From NCBI RefSeq assembly GCF_014652235.1, contig NZ_BMYK01000037.1:1-43941 (forward strand): a stretch of 43,941 nucleotides of DNA, read 5' to 3'. Below are positions 1-43,941 of this stretch, in pieces. Source of the DNA: Pseudorhodoferax aquiterrae (GTDB lineage: Bacteria; Pseudomonadota; Gammaproteobacteria; Burkholderiales; Burkholderiaceae_C). Numbering within the stretch: the first letter of the stretch is position 1; each line of letters starts with the position of its first letter. Made by a program: the position numbers and the translations under genes. Under the pieces are notes generated by a model. It saw only the letters and a list, made by a program, of their open reading frames with translations, was not told where the DNA came from and searched no databases.

Positions 1-51
1 AGTGCTAGCTTTTCGTACCGTCACTTATTGCACTGAAAACGAGGAGACCCC
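1..51. mobile_element. Outer end of an IS1071-like terminal inverted repeat (left)
   Basis: Bases 2-51 are the reverse complement of 43892-43941 with one mismatch (position 13). Read outward, the repeat begins GGGGTCTCCTCG, a Tn3-family-like terminus. The sequence matches my memory of the 110-bp inverted repeat of IS1071, the element that flanks many catabolic clusters in Comamonadaceae. Only the outermost 50 bp are in the window, so the transposase is not visible and I cannot tell left from right repeat. The junction with foreign DNA is at 51/52, directly inside hmgA. Confidence 0.75.
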
Positions 52-1262
52 CCCATGGGCGCAACTCCCCGCAGCGCGCGCCGTACGGCCTGTACGCCGA
101 GCAGCTCTCCGGCACGGCGTTCACCGCGCCGCGCCACGCCAACCGCCGCGCCTGGCTCTACCGCATCCGGCCTTCGACGCTGCACCATCCTTTCGCCCTC
201 GTGGATGCGGGACGGTGGACGAGCCGGGCCGGCGACGGCCCCGTGACGCCCAACCAGCTGCGCTGGGACCCGCTTCCTATGCCCGAGCGGCCGACGGACT
301 TCATCGAGGGCATGACGACGATGGCGTGCAACGCGTCCTGCGCGGTCCACCTCTATGCCGCCAACCGGTCGATGGAGACGCGGTTCCTGTACGACGCCGA
401 CGCGGAGCTGCTCCTCGTGCCCCAGGCTGGTCGCCTCGAGCTGGCAACGGAAATGGGCCGTCTGCAGCTCGAGCCCCAGGAGATCGCCGTGATCCCCCGG
501 GGCGTGCGCTTCCAGGTGCGGCTGCTGGACGCCCAGGCGCGGGGCTACGTGTGCGAGAACTTCGGCGCCGCCCTCAAGCTGCCGGACCTCGGTGTCATCG
601 GCTCCAACGGGCTGGCGAATCCCCGGGACTTCTGCACGCCGGTCGCGGCCTACGAAGACCGCGAAGGCGACTTCGAGCTGGTCGCGCGCTTCCAGGGAAA
701 CCTGTGGAGCGCGCGCATCGGCCACAGCCCGCTCGACGTGGTCGCCTGGCATGGCAACCACGCGCCCTACAAGTACGACCTGCGGCGGTTCAACACCATC
801 GGCTCGATCAGCTACGACCATCCCGATCCGTCCATCTTCCTGGTGCTGCAGTCCGTCAGCGACACCCCGGGCGTCGACACCATCGACTTCGTGGTGTTCC
901 CGCCGCGCATCCTCGTGGCCCAGAACACGTTCCGGCCGCCCTGGTACCACCGTAACGTCGCGAGCGAGTTCATGGGGCTGATCCACGGGGCCTACGACGC
1001 CAAGGCCGAGGGCTTCGTGCCCGGCGGCGCGTCCCTGCACAACTGCATGAGCGCGCACGGACCGGATGCCGACACCTTCGCCAAGGCCAGTGCCGCTGAC
1101 ACCTCCCGGCCGGACTACCTCACCGAGACGATGGCCTTCATGTTCGAGTCGTGCGACGTCTTCAGGCCGACGACGTTCGCCCTGGAGACCGCCCAGCTGC
1201 AGGAGGACTATTTCCGCTGCTGGCAGAACCTCGGGAAGCACTTCGATCCGGCGCGGCCATGA
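52..1262 (+). pseudogene. hmgA: Homogentisate 1,2-dioxygenase, 5' end removed by the insertion element
   Basis: The frame running from 57 to the TGA at 1260-1262 encodes nearly all of homogentisate 1,2-dioxygenase, which opens the ring of homogentisate to maleylacetoacetate in tyrosine and phenylalanine catabolism. The family signature [20 protein letters not shown] appears right at the element junction. The iron site is present: His at 948-950 (in PPWYHRN), the following Glu of SEFMG, and the His of MSAHGPD. The usual enzyme is about 430 aa with roughly 30 residues before this signature, so that segment is missing. No in-frame ATG comes before 279; a GTG lies at 201. The ATG at 55 is in another frame. 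The 3' end overlaps fahA by four bases. It is probably inactive unless it is translated from within the element end. Confidence 0.85.
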
Positions 1263-2581
1263 CGCGGGTGAACGAAACCCACGCGCCGGACCTGCGCAGC
1301 TGGGTCGGGTCCGCGAACGAGGACACGACGGATTTCCCGATCCAGAATTTGCCCTTCGGCGTCTTCCGCCGGCGCGGCTCCTCCGGGCCGTTTGGGGGCG
1401 GCGTGGCCATCGGGGACCAGATCCTCGACCTGGCCGCCGCGGCCGCCAGCGGCGCACTCGCCGGCGATGCGCGGGATGCCGCGGTGGCCGCCTCGCGCAA
1501 GCGCCTCAACGACTTCATGGCCATGGGGCCCGCCGCGTGGTCGGCGCTGCGCCTGGCGCTCTCGCGCGCGCTGCGCACGGGAGCCACGGAGCGCGGCAGG
1601 TTGGAGGGATGCCTTCTTGCCCAGCGCTCGGCCGAATACGCCCTGCCCGCGGCCATCGGCGACTACACCGACTTCTACATCGGCATCCACCATGCCACCG
1701 CCGTCGGCCGGTTGTTCCGGCCGGACGCACCGCTGCTTCCGAACTACAAATGGGTTCCCATCGGGTACCACGGCCGCAGTTCCTCCGTGGTCGTCAGCGG
1801 CGAACCGATCTACCGCCCGCTCGGCCAGAGCAGGGCCGAGGCCGGCGACCCGGAATTCGGTCCGAGCAGGCGCCTGGACTACGAACTGGAGCTCGGTTTC
1901 CTGGTGGGCCCGGGCAACCGGCGCGGCGAGCCCATTGCCATCGGCAGCGCCGAGAGCCACCTGTTCGGGGTCGCGCTGTTCAACGATTGGTCGGCGCGCG
2001 ACATCCAGCCCTGGGAGTACCAGCCGCTGGGGCCCTTCCTGTCCAAGAACTTCGGCAGCACGCTCGCCCCGTGGGTCGTGACATTTGAGGCGCTGGCGCC
2101 GTTCCGGGCCGCTTGTCCGCGTGCGCCCGGCGACCCCGAGCCATTGCCCTATCTGAATTCCGAACGGAACCGGGCCAGCGGCTCGGTCGATGTGCAGCTC
2201 GAGGTGCTGCTCCAGACCGAGGCGATGGCCCGGTCGGGCCTGCTGCCAGCGCGCCTGTCGCGCTCGAGCTTCGTGGAGGCCGCCTACTGGACCCCCGCCC
2301 AGCTCGTGGCCCACCACACGGTCGGCGGCTGCAACCTCGCGCCTGGCGACCTGCTCGGATCGGGCACGCTGTCCGGGCCACATCCAGAACAGGCCGGCTC
2401 GCTCCTCGAGCGGACTGCCGGTGGACGGCAGGCCATCGCCCTGCCCTCGGGCGAGCACAGAACCTTCCTGGAGGACGGCGACACCGTCATCCTGCGCGCC
2501 TGGTGCGAACGCAGCGGAGCGCGACGCATCGGCTTCGGCGCATGCGCCAGCACCATCCACGCGCCGAAGCGCGCACCCTAG
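1259..2581 (+). CDS. fahA: Fumarylacetoacetase
   Basis: This 440-aa protein is a fumarylacetoacetate hydrolase, the last step of homogentisate catabolism, giving fumarate and acetoacetate. It has the FAA-hydrolase N-terminal domain (about residues 20-120, with the [11 protein letters not shown] segment) and the catalytic domain. The latter carries the [12 protein letters not shown] metal and active-site stretch and the highly conserved [19 protein letters not shown] segment. The start overlaps the hmgA stop as ATGA, so the two genes were translationally coupled. The length is normal and the frame intact. The maleylacetoacetate isomerase that links HmgA to FahA is not in the window, so the pathway here is incomplete. 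Confidence 0.93.
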
Positions 2582-2636
2582 CCTCGCCGCGCGCTGCCCT
2601 GCACTGCCAAGCTGGCACCCGGGCGCGTCCTGCAAT

Positions 2637-2933
2637 TCAGCGGCGAGGCAGGTTGGGACACTCGCTGACCGGCGTCGTGTGCCCGGCCGCCAGGCGCTGC
2701 GCGCATGCCGGCGCGTGGTCGCAGAACGTGCACCGGACTTCCGCCGCCCGGGTCGCCGGCAGGTCGTCCTGGGTCCTTGCCGCCTGCACCTGACGCCGGG
2801 CGGTGAACTTCCGCAGTTCCAGCGCGCCGGGATGCCGGAGCCTCCACCACTCGGGTTGCAGGTTCAGCCACAGCAGCGTGGCCGCACCGCCAAGAAGCGT
2901 CAAAATCACGAGAATCCCCAGAAGCTTGTCCAT
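2637..2933 (-). CDS. Small membrane-anchored protein with C-terminal cysteine motif (DUF6455-like)
   Basis: This is a 98-aa protein with one N-terminal membrane segment (LLGILVILTLLGGAATLLWL, about residues 4-23) followed by a charged soluble part. It ends in a cysteine cluster, CTFCDHAPAC, and a C-terminal SECPN. The pattern C-x2-C-x5-C followed by CPN resembles the small DUF6455 family of proteobacteria, whose function I do not know. The ATG at 2933 follows AAAGGA at a suitable distance. A recognisable promoter and a TTAG-N4-CTAA palindrome lie 85-130 bases upstream, so the gene looks real and regulated. It converges with fahA. A metal- or redox-binding role is only a guess from the cysteines. 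Confidence 0.6.
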   Translation of the reverse strand: MDKLLGILVILTLLGGAATLLWLNLQPEWWRLRHPGALELRKFTARRQVQAARTQDDLPATRAAEVRCTFCDHAPACAQRLAAGHTTPVSECPNLPRR

Positions 2934-3338
2934 GATCGTTCCTTTCTGCCATCGTCGGCGGATGCAGGCTGGGCGGCCCTGCAGGTTCTGCCGTCTCCGC
3001 AGGCGCAGGCGATTTTTTGTTAGTCGCCTAACTATTAATCTAGGCCTGCCGCGGCCGGCCGTCAACCGCCGCGGGCGGCGTCCTGGACGAATGTTGATCT
3101 CGCGCAAACCCGGACGCACCCGCGCCGCCCTCCGACGCGGGGGATCCGCGGGTACGGCCGGAAGCGATCCACCGCTGCGGCCCTCCTCTCCCGCCGGCGG
3201 ATGTCGTGCGCCGCAGACCCATCCGCGCCCCGAGGCACATGCAGGTACGGCCGGGGCACATGGCCGGTCGCTCCACGCGCGGCGGCGCGGCCGCCAATGC
3301 GCAGCGGCGCTGGGATCCGAGCCGTCCCGGCCGCGTAC
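2934..3338. other. Intergenic stretch with the promoter of the small membrane protein
   Basis: There are 405 bases between the ABC binding-protein stop and the small membrane protein start, both on the minus strand. The only structure I see is an A/T-rich island at about 3011-3042 that carries a promoter and an operator. The remaining part (3066-3338) is G+C-rich, and its open frames show no recognisable protein. Confidence 0.6.
3020..3065 (-). promoter_or_regulatory. Promoter with TTAG-N4-CTAA operator (site A)
   Basis: On the minus strand, TTGACG (3065-3060) and TAGATT (3042-3037) are separated by exactly 17 bases and form a good sigma-70 promoter reading toward the gene starting at 2933. 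The perfect 5-bp-arm palindrome GTTAG-TCGC-CTAAC (3019-3032) sits five bases downstream of the -10. That places it over the likely transcription start, a typical repressor position. The same 12-mer core recurs at 39509-39520, and variants occur at 20149-20182, 25683-25694 and 28558-28569. Confidence 0.65.
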
Positions 3339-4505
3339 TCAGCGCAGCATGCGTCCGTTGTGCGTCATCACCAGGATGTCGGCCACGTCGATGCCGCTGG
3401 CGATCTTTCCCTCGGTCGGCGCGGAGAAGGAGACGCCGCCGAGGGACACCCCCTGCATCGCGCGCAGGGTGGCCTGGAGCGCGGGGCGCGTCAGCCCGGG
3501 TGCGCGCCGCAGGCCTTCCAGCAGCACCTGCGCGTTGATGTAGCCTTCGAACGAACTGAGGGACAGCCGGTCGTAGTTCCGGGCCTTCATCGCTGCCTGG
3601 TATTCGCGCGCCAGGGGAAGCAGCGTCGCATAGGGGTTCGGCACGACGCTGGAGAAGGCCGTGCCAACCGCATCGGCGCCCACTTGCTCCCACACCGAGC
3701 GCTCATCGACCGTGGAAAGGCAGACCATCTGCGCCCACAGTTTCGTCGCCACCTTGGCGCGGATGGCGGCGATCCCGGTCGCGGTCACGCCACCGACCAC
3801 TACTACGTCGGCGCCGCTGCGCTCGATGCTCCGCGCCTGCTCGGTGTAGTCGGTGGCGTCCCGCGCATAGGGCACGGCGGCGACGAGCGGCAGTCCCTGC
3901 GCCTTCAGCACCGACTCGAACTGCGCGCGGAACGCCGTGCCCGAGTTGTCGGTCGCGTGCAGCACGGCGAAGCGGCTCCGGCCAATGGTGGGAAACAACG
4001 CGGCGATCGCGCGGGTCTCCGCGTCGAACGTCGCTCGCACATGGGTGACGATCTCGGTCCCCGGGCGGCGGAATGCATCGTTTCCGTGCAGCACGCCGAC
4101 GATCGGCACGCCCGCGCGGGTCGCCGCCGGAATGGCGGCGCCGATGATCGGGCCGCCGAACAAAGAGGTCACCGCGACGACGGATTCCCTTGCCGCCAGC
4201 GACCCGATGGCCTCGACGGTCTTCTCGGCCTGGTACCCGTTGTCGATGGCCAGGAGCTTGACGGGCTGCCCCCGGATCCCTCCAGCGCGGTTCGCCTGTT
4301 CGAGCGCTCCGTCCACGCCCTGCCTGATCATCTCGGCCTGGCGCGCCTGTCCTCCCTGCAAAGGAAGCAGCATCGCGATCTGGATCTCGCGCGCCGCCGC
4401 CCGCGCTCGGAACGGCAATCCGACGGCCGCCGCTGCGAGCACCCCTCCGATGCACGAAAAGGTGCGGCGCCGCGCTCGGTCGGTACCCGTAGGTTCAGTG
4501 TTCAT
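3339..4505 (-). CDS. ABC-transporter periplasmic binding protein (branched-chain amino acid / aromatic type)
   Basis: This 388-aa protein belongs to the Leu/Ile/Val-binding family (periplasmic binding protein type 1). The start at 4505 is supported by GGAGAGAGG upstream. An N-terminal export signal follows (residues about 10-30), with RARRRTFS before a hydrophobic stretch, which is Tat-like, and cleavage after RARA is plausible. The mature part begins REIQIAMLLPLQGGQA and has the family's GSLAARESVVAVTSLFGGP and FEGYINAQVLLEGL segments. Proteins of this type are often recruited for aromatic acids as well as amino acids. No permease or ATPase genes are nearby, so it is an orphan receptor here. 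The substrate is unknown. Confidence 0.85.
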   Translation of the reverse strand: MNTEPTGTDRARRRTFSCIGGVLAAAAVGLPFRARAAAREIQIAMLLPLQGGQARQAEMIRQGVDGALEQANRAGGIRGQPVKLLAIDNGYQAEKTVEAIGSLAARESVVAVTSLFGGPIIGAAIPAATRAGVPIVGVLHGNDAFRRPGTEIVTHVRATFDAETRAIAALFPTIGRSRFAVLHATDNSGTAFRAQFESVLKAQGLPLVAAVPYARDATDYTEQARSIERSGADVVVVGGVTATGIAAIRAKVATKLWAQMVCLSTVDERSVWEQVGADAVGTAFSSVVPNPYATLLPLAREYQAAMKARNYDRLSLSSFEGYINAQVLLEGLRRAPGLTRPALQATLRAMQGVSLGGVSFSAPTEGKIASGIDVADILVMTHNGRMLR

Positions 4506-4836
4506 TGTCTGCCTCTCTCCATCATTGGTGCGCGCGATCGGTGCCGCAGCCCCACGCCGGCCGGTCGCGCTGACTTTTTGCGAGGCGACTCTAAACACTT
4601 TGTCGCGCGCTTGATAGATTGAGTCTCAGTCAATGTGAGTCCGCCGCGCGGGTGCGACTTCCGCACGGACAGAGGCCTGCATCGCCGGGCGGGGTACTGC
4701 CCGCATGCGTCCTGCATCTCGCCGAGGGCGGCTGCGCCGCACCGGGCCATATGCGCCGAAAGGCCGTGGCCTGCAAGGCTGTCACCACGGACGGCCCGGC
4801 GGGCATCGGACACGCCGAGCCGGGCCGACCGGGCCT
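4506..4836. other. Intergenic region upstream of the ABC binding protein
   Basis: These 331 bases without a gene lie between two minus-strand genes, so they should hold the promoter of the binding protein and the end of the LysR gene's transcript. The one clear structure is an inverted repeat, ATTGA-N7-TCAAT, at 4618-4634 in a locally A/T-richer patch. It could be an operator. The N7 spacing argues against an FNR box. I see no RNA gene. Confidence 0.5.
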
Positions 4837-5748
4837 TCACGCCGGCCGGAGGACTTCGGAGACCGTCAGCCGCACCAGGTCCAGCGTGGTCTTCTGGACC
4901 TGCGTGGCGGGGCGTTGCAGGCTGGTCGCCAGGGACAGCGCTATGCGCAGCGGCGGCGCACCGATGACCTGGGCGCTGTAGGCAGAAGGAACAGGCGAAT
5001 TGAGCAGCGCGTTGCGCGGCAGCACCGCGTACCCGGCCCCGTCGGCCACCATGTCCAGGATGGCGGCGACCCCGTCGATCTCCAGCGCGATCTCGGGCCG
5101 GCAGCCGATGAGCGCCATCTCGGCTTCCACGTGCATGCGGATCGCGTTGGGGCGCGAGGGAATGACCAGCGGCAGCCGCGCGAGCTCGGCGAGCGCGATG
5201 GGGCCGGGCGGCGGGTCCTCGGCCAGCCCGCGCGGGCGGGCGCGCACGAGCAGCAGATCCTCGTCCATGAGGTGCGACACATCCACATCGCGCACCGGCT
5301 GGCCGTTGTAGAGCACGACGATGTCCAGGCGACCGCTGACCAGTCCTCTCAGGAGTTCGCTCGAAAGCCCTTCGCTGATCGAGAGCCGAGCCTCCGGCAA
5401 TTCCTTGCGGAAGGCGCGCATGAGCGGCACCGCCATCGCGCGCGCCACGCTGCTGGGCAGCCCGATGGCGACGGCGCCCGAGACGCCGCCGCGCAGGCGC
5501 TCCATGTCCTCCCGCGCCCGGGCCATCTGGTGCAGGATGCCCCGCCCATGGTCGACCAGCAACCGGCCCGCCTCCGTGGGCGTGACGCCGCGGCCATTGC
5601 GCACCAGCAGGTTCTGGCGCAGCTCCACCTCCAGCAGGCGCACCTGCCGGCTCAGGGCCGACTGGGCCATGCCGAGGGCCGCCGCGGCATGGGTGAAGCT
5701 GCCCATTTCGGCGACCCGCACAAAGTACTCGAGCTGCTTCAGATCCAT
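4837..5748 (-). CDS. LysR-type regulator, probable activator of the protocatechuate 4,5-cleavage operon
   Basis: This is a 303-aa LysR-family transcription factor. The start at 5748 (MDLKQLEYF) is the family's usual beginning; the reading frame extends further upstream but without homology. The winged helix-turn-helix covers residues 1-60, with MGSFTHAAAALGMAQSALSR as the recognition region. The effector domain follows (LPSSVARAMAVPLMRAF and the conserved VADGAGYAVLPRN near the C-terminus). It is transcribed divergently from the pmd-type operon across 95 bases, the classical LysR arrangement, so the likely inducer is an intermediate of protocatechuate or phthalate breakdown. The inducer cannot be read from the sequence. 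Confidence 0.9.
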   Translation of the reverse strand: MDLKQLEYFVRVAEMGSFTHAAAALGMAQSALSRQVRLLEVELRQNLLVRNGRGVTPTEAGRLLVDHGRGILHQMARAREDMERLRGGVSGAVAIGLPSSVARAMAVPLMRAFRKELPEARLSISEGLSSELLRGLVSGRLDIVVLYNGQPVRDVDVSHLMDEDLLLVRARPRGLAEDPPPGPIALAELARLPLVIPSRPNAIRMHVEAEMALIGCRPEIALEIDGVAAILDMVADGAGYAVLPRNALLNSPVPSAYSAQVIGAPPLRIALSLATSLQRPATQVQKTTLDLVRLTVSEVLRPA

Positions 5749-5843
5749 CGACAAATGAGATATCTGGTAGACCAATCCGCCACTTCTTGTATAGCTGGAA
5801 TTGCAGCAGAATACCCCAAAATACTTAGCCACCAAACAATCCT
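5749..5843. promoter_or_regulatory. Divergent promoter region between LysR and the pmd-type operon
   Basis: This 95-base gap between divergent starts is noticeably A/T-richer than its surroundings. A LysR protein would be expected to bind here. A symmetric ATT-N7-AAT element at 5800-5812 is a weak candidate; no perfect T-N11-A palindrome stands out. I cannot place the -35 and -10 boxes with confidence. Confidence 0.45.
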
Positions 5844-6533
5844 ATGAATGCTCCGCTTCGTGGAATCTCCTCCATGGCCACCCGCCAGGTGTTGGCCGAG
5901 CTGCTGGCCGCCTACGAGCAGCAGACCGGCCAGCGCGCAGCCATCGAGGCCGTGGGCGGCGTGGACGCGGCCAAGCGGGTGCAGGCCGGCGAGGCTTTCG
6001 ACGTGGTGGTGCTTGCCTCTGACGCCATCGACAAGCTCATCGCGGCCGGCGCCGTCGTGGCCGGCAGCAGGACCGACTGGGTGCGCTCCGGCGTGGCCGT
6101 GGCGGTGCGCGCGGGCGCGCCGCTGCCCGACATCGGCTCGGAAGACGCAGTGCGCAGTGCCGTGCTGGCCGCGCGCAGCATCAGCTATTCCACCGGCCCG
6201 AGCGGCGTGGCGCTGGCGAAACTGTTCGAGCGCTGGGGCATTGCCGACCAGGTGGCCGGCCGCATGGTGCAGGCCCCGCCCGGCGTGCCCGTGGGCTCCC
6301 TGGTGGCACGTGGCGATGTGGAGCTCGGCTTCCAGCAACTGAGCGAGCTGCTGCACGTGGAGGGCATCACCATCGTGGGCCCGCTGCCGCCTGCGATCCA
6401 GATCACCACCATTTTTTCATCGGGCGTCGCTGCCTCCAGCCAGCAGCCCGAGGCCGCCAAGGCGCTGCTCGACTTCTTCGCATCGCCAGCGGCGGCCGAA
6501 GCCAAGCAACGCCAGGGCATGGACCCTGCCTGA
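5844..6533 (+). CDS. ModA-like substrate-binding domain protein lacking a signal peptide
   Basis: This 229-aa protein has the type 2 periplasmic-binding fold of the molybdate-binding ModA family (SSMATRQVLAELLAAYEQQTG at the start, FDVVVLASDAIDKL, STGPSGVALAKLFERWG, and AKALLDFFASPAAAEAKQRQGMDP at the end). The N-terminus runs straight into the fold with no export signal, so it would be cytoplasmic. It is the first gene of the protocatechuate meta-cleavage operon, 33 bases before the OMA hydratase. I recall similar ModA-like genes in related operons, with no proven function. It may bind a pathway acid or act as a tautomerase-like helper, but neither is demonstrated. Confidence 0.75.
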   Translation: MNAPLRGISSMATRQVLAELLAAYEQQTGQRAAIEAVGGVDAAKRVQAGEAFDVVVLASDAIDKLIAAGAVVAGSRTDWVRSGVAVAVRAGAPLPDIGSEDAVRSAVLAARSISYSTGPSGVALAKLFERWGIADQVAGRMVQAPPGVPVGSLVARGDVELGFQQLSELLHVEGITIVGPLPPAIQITTIFSSGVAASSQQPEAAKALLDFFASPAAAEAKQRQGMDPA

Positions 6534-6566
6534 ACCCGAACACCAAGATCCAAGGAGCACAACGCA

Positions 6567-7601
6567 ATGAGCCTCATCATCGACTGCCATGGCCACTACA
6601 CCACGGCACCCAAGGCGCTGGAGAACTGGCGCAACCAGCAGATCGCCGGCATCAAGGACCCGGCCGCCATGCCCAAGGTCGCCGATTTGCAGATCAGCGA
6701 CGACGAGCTGCGCGAGTCCATCGAGACCAACCAGCTGCGCCTGATGAAGGAGCGCGGCAGCGACATCACGCTGTTCTCGCCGCGCGCCAGTTTCATGGCC
6801 CACCACATCGGCGACTTCAATGTCTCCAGCACCTGGGCGGCCATCTGCAACGAGCTGTGCCACCGCGTCTCCACCCTGTTCCCCGACAACTTCGTGCCCG
6901 TGGCCATGCTGCCGCAAAGCCCCGGGGTGGACCCCGCGACCTGCATCCCCGAGCTGGAGAAGTGCGTCAAGGAATACGGCGCGGTGGGCATCAACCTCAA
7001 CCCCGACCCCTCGGGCGGCCACTGGACCAGCCCGCCGCTGACCGACCGCCACTGGTACCCCATCTACGAGAAGATGGTGGAGTACGACCTGCCCGCCATG
7101 ATCCACGTGAGCACCAGCTGCAACGCGTGCTTCCACACCACGGGCGCGCACTACCTGAACGCCGACACCACGGCCTTCATGCAGTGCATCCAGGGCGACC
7201 TGTTCAAGGACTTCCCCACGCTCAAGTTCCTGATCCCGCACGGCGGCGGTGCCGTGCCCTACCACTGGGGCCGTTTCCGCGGCCTGGCGCAGGAGATGAA
7301 GAAGCCCCTGCTCGAAGACCACCTGCTGAACAACATCTTCTTCGACACCTGCGTGTACCACCAGCCGGGCATCGACCTGCTGAACACCGTGATCCCGGTG
7401 AAGAACGTGCTGTTCGCCTCCGAAATGATCGGCGCGGTGCGCGGCATCGACCCCACCACCGGCCACTACTACGACGACACCAAGCGCTACATCGAAGCGT
7501 CGAAGATCCTGAGCGGCGACGACAAGCACCAGATCTACGAAGGCAATGTGCGCCGCGTGTTCTCCCGACTCGATTCACGACTGAAGGCAAAGGGGCTCTG
7601 A
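6567..7601 (+). CDS. pmdE: 4-oxalomesaconate hydratase (amidohydrolase superfamily)
   Basis: This 344-aa amidohydrolase-fold enzyme matches the LigJ/PmdE type, which hydrates 4-oxalomesaconate to 4-carboxy-4-hydroxy-2-oxoadipate in the protocatechuate 4,5-cleavage pathway. Metal and active-site motifs are visible: IDCHGHY near the N-terminus, [13 protein letters not shown] in the middle, [16 protein letters not shown], and [13 protein letters not shown] toward the C-terminus. GGAG lies upstream of the ATG. Only one base separates its stop from the aldolase start, so the two are co-translated. No PrpF-type oxalomesaconate tautomerase (LigU/PmdU) is in the window, so that step must be spontaneous or encoded elsewhere. 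Confidence 0.92.
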
Positions 7602-7602
7602 C

Positions 7603-8286
7603 ATGTACGAATTAGGCGTTGTCTACCGCAACATCACCCGCGCCGATCGCGCAGCCGCTGACGGCCTGGCTGCCCTCGGCTCGGCTACCGTGCACGAGGC
7701 CATGGGCCGCGTGGGCCTGCTCAAGCCCTACATGCGCCCCATCTACGGCGGCCAGCAGGTCAGCGGCACAGCCGTCACCGTGCTGCTGCAGCCCGGCGAC
7801 AACTGGATGATGCACGTGGCGGCCGAGCAGATCCAGCCCGGCGACGTGGTGGTGGCGGCCGTCACCTCCGAATGCACCGATGGCTATTTCGGCGACCTGC
7901 TGGCCACCTCGTTCCAGGCGCGCGGTGCGCGGGCGCTCATCATCGACGCCGGCGTGCGCGACGTGAAGACCCTGCAGGAGATGAATTTCCCCGTGTGGAG
8001 CCGCGCCATTTCCAGCAAGGGCACGATCAAGGCCACGCTGGGCTCGGTCAACATCCCGGTGGTGTGCGCCGGCATGTGGGTCACGCCGGGCGACGTGATC
8101 GTGGCCGACGACGATGGCGTGGTCTGCGTGCCCGCCGCGCGCGCCGCCGAGACGCTCGAGGCCGCGCGCAAGCGCGAGAGCTTCGAGGGCGAGAAACGCG
8201 CCAAGCTCGCCTCGGGCGTGCTCGGCCTGGATATGTACAACATGCGCCCCGGGCTCGAAAAGGCCGGGCTGCGCTACATCGACTGA
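7603..8286 (+). CDS. pmdF: 4-carboxy-4-hydroxy-2-oxoadipate aldolase (RraA fold)
   Basis: This 227-aa class II aldolase of the RraA-like fold (LigK/PmdF/GalC type) cleaves 4-carboxy-4-hydroxy-2-oxoadipate to pyruvate and oxaloacetate, the final step of the pathway. The family core [25 protein letters not shown] holds the substrate Arg and metal-binding Asp (GVRD, about residues 122-125). The [18 protein letters not shown] segment is typical of the family. Length is normal. It lies immediately after the hydratase and 11 bases before the oxidoreductase gene. Confidence 0.93.
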
Positions 8287-8297
8287 GGACCTACGCC

Positions 8298-9230
8298 ATG
8301 CCCATCCCCGCATCGGCGCAGGACTGGCACATCGGCCTCGTCGGCTACGGCGAGGTCGGCCGCATTCTCTGCGAGGACCTGCGCGCCCAGGGGCTGCGCG
8401 TCTCGGCCTACGACCGCAAGCTCGGCGGTGCGCTACAACGGCCCTTGTTGGAGCACGCGCGGGCCCATGGCGTCGAGTTGCTCGACAGCCACGCCCGGCT
8501 CGCGGCCACTGCCGACTTCGTGATCAGCGCCGTCACCGCCAGCCAGACGCTGGACGTGGCCCGGGCGTGCGCTCCGCAGGTGCGCAAGGAAGCCTTCTAT
8601 CTGGACTTCAACTCGGCCTCCCCGGGTGCCAAGCAGGCGGCCGGCGCGCTGATTGATGCGGCCGGTGCCCGGTACGTCGAAGGCGCGGTGATGACCAGCA
8701 TTCCACCTTACCGCATCAAGGTCCCGCTGCTGCTGGGCGGCGCCTCGGCCAGGGCGCTGGCCGAGGCCATCGCGCCGCTGGGCTTCGTCGCCAAGGTCGT
8801 CAGCGACCGGCTGGGCGTGGCCTCGGCCACCAAGATGTGCCGCAGCGTGATGGTCAAGGGCCTGGAGGCGATGGTGATCGAGAGCTTCACGGCCGCGCGG
8901 CACTACGGCGTGGAGGACGCGGTCATCGCCTCGCTCCAGGAGACCTTTCCCGGCATCGACTGGGAGAAGCAGGGCGCCTATTTCTTCCAGCGCGTGATCG
9001 AGCATGGCCGCCGCCGCAGCGAGGAGATGCACGAGTCCGCGAACACGGTGCGCGAAGCGGGCATGCCCGCCTTCTCCGCGCAGGGCACAGCCGAGCGCCA
9101 GGCCTGGATGGCGGACCGCGCGGACGCCGGGTCGTTCGGCGAACGCGGCGCTCCGGGATTCGCGCGCGCCGCCGACTGGCGCGCCGAGGCCGACCGCCTG
9201 TTGCAATCTCTCAAGGAACCCACCGCATGA
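8298..9230 (+). CDS. NAD(P)-dependent oxidoreductase, 6-phosphogluconate/beta-hydroxyacid dehydrogenase superfamily with DUF1932-type C-terminus
   Basis: The 310-aa product has an N-terminal Rossmann fold (IGLVGYGEVGRILCEDL, the GxGxxG-type loop at about residues 12-22) and FYLDFNSASPGAKQAAG, the substrate-binding segment of hydroxyacid dehydrogenases. The conserved lysine of this superfamily is probably in ATKMCRSVMVKGLEAM. The C-terminal half resembles DUF1932. It sits inside the meta-cleavage operon and overlaps the PDC hydrolase by four bases (ATGA), so it must serve the same route, yet no step of the textbook pathway needs it. It may reduce or oxidise a side product of the 2-hydroxy or 2-oxo acid type. 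Confidence 0.8.
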   Translation: MPIPASAQDWHIGLVGYGEVGRILCEDLRAQGLRVSAYDRKLGGALQRPLLEHARAHGVELLDSHARLAATADFVISAVTASQTLDVARACAPQVRKEAFYLDFNSASPGAKQAAGALIDAAGARYVEGAVMTSIPPYRIKVPLLLGGASARALAEAIAPLGFVAKVVSDRLGVASATKMCRSVMVKGLEAMVIESFTAARHYGVEDAVIASLQETFPGIDWEKQGAYFFQRVIEHGRRRSEEMHESANTVREAGMPAFSAQGTAERQAWMADRADAGSFGERGAPGFARAADWRAEADRLLQSLKEPTA

Positions 9231-10147
9231 GCACTTTCACGAAAACCCCAGGCTGGCTCGACTGGTACGCCGGACCCAGCAAGCCCCGCTTCCAGGTGCC
9301 GCCCGGCAGCGTGGACGCGCACTGCCACGTGTTCGGCCCGGGCGCGGAGTTCCCCTACGCGCCCGAGCGCAAGTACACGCCCTGCGATGCCTCGAAGCAC
9401 GAGCTGTACGCGCTGCGCGACCACCTGGGCTTTGCCCGCAACGTGGTGGTGCAGGCCACCTGCCACGGCGCCGACAACCGCGCCATGGTCGATGCCTGCC
9501 TGTCCAGCGGTGGCAAGGCGCGCGGCGTGGCCACGGTCAAGCGCTCGGTGACCGATGAAGAATTGCAGGCCCTGCACGCCGCCGGTGTGCGCGGCGTGCG
9601 CTTCAACTTCGTCAAGCGCCTGGTGGACTTCACGCCCAAGGACGAGCTGCTGGAGATCGCCGGCCGCATCGCCAAGCTCGGCTGGCATGTGGTGATCTAC
9701 TTCGAGGCGGTGGACCTGCCCGAGCTGTGGGATTTCTTCACGGCCTTGCCTACCACCGTGGTGGTGGACCACATGGGCCGGCCCGACGTGACCAAGCCCA
9801 TCGATGGGCCCGAGTTCGAGCTGTTCCTGAAGTTCATGCGCCAGCACCCCAACGTGTGGAGCAAGGTCAGTTGCCCCGAGCGCCTGTCGGTCACCGGGCC
9901 GAAGGCGCTCAACGGCGAGCAGGCGGCCTACCAGGACGTGGTGCCGTTCGCGCGAAAGGTGGTGGAGGAGTTCCCCGACCGCGTGCTCTGGGGCACCGAC
10001 TGGCCGCACCCCAACCTCAAGGACCACATGCCCGACGACGGCCTGCTGGTGGACTTCATCCCCCACATCGCGCCCACGGCCGAGCTGCAAAAGAAGCTGC
10101 TCGTGGACAACCCCATGCGCCTGTATTGGCCCGAAGAGGCGAAGTAA
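9227..10147 (+). CDS. pmdD: 2-pyrone-4,6-dicarboxylate hydrolase
   Basis: This 306-aa amidohydrolase of the LigI/PmdD family opens the lactone 2-pyrone-4,6-dicarboxylate to 4-oxalomesaconate. The signature VDAHCHVFGPGAEFPY is near residue 25-40. RGVRFNFVKRLVD and VVVDHMGRPD follow, and LWGTDWPHPN near residue 260 carries the catalytic Asp. The ATG overlaps the preceding stop as ATGA. The gene is followed after 12 bases by the dioxygenase alpha subunit, which matches the Comamonas E-F-D-A-B-C order. A second, more distant member of this family lies at 15527-16441. Confidence 0.93.
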   Translation: MSTFTKTPGWLDWYAGPSKPRFQVPPGSVDAHCHVFGPGAEFPYAPERKYTPCDASKHELYALRDHLGFARNVVVQATCHGADNRAMVDACLSSGGKARGVATVKRSVTDEELQALHAAGVRGVRFNFVKRLVDFTPKDELLEIAGRIAKLGWHVVIYFEAVDLPELWDFFTALPTTVVVDHMGRPDVTKPIDGPEFELFLKFMRQHPNVWSKVSCPERLSVTGPKALNGEQAAYQDVVPFARKVVEEFPDRVLWGTDWPHPNLKDHMPDDGLLVDFIPHIAPTAELQKKLLVDNPMRLYWPEEAK

Positions 10148-10159
10148 GGAGAGCGCGCC

Positions 10160-11483
<1,324 letters not shown>

Positions 11484-11523
11484 GGCTGGCTGATTTCGAA
11501 TCAACCCGTAAAGGACCCCCACC

Positions 11524-12483
11524 ATGACCATCAAAGTAGCCCTGGCCGGCGCCGGCGCCTTCGGCATCAAGCACCTGGACGGCATCAAGAACATCGACGG
11601 TGTCGAAGTCGTCTCCCTCGTCAGCCGCGACCTGGCCAAGACCCGGGAAGTGGCCGACAAGTATGGCATCCAGCACGTGACCACCAAGCTCGAAGACAGC
11701 CTGGCCATCAAGGAAGTGGACGCGGTGATCCTCTGCACCCCCACGCAGATGCATGCCAGCCAGTCCATCGCCTGCCTGGAAGCCGGCAAGCACGTGCAGG
11801 TCGAGATCCCGCTGTGCGACGTGCTGGCCGACGGCGAGAAGGTCGCCGCCCTGCAGAAGCAGACCGGCCTCGTCGCCATGTGCGGCCACACCCGCCGCTT
11901 CAACCCCAGCCACCAGTACGTGCACAAGAAGATCAAGGCGGGCGAGTTCAATATCCAGCAGATGGATGTGCAGACGTTCTTCTTCCGCCGCACCAACATG
12001 AACGCGCTGGGCCAGCCGCGCAGCTGGACCGACCACCTGCTGTGGCACCACGCCGCCCACACCGTGGACCTGTTCGCCTACCAGGCCGGCAGCCCGATCG
12101 TGAAGGCCAACGCGATCCAGGGCCCGATTCACAAGGAGCTGGGCATCGCGATGGACATGAGCATCCAGCTGCAGGCAGCCAACGGCGCCATCTGCACGCT
12201 CAGCCTCTCGTTCAACAACGACGGCCCGCTGGGCACCTTCTTCCGCTACATCGGCGACACCGCCACCTACATCGCGCGCTACGACGACCTGGTGCAGTCG
12301 CACAGCAAGGGCCCCGAGACGCCGGTGGACGTGAGCCAGGTCGACGTGAGCATGAACGGCATCGAGCTGCAGGACCGCGAGTTCTTCGCCGCGATCAAGG
12401 AAGGCCGGGAGCCCAATGCCAGCGTGGCACAGGTCCTGCCGTGCTACCAGGTGCTGAACGGCCTGGAACGGCAACTCAACTGA
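11524..12483 (+). CDS. pmdC: 4-carboxy-2-hydroxymuconate-6-semialdehyde dehydrogenase
   Basis: This 319-aa Gfo/Idh/MocA-family dehydrogenase (LigC/PmdC type) oxidises the ring-cleavage product, as its intramolecular hemiacetal, to 2-pyrone-4,6-dicarboxylate with NADP. The Rossmann loop is at the N-terminus (VALAGAGAFGIKHLDGI), and CTPTQMHASQSI with GKHVQVEIPLCD follow. The conserved MCGHTRRFNPSHQYVH and the WHHAAHTVDLFAYQ active-site helix (His pair near residue 177-180) are present. It is the sixth of the core E-F-D-A-B-C genes. A second, distinct Gfo/Idh/MocA member is the phthalate dihydrodiol dehydrogenase at 33477-34655. Confidence 0.94.
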   Translation: MTIKVALAGAGAFGIKHLDGIKNIDGVEVVSLVSRDLAKTREVADKYGIQHVTTKLEDSLAIKEVDAVILCTPTQMHASQSIACLEAGKHVQVEIPLCDVLADGEKVAALQKQTGLVAMCGHTRRFNPSHQYVHKKIKAGEFNIQQMDVQTFFFRRTNMNALGQPRSWTDHLLWHHAAHTVDLFAYQAGSPIVKANAIQGPIHKELGIAMDMSIQLQAANGAICTLSLSFNNDGPLGTFFRYIGDTATYIARYDDLVQSHSKGPETPVDVSQVDVSMNGIELQDREFFAAIKEGREPNASVAQVLPCYQVLNGLERQLN

Positions 12484-12561
12484 GTCCGCGCCATTTGGCA
12501 CTGTATCGTTTCCACTGCCTGCACGGCAAGCGCCGCGGGCGTTCTTCCTGGGAGAAGCGCA

Positions 12562-13563
12562 ATGCAGACACGCACCCTCGGCCCATTCGAAGTCAGCGCC
12601 ATCGGTCTGGGCTGCATGAACCTCTCGCACGCCTACGGCGCGCCCGTCTCCGCCGACACGGGTGAGCGCGTGCTGCTGGCGGCGCTGGATGCCGGCGTGA
12701 CGCTGTTCGACACGGCGGCGCTGTACGGCTTCGGTGCCAACGAGGAGTTGGTGGGCCGCGTCCTCCGGCCCCATCGCCAGCGCATCACCCTGTGCAGCAA
12801 GGGCGGCATGGCCGGCGTGAAGGGCGAGGACGGCGTGACGCGCCGCGTGATCGACGGCCGCCCCGCCACGCTGCGCAGCAACTGCGAGGACAGCCTGCGC
12901 CGCCTGGGCACCGACGTGATCGACCTGTACTACCTGCACCGCTGGGACAAGCAGGTGCCCATCGAGGACTCGGTGGGCGAGCTGTCGCGGCTGGTCGCGG
13001 CAGGCAAGGTGCGGGCCATCGGCCTGTCGGAGGTCTCCGCCGCCACATTGCACCGCGCGCACGCCGTGCACCCCGTCGCCGCCGTGCAGACCGAGTACTC
13101 GCTGTGGACGCGCAACCCGGAGATCGCGGTGCTCGACGCGTGCCGCGAGCTGGGCGCGGCCTTCGTTGCCTTCAGTCCCCTGGCGCGCGGCTTCCTCTGC
13201 GGCGAACTCGTGGACGTGGGTGCGCTCCACGAGAAGGACATCCGCCGCGCCATGCCGCGCTTCGCGCCCGAGGCCTACGCGGCCAACCTGAAGCTGCTGG
13301 ACGGCTACCGCAGGATCGCGCGGGACGCGGGCTGCACCCCGGCACAGCTGGCCCTGGCCTGGCTGCTGCACCAGGGCGGCCACATCGTCCCCATTCCCGG
13401 CACCACGAGCGTGGAACACCTGCTGGACGACCTGGGCGCCGCCAACATGCGGCTGCACGCCGCGGTGATCGAGCGGCTGAACGTTCTGATCAACGAACTT
13501 ACCGTGGTCGGCCAGCGCTACAGCGCGCAGAGCGCGAACGAGGTCGACACCGAAGCCTTCTGA
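12562..13563 (+). CDS. Aldo/keto reductase
   Basis: This 333-aa aldo/keto reductase is of the group near YajO/Tas-like enzymes. The catalytic tetrad is visible: FDTAALYG (Asp and Tyr near residues 50-55), LCSKGG (Lys near 79), and YYLHRWD (His near 122). The NADPH-binding C-terminus reads IPIPGTTSVEHLLDDLGA-like (VPIPGTTS). AGAAG-type spacing precedes the ATG, and 78 bases separate it from pmdC, so it probably belongs to the same transcript. It has no assigned step in the meta-cleavage route. It may remove aldehyde or keto side products, or belong to another aromatic feed-in route. Confidence 0.85.
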   Translation: MQTRTLGPFEVSAIGLGCMNLSHAYGAPVSADTGERVLLAALDAGVTLFDTAALYGFGANEELVGRVLRPHRQRITLCSKGGMAGVKGEDGVTRRVIDGRPATLRSNCEDSLRRLGTDVIDLYYLHRWDKQVPIEDSVGELSRLVAAGKVRAIGLSEVSAATLHRAHAVHPVAAVQTEYSLWTRNPEIAVLDACRELGAAFVAFSPLARGFLCGELVDVGALHEKDIRRAMPRFAPEAYAANLKLLDGYRRIARDAGCTPAQLALAWLLHQGGHIVPIPGTTSVEHLLDDLGAANMRLHAAVIERLNVLINELTVVGQRYSAQSANEVDTEAF

Positions 13564-13604
13564 ACCGCGAAGGCCCCTGGCGTCCGCGAGCCCGCCTTCG
13601 CGGT
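13564..13604. terminator. Hairpin between converging genes, possible terminator
   Basis: An 11-bp inverted repeat (ACCGCGAAGGC at 13564-13574 and its complement at 13594-13604) with a 19-base loop starts directly after the aldo/keto reductase stop. It lies in the 155-base gap between converging transcripts. No T-run follows on either strand, so intrinsic termination is uncertain. It could be a processing or Rho-related structure. Confidence 0.35.
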
Positions 13605-13718
13605 GTTGCGGGCGCCCTGCTGCCGGTTCCACACGGTGCGAGGGCAGGAATGCCCAGGCGCGAGGTTGTGAGGTTCACCCCGCCCTCCTCCGGCGGTCGG
13701 GCCGCGCCCCGGACCGCG

Positions 13719-14456
13719 TCAGGGTGCTCCGGCGCGGGCCAGCAGGCGGCCGTAGCCTGGAACCCCCGGCAGCGCGCCAAGCTTGCGCATGCAGTACCAG
13801 GCCACCGCCGTGTTGCTCGTGACGACGGGCCGTCCCAGGGAACGCTCCAGGGCCTCGATGGTCTCGGCCGTCCGCACGGTGGTGCAACTGAGGACGTATG
13901 CGTCCGCCCGCGCATGGGCATGGCGCGTGGCGAACGCATGCCACGCCTGCGGCGCGATGGCCATCATCTCGCGGCCGGTGCGGCAATCCAGGCCGGCGTT
14001 GCCGAGGATCTCGAATCCATGCTCGGCGAAGTAAGCCGCCTCCCGGTCATTGACGGCCGCCGTGTACGGGGAGAGCAGCACCACGCGCCGCGCGGGCAGG
14101 GCCTGCAGCGCCGCCACCAGGGCCTGCGACGTGGCCACGCAGGGCAGCCCAGTCGCGGACTGGATGCGCGCGAGAATCGACGCCTCCAGCTCGGTGCTGT
14201 AGGTCGACACGGCGGTGCAATGGAACACCACGATGTCGACGCCCGCGTCCGCGAGCAGCTCGGCCGCCGGCTCGACATCCCGGGCCATGCCCAGCAGGCT
14301 CGCCTCCGAACTGTCCACGAGCTTCAGCCGCGTGACCGCGATGGCGATGTCGGCGGGAAGCATCGCGCGCAGTTGCGGCTCGGCGGCCTGGTTCACGGAG
14401 GGCAGCAGCACGCCGATGCGCCCGCCCGATCCGTAGTCGAGTGCTGGGGCGGTCAT
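13719..14456 (-). CDS. Asp/Glu racemase superfamily protein, maleate cis-trans isomerase-like
   Basis: This 245-aa protein of the Asp/Glu racemase, maleate isomerase and arylmalonate decarboxylase superfamily has the two catalytic cysteines of the family. One is in VFHCTAVST (residue about 79) and one in VLSCTTVRTAE (about 195), each in its symmetric half-domain. GRIGVLLPSVNQAAEPQL at the N-terminus fits the maleate isomerase branch. It is the last gene of a minus-strand operon with two Bug receptors, a PDC-hydrolase-like enzyme and a cupin, ending 13 bases after the receptor gene. It may isomerise a cis-enedioate or decarboxylate or racemise an aryl-substituted acid; the sequence alone does not decide. 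Confidence 0.8.
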   Translation of the reverse strand: MTAPALDYGSGGRIGVLLPSVNQAAEPQLRAMLPADIAIAVTRLKLVDSSEASLLGMARDVEPAAELLADAGVDIVVFHCTAVSTYSTELEASILARIQSATGLPCVATSQALVAALQALPARRVVLLSPYTAAVNDREAAYFAEHGFEILGNAGLDCRTGREMMAIAPQAWHAFATRHAHARADAYVLSCTTVRTAETIEALERSLGRPVVTSNTAVAWYCMRKLGALPGVPGYGRLLARAGAP

Positions 14457-14469
14457 GCCGATGCGCCCT

Positions 14470-15471
14470 TCAGTTCAGCTTGAGCCCGAGCTCCTTGATC
14501 AGGGGCGCGTACTTGGCGGTCTCCCGCCGGATGGTCTCGTCCATCTCCTCGGGCGTGGTGCCCGCCGTCTCCAGACCGAACACCATGAGCTGGTCCCTGA
14601 CTTCCTTGCGCTGCACGACCTCCACAACGTCCTTGTGGATCTTGTCGATGATCGCCCGCGGCGTGCCGGCGGGCGCGGACAGTGCATTCCACATCAACAG
14701 TTCGTAGCCCTTGAGCCCGGCCTCCGCCAGCGTCGGCACGTCGGGCAAGGCCGCGGAGCGGACCGGACCCGTCGTGGCCAGTGCACGGATCTTCCCGGAC
14801 TGGATGTGCGGGACATTGGCGGCGATGCCGTCGAAGCTGACCTCGACGTCCCCCGAGAGCATTCCTTTGACGACCTCCGAGGCGCCGCGGTACGGCACCT
14901 GGACCAGCTTGATCCCGCTCTGCCGCGTGAACATCTCGCCTGCGAGCTGTGTGGACGTGGTGCTGGAGCCGTAGTTGATGCTGCCGGGCTGGGCCCGGGC
15001 GGCAGCCACCAGGTCGGCCACCGCCCTGAAGGGTGTCCGGTCGGTTGCGGTGAGCACCAGGGACTGGCGGGCGACGATCGAGATGGACGCGAAGTCCTTG
15101 ATCGGATCGTAGGGCAGCCGCGAATACAGCGCCGGGTTCAGCGTGTAGGTCGAATCCAGGGGCATGAACAAGGTGTAGCCGTCGGGCGCGGCCCGGGCGG
15201 CCTCCTGCGCCGCGATCAGCGTGTTGGCCCCGCCCTTGTTGTCGACGACGACGGGCTGGCGCCACTTTTCGGACAGGCGTTGCGCGATCGCTCGGCCCAG
15301 CACGTCGGCGGGCCCACCGGCCGGGAAGGGCACGATCAGACGCACCGGCCTGGCGGGGAAGCTGGCCGCGGCCTGCGCCTGCGCAGCGGCGGGGAGGACC
15401 GGTAGCAGCAGCATCGGGACGAGCAGCGTGGCGCGCTGCGCCGCGCGGCGCAGCAGATGGAACATGGGCAT
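14470..15471 (-). CDS. Bug/TctC-family periplasmic substrate-binding protein
   Basis: This 333-aa tripartite-tricarboxylate-type receptor has an N-terminal export signal (residues 1-30, hydrophobic LLVPMLLLPVLPAAA, cleavage near AQA). It then has the family motifs PVRLIVPFPAGGPADVLGR, VDNKGGANTLIAA and DGYTLFM. AGGAG lies seven bases before the ATG at 15471; a second ATG two codons later is possible. Bug proteins bind dicarboxylates, aromatic acids and related compounds in the periplasm. No TctA or TctB membrane genes are in the window. It lies between the amidohydrolase and the racemase-like gene, so it should serve their substrate. Confidence 0.9.
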   Translation of the reverse strand: MPMFHLLRRAAQRATLLVPMLLLPVLPAAAQAQAAASFPARPVRLIVPFPAGGPADVLGRAIAQRLSEKWRQPVVVDNKGGANTLIAAQEAARAAPDGYTLFMPLDSTYTLNPALYSRLPYDPIKDFASISIVARQSLVLTATDRTPFRAVADLVAAARAQPGSINYGSSTTSTQLAGEMFTRQSGIKLVQVPYRGASEVVKGMLSGDVEVSFDGIAANVPHIQSGKIRALATTGPVRSAALPDVPTLAEAGLKGYELLMWNALSAPAGTPRAIIDKIHKDVVEVVQRKEVRDQLMVFGLETAGTTPEEMDETIRRETAKYAPLIKELGLKLN

Positions 15472-15526
15472 GGGTGTCTCCTCTTTCTTTTGATCGCAGG
15501 GGGTCGGCGGCGCCGGGGCGGGCCGC

Positions 15527-16441
15527 TCAGAACCCGTACAACTGCTCGGGGTTGCGCACCAGGATCTGGTGGCGCTGTGCTCCGTCGGGCACCCAGGTCA
15601 GCATCTGGTCCAGCAGGTCCGTGGTGTTGGGCATCTCGCCCTTGAACGAGACGTGCGGCCAGTCGCTGGCCCATACCAGGCGGTCCGGCCGGGCGGCCAG
15701 CAGCGCCTGGACGTAGGGCACCATGTCCTCGTAGGGCGGAGGCAGCGCCGACATCCGGTAGCCGCAGGACAGCTTGACCCAGCACCGCCCCGTGTTCACC
15801 AGCCTCAGCAGCGCCTGGAAGCCAGGCTGCCCCACGCCGTCTCCCGGCCTGAGCGAGCCCATGTGGTCGATCACGACGTCGGTGGGCAGTTCGCGCAGGG
15901 TGGGCTCCATCTCGGCCAGCGGAGCTCGGCCCTGGTCATCCATGACGTGGAGCTGCACATGCCAACCCAGGCGGGCGATGCGCGCCGCCAGCGCGGGCAT
16001 CTCGGCCAGCGGGACGGCACCTGCATGGCCGATGTTGTAGCGCACTCCCCGCACGCCGGCTTCGTGCAGGCGGTCCAGTTCGGCATCCTGCACCTCGGCC
16101 CGCAGCGCGACGATGACGCGCGCCGGCCGGCCCAGCTCGGCCACCGCCTCCAGGTGCCGCCGGTTGTCGGTGCCATAGCCGCTGGGCTGCACGAGCACCA
16201 GGCGCTCGACGCCCAGGGTGTCGTGCAGCGCGCGCAGCCGCGCCGGCAAGGCGTCGGGCACATCGAAGGCGCGCGTCGCGGCCACGGGATAGCGGTCGGC
16301 GGGGCCATAGACATGCACATGGCAATCCGCGGTCCCCGGCGGGCAGATCAGCCTGGGCTTGCGGGGAGCGGGATCGGGAGGCTGGCACAGCGGAATCTCC
16401 GCGGAAGCTCGCGCGCTCGTTGCAGGCGACGGGCCGCTCAT
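15527..16441 (-). CDS. Amidohydrolase family 2 protein related to 2-pyrone-4,6-dicarboxylate hydrolase
   Basis: This 304-aa TIM-barrel amidohydrolase has the LigI-like features TADCHVHVYGPADRYP (about residues 37-52), RGVRYNIGHAGAV, VVIDHMGSLRPGDG and LVWASDWPHVSFKGE with the catalytic Asp. It is clearly a paralogue of the pathway enzyme at 9227-10147 but differs throughout, so a related lactone is the likely substrate rather than PDC itself. The ATG overlaps the cupin stop (ATGA). A predicted periplasmic location is unlikely, since the N-terminus (MSGPSPATSARASAEIP) is not hydrophobic. The operon context is cupin, two Bug receptors and a racemase-like enzyme. Confidence 0.85.
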   Translation of the reverse strand: MSGPSPATSARASAEIPLCQPPDPAPRKPRLICPPGTADCHVHVYGPADRYPVAATRAFDVPDALPARLRALHDTLGVERLVLVQPSGYGTDNRRHLEAVAELGRPARVIVALRAEVQDAELDRLHEAGVRGVRYNIGHAGAVPLAEMPALAARIARLGWHVQLHVMDDQGRAPLAEMEPTLRELPTDVVIDHMGSLRPGDGVGQPGFQALLRLVNTGRCWVKLSCGYRMSALPPPYEDMVPYVQALLAARPDRLVWASDWPHVSFKGEMPNTTDLLDQMLTWVPDGAQRHQILVRNPEQLYGF

Positions 16442-16962
16442 TCGAAGATCCGATCCTCGTGCAGCACCACGGGCACTTCCTTGTTCTTCTCGGAATAGCC
16501 ATCGAAGGGCTTGCCCTCCAGGTCGATGCGCGCGAGCACGTCGCTGTCGGGGTCGATGTGCGCGCCGATGCGCAGCATGACGAGTTCCTCGCGGTCTTCC
16601 TTGGCGTGGAACCAGTAGAAGGTGCCGGCCGGCAGCAGCACGCAATCGTTCCTGCCTGCCTCGCGCGTCTCGCCATTCGGCCCGTGGAACACCGCGCCGC
16701 CCTGCAGGATGACGAACACGTGGTCCTCGTTGGAATGCGCGTGGATCTCGTTCTCGCCACCGCTCGCGTAGGTCTTGAGCACCACGTTCATGTAGCGCGA
16801 CGCGCCGAGGACCTGGTTGGTGCGGCCCTGCTTCGGCAACTGGGTCCGGATGTGGAAGAAGCTGGGCTGGCCCGGCTTGTTCAGGCGCGCCATCTCCGCG
16901 CGCCACTCCGCGGCGCTGTTGACGATCGGGGCGAAGCTGTGGCTGGGGCTGTTCGTGGTCAT
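16438..16962 (-). CDS. Single-domain cupin protein
   Basis: This 174-aa protein holds one double-stranded beta-helix. Cupin motif 1 is at about residues 68-90 (GGENEIHAHSNEDHVFVILQG, in which IHAH and the Glu and His after it are the metal ligands). Motif 2 follows around LLPAGTFYWFHAKED. It has no signal peptide. It could be a metal-dependent dioxygenase, isomerase or lactonase, or simply a sugar- or acid-binding cupin. Its tight coupling (four-base overlap) with the PDC-hydrolase-like enzyme suggests consecutive steps. The gene starts 21 bases after the upstream Bug receptor ends. Confidence 0.8.
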   Translation of the reverse strand: MTTNSPSHSFAPIVNSAAEWRAEMARLNKPGQPSFFHIRTQLPKQGRTNQVLGASRYMNVVLKTYASGGENEIHAHSNEDHVFVILQGGAVFHGPNGETREAGRNDCVLLPAGTFYWFHAKEDREELVMLRIGAHIDPDSDVLARIDLEGKPFDGYSEKNKEVPVVLHEDRIFE

Positions 16963-16983
16963 GGTGAATCTCCTTCGTGAATG

Positions 16984-17961
16984 TCAATCGATCCTGATGC
17001 CGGCTTCCGCGATGACGGGACGCCACCTCGCGGCCTCCGAGGCGATGAAGCTGCGCAGCGCCTGCGGCGAGCTGGCGTCGGCCAGCAGCCCGGCGCCCAG
17101 GAGCTTCTCCTGCACGTCCTTGGACGCGAGGGCTTGCGTCAGCGCGCGGTTGAGCTCGTCCACCACCGCAGCGGGCGTGCCCTTGGGCGCCAGCAACGCC
17201 ATCCACACGTCGATGTCGGGCAGCTTGATCCCCACATCGGCCATCGATGGCACGTTGGGCAGCGTGGGGATGGGCTTGGCGCTCAGGCGCGCGAGCGGCC
17301 GCAGCGTGCCCTTCTCGAAATGGGGCATGGCGGTCGTGATGCCGTCGATGGTGAACGTGACGTCCTTGGTCAGCAGGCTCTGGGTCGTGCCCGCGCTGCC
17401 CTTGTAGGGCACCGAGACCACCTCCTTGCCCAGCGTGCGCTTGAGCAGCTCGCCGGAGAGCTGGGACGTGAAGGTGCCGAAGCCATAGCTCATTGCGGCG
17501 GCGCCGGCCTTGGACTGCGCGAGCAGCGCCTGCATGGACTGGGGTCCGGCCTGGTGGGTCATGACCACCAGGGGCGTGGTGGCCACCTTGCCGATCGGCT
17601 CGAAATCCTGGACGGGATCGTAGGGCAGCTTGGCGTAGAGGTACTGGTTCATCACCAGCGTGTTGTCGATGGCCATCAGCAGCGTGTAGCCGTCCGGCGC
17701 CGCCTTCGCGACGGCATCGGCGCCAATGATGGTGTTGGCGCCCGGCTTGTTGTCCACCACGATCGGCTGGCGCATCAACTCGCCCATACGCTGCCCGACG
17801 ACGCGGGCCAGCAGGTCGGTGGGACCGCCGGCGGGGAACGGTACGATCATCCGGATCGGCCGGCTGGGATAGTCACGGGAAGCTGGTGCTTGTGCGTGCA
17901 CCGGAATGGCGGCGCAAATGAGCGACACGGCGAGGGCCGCGGCGACCTGGAAGGTTTTCAT
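16984..17961 (-). CDS. Bug/TctC-family periplasmic substrate-binding protein
   Basis: This 325-aa receptor starts at 17961 (MKTFQVAAAL), with AGGAG upstream. The signal peptide is about residues 1-23 with cleavage after VHA. The mature protein shows PIRMIVPFPAGGPTDLLAR, VDNKPGANTIIGA and DGYTLLMAIDN. It is the first gene of the minus-strand operon that runs through cupin, amidohydrolase, second receptor and racemase-like gene. Two separate receptors in one short operon suggest two substrates or a recent duplication, but their sequences differ a lot. The membrane partner is absent. Confidence 0.9.
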   Translation of the reverse strand: MKTFQVAAALAVSLICAAIPVHAQAPASRDYPSRPIRMIVPFPAGGPTDLLARVVGQRMGELMRQPIVVDNKPGANTIIGADAVAKAAPDGYTLLMAIDNTLVMNQYLYAKLPYDPVQDFEPIGKVATTPLVVMTHQAGPQSMQALLAQSKAGAAAMSYGFGTFTSQLSGELLKRTLGKEVVSVPYKGSAGTTQSLLTKDVTFTIDGITTAMPHFEKGTLRPLARLSAKPIPTLPNVPSMADVGIKLPDIDVWMALLAPKGTPAAVVDELNRALTQALASKDVQEKLLGAGLLADASSPQALRSFIASEAARWRPVIAEAGIRID

Positions 17962-17988
17962 GGGGTGTCTCCTGGGCGGTTGTCGATA

Positions 17989-18009
17989 TCCGCGATTCGT
18001 TGTCGCGGA
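17989..18009. promoter_or_regulatory. Inverted repeat upstream of the Bug-cupin-amidohydrolase operon
   Basis: A perfect 7-bp inverted repeat with a 7-base spacer (TCCGCGA, spacer, TCGCGGA) lies 28 bases upstream of the receptor start at 17961. It is well placed for an operator over the transcription start. No regulator gene is adjacent, and the sequence does not resemble the TTAG-N4-CTAA sites. Confidence 0.4.
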
Positions 18010-18754
18010 CGATTTGTTGACCGCTGTCAATTCTGGGGGGCCGGTGCGTGCCCGGCAACGCAGGCTGGCCTATTCGCTGTATCGAAGAAATGAATTCGCC
18101 ATGCTCCGCGCCTTTCGGAGGTCTCCGCCGTCGTCGGCGGTGGCCGGCCACAAAGGGACGCGTCGCCCTCCAGGGGCATGGGCCAGGCGTTCACGCCACG
18201 CGGCGCGCGGGCGACGACCGCCAGCATGGTCACCGCTGGGTGCAGGCACGGTTGCACGAAGCGCAGTTCGTGCTCGACATCAACGCGGACCGGTTCGGCG
18301 CTCCGGAGATCCTGGTCCTGCCCTTGCCCGCCGCGCTTGCCTGGCAGCGGGCGAGCGCATCCGCATCGCTGAGCACTAGGCCGAAGCGCAACGTGCAGTC
18401 CTGCGCGAGAAGGCGCCCGCCGTCGCTCAAAGCCCGGGCGGCGCGGCCGAACGGCACGCGCCAGCGCATCCGACGGTCCCGGGGATCGGCGGTCCGGGAG
18501 AGTCCATGTTCAGTGACTGCACGGACGACGCGACGGGCCCTCGGCCGCGGCGCGCGCTCACCAGGCCACCGCGCGAGCCGATCAAGGCGGCGCCGCCGCT
18601 CCGGGGCGCAGCTCCAAGCAGGCTCCTTGTGCCGCCCCCAATGCGCGCCACCTTGGCCACCGCCTCGGGCGCGGGACGGTCGGCCCGACCTCGCGCGGGA
18701 GACGATGCCCTTGCCCACCTTCTCGGCGCTTTCCCCGGGCAGGCGCCCGTGCAC
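18010..18754. other. About 745 bases with no recognisable gene
   Basis: This lies between the porin terminator and the minus-strand operon promoter. Both strands have long open frames, as any such G+C-rich DNA does, but none gives a recognisable protein or a well-placed ribosome site. Two short stretches look protein-like: plus strand around 18240-18375 (reading RLHEAQFVLDINADRFGAPE) and minus strand around 18480-18340 (reading TLRFGLVLSDADALARCQ). They may be relics of a broken gene, but I cannot assign it. Confidence 0.4.
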
Positions 18755-18783
18755 AAAAAAAGGCGCCGGGTTGCCCCGGCACC
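18755..18783 (-). terminator. Rho-independent terminator of the porin gene
   Basis: On the minus strand, GGTGCCGGG, a four-base GCAA loop and CCCGGCGCC are followed at once by seven T residues (plus-strand A-run 18755-18761). The stem is nine pairs including one G-T wobble, and the loop is a GNRA type. It lies 87 bases past the porin stop on the same strand and is the clearest intrinsic terminator in the window. Confidence 0.85.
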
Positions 18784-18869
18784 AAACCTTGGAGATAACA
18801 ATGCGGGGATCCCGGCGCCCAGCCACCGCGGCCCATCGCGGGGCCGCAGCGGCGTGCCGCCGGTCGCCA

Positions 18870-19991
18870 TCAAAAGTTGTGACGGACCCCCATGTAGATG
18901 TTGCGGGAGCTGCCGCTGGACGAGCCGACCAGCATGGCCGGGGCCTGGGCAGTGCCGGTGCCCAGCACGTACTGCGACCCGTTCTTGTTGCTGATCTGTC
19001 CCACGCCGAAGTACAGGCGCGTCCTCTTGGACAGGTCGTAGTCGCCGCCAAGCGAGATCCAGTTCGCGTCCCGGTTGCCCGTCAACGCCGTGTAGTCGGA
19101 CCGGTCGTTGACGCGGGTGAACTGGGCAACGGCCGTGAACTGTCCGAACGGCACGCGCACGCCGAGGTTGGTCAGCCGGAATTCGCTCGTCGAAGCACCG
19201 GGCATGCGGGCGATTGCCCCGGTGCAGGTCGCGCAGGAGTTCTTCTCCACCGTCATGCCCAGGAAGAACTTGGCGAAGCGGGCGTCGTAGGAGCCGCCAA
19301 CCACCATCGCCGAGACCTTGCCCGCAGCATCGTCCGGCCCCTCCTGCCGCTGGAAGCCCGCATTGAGGTCGAAGCCCCCGGCCTGGTAGCGCGCGGATGC
19401 GCCGTACCCGCGTCCGATCGTCGTCGAGTTCTCGCCGAAGGAGTACTGGCCGCGGAACTCGATGCCGCCCCAGCGCGGGGACACGTAGTTGACCGCGTTG
19501 TCCTGCCGCGCCGACACCCCCATCGGCAGCACCTGGCGCTGCGTGGTGGGGCTGACGTTTCTGGTGAGCGCGAGCAGCCCGCCGGCGCCTTCCCAGACGA
19601 AGGCGTCCACACTGCTCTGGACCATGTAGTACGGAGTGGGAATACGGCCCATCTGCAGCGTGCCGAACCGCGCATCGCTCAGGCCGACCGACGCCTCGCG
19701 CCCGAACGCGCGACCGCCTTGGCCGAGCGTGCCGTCGTCGAGGTTGATGCCCATCTCGAGGCGGAAGACGGCGGCAAGCCCTCCTCCCAAGTCCTCCACG
19801 CCGCGAAAACCCAGGTTGCTCCCCGCACTTCCGCCCGATACCAGCCGATTGACACTCGAGCCCCCCGATCTCGGCGAGTCCATCCCGGCATCCACCCGCC
19901 CATACATGGTCACGCTGCTCTGGGCATTGGCTGCGCCGCAAACGCACAGCAGCGCGGCGCATGCAACCGCATGCTTGGCCATTCCGTTCAT
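18870..19991 (-). CDS. Gram-negative trimeric porin (Neisseria/Bordetella type)
   Basis: This 373-aa outer-membrane beta-barrel of the general porin family of betaproteobacteria starts at 19991, with GGAG upstream. The signal peptide is about residues 1-23, ending AANAQS. The mature protein opens SSVTMYGRVDAGMD, the family's first strand, and ends MGVRHNF with the terminal Phe used by the assembly machinery. LGFRGVEDLGGGLAAVFRLE and FGREASVGLS are conserved strands of the family. A 150-base leader carries a possible short reading frame, two operator-like repeats and a -10. The regulated promoter suggests the porin admits a substrate of the island, perhaps an aromatic acid. Confidence 0.92.
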   Translation of the reverse strand: MNGMAKHAVACAALLCVCGAANAQSSVTMYGRVDAGMDSPRSGGSSVNRLVSGGSAGSNLGFRGVEDLGGGLAAVFRLEMGINLDDGTLGQGGRAFGREASVGLSDARFGTLQMGRIPTPYYMVQSSVDAFVWEGAGGLLALTRNVSPTTQRQVLPMGVSARQDNAVNYVSPRWGGIEFRGQYSFGENSTTIGRGYGASARYQAGGFDLNAGFQRQEGPDDAAGKVSAMVVGGSYDARFAKFFLGMTVEKNSCATCTGAIARMPGASTSEFRLTNLGVRVPFGQFTAVAQFTRVNDRSDYTALTGNRDANWISLGGDYDLSKRTRLYFGVGQISNKNGSQYVLGTGTAQAPAMLVGSSSGSSRNIYMGVRHNF

Positions 19992-20057
19992 AGTTGTCTC
20001 CTTCGTTGAACTTGGGGCTTGGCCCCGATTCCTCTTCTTCACATTGCGCCTGGCGTC

Positions 20058-20120
20058 TCATGGGAAAGCTCCACGCGCAGCCCGCCAAAGACCACATCGT
20101 TCGATGACTCGCGGGTTCAT
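20058..20120 (-). CDS. Possible 20-residue leader peptide ahead of the porin
   Basis: Minus-strand frame ATG (20120) to TGA (20058) encodes 20 residues (MNPRVIERCGLWRAARGAFP). A strong GGAGG lies eight bases before the ATG, and the frame is close behind the likely -10 at 20147-20142. It lies inside the porin leader, 66 bases before the porin start. The ribosome site is better than chance would often give, but the peptide resembles nothing I know. It may be a regulatory uORF or an accident. Confidence 0.3.
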   Translation of the reverse strand: MNPRVIERCGLWRAARGAFP

Positions 20121-20141
20121 CGTGGTTCCTCCGGCTCGTTC

Positions 20142-20182
20142 AGTATAGATAGACGCCTAATCTTTTTGATAGTCGCCTAATC
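20142..20182 (-). promoter_or_regulatory. Porin promoter with tandem operator-like repeats (site B)
   Basis: TATACT (minus strand, 20147-20142) is a good -10. Directly upstream are two copies of a 15-base element, GATAGACGCCTAATC (20148-20162) and GATAGTCGCCTAATC (20168-20182). They differ at one base and are spaced 20 bases centre to centre, two helical turns. Both carry the GCCTAA half of the TTAG-N4-CTAA palindrome with a one-base-changed left arm. Two protein dimers on the same DNA face, covering -35 to -10, would repress the porin. They may also affect the plus-strand receptor operon starting at 20918. Confidence 0.6.
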
Positions 20183-20838
20183 AAATTTTCCGGATTCAGA
20201 ACGCCCGGCTGTGGCGGGCGTGCGACGCTTTCACGCCTGACCCGTTGGTGGCCGCGAAACACTGGCAGAGACCATCCCGCACGGCATCGGAACCAACCCG
20301 GATTGATTGGATGATCAATGCCTCGCGCCGGACTCCGCAGCATCCCGTCGGGTTCGAATCCCGTTGTCGCCGCAAGGAGCAATGGACGAACGAAGACGGT
20401 GCAACGTCGATTCACAACCGATGGGGTGCCTGGCCAGCGAGCCAGTCGCGCGCCGGCCTCTGCCCGCCGTTCACGGGCACGCGGGCACGTCCGCCAGCGG
20501 CGTTCTTCCAAGTTCCACGCGCTGCTTATCGGGCCATCGCCGGCCCGCTGCACCGGTGCGCGAGACCGTGGTCACCGTGCAGCGGCACACGGACATGCGG
20601 ACCGGTTGTCAGGACAGTGCGGCGTCTTCACCAATGCCCGCGAGGCACGATGGAAGCCGAGCGCATTGGCCATGCGGGCGCACAGCGCACCTCCGGGCGC
20701 GAGAGCCCTGCGCACCCTGGAGGACAGGATGGCCACCGGGCGGCGCCGGTTGAACCATCGATCAACCTCGGGATGAACCCTAGCTCGCCACGCGGGCTGC
20801 CACGCCGCGTTGCTTCTTCATAGGTTGACCGCGCATTC
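20183..20838. other. About 650 bases with no gene; contains a tRNA-like T-arm
   Basis: No convincing coding frame is present. At 20350-20363 the sequence GGGTTCGAATCCCG is the standard T-arm of a tRNA, followed by an acceptor-like TTGTCGCCGCA. The upstream part does not fold into a D-arm and anticodon arm that I can accept, so no intact tRNA is called; it could be the 3' relic of one. An inverted repeat ATTGAT-N6-ATCAAT lies at 20302-20319. Confidence 0.4.
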
Positions 20839-20842
20839 AAGC

Positions 20843-20856
20843 TTGATGCACATCAA
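20843..20856. promoter_or_regulatory. Perfect FNR/ANR-type box
   Basis: TTGAT-GCAC-ATCAA is a perfect match to the FNR/ANR consensus (TTGAT-N4-ATCAA), and the symmetry extends outward (AAG at 20839-20841, CTT at 20858-20860). Its centre is 68 bases before the ATG of the receptor gene at 20918, so the site could activate at a typical -41.5 distance with transcription starting near 20891. This would link the receptor-ThDP-ALDH operon to low oxygen. It could instead be a relic of a former neighbour gene's promoter. Confidence 0.55.
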
Positions 20857-20917
20857 CCTTGTTCCTAGGATCGGGATCTTCTTAGGGCACGTGTAGTTGC
20901 CTGCAACCGGAGACACC

Positions 20918-21910
20918 ATGAAGAATCCATCAAGCCCCACTCGGCGCTCGCTGCTCGCGGCCGCCGCCATGATCGCCGCAGGCTTCGGCCACTCGGCCAT
21001 CGCACAAGAGAACTATCCCACCAAGCCGGTCACCCTCATCGTGCCCTTCACTCCCGGCGGGAGCAACGACGTCATCGCCCGCGTGATCGGCCAGCGGCTC
21101 AGCCAGATCTGGAACCAGCCGGTCATCGTGGACAACAAGGCAGGCGCGGCCGGAAGCATCGGGACCGACCACGTGGCCAAGGCCCCTGCGGACGGCTACA
21201 AGCTGCTGATCACCAACAACAACACCATGTCCATCAATCCGGTGCTGTTGCCGAAGACGCCGTACGCCGTCGCGCGCGATTTCGCCCAGGTCACGCAACT
21301 CGGCGCGGTGCCGGTCGTGCTGGTAGCGAACTCGAACGTGAAGGCCACGACCGTGAAGGAACTCGTGGCGCTCGCGAAGGCCACTCCGGGCAAGCTCACT
21401 TATGCCTCGTCGGGCTCCGGCAGCCCGCAGCATCTGTCCGCGGAGCTCTTCAAGGCGATGACGGGCACCGACATCACCCACGTCCCCTACAAGGGCGCGG
21501 CGCCGGCCATCACCGACATGCTGGCCGGGCAGGTCGATCTGCAGTTCGGTGCCATCAACTCGCTGCTGCCGCACATCCGCACCGGGAAGCTGCGCGCGCT
21601 CGCCGTGGGTGGCACCCGGCGCGCCAGCCTGCTGGCCGATGTCCCGACCATGGCCGAGGCCGGCCTGCCCCAGTACGACAGCGAGATCTGGCTCGGCCTG
21701 GCGGCCCCCGCGGGGACCCCTGCGGCGGTCATCAAGCGGATCAACGCCGATGTCACCAAGATCCTGAACGAGCCCGAGGTGAAGGAGAAGCTCGCCGAGC
21801 AGGGTATCGAGACGCGGCCGAGCACGCCGCAGGAGATGACCAAGCTCGTCGAGAAGGACACCGCGCGGTGGGCGAGCGTCATCAAGAGCGCGGGCATCAA
21901 GGCCGATTGA
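20918..21910 (+). CDS. Bug/TctC-family periplasmic substrate-binding protein
   Basis: This is a 330-aa receptor. The ATG at 20918 follows GGAG by six bases. The signal region has TRRSLLAAAAMIAAGFG (about residues 7-24), which carries twin arginines and looks Tat-compatible, with cleavage after AIA. Mature motifs are PVTLIVPFTPGGSNDVIAR, VDNKAGAAGSIGTDHVAK and DGYKLLITNNN. It heads a three-gene operon with the ThDP enzyme (12 bases on) and the aldehyde dehydrogenase (four-base overlap), so its ligand is probably the 2-oxo acid, or precursor, that they process. Confidence 0.9.
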   Translation: MKNPSSPTRRSLLAAAAMIAAGFGHSAIAQENYPTKPVTLIVPFTPGGSNDVIARVIGQRLSQIWNQPVIVDNKAGAAGSIGTDHVAKAPADGYKLLITNNNTMSINPVLLPKTPYAVARDFAQVTQLGAVPVVLVANSNVKATTVKELVALAKATPGKLTYASSGSGSPQHLSAELFKAMTGTDITHVPYKGAAPAITDMLAGQVDLQFGAINSLLPHIRTGKLRALAVGGTRRASLLADVPTMAEAGLPQYDSEIWLGLAAPAGTPAAVIKRINADVTKILNEPEVKEKLAEQGIETRPSTPQEMTKLVEKDTARWASVIKSAGIKAD

Positions 21911-21922
21911 GCGGAGCACCCA

Positions 21923-23731
21923 TTGAATTCGAAGCAAGCCATTCCTTTGCGCCGCGACATTCCCGCAGCGGGCGCCGGCGCCGGCAGCCTGTGGGCCAGC
22001 GACGCCATCGCGGAGATGATCCGCGCGCTCGACATCCCCTATGTCCTCCTGAACCCCGGGTCGAGCTTCCGCGGTCTGCACGACAGCCTGGTGAACCACC
22101 TCGGCAACATCGACCCGCAGATGCTGGTCGTGCTCCATGAGGAGCATGCCGTCGCGATCGCCCATGGCTACGCGAAGGTCGCCGGAAAGCCGCTGGCGGC
22201 GATCGTTCACAGCAACGTGGGCCTGATGCACGCGTCCATGGCGATCTTCAACGCCTGGGTGGACCGCGTGCCCGTGTTGGTCCTGGGCGCGACGGGCCCG
22301 GTCGATGCGGCCAAGCGGCGCCCCTGGATCGACTGGATGCACACCGCGCAGGACCAGGGCGCGCTGGTGCGCGACTTCAGCAAGTGGGACGCGCAGCCGG
22401 CTTCCGTCGCCGCGTCGTACGAGGCGCTGCTGCGGGCCAAGCAGATCGCGCTGACCGCACCCGCCGGCCCCACCTACGTGTGCTTCGATGTCTCGCTGCA
22501 GGAGACGCGCATCGATGCGATCCCGGCGCTGCCGGACGTCAGCCGCTACCAGGTTCCCTCCCCCGCCGTGCCGGGCAGCGATGAGCTGGCCAGAGCCGCA
22601 GCGCTGCTGTCCTCCGCGGCCCGCCCGGTCATTCTGATGGGGCGGGTCTCCAGGTCTAGCGAGGGCTGGCGCCAGCGCATCGAGCTGGCCGAGAAGCTGA
22701 ATGCGCAGGTCCTTACGGACCTGCGCGCCGGCGCATCGTTCCCCACCGACCATCCGCTGCACGCGGCCGTGCCGGGCGTCTTCCTGACCCCGGACGCGGC
22801 CGCCACGCTGCGCGCCGCCGACGTCGTGCTGAGCCTGGACTGGTACGACCTGAACGGCACGCTGCAGCAGGCGTGGCGCAACGAGAGCGTCGGCGCCAAG
22901 GTGATCCAGGTCTCGCTCGACCACTACAGCCACCGGGGCTGGAGCATGGACCACCAGGGCCTGCCGCCGGTGGACGTGTTCATGCCGGTGGAGCCGGACG
23001 TCGCCGTGCCCCTTCTCTGCGCTGCCTGCACCGAGCGCCCTTCGGCCCTCCAGGCCCCGAAGAGCCCGATGGCCATGCCCCCGGTTCCGCAAGACGGGAC
23101 GATCAGCATCGCGATGGTCGCCGACGCCCTGCGCCGGGCCGCGGGCACGCAGCCCATCACCCTGATCCGTGTGCCACTGGGCTGGAGCGGCGAGATGGGC
23201 CACTTCCGCGATCCGCTGGACTACCTGGGCATGGACGGCGGCGCCGGCATCGGCTCCGGGCCGGGCATGGCCGTCGGCGCCGCGCTGGCGCTGCGTGGAA
23301 CCGACCGACTGCCCGTGCTGATGACCGGCGACGGCGACTACCTGATGGGCATGACAGCACTGTGGACCGCCGCCAATGCTGGCGTTCCCCTGCTTACCAT
23401 CGTCTGCAACAACCGGTCGTTCTTCAACGACGAGCTGCACCAGGAGCGGGTGGCCCGCGATCGCGACCGCCCGGTGCAGAACCGGTGGATCGGGCAGCGC
23501 ATCGGAGATCCGGACCCCGATCTGGCCGCGCTCGCGCGCGGGCTCGGGCTGCAGGGCCTCGGACCGACGGACAGCCCGTCGGAGCTCGACGAGGTCCTGG
23601 CCCGCGCCGTCGCTGCGGTGCGCGATGGAGCGACCGTCGTCGTCGACGTGCACGTCACGCCGGGCTACAGCGCCGCGATGGCCTCCGGCATGACCCGCTC
23701 CCATGAGGACCAGGAAGGAGGCCAGCCATGA
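21923..23731 (+). CDS. Thiamine-diphosphate-dependent enzyme (2-oxo-acid decarboxylase / carboligase type)
   Basis: This 602-aa protein has the three-domain layout of the acetolactate synthase / benzoylformate decarboxylase family. The N-terminal PYR domain has NPGSSFRGLHD and the catalytic Glu in LHEEHAVAIAHGYAKV (about residue 73). The middle domain spans residues about 210-340. The C-terminal PP domain has the ThDP motif TGDGDYLMG through CNNRSFFND. The start is TTG at 21923 behind GGAG. The operon partner is an aldehyde dehydrogenase with a four-base overlap, which suggests decarboxylation of a 2-oxo acid to an aldehyde that is then oxidised. The exact substrate is unknown. It is not a typical mandelate-pathway MdlC, and a carboligase or lyase role is also possible. 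Confidence 0.85.
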   Translation: MNSKQAIPLRRDIPAAGAGAGSLWASDAIAEMIRALDIPYVLLNPGSSFRGLHDSLVNHLGNIDPQMLVVLHEEHAVAIAHGYAKVAGKPLAAIVHSNVGLMHASMAIFNAWVDRVPVLVLGATGPVDAAKRRPWIDWMHTAQDQGALVRDFSKWDAQPASVAASYEALLRAKQIALTAPAGPTYVCFDVSLQETRIDAIPALPDVSRYQVPSPAVPGSDELARAAALLSSAARPVILMGRVSRSSEGWRQRIELAEKLNAQVLTDLRAGASFPTDHPLHAAVPGVFLTPDAAATLRAADVVLSLDWYDLNGTLQQAWRNESVGAKVIQVSLDHYSHRGWSMDHQGLPPVDVFMPVEPDVAVPLLCAACTERPSALQAPKSPMAMPPVPQDGTISIAMVADALRRAAGTQPITLIRVPLGWSGEMGHFRDPLDYLGMDGGAGIGSGPGMAVGAALALRGTDRLPVLMTGDGDYLMGMTALWTAANAGVPLLTIVCNNRSFFNDELHQERVARDRDRPVQNRWIGQRIGDPDPDLAALARGLGLQGLGPTDSPSELDEVLARAVAAVRDGATVVVDVHVTPGYSAAMASGMTRSHEDQEGGQP

Positions 23732-25230
23732 CAGCGGCCCCCATCGTCCTGCCGGACAGCGGCGACCTGAGCCCCTACGTCCAGCGAGTCCTGCCCCGGT
23801 CGAGCGGGCTGTTCTGGGACGGCCGCTGGCATGAAGGAGCGGACCAGGCGATCGCGACCTTCAACCCGTCCACGGGCGAGCGTCTGGCCGACGTGACCTC
23901 GGCGGGTTCGGCGGAGGTCGACGCCGCGGTCGCCTCGGCGAAGGCCGCCTTCCCGGCCTGGGCCGAGACCCCGCCCCTGCAGCGCGCGGCGCTGCTGCGG
24001 GAGGCCGCGCGCCGCGTGCGGCTGCATTCGCGGGAACTGGCGCTGCTGGACGCCGCCAACTGCGGCAATCCCGTGCGCGCCATGCAGATGGACGCGGAGA
24101 TCGCGGCCACCCAGCTGGACTATTTCGCGGGGCTGGTGCTCGAGATCAAGGGCGAGACCATCCCGACCGCGAACGGCGCGCTGAACTACACGCTCAGGGA
24201 GCCGCTCGGCCCCGTCGCACGGATCTTCCCGTTCAACCACCCGTTCATGTTCGCGGCAGGCAAGATCGCCGCGCCGCTCGCGGCGGGCAACACGGTCATC
24301 CTCAAGCCGCCGGAACAGGCGCCGCTGTCGACCATCCGGCTGATGGAGATCCTGGACGGCCTGTTCCCCCCGGGGGTGCTGAACTGCATCGCTGGCGGAC
24401 GCGAGACGGGTGCCGCGCTGTCCGCGCACCCGGATGTGGCCGCCGTCGCGCTTATCGGAAGCGTCGGCGCCGGCAAGGCCGTGCTGCGGTCCGCCGCGGA
24501 CACGATGAAGCGCACCTTGCTGGAGCTGGGCGGCAAGAACGCGATGGTCATCTATCCCGACGCGGACCTGCGCAGCGCGGTGGAGGGGGCCGTGCGCGGC
24601 ATGAACTTCACGTGGTGCGGGCAGTCGTGCGGCTCCACGAGCCGCCTGTACGTGCACCGCTCCCTGCACGATGAATTCATGCAGCGCATGGCCGAGGAAC
24701 TGGCGCGCAAACACCGGCCCGGCATCGCGACCCACCTGGACACGACGATGGGCGCACTGGCGAGCCGCGCCCAGTACGACCGCGCGCTGCACTACATCCA
24801 GGCCGGCATCGACGAGGGCGCCGTGCTCCTGACCGGCGGCCACGCGGCGCGCGATGCGCAGCTGAAGGACGGCCTGTTCATCGAGCCGACCATCTTCACG
24901 GGCGTGCGGCCCGACATGCGGATCGCGCGCGAGGAGATCTTCGGCCCCGTGCTCTCGGTGTTTTCCTGGGACGACGAGGACCGGATGCTGGTCGAGGTCA
25001 ATGGCACGGAGCTCGGACTGACGGCCTCGGTGTGGACCACGAGCCTGAACACCGGCCTGCGCGCCGCCAAGCGGATCCAGTCGGGCTACGTGTGGGTCAA
25101 CGAGTGTTCGGTGCACATCCCTGGCGCGCCGTTCGGCGGCTACAAGCAGTCCGGCGTCGGCAGGGAGGAGTCCAAGGAGGAACTGCTGGAGTTCACGCAG
25201 CTCAAGAACGTCAACGTGAAGCTCGGCTAG
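23728..25230 (+). CDS. NAD(P)-dependent aldehyde dehydrogenase
   Basis: This 500-aa member of the aldehyde dehydrogenase superfamily has the cofactor-binding and catalytic segments GPVARIFPFNHPFMFAAGK, KPPEQAPLS, LLELGGKNAMVIYPDAD (catalytic Glu) and CGQSCGSTSRLYVH (catalytic Cys, about residue 298). EEIFGPVLSVFSWDDED and PFGGYKQSGVGREES complete the fold. The ATG overlaps the ThDP gene stop, so the two proteins are made together and probably hand over an aldehyde. The aldehyde may be aromatic or aliphatic; I cannot tell. It is unlike the second dehydrogenase at 41892-43406. Confidence 0.92.
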   Translation: MTAAPIVLPDSGDLSPYVQRVLPRSSGLFWDGRWHEGADQAIATFNPSTGERLADVTSAGSAEVDAAVASAKAAFPAWAETPPLQRAALLREAARRVRLHSRELALLDAANCGNPVRAMQMDAEIAATQLDYFAGLVLEIKGETIPTANGALNYTLREPLGPVARIFPFNHPFMFAAGKIAAPLAAGNTVILKPPEQAPLSTIRLMEILDGLFPPGVLNCIAGGRETGAALSAHPDVAAVALIGSVGAGKAVLRSAADTMKRTLLELGGKNAMVIYPDADLRSAVEGAVRGMNFTWCGQSCGSTSRLYVHRSLHDEFMQRMAEELARKHRPGIATHLDTTMGALASRAQYDRALHYIQAGIDEGAVLLTGGHAARDAQLKDGLFIEPTIFTGVRPDMRIAREEIFGPVLSVFSWDDEDRMLVEVNGTELGLTASVWTTSLNTGLRAAKRIQSGYVWVNECSVHIPGAPFGGYKQSGVGREESKEELLEFTQLKNVNVKLG

Positions 25231-25678
25231 AGACCATGGTTGCTCGATAGGTTGCCAAGAGGCTCGTCGTCGGCATCGTGGATTGCGCGCTTTCGTGTAC
25301 CGGGCAAGATGCGACGCGCTCTCCAGCCACGATCCGTATGAACACAGGTCTTCCTTCGCCTGTCGAGCGACCACCCTGTCCAGCGCCCGGCCCGCCGGAA
25401 TGCTAAAGGGGCCCGCGCCATGCGGAACGCTGGTTCCGCCGCGCCCATCCACCGTACGGCCTGCCCCCAAGCGCAACTCGCATATCGCCTCGGGAAATCT
25501 CTCCTGCGAGTAGCCGGCCAGGTCGCTCCTCGAGCCCATCGACATCTGCGGCATGACGACGCAACACAGCTCCTCGAGGTCTGGGGCCAGGGCGTCGCTC
25601 CGCCCACGTTCAGTGAGGAGGTGCAGGTGCTGTCGCGGCGGCTGGACAGCGCACAACAGGGTTCGCCCCAGCTTTCAT
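25231..25678. other. Intergenic region after the aldehyde dehydrogenase
   Basis: These roughly 450 bases contain no gene that I recognise. Open frames on the minus strand (25227-25607) lack a ribosome site and any family resemblance. No terminator hairpin with a T-run was seen behind the operon. Confidence 0.5.
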
Positions 25679-25698
25679 ATTGTTAGTCGATTAACAAT
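25679..25698. promoter_or_regulatory. 20-base palindromic operator (site C) upstream of the alpha/beta hydrolase
   Basis: ATTGTTA, six bases GTCGAT and TAACAAT form a perfect 7-bp-arm palindrome. It includes TTAGTCGATTAA (25683-25694), a variant of the recurring TTAG-N4-CTAA element. It lies 108 bases before the hydrolase ATG in an A/T-rich patch. CATATT (25676-25681) just upstream is a possible -10, but no good -35 is visible. Confidence 0.6.
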
Positions 25699-25805
25699 AA
25701 TGGTCGGCATGGCCTGGCCGCGCTGGGCCGTCCTCGCCAGACGCTCCGGCGACCGTCCTGCACTGCCAGAGTCGATGCCAATGCCACAGAGAACCAGGAG
25801 ACAAG

Positions 25806-26855
25806 ATGCACAACACGCCCCCCGCCTCCCGCCGGAGGTTCTTCCGCACCAGTGCTGGCATGGGTGCCGTCCTAGCCGCGGCCACCAGCACCGGCGCCTC
25901 CGGCGCCAGCACGCCCCCCCACGCCGCCGTGCGGGTGCGCAGCGGCTTTGTGGCCGGTCCTTCGACCTACTACGAGGTTCTGGAGCCGGTCGCGAAGACC
26001 CGCAAGCCGCCCATGGTGCTGATCCACGGCGGGGCGCACACCGGCTCCTGCTACATGGCGACCGCCGATGGCCGCCCGGGCTGGGCGCCCTTCTTCGCAG
26101 CCCAGGGCTACCAGGTGGTGGTCCCTGACTGGGCAGGCACCGGTCGCAGCGGCTACATCCCCTACGACGACCTGTCGGGCGAGACGGTCGTGAAGGGCCT
26201 TGGCAAGGTGCTGGCCACGCTGGACCGCCCGGCGATCGTCATGACGCATTCGATGTCGGGCCCCTTCGGCTGGAAGCTGCTCGAACTCTTCGGCGACCGC
26301 ATCGTCTCCCTGGTGGCAATCGCACCTGGCGGGCCGGCCAACGTCAGCGCGCCGACCGAGTTCCTGTCCAGCACGTCGGACGACGTGGAAGTCCGCTTGG
26401 CACCCGGCGCTCCGGTGCTCAAGCTCAGCCGCAAGCTGCCCTTCGTTGCCGAACCGGGCTGGGCCACGAAGAAGCTGGTCGGCAGCAGCACGCGCTTCCC
26501 GCGCGAGCACCTGGACAGCTACCTGGCCAGCCTGACCGTCATTCCGCCCCGCCTGCTGCTAGAGCGGGTGAACTATGAGAACAGCGCGCCCCGTGTGACC
26601 GACCCCTCGGGCTACAAGGGCAAGCGCGTGGCCCTGATCATGGGCACCAACGACGCGGACCACACGGCCGCCATCGACAAGCCCATCGTCGACTGGCTGA
26701 ACGACATCGGGGCGCGCGCGGAATTCATTCCGCTGGGCGACCGGGGCATCCAGGGCAACGGCCACATGATGATGATGGAGAGCAACAGCGACCAGTTGGC
26801 AGCCGGTATTGCCGCCTGGCTGCAGACCGGCAAATTCAGCGCCTCGGCGTCCTAG
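25806..26855 (+). CDS. Exported alpha/beta hydrolase (esterase-like), Tat signal
   Basis: This is a 349-aa alpha/beta-hydrolase. The ATG at 25806 follows AGGAGA. The signal has SRRRFFRTSAG (twin-arginine motif, residues about 8-18) before a short hydrophobic run, so the enzyme is probably exported folded to the periplasm. The oxyanion-side motif is LIHGGAHTGSC. The nucleophile Ser lies in MTHSMSGPFGW (about residue 143), where the usual GxSxG reads T-H-S-M-S. The acid is probably the Asp of GTNDADHT and the base the His of GNGHMMMME. Esters, including phthalate esters, would be sensible substrates in this island, but nothing in the sequence proves it. A palindromic operator precedes the gene. 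Confidence 0.85.
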   Translation: MHNTPPASRRRFFRTSAGMGAVLAAATSTGASGASTPPHAAVRVRSGFVAGPSTYYEVLEPVAKTRKPPMVLIHGGAHTGSCYMATADGRPGWAPFFAAQGYQVVVPDWAGTGRSGYIPYDDLSGETVVKGLGKVLATLDRPAIVMTHSMSGPFGWKLLELFGDRIVSLVAIAPGGPANVSAPTEFLSSTSDDVEVRLAPGAPVLKLSRKLPFVAEPGWATKKLVGSSTRFPREHLDSYLASLTVIPPRLLLERVNYENSAPRVTDPSGYKGKRVALIMGTNDADHTAAIDKPIVDWLNDIGARAEFIPLGDRGIQGNGHMMMMESNSDQLAAGIAAWLQTGKFSASAS

Positions 26856-26871
26856 TACCTCCGGGCAGTGC

Positions 26872-27036
26872 TCAGGCCAACTCCGCCGTGATCCAGCGGC
26901 GCAGGCTGTTGGAGTAGGCCAGGTCGGTGACGCGCGGCAGGTCTTCCACCCGCACCATGCCCTCTTCCAACCACCACCGCGCGGACGCACCGCTTAGCAG
27001 GCGGCAGCGCAAATGCGGAGTGGCCATCGCCGTCAT
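26872..27036 (-). CDS. Unassigned small ORF (54 residues)
   Basis: In the 343-base gap between the converging hydrolase and HTH-citrate-synthase genes, the minus strand has a 54-residue frame (start 27036, GAGGGG upstream). It reads like protein: WWLEEGMVRVEDLPRVTDLA, then SNSLRRWITAELA at the end. Composition is plausible for a soluble helical peptide. I know no family for it. It may be a small real gene or the 3' relic of a longer one. The rest of the gap holds nothing that I recognise. Confidence 0.3.
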   Translation of the reverse strand: MTAMATPHLRCRLLSGASARWWLEEGMVRVEDLPRVTDLAYSNSLRRWITAELA

Positions 27037-27198
27037 CGGGGCTGCCCCTCGCAAAGAGGGAGACGCACGAGTTCGCAGCGGCAGGCCGGTTGCCGCGGGC
27101 CCGCAATGCCCGGCGTCCAGTCCGCTCCTCCAGAGGATCGCCTCTCGGCTCCGAGCGACACAGGGCGGCGCTAGCGACGCGCACGGGCCCTGCCACGC

Positions 27199-28482
27199 TC
27201 ATGGGCGGGGGACGTAACGGGCGCGCGGCCGCCAGAGGCCGGTCACGCCGCGCTGCTCCTGCACATGCGCAGCCCAGCCGGCCATGCGCGCCACCAGGAA
27301 GAAGACCGCTGCCGACCAGACGGGAAGCCGGAGCGCCCGCACCAGGCAGACGACGGCGAACTCATGCCTTGGATGGTCCGCGAGATTCTCCTTCGCCCAA
27401 CCGACGAAGTCGGCGACCTGTCGCATGTTGAAGGAGTCGTCAGCCAGTTCGGTGGCGATGGCGAGCAGGTGCTTCGCGCGCGGGTCGCCGCCCAGGTAGA
27501 GCGGATGCGTGAAGCCGGGGATCCGCTGCGCCCGCTGGTGCAGGCGCAGGGCCTTGTCGCGCAGCGCCGTCGCGGACGGCCTTGCGGTGAGGAACCGGTC
27601 CACGACCGCATAGTGCCCGGCGATCTCGGTCCCGGCGCTTGCGCAGATGCCCACGGCAATGCAGTCGAAAAGGTTCGCGCCTCCCGAGGCAGCCGCCCGG
27701 ACGGCCAGGGTGCCCGGCGGCAGTTCGTGGTCCGCGAGGAGCACGAGCAGCGCGTTCACCGCGCGGATCCGCGCTGGCGTGGTTTCGCATCCGAAGGACC
27801 GGATCAGCGTCGAAGCGATCGATTCGGAGCGCTCCGGCAGCGTCAGCGCGCGGGCCGGGCCGACGCATCCCAGCGCTTGCGCCACGGCACAGATCAGCAA
27901 GCGCGCCTCTTGCACGACGCCCGCGTCCAGACCCCCACCGCCCGACATCCTGCGGCTGCGCTCCAACTGGAGAGCCAGCATCGCGAGCGATCCGTACACG
28001 CGGTGAGGATCGGTACCGTGCAGTATCCGCAAACCGGCCTCGCGGGCCAGTGCCTGGTCGCGCGGAGGGATTCTCCAGGCGCCGGCCCTCGCGACATCGA
28101 GAGGAGCGCCCCAGAGCAATTCGCAGACCCGCTCGAACGGAACGCCTTGCCGCGCGAGGTCGCAGGCCAAGTAGCCCCGGTAGGCTGGACCCGCCTCGGT
28201 GATTTCCGTGATACCGCTGCTGACGATGGGCGGCCCATGGTCCATCGCACCGGCTGCCGCCGCGGCATGGCCTGCACGGGCGGCCGCGCGCGCCATGACC
28301 CGTTCGATGTCCGAGCGGCTGTACAGGTGCGCCTTCGTTCCGGGCTGGGGCACGCTGCGGATGGCCCCCCTGCTCACATAGGCGTAGAGCGTCTGCGGGC
28401 GGACGCCCAGAAGGGCAAGACTGGCTTTCGCATCCAGGAAATCCGGCTGCCGGCACGACGTGGGATCGGGGCATGTGCTCAT
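27199..28482 (-). CDS. Citrate-synthase-fold protein with N-terminal helix-turn-helix
   Basis: This is a 427-aa fusion. Residues about 15-70 form an excisionase/MerR-like helix-turn-helix (FLDAKASLALLGVRPQTLYAYVSRG, then YSRSDIERVM). Residues 90-427 are a citrate-synthase fold (ADHELPPGT, SGGANLFD, GFTHPLYLGGDPRA, ARMAGWAAHVQEQRG). Ungapped comparison with the family core puts Ile where the first catalytic His (LHGGA) belongs, Glu where the catalytic Asp (NVDFYSG) belongs, and keeps the His of GFTHP. Normal citrate formation is therefore doubtful. Such HTH-citrate-synthase fusions are known as an annotation class without clear function. A CoA-ester-sensing regulator or a modified lyase is possible. 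GGAG precedes the ATG, and an operator (site D) lies upstream. Confidence 0.8.
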   Translation of the reverse strand: MSTCPDPTSCRQPDFLDAKASLALLGVRPQTLYAYVSRGAIRSVPQPGTKAHLYSRSDIERVMARAAARAGHAAAAAGAMDHGPPIVSSGITEITEAGPAYRGYLACDLARQGVPFERVCELLWGAPLDVARAGAWRIPPRDQALAREAGLRILHGTDPHRVYGSLAMLALQLERSRRMSGGGGLDAGVVQEARLLICAVAQALGCVGPARALTLPERSESIASTLIRSFGCETTPARIRAVNALLVLLADHELPPGTLAVRAAASGGANLFDCIAVGICASAGTEIAGHYAVVDRFLTARPSATALRDKALRLHQRAQRIPGFTHPLYLGGDPRAKHLLAIATELADDSFNMRQVADFVGWAKENLADHPRHEFAVVCLVRALRLPVWSAAVFFLVARMAGWAAHVQEQRGVTGLWRPRARYVPRP

Positions 28483-28858
28483 GTGGGCTCCGCGCGATTC
28501 CAGCGTTCGACGGCACGTAAATCCCGAAACCGCGCTATGTCTCCGTAGGTCTAATCATTAGGTCTCTAATTATCTCACAGGCTGCCAGGCAGAAGACGGC
28601 GGCACTGGCCCGGCGGGTTCCGGCGTGCGTTCCATGGGGCATCCATGCCACTCGCCTGTGGCGCGCGGGGTCCACTGGGTGGCATCGTCGACTCGTCGAC
28701 CCACATCGAGACCGATGCGGCGCGGCTGGCCGCTCGGGCGCACTGCGCCGCGGCGGGACCGATGCATTTGAGGGATTGGGGAGAGCGTGGCACTGCCGCG
28801 AGGCGCGGTGCGCTTCCATGGCGCGCCGCACCCAGGGCGCGGCCATCGGCAGCGCGGG
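28483..28858. other. Intergenic region between MarR and the HTH-citrate-synthase gene
   Basis: These 376 bases lie between two minus-strand genes. The first part (to 28574) is the leader and promoter with operator site D. The rest is G+C-rich with no recognisable gene; small minus-strand frames (28535-28905) show no family features. GTCGAC occurs twice in close succession at about 28690, with no clear meaning. Confidence 0.5.
28551..28574 (-). promoter_or_regulatory. Overlapping palindromes and -10 (site D) upstream of the HTH-citrate-synthase gene
   Basis: CTAAT-C-ATTAG (28551-28561) and ATTAG-GTCT-CTAAT (28557-28570) overlap, giving a compound operator with the TTAG-N4-CTAA core at 28558-28569. 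GATAAT on the minus strand (28574-28569) is a good -10 overlapping the operator, so a bound protein should block transcription. The -35 is not clear. The GGTCTCTAAT half is shared exactly with site F at 39586-39595. Confidence 0.6.
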
Positions 28859-29407
28859 CTACGGTCTTGCGGATGACTGAGCGGCGCCTGTCCGCTTCGG
28901 ATCATCCTGAATGCACTCGTCGCTCGCCAGGTTGTCGATGATCTTCAGCAGCGAGCGCCGCACGATGCTGATGTGGGCATCCGTCAGGGATCTGATGGCG
29001 AGCGCGTTGACCTCCTCGGCCAAGGGCACGAGCTTCGCCTTGAGGCGCTTGCCCGCCGGCGTCAGGAAAACGTAGATGCTCTTGCGGTTGTCGGGAAGCT
29101 GCTTTCGCAGGACGTACCCGAGCTCCTCCATGGCCTTCAGGGCGATCGCCGTGGTGGGCGCCATCACACCGGCCTCCGCGCTCAGTTCTGCCTGGGTGAG
29201 CCCATCCTTCTCCCAGAGAATCCGCAGGAAGGTCCAATGGCCGAGTTGGACGTCGTGGCGCGCAAGACGGGTCTGCAGCGATCGAAGAAAGGAGCGCGTC
29301 GCGTCCTTCACCAGATGCGCTAAACGGTCGTCGGGAACGCCCTCATGCCAGTGCTGCAGCATACGGCTCGCTACCTCCGCCGACTCTTTCCCTGCCTTTT
29401 TTGCCAA
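28859..29407 (-). CDS. MarR-family transcriptional regulator
   Basis: This 182-aa regulator has a winged helix-turn-helix at about residues 55-130. LGHWTFLRILWEKDGLTQAELSAEAGVMAPTTAIALKAMEELGYV is the recognition part (broken here by the usual helices), and the wing reads DNRKSIYVFLTPAGKRL. MarR proteins bind short palindromes as dimers and release them on binding phenolic or aromatic acids. The start is TTG at 29407: GAGGA lies seven bases before it, an in-frame stop is just upstream, and a nearby ATG is in another frame. It is the only MarR protein in the window and the best candidate for the TTAG-N4-CTAA sites. No such site precedes its own gene. Confidence 0.88.
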   Translation of the reverse strand: MAKKAGKESAEVASRMLQHWHEGVPDDRLAHLVKDATRSFLRSLQTRLARHDVQLGHWTFLRILWEKDGLTQAELSAEAGVMAPTTAIALKAMEELGYVLRKQLPDNRKSIYVFLTPAGKRLKAKLVPLAEEVNALAIRSLTDAHISIVRRSLLKIIDNLASDECIQDDPKRTGAAQSSARP

Positions 29408-30037
29408 TTTTCATTCCTCAATGCATCCCAACGGACGCTCTGCCCGGCCGACCCCCTGCAAGACAGCGGCGATCGGCGTACATGAACGAGCCGACGGACA
29501 CGAAGAAGCGGGAGGAGGTTGAAAAGGTGCTGCCCAGGCCAAGCGGACCGCACAAATATAGCACCGTACATTCTGCTGTTCTCAGTAGGCGGCATGCTGA
29601 TCCAGATCACAAAACCATGCGGTTGCACGGGCAATGCCGGGACGATGCCCAACGCCTTCGTTCTGGCAGGCCATAGACTTTTCGCCCCGCGTCGCACGCT
29701 TGGCACCAGGCTACGCGCGCACTTCGGCGCGTCAACCTTCAGCGAGCGGCTTCCCGTCCGCTCGAGACAGCGGCGGCCGATTGGCTTCAGCGCCCCGCTC
29801 CGCGGCTGCGCCGCCCGGGATGCGCGTGCGGGAGTTGCGCACCTCTTGACCAGACCACGGTGCCTGCGACACGCGGCCCGCAGCTTGCGCCTGCGGGTAT
29901 CGCGAACTGCCGGTCCCGGCGGCATCACCGCCCCCGCCGAGGAGGTCTATGCCGCCCCTGCCAAGGGGCCTGTGCCGCCGATGCTGCTTCGGTCCTTCTC
30001 CGGCGCCGGCCGGGAAACTGCAGTTTTTCCCGCCGCG
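29408..30037. other. About 630 bases with no recognisable gene
   Basis: This lies upstream of the MarR gene and downstream of the hydroxy-acid oxidase, both on the minus strand. The MarR promoter should be within its first 150 bases; an A/T-richer patch is at about 29555-29625. Minus-strand frames in 29411-29928 have no ribosome site or family features. It may be decayed DNA between two joined modules. Confidence 0.45.
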
Positions 30038-31207
30038 TCATGCCGGCTGCAGGCCAACGTGCTGGTGCCCCAGCGCGTCCACCGAGTCCACCCCCAACAA
30101 GCCCATGACGCGGTCCGTCTCCTGCAGGAGGATCTCGAGCGCGCGACTTGCGCCGGCCTCCCCCGCCGCAGCCACGCCGTACAGGGGCGCCCGGCCCAGC
30201 AGCACGCCGCGCGCGCCAAGGGCGAGGGCCTTGACGATGTCGGAGCCCCGCCGAAAGCCGCTGTCGACCAGGACGGGCATGCCCCCGGCAGCGGCGGCGA
30301 CCGAGGGCAGCATGTCCAGCGTGGCGGGCAAGCCGTCAAGGCTGCGCCCGCCATGGTTGGACACCACGACGGCGTCCGCCCCATGGGAGGCGGCCAGGCG
30401 CGTGTCGTCCGCGGTGAGGATGCCCTTGACCACCAAGGGGCCCGCCCACTGCGAGCGAAGCCAGGCGACATCCTCCCAGCTGTAGAACGGATTGCGCTGC
30501 GCGCGGGTATAGGCGGCCAGCGCGTACGCGTCGGAGCCCGGTGGCAGGAACTCAGCCAGGTTCTCGAAGCGCGGCATGCCGCGGGCGAACCATGTGGAAA
30601 CGACCCATCGCGGATGGGTCGCCGCGTCCCAGACGATGCGCGGAGAGAAATGCAGTGCATGGGCGAATCGGTTCCGCACATCCCGCTCACGGTTGCCCGG
30701 GATCAGCGAATCGACCGTGACCATGAGCGCGCAGTAGCCGGCCGTGTGTGCGCGCGCCAGCAGCCTGGTCGCGACCTCGCGTCCGCCCCACGGATAGAGC
30801 TGGAAGAACTTGGGTCCAGCCGATGCCCTGGCCACGGCCTCGATGTCGTTGTTCGAGCCGGCGGACAGCGAGAACGCCACGCCCGCCGCTGCGGCCGCGC
30901 GCGCCAGCATGAGGTCCGCGTCCGGCACGTAGATGCCGTTGAGGCCCGTCGGCCCGATCATGAAGGGCGCCGCGAGCCGCTGCCCGAACAGCGTGATGGA
31001 CAGGTCGCGCGAGCCCTTGCCCGTGACCATCCGCGGCAGGAGGTGATAGCGGTCGAAGGCGGCGCGGTTGCGCCGCAGCGTCACTTCGTCCTCCGCGCCG
31101 CCTTCCAGGTAGTCCCAGATCACCTGCGGCAGCCGCCTCTTGGCCAGCCGGCGGAGATCCTCGATGTTGACGACCGACGGAGGCTGCAGTTTGCGGTGTG
31201 AATGCAT
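30038..31207 (-). CDS. FMN-dependent alpha-hydroxy-acid oxidase/dehydrogenase
   Basis: This 389-aa flavoenzyme of the lactate oxidase / glycolate oxidase / mandelate dehydrogenase family converts a 2-hydroxy acid to the 2-oxo acid. Motifs include VIWDYLEGGAEDEVTLRRNR, APFMIGPTGLNGIY, KFFQLYPWGGRE (FMN and substrate Tyr), the FMN-binding Lys in LVVKGIL, and the catalytic SNHGGRSLDG (His and Arg, about residues 278-281). DSGFRRGSDIVKALALGA is also present. It starts 10 bases after the Bug receptor ends, so its substrate probably enters through that receptor. It could feed the ThDP enzyme at 21923, but the two are in different operons. Confidence 0.9.
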   Translation of the reverse strand: MHSHRKLQPPSVVNIEDLRRLAKRRLPQVIWDYLEGGAEDEVTLRRNRAAFDRYHLLPRMVTGKGSRDLSITLFGQRLAAPFMIGPTGLNGIYVPDADLMLARAAAAAGVAFSLSAGSNNDIEAVARASAGPKFFQLYPWGGREVATRLLARAHTAGYCALMVTVDSLIPGNRERDVRNRFAHALHFSPRIVWDAATHPRWVVSTWFARGMPRFENLAEFLPPGSDAYALAAYTRAQRNPFYSWEDVAWLRSQWAGPLVVKGILTADDTRLAASHGADAVVVSNHGGRSLDGLPATLDMLPSVAAAAGGMPVLVDSGFRRGSDIVKALALGARGVLLGRAPLYGVAAAGEAGASRALEILLQETDRVMGLLGVDSVDALGHQHVGLQPA

Positions 31208-31216
31208 GCGCCTCGC

Positions 31217-32191
31217 CTACTCCGCGCGGATTCCCGCCGCCTGGATGATCGGCCGCCAGCGCGCGATCTCGCTGGTGATCAGGTCCATGAACATCTGCGG
31301 CGGCCCGGGCGTGACGTCGACGCCCTGCGATTGCAGGCTCGCGCGCGTGGAAGGGTCGGCCAGGGCCTTGTTCAGCGCCGCGGTCAGCTTGGCGACGACC
31401 GTGTCGGGCGTGCCCGCCGGCGCCATGATCCCGTACCAGGCGCTGGCTTCCACGCCGGGCAGCCCGGCCTCGCCGGGGGTCGGCACGTCCGGCAGGGCCG
31501 GGGAGCGCTTCTCGCCCATGACGGCCAGCGCCTTCACGCGGCCGGCCTGGATCTGCGGCAACGCCGACACGAGCGGCTCGAAGATCACCTGGATCTGGCC
31601 GGCGATGAGGTCCGTGATGGATCCCGCGCTGCCCTTGTAGGGCACATGCGTCATCTGGATGCCCGTGCGCAGCTTGAATAGCTCGCCCGCCAGGTGATGG
31701 GCGGAACCCGTGCCGCTCGAGCCGTAGTTCACGGCGGTGGGCTGGGCCTTGGCGCGCTCGACCAGGTCGCGCAGCGACCCCGCCGGGAAGGCCTTGTTCG
31801 CAATCGCCACGAGGGGCATCATGCCGATCTGCCCCACCGGCCGGAAATCCTTCACGGGATCAAACGGGAGCTTGTCGTACATGCTCGCCGCATAGGCGTG
31901 CGCCGAGGGCGTCACGATCAGCGTGTAGCCGTCGGCCGGAGACTTCGCGACGATGCCGGCCGCGAGCGTGCCGGCGGCCCCGCCCCGGTTCTCGACGATT
32001 ACGGGCTGCCCCAGCGAATCCCCCATCTGCTGGATGAGCGACCTGGCGATCACGTCCGTGGGGCCGCCGGCCGGCGCGCCCACGAACAGGCGGATCGGCT
32101 TCGTGGGGTAGGCGGCGCTCTGCGCCTGGGCGCTCGGCTGCAGCTGCAAGGCCAGGCTCGCGACGACGAGCGACAGCATGCGAAATCTCAT
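31217..32191 (-). CDS. Bug/TctC-family periplasmic substrate-binding protein
   Basis: This is a 324-aa receptor. AGGAG lies upstream of the ATG at 32191. The signal peptide is residues about 1-24 (MLSLVVASLALQLQPSAQA). PIRLFVGAPAGGPTDVIAR, VENRGGAAGTLAAGIVAK and DGYTLIVTPSAHA are the family motifs. It is followed at once by the hydroxy-acid oxidase and preceded by a LysR gene on the same strand, 179 bases upstream. A hydroxy acid is the natural guess for the ligand. As for all five Bug proteins of this window, no TctA or TctB gene is present. Confidence 0.9.
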   Translation of the reverse strand: MRFRMLSLVVASLALQLQPSAQAQSAAYPTKPIRLFVGAPAGGPTDVIARSLIQQMGDSLGQPVIVENRGGAAGTLAAGIVAKSPADGYTLIVTPSAHAYAASMYDKLPFDPVKDFRPVGQIGMMPLVAIANKAFPAGSLRDLVERAKAQPTAVNYGSSGTGSAHHLAGELFKLRTGIQMTHVPYKGSAGSITDLIAGQIQVIFEPLVSALPQIQAGRVKALAVMGEKRSPALPDVPTPGEAGLPGVEASAWYGIMAPAGTPDTVVAKLTAALNKALADPSTRASLQSQGVDVTPGPPQMFMDLITSEIARWRPIIQAAGIRAE

Positions 32192-32370
32192 GAGGTATCT
32201 CCTGAATGGTTCTTGGAAGCGGAAAGGATCCCGGCGCTTGCGCCCGGCCGGGTGCCTCCGGGGCGATCCCGGATGCTCGGTCCAGCGGACTGGCCCGCCG
32301 ACCTGGGAACAAGCGAAGCGCCGCCCGCGGCACGCGTGGGGAAGGTGGCCGGCTGCATGACGGCACGCTC

Positions 32371-33291
32371 CTAGTCAAGCACCCGCCTCTGCAGCGTGTC
32401 CCGCACCAGTGTCCGCAGCCAGCGGTGCGCCGGATCCTCGTGCTGGCGCCTGTGCCATATCTGGATCACCTCCACGCTGGGCGATGCGAACGGCAGCGGC
32501 AGGGCCGCGATGCCTTCCTTGCCCTCGAACGCGCCGGCGAGGTCCATGGGAATGATGGCCGTCAGGCCGGTCTGCGGGATGATGGTCAGCAGGCCGAGGT
32601 AGTGGGGAATCGTGGCCACCACGTTGCGGTGGATACCCATCGCGGCCATGGCCTTCTCGATGACCTCCTGGCTGCGGCCTTCCGTTCGCACTGCGATGTG
32701 GAGCGCCGACTGGAAGGAAGCGAGGTCCAGCTCGCCGCGCGCGGCGAATTCCTTGTTGCCCGTGATGCACATGAACCCGCTGTTGCGCAGGAGCCGCTGC
32801 TGGAAGACGCCGCCGTTCTTAATGTCGGGGAAGTACCCGATCGCGAGATCGACGCCCCCCGATTCCAGCCCCTCCTCCAGCTTCTCCACGATCGGCGAGA
32901 CCGTCCGCAGCCGCACGCACGGCGCCTGCTTGCGCACGGCATTGATCACCATCGGCAGATAGCAGGTCTCGCCGACATCCGTCATGCAGATCGTGAACAG
33001 GCGCGACGAGGTGCGCAGGTCCAGCGCCACCTTGGAGAAGATCTGGCGGCGTGCCAGCTCGAGGGCCTGGCGGATGGGCTCCGCGACTTCCAGCGCCTTT
33101 GCCGTCGGCTGCATCTCGTTCTTGACGCGCACGAACATGGGGTCGTCGAACGCCTTGCGCATCTTCGACAGCGCGTGGCTCATCGAGGGCTGGCTCAGCT
33201 GCAGCCGCTCGCCGGCCTTGGAGACGCTGCGGGTCTCCATGAGCGCCTCGAAGACGACGAGCAAATTGAGGTCCTCGTGGGACGGTTGCAT
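32371..33291 (-). CDS. LysR-type regulator
   Basis: This 306-aa LysR protein is of the NahR/LinR-like branch, judged from the N-terminus (DLNLLVVFEALMETRSVSKAGERL, recognition LSQPSMSHALSKMRKAFDDPMFVR). The C-terminal effector domain includes VDLAIGYFPDIKNGGVFQQ and LPLPFASPSVEVIQIWHRR, typical of that branch. It is transcribed in the same direction as the following Bug-oxidase genes and follows the phthalate operon by 185 bases, so it could control either. It may use an aromatic or hydroxy-aromatic acid as inducer. The start at 33291 gives the standard LysR length. Confidence 0.88.
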   Translation of the reverse strand: MQPSHEDLNLLVVFEALMETRSVSKAGERLQLSQPSMSHALSKMRKAFDDPMFVRVKNEMQPTAKALEVAEPIRQALELARRQIFSKVALDLRTSSRLFTICMTDVGETCYLPMVINAVRKQAPCVRLRTVSPIVEKLEEGLESGGVDLAIGYFPDIKNGGVFQQRLLRNSGFMCITGNKEFAARGELDLASFQSALHIAVRTEGRSQEVIEKAMAAMGIHRNVVATIPHYLGLLTIIPQTGLTAIIPMDLAGAFEGKEGIAALPLPFASPSVEVIQIWHRRQHEDPAHRWLRTLVRDTLQRRVLD

Positions 33292-33476
33292 CTTGGCCTA
33301 CCCTTTGGCTGGATCGATGGGAATCTCCCCGGTCTGGCGCGGCGCGCCATGAAACCCGGGCCGCCGCGAGGTGCGGGCCGTGGCGCCTGGACCGCCCCCG
33401 GCGGCCCGCACGCGCCGGTGCCTTCTCCGGCCACGGCCTGCACGCGGAGCGCCACGGCGCACGCAAGGGCGCCGCC

Positions 33477-34655
33477 TCAGCGCAGCAGCTCCACGTCCTT
33501 GCCCGAGCCCGCCGACTCGAGCAGCGCCAGGCACACCTCCAGCGTGGAGCGCGCCCATTCGCCGTCATGCAGCGGCGCGGTCCCGTTCACCACGGCCTCG
33601 TACAGTTCGTCGATGACCTCGAAGCGGGGCACCGCGGGCCGGCCCAGCGGCCGCCGCTCCTTCGTGAGGTCCCCGTACACGCAGACGCTGTCGGGCAACG
33701 GACGGATATCGCCGCGCTCGCAGGACACCACGACCGGCCCGAAATGCTGGTGCCACGCCGGCGGCGCGCCCGCGGACGCGGGCACGTAGCCGGGCCCGCC
33801 ATAGGTGCCGGCCGCCTTCAGGCGCGCCTCCTCCTCCGGCGAACCCACGGTCGCCAGCTTGCGGCGCGCGGCGCCGTACGCCTCGGGCGACTTCTCGGCG
33901 CCCATCTCGCCGATCCAGCCGCACCATTCGTCCGAGTCGAAGTGCCCGTAGCCGTTGTAGCTGACGCTGGCGAACGCCCCGCCCTCGAACCACAGCAGGG
34001 CCGAATAGGCGCCCTGGGTCGGGCGCCTGGGGTCCCAGTCGCCTGTGATCGCGCGCACCCGGCTGACCCGCGTGCCGGCCAGCAGGCGCACGATGTCGAC
34101 CTGGTGGGCGGCCTGGCTGAACACCACGCCGCCGCCCTCCTCCGTGCGCAGCTCCTCGGGACGCCGCGGCCGGTAGAGGAAGTCGGTGTAGTTGAGCGCG
34201 TGGATCATGCGCACCCGCCCGAACTCACCGCCCAGGGCGATCTCGCGCGCGCGCAGGTACGGCGTGTCGAAGCTGTGGCAGTGGCCGACGATGAGGTGCA
34301 CGCCGGCGTCCCGGCAGTCCCGGATCATCGCGTTGCAGTCGCCGAGGGACAGCGCCATGGGCTTTTCCACGAGCACGTGCTTGCCGTGCCGGGCGGCGAT
34401 GCGCGCCTGCTCCGCGTGGAACTGGTGCGGGCTGGCGATGTAGATCGCCTCGACGTCCGGGTTGGACGCCAGGCCCTCGATGTCCGGGTACACCGGCGCA
34501 TCGAAGTCGCTCGCGAAGCGCTCGCGCGCCGGCTCGCGCGGGTCGCAGGCCGCCACCAGCCGCACGCGCGCGTCGCGCTGGAGCGTGGGCAGCATGAGCG
34601 TGAAGGCGCGGCCGAGTCCGGCGACGCCGAGTCGAAGTGGGCGGCCGGCGTTCAC
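33477..34655 (-). CDS. ophB: Phthalate 4,5-cis-dihydrodiol dehydrogenase (Gfo/Idh/MocA family)
   Basis: This 392-aa Gfo/Idh/MocA dehydrogenase fits the Pht4/OphB type, which oxidises 4,5-dihydro-4,5-dihydroxyphthalate to 4,5-dihydroxyphthalate with NAD(P). The Rossmann loop is at the N-terminus ([14 protein letters not shown]). [26 protein letters not shown] with the catalytic Lys, VGHCHSFD and [19 protein letters not shown] follow. The start is GTG at 34655, overlapping the reductase stop by four bases (GTGA). It is the last gene of the phthalate operon. The family is broad, so the assignment leans on the surrounding dioxygenase, reductase and decarboxylase genes. Confidence 0.85.
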
Positions 34656-35629
34656 AGGTCGATCACCAGTTCGTCGGACTTGGCCCGGGAGACGCAGATC
34701 ATGATCTGGCTGTCCATCTCCTCGGGCAGCAGCACCATGTCTCGGTGGTCGGCCTCGCCGCTCAGCAGCTTCGTGCGGCAGGTGCCGCAGGTGCCGCTCT
34801 CGCACGAGGACGCCGCGTTGCAGCCGTGCTCGTGGAGGACCGACAGGATGGACTTGCCGACGGGCACCTCGAACGCCGCGCCTGAGCTGGCCAGCTTCAC
34901 CAAGAAGGGCTTGTCGTCGGGCCGCACGCCCCCGCCCTCGTTGAAGCTCTCGAAGTGCACGTTGGCCGGCGACCAGTGGCCCGTCATGTCGCGCACCGCC
35001 TCCATCAGCGCGCGCGGGCCGCAGCAGTACACGTGGGCCGTGTTGGGCTTCTCCAGCACCGGCCAGAGGTCGAAGGCGCGCGCGGGGTCCCCGTGGCTGT
35101 GGTGGATCCGCACGCGGCTCTTGAGCTCGGGGGCGCCGAGCTCCTCGCGGAAGGCCGCAGTCTCGGGAAAGCGCGTCAGGTAGATGAGCTTCCACGGTGC
35201 CGGCGGCAGTTCGCCGAACGAGCGGATCATGGACAGGATCGGGGTGATGCCGATGCCGCCCGCGACGAAGAGGTAGCCCTTGGCGTTCTCGACCAGCGGG
35301 AAGGCATTCGAAGGCAGCGACGTGGGCAGCGTATCGCCCTCATGCAGTTCCTCGTGCATGGAGAGCGAGCCGCCCTGCCCCTCCGGATCGCGCTTGACGG
35401 CGATGACGTAGCGGTGGCGCTCCGCGGGATCGTTGCACAGCGAATACTTGCGCAGCATGCCATTGGGGGCCTGGACCTTGACGTGCGATCCCGGCGTGAA
35501 CGGCGGCAGCTCGCTGCCATCGGGCTGTACCAGCTCGAAGCTGCGGATGTCGCGCGCCACGTCGAGGATCCGCGCCACGCGCAACGGCATCTGCGTGTCG
35601 GAATGGGTTTGGGGTGTGGTGAGCGTCAT
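34652..35629 (-). CDS. ophA1: Phthalate 4,5-dioxygenase reductase
   Basis: This 325-aa class IA oxygenase reductase passes electrons from NADH through FMN and a plant-type [2Fe-2S] centre to the Rieske oxygenase. The FMN/flavin domain comes first (RKYSLCNDP, about residue 59), then the NAD domain ([15 protein letters not shown] and [13 protein letters not shown]). The C-terminal ferredoxin domain has [15 protein letters not shown] with a last Cys in MICVS. The order flavin, NAD, ferredoxin is that of phthalate dioxygenase reductase. It starts nine bases after the Bug receptor stop and overlaps ophB. Confidence 0.92.
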
Positions 35630-35638
35630 GACGCGCGA

Positions 35639-36616
35639 CTACTCGGCCTTCAGCTGCGCCCGCGCGGCGGCGTCGGTCACCTGGGCCTTCTCTGCACGCA
35701 GCGCCCGCGCGAGCTGTTCGGGCGTTCCGCCCGCCGGGTCGACGCCCGCAGTGCGCAGCTGCTCGATGACCTCGGGGACCTTCACGATCCTGTTGATCTC
35801 GGCATTGACCTTGGAGATGACCTCGCTCGGCGTACCGGTCTTCGCCAACACCGCGACCGTGAATGCGAAATCGAAGCCGGGGATCTTTTCCGCCAGGGTA
35901 GGCATCTGCGGTGCCAGCGGGGAACGCGTCGTCGAATTGGTGGCCAGAAGGCGCGCCTGGCCCGACTTGACGAAGCCCATGAGCGACGGCGGCGAAGCGA
36001 ACACCATGTCCACCTGTCCGCCGATCATCGCGGGGACCGAGACGGCGCTGCCCCTGAACGGAATGTGCGTCATCGAGATGCCCAGGCTTGCATTCATCGC
36101 CTCCATCGTCAGGTGGTGGATGCTGCCGTTGCCGGCGGAGCCGTAGTTGAGGCCCCCTGGCTTCGCCTTGGCCAGCGCGACGAGTTCGTCCAGCGTGTTC
36201 GCCTTGACGTTCGCGTTGACGGCGAGGAACAGCGGGGCCTTGCCGACGAGGGCGATCGGCACGAAGTCGTTGGCCGCGTCGTAGGTGATCTTCTTGTTGA
36301 TCAACGGCGTGATCGACAGCATCGGCCCATCGGTCACCAGCAGCGTGTAGCCGTCAGCCGGGGACTGCAGGATCGCGGAGGCGGCGACCGAGCCACCCGC
36401 ACCGGGCCGGTTGTCGACGTAGACCGCCTGCCCCAGCGTATCGCCCAGCGACTTGGCGATGATGCGCGCCACCGTGTCGGGAAGGCCGCCGGCGGCATAG
36501 GGAACGACGAGCTTGATGGCGCGGCTCGGATAGGCCTGGGCATGGGCCAGGGAGCCGAATGCGAGTTGGGCGATGCAGGCCAGGCCAACCAGCCAGGCGG
36601 GGATCTTGTGCTTCAT
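35639..36616 (-). CDS. Bug/TctC-family periplasmic substrate-binding protein in the phthalate operon
   Basis: This 325-aa receptor starts at 36616 (MKHKIPAWLVGLACIAQLAF), with the signal peptide ending AHAQA. AIKLVVPYAAGGLPDTVAR, VDNRPGAGGSVAASA and DGYTLLVTDGP are the family motifs. It lies inside the operon between the dihydroxyphthalate decarboxylase and the reductase, so phthalate is the obvious candidate ligand. Known phthalate clusters usually carry an MFS permease (OphD type) instead; none is visible here. The partner membrane subunits must be encoded elsewhere. Confidence 0.9.
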   Translation of the reverse strand: MKHKIPAWLVGLACIAQLAFGSLAHAQAYPSRAIKLVVPYAAGGLPDTVARIIAKSLGDTLGQAVYVDNRPGAGGSVAASAILQSPADGYTLLVTDGPMLSITPLINKKITYDAANDFVPIALVGKAPLFLAVNANVKANTLDELVALAKAKPGGLNYGSAGNGSIHHLTMEAMNASLGISMTHIPFRGSAVSVPAMIGGQVDMVFASPPSLMGFVKSGQARLLATNSTTRSPLAPQMPTLAEKIPGFDFAFTVAVLAKTGTPSEVISKVNAEINRIVKVPEVIEQLRTAGVDPAGGTPEQLARALRAEKAQVTDAAARAQLKAE

Positions 36617-36648
36617 GGTGGGTGTCTCCAGTTGTGGGTGGTGCGGGA

Positions 36649-37638
36649 TCAGATGCTGTAGGTCTCGTAGGTCGCGGGGTGGAAGAGCTCGCTGACCGGC
36701 ACGTGGCGCGATGACAGGCCCTGCTCGTAGTGGGCCCGCACGAAGGTCTCCAGCGTCCTGGCCGAGGCCGCCACGCCGTACGACCAGAAGTCGTCCCCCA
36801 TCGCCTCGCGGGCAGCCTGCAGCTGCTCCTCGACGAAGGGCAGCGTGACCTTGGTGGCCGAGGTGTCCGACAGCAGCTCCAGCGCGGCGGCCTTGGACTG
36901 GGTGAAGGCCTTGACGAGCGCGGCGGGAAGCCAGGGGTGCTTGGCGGCGAGTTCCTTCCTGACGGCCGCCACGTGCATGATCGGGAACACGCCCGTGCGC
37001 CGGTAGTAGTCCTTGGCCACCGCGGTCGGGTCGTCGAACAGCCAGCCGATGTTCGGGTTGGCGAGCGCCGACCGGCTCGGCGGGCGCGGCGCCATGAAGC
37101 CATCGATCTCCCCGCGGTCGAGCATCTGCGAGATCGTCGCCCCCTCGGGCGCCTGCTCGATCCGGACGTCGTCCGGCAGCTGCAGCTTGACCTTCTCGGG
37201 CCGCCCCGGCGTCTCGATGCCCCCGCGCACCCAGGTCACGTCGGAGGGGCGCACGCCGAAGTCGTCCTGCAGGATCGCGCGCGCCCACACGTTGGCGGTG
37301 AGCTGGTATTCGGGCAAGCCGATGCGCTTGCCCTTCAGGTCGGCCGGCTCGCGGATGCGGTCCTTGCGCACGTAGATCGACGTGTGCCGGAACGCCCGCG
37401 AGAGAAACACCGGTAGCGCGATGTAAGGGCACTCGCCCCGCGAGTGCTTCACCAGGTAGCTGGAGAACGAGAGCTCGGTGATGTCGAAATCGACGCTACG
37501 CATCGCCCGGAAGAACATCTCCTCGGGATTGAGGAGCATGTACACGGGATCGACGCCGTCGATCTGAACGCGGCCGTCGAACAGCGCGCGGGTGCGGTCG
37601 TAGTCGCCCATGGCGACGGAGAGTTGGAGTTTGCTCAC
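36649..37638 (-). CDS. ophC: 4,5-dihydroxyphthalate decarboxylase
   Basis: This 329-aa protein is of the Pht5/OphC family, which removes the 2-carboxyl of 4,5-dihydroxyphthalate to give protocatechuate. The fold resembles type 2 periplasmic binding proteins (LQLSVAMGDYDRTRALFDGRV, LKGKRIGLPEYQLTANVWAR, ILQDDFGVRPSDVTWVRGG), and there is no signal peptide, so it is cytoplasmic. The start is GTG at 37638, four bases after the oxygenase stop. Its product is the substrate of the dioxygenase at 10160-11483, which connects the two halves of the island. Confidence 0.9.
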   Translation of the reverse strand: MSKLQLSVAMGDYDRTRALFDGRVQIDGVDPVYMLLNPEEMFFRAMRSVDFDITELSFSSYLVKHSRGECPYIALPVFLSRAFRHTSIYVRKDRIREPADLKGKRIGLPEYQLTANVWARAILQDDFGVRPSDVTWVRGGIETPGRPEKVKLQLPDDVRIEQAPEGATISQMLDRGEIDGFMAPRPPSRSALANPNIGWLFDDPTAVAKDYYRRTGVFPIMHVAAVRKELAAKHPWLPAALVKAFTQSKAAALELLSDTSATKVTLPFVEEQLQAAREAMGDDFWSYGVAASARTLETFVRAHYEQGLSSRHVPVSELFHPATYETYSI

Positions 37639-37642
37639 GGGA

Positions 37643-38962
37643 TCAGGACTTCACGGAATAGGAGGGTTCGAACTCGGGACGGTTTTCGCCGTCCAGCCAG
37701 ACATAGCGGGTCTCGTAGGTGCGCCAGTCGGTCGTCTTGGGGACGATGGCCTGGAAGGAGCAGACGGCCGGCGTGGCCGCCTCGGCGCCGGTGCCGATGG
37801 CAGGCGCCCCCTGGTCGAAGGCTTGCACGGCCTCGAGCATCTGCTTGCGGAATTCCACGATCGCCAAGTCGCTGGCGCCCAGACGGTCATGCGTGCGGTC
37901 GGCGATGGCGCCCATGGTCAGCCACATCGCCACGTCCTGGTTCGGGAAGCCGGTGATGCCCGTGAAGTTGCCGGCCTTCATGGCGTTGCGGTCCTGCCAG
38001 AACTTGTTCGCCTCGTTGCGCAGGGGGCGGTAGTTCTGGTCCAGGTCGACACCCACCGTCTGGCGCAGGAACTTGCGCCAGGTGTCGGTCTCCGGCGTCT
38101 GCGACGGGTGGCCCCAGGCGATGAAATAGAACGCCGTGCTCGTGTCGTCCATCGGCACGTTGATGTTGGCCACGTTGTAGAGGTTGTTGGGCGGGATCAG
38201 GGCCGTGGCCGGTGCCACGAACACCGTCGAGCGCACGTAGTCGTTCTCCGCGGCGTTCGTGATCGGGCGGCGCAGCGCGGCATAGCGGAAGCCGAAGCCG
38301 GTGCGCTGCACCTGCATGCGCGGCGCCTTGTCGGTGGACGGGCGCAGCCAGGTCTTGTCCGTGGCCTTCGCGCCGTCCACGCGCGCAGGAACCATGTCGG
38401 AGGAGTGAAGGCTGGAGCTGTGCGCGGAGTCGATGGCACCCTCGAGGATCTGCGCCCAGTTGCACGGCAGCAGCACTTTCGCGATGCTCACCCGCGTGTC
38501 CGCCGTCGGCGCCCACGGCGGCGGCTGGAATTCGGGCATGGTCTCCTTGGGCCCCATGTAGGCCCACACCATGCCAGCCCATTCCTTGGTGGGGTACGCG
38601 GTGTGCTTGACCTTGTCGACCATGCCGCTCGAAGCCGGCTCGGAAGCCATCTCCAGCACGTTCCCGTCGACGTCCATCTTCCAGCCGTGGTAGAGGCAGC
38701 GAAGCCCTCCCTCCTCGTTGCGGCCGTAGACCAGCGACGCGCGACGGTGGGGACAGTACTCATCCATGACGCCGACCCGGCCGTCGCTGTCGCGGAAGAC
38801 CACAAGGTCCTCGCCGAACGCCCGCGCCTTCACCGGCGTGCCGTCGGGTTCGCTCACCTCTTCCACGAGGCAGATGGGCATCCAGTGGCGGCGCATCAGG
38901 CGTCCCATCGGGGCGTCGCCTTCGACGCGGCAAAGCAGTTCGTTCTCTTCGTGAGTCATCAT
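37643..38962 (-). CDS. ophA2: Phthalate 4,5-dioxygenase, Rieske oxygenase component
   Basis: This is a 439-aa oxygenase of the phthalate dioxygenase type (homo-oligomeric, no beta subunit). The Rieske centre is at about residues 66-95 (YCPHRRASLVYGR then RCLYHGWKMD: C-x-H-x16-C-x2-H). The mononuclear iron site lies around EGAIDSAHSSSLHS (Asp and two His, near 175-188). It adds O2 across C4-C5 of phthalate to form the cis-dihydrodiol. The N-terminus MMTHEENELLCRVEGDAPMG is characteristic of the family. It is preceded by the hemerythrin gene (44-base gap) and followed by ophC after four bases. Confidence 0.92.
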   Translation of the reverse strand: MMTHEENELLCRVEGDAPMGRLMRRHWMPICLVEEVSEPDGTPVKARAFGEDLVVFRDSDGRVGVMDEYCPHRRASLVYGRNEEGGLRCLYHGWKMDVDGNVLEMASEPASSGMVDKVKHTAYPTKEWAGMVWAYMGPKETMPEFQPPPWAPTADTRVSIAKVLLPCNWAQILEGAIDSAHSSSLHSSDMVPARVDGAKATDKTWLRPSTDKAPRMQVQRTGFGFRYAALRRPITNAAENDYVRSTVFVAPATALIPPNNLYNVANINVPMDDTSTAFYFIAWGHPSQTPETDTWRKFLRQTVGVDLDQNYRPLRNEANKFWQDRNAMKAGNFTGITGFPNQDVAMWLTMGAIADRTHDRLGASDLAIVEFRKQMLEAVQAFDQGAPAIGTGAEAATPAVCSFQAIVPKTTDWRTYETRYVWLDGENRPEFEPSYSVKS

Positions 38963-39006
38963 GATGTCATCTCATCTCTAGTGGTGGTTGCTTCAGGGGG
39001 GTTGAA

Positions 39007-39468
39007 CTAGCAGGCCAGGGCGGCCTCGGGCTTTCGGCCCACGCGCAGCACCACGGGCTTGGCGCCGTGCTGCAGCTTGCAGAGCCAATGGGTGAGTGCC
39101 GAGTCGAGGTGCTGGACGTGGGGCGGAAACCAGGCCGCCAGCTCGTCCGCCACGCGGCGGGCCACCTCGACCTCCCCGCGCGCCAGGCGGGCACGCACGC
39201 CGCGCAGCGTGGACAGCACCGCTTCGTGCTCGCTGATGTGGCAGTCGCGCGGCGGAAACGCCGTCGTGCGCATCAACTCGTTCTCGGCCGCGAAGTGCGA
39301 GGCCGCATGCTGGAGCACCGCGTCCAGCGCCTGCGCCATCTCGGGCGCGGCGGCGCACCGCATGCGCTCGATCAGCTCGGCCAGTTGCTCGTGCTCGCCA
39401 TCGATCGCCGCATGCCCGAGCAGTAGCGAGTCTGACCAGATCGGCGCCGAGGTTTCAGTGGGGTTCAT
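39007..39468 (-). CDS. Bacteriohemerythrin
   Basis: This 153-aa single-domain hemerythrin is an O2-binding di-iron four-helix bundle. The ligand pattern is visible: LLGHAAIDGEHEQLAEL (His, His and Glu of the first helices), HAASHFAAENELM (His-x3-Glu), HISEHEAVL, and WFPPHVQHLDSALTHWL (His and Asp). The first gene behind the operator-controlled promoter, it is followed by the Rieske oxygenase. ATG 39468 is used because homology starts just after it; GTG at 39486 is an alternative, and neither has a good ribosome site. It may supply or buffer O2 for the dioxygenase, or sense O2. Confidence 0.85.
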   Translation of the reverse strand: MNPTETSAPIWSDSLLLGHAAIDGEHEQLAELIERMRCAAAPEMAQALDAVLQHAASHFAAENELMRTTAFPPRDCHISEHEAVLSTLRGVRARLARGEVEVARRVADELAAWFPPHVQHLDSALTHWLCKLQHGAKPVVLRVGRKPEAALAC

Positions 39469-39480
39469 GGCGGGGAATGC

Positions 39481-39501
39481 GGGCACCGTCTGGCGGTGCC
39501 C
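39481..39501. other. Perfect hairpin in the hemerythrin leader
   Basis: GGGCACCG, five bases and CGGTGCCC form an 8-bp stem with a 5-base loop. It would lie near the 5' end of the minus-strand transcript that starts near site E, and it contains the alternative GTG start at 39486. It could stabilise the mRNA or hide the start. On the plus strand it is followed by CGTTTTG, a poor terminator. Confidence 0.4.
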
Positions 39502-39508
39502 CGTTTTG

Positions 39509-39551
39509 TTAGTCGCCTAATGATTTTAGGGGCACACGTTGATCCGGGCAA
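39509..39551 (-). promoter_or_regulatory. Promoter of the hemerythrin-phthalate operon with operator (site E)
   Basis: On the minus strand, TTGCCC (39551-39546), 17 bases and TAAAAT (39528-39523) make a good sigma-70 promoter. Two bases after the -10 comes TTAGGCGACTAA (39520-39509), identical to the core of site A on the opposite reading. The operator covers the expected start of transcription, which points to repression released by an inducer. Confidence 0.65.
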
Positions 39552-39574
39552 CGGTTTTCCCTACGGGGTTTCCC

Positions 39575-39597
39575 TAGAATCATTTGGTCTCTAATAA
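39575..39597 (+). promoter_or_regulatory. -10 and operator-like element (site F) upstream of the quinolinate phosphoribosyltransferase
   Basis: TAGAAT (39575-39580) is a -10 candidate reading toward 39831, followed by CA and TTTGGTCTCTAA (39583-39594). This is the same -10, CA, operator arrangement as in site E on the other strand. The right half, GGTCTCTAAT, matches site D exactly. The -35 is weak, as expected for an activated or extended promoter. A hairpin GGCCGCG-N6-CGCGGCC at 39783-39802 lies just before the ribosome site. Confidence 0.55.
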
Positions 39598-39830
39598 TTT
39601 TGTAAACTCGGACTCGATGTGTACGCATGGCGGTGCGTGTGCGTGCGTGCGCACCGGTTCGGCCGACGGGCAAACGTCTCCTCCAGTCGCGCGCATGAGC
39701 GAGGTGAGGCCGCAAGCCATGCTCCGGCGCCGGTGGCCCCGGTGGCTGGCGCTCCGCCGGCCCACGCAAGCACAGGCGGCACGGCCGCGCCGGGACGCGG
39801 CCTCCCCAGGATGAACAAAAAGGATTGAAC

Positions 39831-40688
39831 GTGAGTGAGAGAGAGTTTCTGAAGCAGGTGCACCAGGACGTCGAGCGTGCCTTGGACGAGGATGTCGGCC
39901 CGGGAGACCTGACCGCGGAACTGGTCCCGGCGACCGCCCGCGCCACGGCCACCATCACGTGCCGCCAGGCGGCGGTCGTCTGCGGCCGGCCCTGGGTCGA
40001 GGAGATACTGCACCGCCTGGCGCCGACGGCGCGGGCCGACTGGCGCGTACCCGATGGCGGCACCTGCGTGCCCGGGCAGGCCGTCGTGGTGATCGAAGGC
40101 GTGGCGCGCGAGCTCCTCACCGCGGAGCGCACCTGCCTGAATTTCCTGCAGACGCTCAGCGGCGTGGCGACCAAGACCGCCCGCTATGTCAAGGTGGTCG
40201 AAGGCACGCGCGCGGCCGTCCTAGATACGCGCAAGACCATCCCCGGCCTGCGCGCCGCGCAAAAGTACGCCGTGCGCTGCGGCGGCGGCCAGAACCACCG
40301 GATGGGCCTGTACGACGCCGTCCTGATCAAGGAGAACCACATCGCGGCAGCGGGCGGCCTGACGGCCGCGTTCCGCGCGGCGCAGGCGCTCAAGGGCCGC
40401 GTGGCCTTCATCCAGGTGGAGGTCGAGACGCTGCGGCAGTTGCAGGAAGCGCTCGACGCGGGCGTGGACATGGTGCTGCTGGACAACATGCCCCTGGAGA
40501 CCGTCCGTGAAGCGGTGCGGCTGGCCCAGGGCCGCTGCAGCCTGGAGGTCTCCGGCGGCGTCACCTTCGAGACGCTGCGGGCCTACGCGGAGACCGGCGT
40601 CGACCGCATCTCCGTGGGCGCGCTGATCAAGGACGTGACGGCCGTCGACTTCTCGATGCGCTTCAGCGAGCGGCCGCTGGAGGCCTGA
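39831..40688 (+). CDS. ophE: Quinolinate phosphoribosyltransferase homologue linked to phthalate catabolism
   Basis: This 285-aa NadC-family enzyme converts quinolinate and PRPP to nicotinate mononucleotide for NAD synthesis. [68 protein letters not shown], and EVSGGV with VDRISVGAL are all present, so it looks active. I choose GTG 39831 because AAGGA lies six bases before it; TTG 39825 would lie inside the spacer. It is alone, without nadA or nadB, and divergent from the phthalate operon. Phthalate mimics quinolinate, and a dedicated copy (ophE) supports growth on phthalate in Burkholderia cepacia DBO1, which explains the position. Confidence 0.88.
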   Translation: [285 protein letters not shown]

Positions 40689-40788
40689 GCCGGGACCGCG
40701 TCGCGTCGGCGCGCATGCCGGCGACCGGACGGGCCCGTGCGCCGGGCCGTGGCCCGCATACGCCCCCGGTACCGGCGCCCCGCCGCCA

Positions 40789-41844
40789 TCAGAGCAGGAA
40801 CACGCCCTTGCCGCCCACGCCCTGGTCGAACAGCCGGTAGGCCTCCTCGGCCCGGTCCAGCGTCCAGCGGTGGGTGTACAGCTGGCCGACGTCGAGCCCC
40901 TTGGCGGCGACGAAGGCGGCGCACTCGGCCTGGCCGGTCGTCGAGAACGTCCACGACCCCATGACCGTCATCTGGCGGCGCAGCAGCTCCGGACTGACGT
41001 TGATGCGCACCTCGCCGCCCTCGCCGACGAAGCAGCAGGTCCCCCAGGTCTTGGCCGCACGGATGGCCGCGCTGCGCGCGGATGCCGCCCCCGAGGTCTC
41101 CAGCGACTTGTCGACGCCCTGCCCGCCGGTCAGCTCCAGGATGGCTTCTGCGACATCGCCGTCGCCCGACGGGGCGAAGGCCACGTCGGCGCCCAGTCGG
41201 CGTGCGTGCTCGAGCCGCTGCTCGTTCGTGTCGATGGCGATGACGCGCGCATTCATGGCCCGCGCGAACTGCGTGGCCGACAGGCCGACGGGCCCCTGCC
41301 CGAAGATGGCGATGGTGTCTGCCGCGGACAGGTGCATGCGCCGCAGCGCCTGGTAGGCGGTGCCGGTTCCGCAGGCGATCGCCGCGCCGGCCTCGAAGCT
41401 CAGCGAATCCGGCAGCGTGACCACGGTGTTCGCCGGCACCTTCAGGTAGGGCGCGTGGCCGCCGTCGTCGTTGTTGCCGTACACGCGCACCATCGGCTGG
41501 ACGTTGCGGCACAGCTGCTGCCAGCCGGTGCGGCAGTGCGCGCAGGCGTTGCAGCCCTGGTAGTGGTGCACCATGACCCGCTGCCCGACCCGCGCGAGCT
41601 GCGCCGGCACGGCCGAACCGACCGCGCAGACGATGCCCGCGGGCTCGTGGCCGGCGATGGGCGGGCGGCCGATCAGCGATGGCATGTAGGCAGGCTGGTC
41701 CAGCGGCCTGCGGTAGTTCTGCAGGTCGGTGCCGCACATGCCGGACGCCTTCATCTCGATGACGACGTCCAGCGGCCCGGGCGTCGGGTCCGGCACCTCG
41801 AGGTACTCGATCTTGCGGTTCCCGGGAAATACGACACCTCTCAT
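40789..41844 (-). CDS. Zinc-dependent alcohol dehydrogenase (MDR family)
   Basis: This 351-aa medium-chain dehydrogenase has the catalytic zinc ligands in MCGTDLQNY and GHEPAG. The structural zinc lobe is CNACAHCRTGWQQLC, although with a long spacing to the last Cys. The NAD-binding loop is IFGQGPVGLSATQFARAM. It oxidises a primary or secondary alcohol or a polyol. The gene follows the aldehyde dehydrogenase by 47 bases on the same strand, so the pair could take an alcohol to an acid, for example the alcohol released from an ester. It converges with the quinolinate phosphoribosyltransferase across 100 bases. Confidence 0.9.
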   Translation of the reverse strand: MRGVVFPGNRKIEYLEVPDPTPGPLDVVIEMKASGMCGTDLQNYRRPLDQPAYMPSLIGRPPIAGHEPAGIVCAVGSAVPAQLARVGQRVMVHHYQGCNACAHCRTGWQQLCRNVQPMVRVYGNNDDGGHAPYLKVPANTVVTLPDSLSFEAGAAIACGTGTAYQALRRMHLSAADTIAIFGQGPVGLSATQFARAMNARVIAIDTNEQRLEHARRLGADVAFAPSGDGDVAEAILELTGGQGVDKSLETSGAASARSAAIRAAKTWGTCCFVGEGGEVRINVSPELLRRQMTVMGSWTFSTTGQAECAAFVAAKGLDVGQLYTHRWTLDRAEEAYRLFDQGVGGKGVFLL

Positions 41845-41891
41845 CGTGGCTCCTATGCGATGGATCTGTGGCTGTGCGGCCGGGAGGGTGC

Positions 41892-43406
41892 CTAGGCCTT
41901 GAAGGCGAACGGGTCGCGCACCTCGTCGCCGAGCTCGCACCAGACGCTCTTGGTCTGCAGGTAGTGGTTCACGGCCTCGGTGCCGTTGACGCGCCCGATT
42001 CCGCTGGACTTGTAGCCGCCGAAGGGCGAATTGAAGGCCAGCGTGCGGTAGGTGTTGAGCCAGACCGTTCCCGCCTCGAGCCGCCGCGCCATCAGGTGCG
42101 CGCGCCGGAAGTCCTTGGTCCACACCCCCGCGGCCAGCCCGAACTCCGAATCGTTGGCCAGGGCGAGGACCTCGTCGTCGTCTTCGAAGGGCATGACCGC
42201 GAGGACCGGCCCGAAGACCTCCTTGCAGATCACCGGATTGGCCGCATCCGCCCCGCCCAGGATCGTGGGCGCGAAGAAGTAGCCGCCGTCGAAGCCTGGC
42301 ACCGCCAGGCGTTCGCCCCCGCAGAGCACGCTGGCCCCTGCGGCCACGGCCTCGCGCACGATGGCCTGGTCCTTGTCCAGCTGGGCCTTGCTCGCGACGG
42401 GCCCCATCTGGGTGGCCTGCGCCAGCGGGTCGCCGACCGCGATCCGGCCCGCCCGCCGCACCAGGCGGGAGACCAGTTCGTCGTAGATGCGGCGGTGGAT
42501 GTAGGCGCGCGAGCCCGCCACGCAGGTCTGGCCCGCCGCCGCGAAGATCCCGGCCAGCACCCCGATTTCCGCGCGGTCGATGTCGGCGTCCTCGAAGACG
42601 ATGTTCGGGCTCTTGCCGCCCAGCTCGAGCGTGCACGGGACGAGCTTCCTGCCCGCCTCGGCGGCGATGGCCCGTCCCACGTCCGTGCTGCCGATGAAGG
42701 AGATCTTGCGGACCTGCGGGTGTCCGACGAGCGCCTCCCCGGTTTCCCTCAGCCCCGTCACGACGTTGAGGACGCCGGGGGGGATGCCGACGCTTTCCGC
42801 CAGCCGGGCGATCTCGATCGCCGAGGCCGACGTCACCTCGCTGGGCTTGACGACGATGGTGTTGCCCGCGGCGAGCGCGGGCGCGGCCGACTCGATCATC
42901 AGCAGCGTCGGAGAGTTCCAGGGCACGATGACGGCCACCACGCCCAGGGGCTCCTTGAGCGTGTAGTTGAGCACCGACGTCTGCGCGACCGGAATGACCG
43001 CGCCCTCGATCTTGTCGGCCATGCCGCCGAAGTAGCAGAGCCAGTCGCGCACGATGCGCGCCTGGGTCTGCATCTCCGAGGCCAGCTTGCCGTTCTGCGT
43101 CGCCTCGAGCGCGCCGATGTGCATCGCGTTCTCCGCGATCGCGTCGCCCCAGCGCATCAGCAGCCGGCCGCGCTCGGTCGCGGACATGCGGGACCAGGGG
43201 CCGCGGAATGCCTTGGCGGCCGCCGTCACCGCCCGGTCCACCTGGTCGGCGCCGGCGATGGCGAAGTCGCCCCAGCGCCGCCCGGTCGTGGGGTTGAAGG
43301 ACTCGAAGGTACGTCCCGGCTCGGCCGCGACGGCCTCGCCGGCAATGTGCAGGCCGTAGCTGCGGGCGCCCATCTCGTGATTCGGCAGCGAAGTTGACTG
43401 CGACAT
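41892..43406 (-). CDS. NAD(P)-dependent aldehyde dehydrogenase
   Basis: This 504-aa aldehyde dehydrogenase has the motifs PLGVVAVIVPWNSPTLLM, VKPSEVTSASAIE, CTLELGGKSPNIVFEDAD (catalytic Glu), AAGQTCVAGSRAYIH (catalytic Cys, about residue 302), KEVFGPVLAVMPFEDDDE and SPFGGYKSSGIGR. The start at 43406 (MSQSTSLPNH) is followed by a usual N-terminus. It lies between the truncated binding protein and the alcohol dehydrogenase. It is not closely similar to the dehydrogenase at 23728-25230, so it is not a duplicate. The substrate may be the aldehyde made by its neighbour. Confidence 0.92.
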   Translation of the reverse strand: MSQSTSLPNHEMGARSYGLHIAGEAVAAEPGRTFESFNPTTGRRWGDFAIAGADQVDRAVTAAAKAFRGPWSRMSATERGRLLMRWGDAIAENAMHIGALEATQNGKLASEMQTQARIVRDWLCYFGGMADKIEGAVIPVAQTSVLNYTLKEPLGVVAVIVPWNSPTLLMIESAAPALAAGNTIVVKPSEVTSASAIEIARLAESVGIPPGVLNVVTGLRETGEALVGHPQVRKISFIGSTDVGRAIAAEAGRKLVPCTLELGGKSPNIVFEDADIDRAEIGVLAGIFAAAGQTCVAGSRAYIHRRIYDELVSRLVRRAGRIAVGDPLAQATQMGPVASKAQLDKDQAIVREAVAAGASVLCGGERLAVPGFDGGYFFAPTILGGADAANPVICKEVFGPVLAVMPFEDDDEVLALANDSEFGLAAGVWTKDFRRAHLMARRLEAGTVWLNTYRTLAFNSPFGGYKSSGIGRVNGTEAVNHYLQTKSVWCELGDEVRDPFAFKA

Positions 43407-43510
43407 GGTGGCTCGGATCCTCTTTCTGAACAAACGGGGTGGACACGGGCGGCCCTTGCGGGGGCGCGCCGCGCGGCGGCGCCACCCGACCGGGCACGGC
43501 CGCCTCTCGC

Positions 43511-43891
43511 CTACAGCGGACAAGCCGCCAGGTGCGGATCGGCCGTGCCCTCGAGCACGACCTCCTTGGACTTGAGGCTCCAGACGGGTCCGCTTCCATC
43601 GACTTCGACCGCGACGAACCGGTCGACCGGGAAGCCGTTCTTTCCGATCCGGTACTGGACCCCGCGAACGGACCGGTAGGCCGCCTTGCGCAGCGCCGCG
43701 CTCAGCTTCGCGGCTTCCTTGGTGTTGCCGCCCAGTTCGTCCACGGCGGCCTTCAGCTGCGTGACCATGTCGTAGGACGTCGCGGCGTAGTTCGACGGCA
43801 GGCGGCCGTACTTGGCATTGAATTCCTTGACGAAGCGCTTGTTCTCGGCGTTGTCCAGGTCCGCCGCCCAGAAGTCGGCTGTTTCCGAGCC
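43511..43891 (-). pseudogene. ABC-transporter binding protein, C-terminal fragment cut by the insertion element
   Basis: The last 126 residues of a Leu/Ile/Val-type periplasmic binding protein remain. The open frame runs into the element junction at 43891/43892 with no native start. NAENKRFVKEFNAKYGRLP, NYAATSYDMVTQLKAAVDELGG and the C-terminal ADPHLAACPL are typical of this family. About two-thirds of the protein, including the signal peptide, is missing. It preceded the aldehyde and alcohol dehydrogenase genes by 104 bases and presumably imported their substrate. The promoter of that set must have been lost or replaced by one from the element. Confidence 0.8.
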
Positions 43892-43941
43892 GGGGTCTCC
43901 TCGTTTTCAGTGCAATAAGTGACGGTACGCAAAGCTAGCAC
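43892..43941. mobile_element. Outer end of an IS1071-like terminal inverted repeat (right)
   Basis: This is the reverse complement of bases 2-51 with 49 of 50 identities, starting GGGGTCTCCTCG at the junction. The bases just inside the two junctions differ (CCCAT after 51, GAGCC before 43892), so the two copies inserted at unrelated sites, as in a composite arrangement. The rest of the element is outside the window. Confidence 0.75.

What the first reader, a model, noticed from the sequence alone, without database searches (positions are those of the whole stretch)
3020..39597. One operator-like palindrome (TTAG-N4-CTAA) repeated at six separate promoters
TTAGTCGCCTAA occurs exactly at 3020-3031 and 39509-39520. 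Close variants are at 20149-20160, 20169-20180, 25683-25694 (inside a 20-base perfect palindrome), 28558-28569 and 39583-39594. All lie in non-coding DNA upstream of genes: the small cysteine-motif protein, the porin, the alpha/beta hydrolase, the HTH-citrate synthase, the hemerythrin-phthalate operon and the quinolinate phosphoribosyltransferase. At several of them a -10 is directly adjacent. This points to one repressor uniting modules that look separately acquired. The only MarR protein (28859-29407) is the best candidate. I know of no described regulon of this composition.
Basis: partly seen in the sequence, partly recalled or inferred. Interest (0 to 1): 0.87.

Follow-up and report, generated by a model that had tools for sequence, protein, structure and literature searches.

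The report
Phthalate-pathway repressor sites across gene cluster
A short mirror-image DNA word stands at eight places in front of genes for eating phthalate, and comparison with other bacteria suggests that it is the switch to which the cluster's own regulator protein binds.

Summary
An eighth, at 5825, precedes the protocatechuate 4,5-cleavage operon.

The MarR guess is well supported by comparison, not by binding data. Loci found by MarR or phthalate dioxygenase protein searches, not by the motif, carry the site: in 54 of them (same-cluster copies excluded) 67 of 72 exact sites lie within 500 bp upstream of a homolog of a window gene. A matrix trained on other genomes puts exactly the eight window sites on top (29.2 to 18.4; ninth hit 4.2). 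In a 399-genome sample, all eight other genomes with a close phthalate dioxygenase have the MarR ortholog; the four with only a distant one have none.

Best reading: an OphR/PhtR-type MarR repressor, probably released by phthalate, controls uptake, phthalate oxidation, ring cleavage and a second NadC.

A MarR regulator, OphR, is already listed for phthalate genes, and the half-sites equal the SlyA box. New here, as far as searched: operator, regulon content and spread. Ordinary in kind, unusually clean in evidence.

The parts
3020..3031 (-). operator TTAGGCGACTAA (read towards the gene) before a small cysteine-motif protein at 2637-2933; TTGACG-N17-TAGATT just upstream
   Evidence: exact match; matrix score 25.9; conserved in three related clusters; promoter
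   Evidence: one mismatch; matrix score 18.4; counterparts in three related clusters
20149..20160 (-). operator TTAGGCGTCTAT, one of a pair before the porin (gene start near 19988); also 0.7 kb upstream of the divergent TctC-TPP-aldehyde dehydrogenase operon at 20897
   Evidence: one mismatch; matrix score 21.0; conserved in four related clusters
20169..20180 (-). operator TTAGGCGACTAT, second of the porin pair, 20 bp from the first
   Evidence: one mismatch; matrix score 20.8; conserved in four related clusters
25683..25694 (+). operator TTAGTCGATTAA before the alpha/beta hydrolase at 25806-26855
   Evidence: one mismatch; matrix score 22.7; identical in three related clusters
28558..28569 (-). 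operator TTAGAGACCTAA before the citrate synthase-like gene at 27199-28482
   Evidence: exact match; matrix score 29.2; half-sites unchanged in four related clusters while the spacer varies
39509..39520 (-). operator TTAGGCGACTAA before the hemerythrin-phthalate operon; TTGCCC-N17-TAAAAT just upstream
   Evidence: exact match; matrix score 25.0; one half-site change in NB1; promoter
39583..39594 (+). operator TTTGGTCTCTAA before the second NadC (39825-40688)
   Evidence: one mismatch; matrix score 24.2; half-sites unchanged in three related clusters
28859..29407 (-). MarR-family regulator, proposed to bind the eight operators
   Evidence: Pfam MarR 5.6e-10; 38 loci with relatives of 55-99% identity; association with sites
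33477..39486 (-). phthalate 4,5-pathway run: hemerythrin, Rieske dioxygenase, decarboxylase, TctC, reductase, dihydrodiol dehydrogenase
   Evidence: Pfam; names from annotated relatives
39825..40688 (+). second quinolinate phosphoribosyltransferase (NadC)
   Evidence: NCBIfam nadC 2.7e-94; another copy on contig C10, 52% identical
5844..12483 (+). protocatechuate 4,5-cleavage operon (SBP-like, amidohydrolases, RraA-like/LigK, LigB, Gfo/Idh/MocA)
   Evidence: Pfam; annotated relative with ligK, ligA and extradiol dioxygenase beta subunit
20897..25230 (+). TctC, TPP-dependent decarboxylase-like enzyme, aldehyde dehydrogenase
   Evidence: Pfam; homologs beside MarR in other groups

Best explanation
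The eight palindromes are operators of the MarR-family protein encoded at 28859-29407, an OphR/PhtR-type regulator of ortho-phthalate breakdown. A dimer would bind TTAG-N4-CTAA, with AT-rich outer arms, over or next to the promoter and block transcription; phthalate or a near metabolite would release it. The regulon then covers uptake (porin, TctC proteins), supply and oxidation of phthalate to protocatechuate, protocatechuate 4,5-cleavage, and a second NadC that would keep NAD synthesis going while phthalate, a known inhibitor of that enzyme, is inside the cell. Shown here: the sites, their rarity, their conservation, and their association with MarR orthologs and phthalate genes. Inferred: binding, repression, ligand and the NadC role.
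For: First-ranked palindrome in the window and in 38 MarR-ortholog loci (45 seen, 0.21 expected). 67 of 72 exact sites in 54 loci stand upstream of a homologous gene, in 39 loci the phthalate dioxygenase. 40 of 47 close dioxygenase genes have an exact site within 700 bp. Presence and absence agree in the 399-genome sample. A matrix from other genomes finds exactly the eight window sites. Half-sites differ at 1 of 216 letters between related clusters, the spacer at 29 of 108.
Against: No binding or expression data. The MarR gene has no operator of its own (best upstream score -5.5). Sites of the same form precede another MarR gene on contig C2 (scores 23.9 and 20.9), so the word is not exclusive to this protein. 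One close dioxygenase locus, Sphingobium L120, has a MarR of 33% and no site. In NB1 one operator has lost a half-site letter. The matrix was trained on sites chosen by the exact core.
Confidence: 0.8

Rival explanations
1. The sites are bound by a different MarR/SlyA-like protein of the genome acting in trans, and the local MarR recognises something else.
For: 28 MarR-domain matches in the genome, 20 over the cut-off; the exact SlyA box stands before one of them on contig C2.
Against: The site follows the local MarR ortholog and the phthalate genes across groups, and only 5 exact sites exist in the genome, 3 of them here.
Confidence: 0.1
2. The sites are AT-rich promoter elements that look alike by chance in a GC-rich genome.
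For: They overlap or adjoin -10-like sequences.
Against: First of 2,816 patterns; half-sites kept while the spacer changes; 87 of 200 family genomes have no exact site; simulated sequences never reach the eighth score (30 runs).
Confidence: 0.02
3. One of the two LysR-type regulators in the window uses these sites.
For: LysR genes at 4837-5835 and 32371-33291; operator 5825 lies beside the first.
Against: In the loci the homologs of these LysR genes are seen mainly in the near-copies of this cluster, while the MarR is there throughout. The T-N11-A form of LysR sites is recalled and was not tested.
Confidence: 0.03
4. The MarR binds the sites but acts as an activator or by displacing another repressor, as SlyA does with H-NS in E. 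coli.
For: SlyA, which binds the same half-sites, activates by antagonising H-NS (PMC5797941, abstract start, passages).
Against: At 3020 and 39509 the operator begins just after a good -10, where a bound protein would block transcription.
Confidence: 0.08

Closest known systems
OphR/PhtR, MarR-family regulator named for phthalate genes (Han 2008 thesis, seen only as cited in a primer table of PMC5031561; PMC6051330)
   Same: MarR family; beside phthalate dioxygenase, decarboxylase, dehydrogenase, NadC or hemerythrin genes
   Different: No operator or target list was seen for either; their sequences were not compared with this one
SlyA/RovA of enterobacteria and its box TTAGCAAGCTAA (PMC5797941, passages)
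   Same: Same family, same outer half-sites TTAG and CTAA with four bases between
   Different: SlyA is a global regulator that can antagonise H-NS; here the sites cluster in one catabolic locus, and the phthalate MarR shows no close relation to SlyA in solved structures (best SlyA-like hit 43.1 bits)
MarR73 of the Variovorax auxin-breakdown locus (PMC9613470, passages; PMC12633357, passages)
   Same: MarR repressor of a Rieske-oxygenase pathway in a related genus, with the substrate as ligand
   Different: Other pathway; its 24-bp binding sequence was not given in the text seen, so the operators were not compared
CouR of Rhodococcus (PMC4737184, abstract start in the listing)
   Same: MarR repressor of aromatic acid breakdown; weak sequence similarity, 23.8 bits
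   Different: CoA-ester ligand, other pathway

Membership tests
MarR family regulator | MarR winged-helix domain | tested here: met
   PF01047 at 5.6e-10, 39.4 bits, cut-off 24.6
MarR family regulator | binds a palindromic operator as a dimer | not testable with these tools
   palindromes present and conserved; binding needs an experiment
SlyA-type operator | TTAG-N4-CTAA (consensus TTAGCAAGCTAA) | tested here: met
   three exact and five one-mismatch sites; SlyA consensus from PMC5797941
OphR/PhtR-type phthalate regulator | MarR gene beside phthalate 4,5-pathway genes | tested here: met
   window and related loci
OphR/PhtR-type phthalate regulator | sequence relation to the named OphR or PhtR | not tested
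   their sequences were not in hand
OphR/PhtR-type phthalate regulator | controls phthalate genes in answer to phthalate | not testable with these tools
   needs expression and binding tests
HpaR (homoprotocatechuate regulator) | NCBIfam TIGR02337 cut-off of 121.2 bits | tested here: not met
   41.8 bits

The most novel reading that the evidence does not exclude
One phthalate-sensing MarR controls, from a single operator type, the whole route from outer-membrane entry through the making of phthalate (the TPP enzyme, the FMN 2-hydroxyacid oxidase and the aldehyde dehydrogenase suggest a branch 2-carboxymandelate to phthalonate to 2-formylbenzoate to phthalate) to protocatechuate cleavage, and at the same time switches on a second NadC as a built-in antidote to phthalate poisoning of NAD synthesis.
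Probability: 0.4. Interest if true: 0.6.

Novelty: new member of a known kind. Interest (0 to 1): 0.5.

Why it matters
A 2026 review treats regulators of the phthalate isomers as biosensor parts; in the passages I saw it describes TphR and IphR and names the ortho-phthalate clusters only as a resource still to be used (PMC13040137). A protein with a defined operator, found in Beta-, Alpha- and Gammaproteobacteria, gives a candidate sensor and a way to map phthalate regulons by scan. The operator in front of NadC makes a specific idea testable: that cells guard NAD synthesis while they hold a competitive inhibitor of NadC.

Tried and rejected
Rejected: chance AT-rich resemblance; LysR ownership; HpaR membership. 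The one-mismatch site at G000:C7:73518 scores 20.8, but it stands between a Rieske oxygenase/reductase pair and a divergent ORF that I take by eye for a GntR-type regulator (no family search), beside another palindrome, so I treat it as another regulator's site or chance. A search for one -35/-10 layout common to the phthalate dioxygenase promoters was inconclusive: the TATAAT-like peaks beside and inside the operator appear on both strands and may be the operator itself (40 non-redundant sites). In one search five of ten site/strand cases exceed the 99% level of random window positions (8.0), but those positions are mostly coding and GC-rich, so the control is generous. Paper searches for 2-carboxymandelate/phthalonate breakdown listed no bacterial study (listing only). 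Searches for a printed operator of a phthalate MarR: (listings), with passages read; none gave one, but most subscription papers and the Han thesis are not held. No structure prediction was run.
Full report
WHAT IS THERE. The window is contig C37 (43,941 bp) of a 7.11 Mb genome; its 2-kb stretches have 65-72% GC. Exact TTAG-N4-CTAA stands at 3020, 28558 and 39509; one-mismatch forms at 5825, 20149, 20169, 25683 and 39583. Shuffles of the window give 0.01 and 0.85. Scored against all 256 four-base half-sites at 11 spacings, this palindrome is the most over-represented in the window. Genome-wide there are five exact sites, three of them here, and 40 with at most one mismatch, eight of them here. 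Of 200 family genomes, 87 have no exact site.

WHAT SURROUNDS IT. The contig carries an ortho-phthalate 4,5-pathway on the minus strand: hemerythrin, Rieske dioxygenase, decarboxylase, TctC protein, reductase, dihydrodiol dehydrogenase, and further on an FMN dehydrogenase and the MarR. On the plus strand are a NadC, a protocatechuate 4,5-cleavage operon from 5844 to 12483, and a TctC-TPP enzyme-aldehyde dehydrogenase operon; a porin lies on the minus strand (names supported by annotated relatives).

COMPARISON BY PROTEIN, NOT BY MOTIF. A search with the MarR protein in genome contigs gave 80 loci (the best of 103); 38 of them (L016-L053) have 55-99% identity. These 38 contain 45 exact sites in 626 kb, against 0.21 expected; TTAG-N4-CTAA is again the first of 2,816 patterns, and stays first (42 sites) without the four near-copies L016-L019. 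In the 42 loci of more distant MarR proteins it is not among the eight patterns printed (11 exact sites in 810 kb, two of them in L054 before a 60% identical dioxygenase). Most of the 38 loci show homologs of phthalate genes beside the MarR; L046 shows none. Of 21 such genomes asked, 20 could be searched whole: 31 of their 95 exact sites lie in the fetched MarR loci, about 0.4 of 127 Mb (hand sum).

WHERE THE SITES STAND. I counted in 54 loci (L020-L054, L097-L104, L111-L121), leaving out the same-cluster copies L016-L019 and L110, the distant MarR loci L055-L095, and L105-L109 with distant dioxygenases and no site. There are 72 exact sites in 44 of the 54; 67 lie within 500 bp upstream of a homolog of a window gene, in 39 loci the phthalate dioxygenase. 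Ten loci have no exact site: L026 and L100 have a one-mismatch site, L120 has none, and in the other seven (L021, L025, L027, L040, L046, L048, L102) the stretch held does not contain the start of a close dioxygenase. Of 47 dioxygenase genes of 57% identity or more whose start is held, 40 have an exact site within 700 bp. Of the seven that do not, L017 and L018 are cut off short of it, L026 and L100 have one mismatch, L031 and L115 have the site farther up at the start of the gene run, and L120 has none. Of seven genes of 30-40% identity one has a site (L052, whose MarR is 57% identical).

PRESENCE AND ABSENCE. A sample of 399 genomes of the order was searched with the dioxygenase: 13 have a match at 1e-80, the window's own among them. 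Eight others have dioxygenases of 67-81% identity; all eight have a MarR of 56-63% identity. Upstream of the dioxygenase six have an exact site, one has a one-mismatch site, and in one the contig is cut off. The remaining four genomes have only dioxygenases of 39-41% identity, and none has a MarR match at 1e-8; these four genes, and a second copy of 42% in one of the eight, have no exact or one-mismatch site in 700 bp. Of eight family genomes without a dioxygenase match, two have a weak MarR match (27% identity) and six none.

INDEPENDENT MATRIX. A 24-position matrix from 48 sites of other genomes (the window, NB1, Xenophilus, Curvibacter and A. carolinensis left out) was run over the window. 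The eight sites score 29.2 to 18.4; the next is 4.2; 30 second-order simulated sequences reach at most 9.6. The training sites were chosen by the exact core, so the core columns are fixed by choice. What is tested is that nothing else in the window resembles them and that all eight are intergenic in the gene table. Applied to other stretches of the genome, the matrix also scores 31.8 and 14.5 at a pair on contig C61, 23.9 and 20.9 at a pair before another MarR gene on C2, and 20.8 at a site on C7. So it is not specific to this regulator, and only the stretches around some of the 40 genome sites were scored.

FOOTPRINTS. Between the window and three or four related clusters, half-site letters differ at 1 of 216 positions and N4 letters at 29 of 108; without the near-identical NB1, 0 of 152 against 29 of 76 (strings read by hand). 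The one change is in NB1 at the hemerythrin operator. Curvibacter, which shows no homolog of the hydrolase, has no counterpart of the hydrolase site and was left out there. This is what a dimer reading two half-sites would leave.

MECHANISM. At 3020 and 39509 a good -10 begins 11 and 8 bp before the operator, with a -35 at 17 bp; elsewhere the promoter calls are weaker. Repression by covering the start region is the simplest reading, with a pathway acid as ligand. In many relatives the MarR follows the dihydrodiol dehydrogenase on the same strand, which would give feedback; in the window no operator stands before MarR. A hint at specificity: the stretch that I take by eye for the recognition helix reads PTT or PTA in the window MarR and the nine compared relatives with sites, but NTT in the Sphingobium relative, which has none (a single negative case).

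NADC. The window's NadC is a second copy, 52% identical to the one on C10, with its own operator. Phthalic acid binds human NadC with a Kd of 5.2 uM, quinolinate with 4.8 uM (PMC4726147, passages), and is called its only competitive inhibitor (PMC7890081, passages). In Burkholderia DBO1 this enzyme is said to enhance growth on phthalate without being required for its metabolism (statement in PMC6051330 citing Chang and Zylstra 1999; the original is not held). Joint control by the phthalate repressor would be the regulatory side of this; it is an inference.

NOVELTY. The kind is known: a MarR catabolic repressor, SlyA-type half-sites, and a MarR OphR already named for phthalate genes. What I did not find in print, in the searches listed under Tried and rejected, is the operator, the eight-site regulon and its spread.

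Noticed in passing
G000:C61:6481-6515 (L129): A pair of sites 23 bp apart (matrix scores 31.8 and 14.5) before an alpha/beta hydrolase gene with a lipoprotein-like start, on a 6.6 kb contig with an IS91-type transposase: a possible extra regulon member.
   Followed up: partly
G000:C2:8098-8124 (L001): The exact SlyA box TTAGCAAGCTAA and a one-mismatch site 15 bp on, just before another MarR gene: the same word is used by a paralog.
   Followed up: partly
G069:C1:1116627-1122304: In this 4.8 Mb genome all three exact sites lie within 5.7 kb around its MarR ortholog and phthalate dioxygenase.
   Followed up: no
window 20897-25230 and 30038-31207: TPP enzyme, aldehyde dehydrogenase and FMN dehydrogenase have homologs in phthalate loci of Alphaproteobacteria: a possible branch from 2-carboxymandelate or phthalonate to phthalate.
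   Followed up: partly
L110 (A. carolinensis pACP3.2): Several genes of the related cluster are split between frames there (decarboxylase, TctC, TPP enzyme, FMN dehydrogenase), so that copy looks damaged.
   Followed up: no
L017 against the window: Nearly all proteins compared are 100% identical to those of Acidovorax sp. NB1 over 20 kb (MarR 99%), which suggests recent transfer of the cluster.
   Followed up: no
window 27199-28482; L114 6176-7465: A citrate synthase-like gene stands beside the MarR here and, at 35% identity, beside the MarR of a Massilia plasmid; its role in phthalate breakdown is unclear.
   Followed up: no
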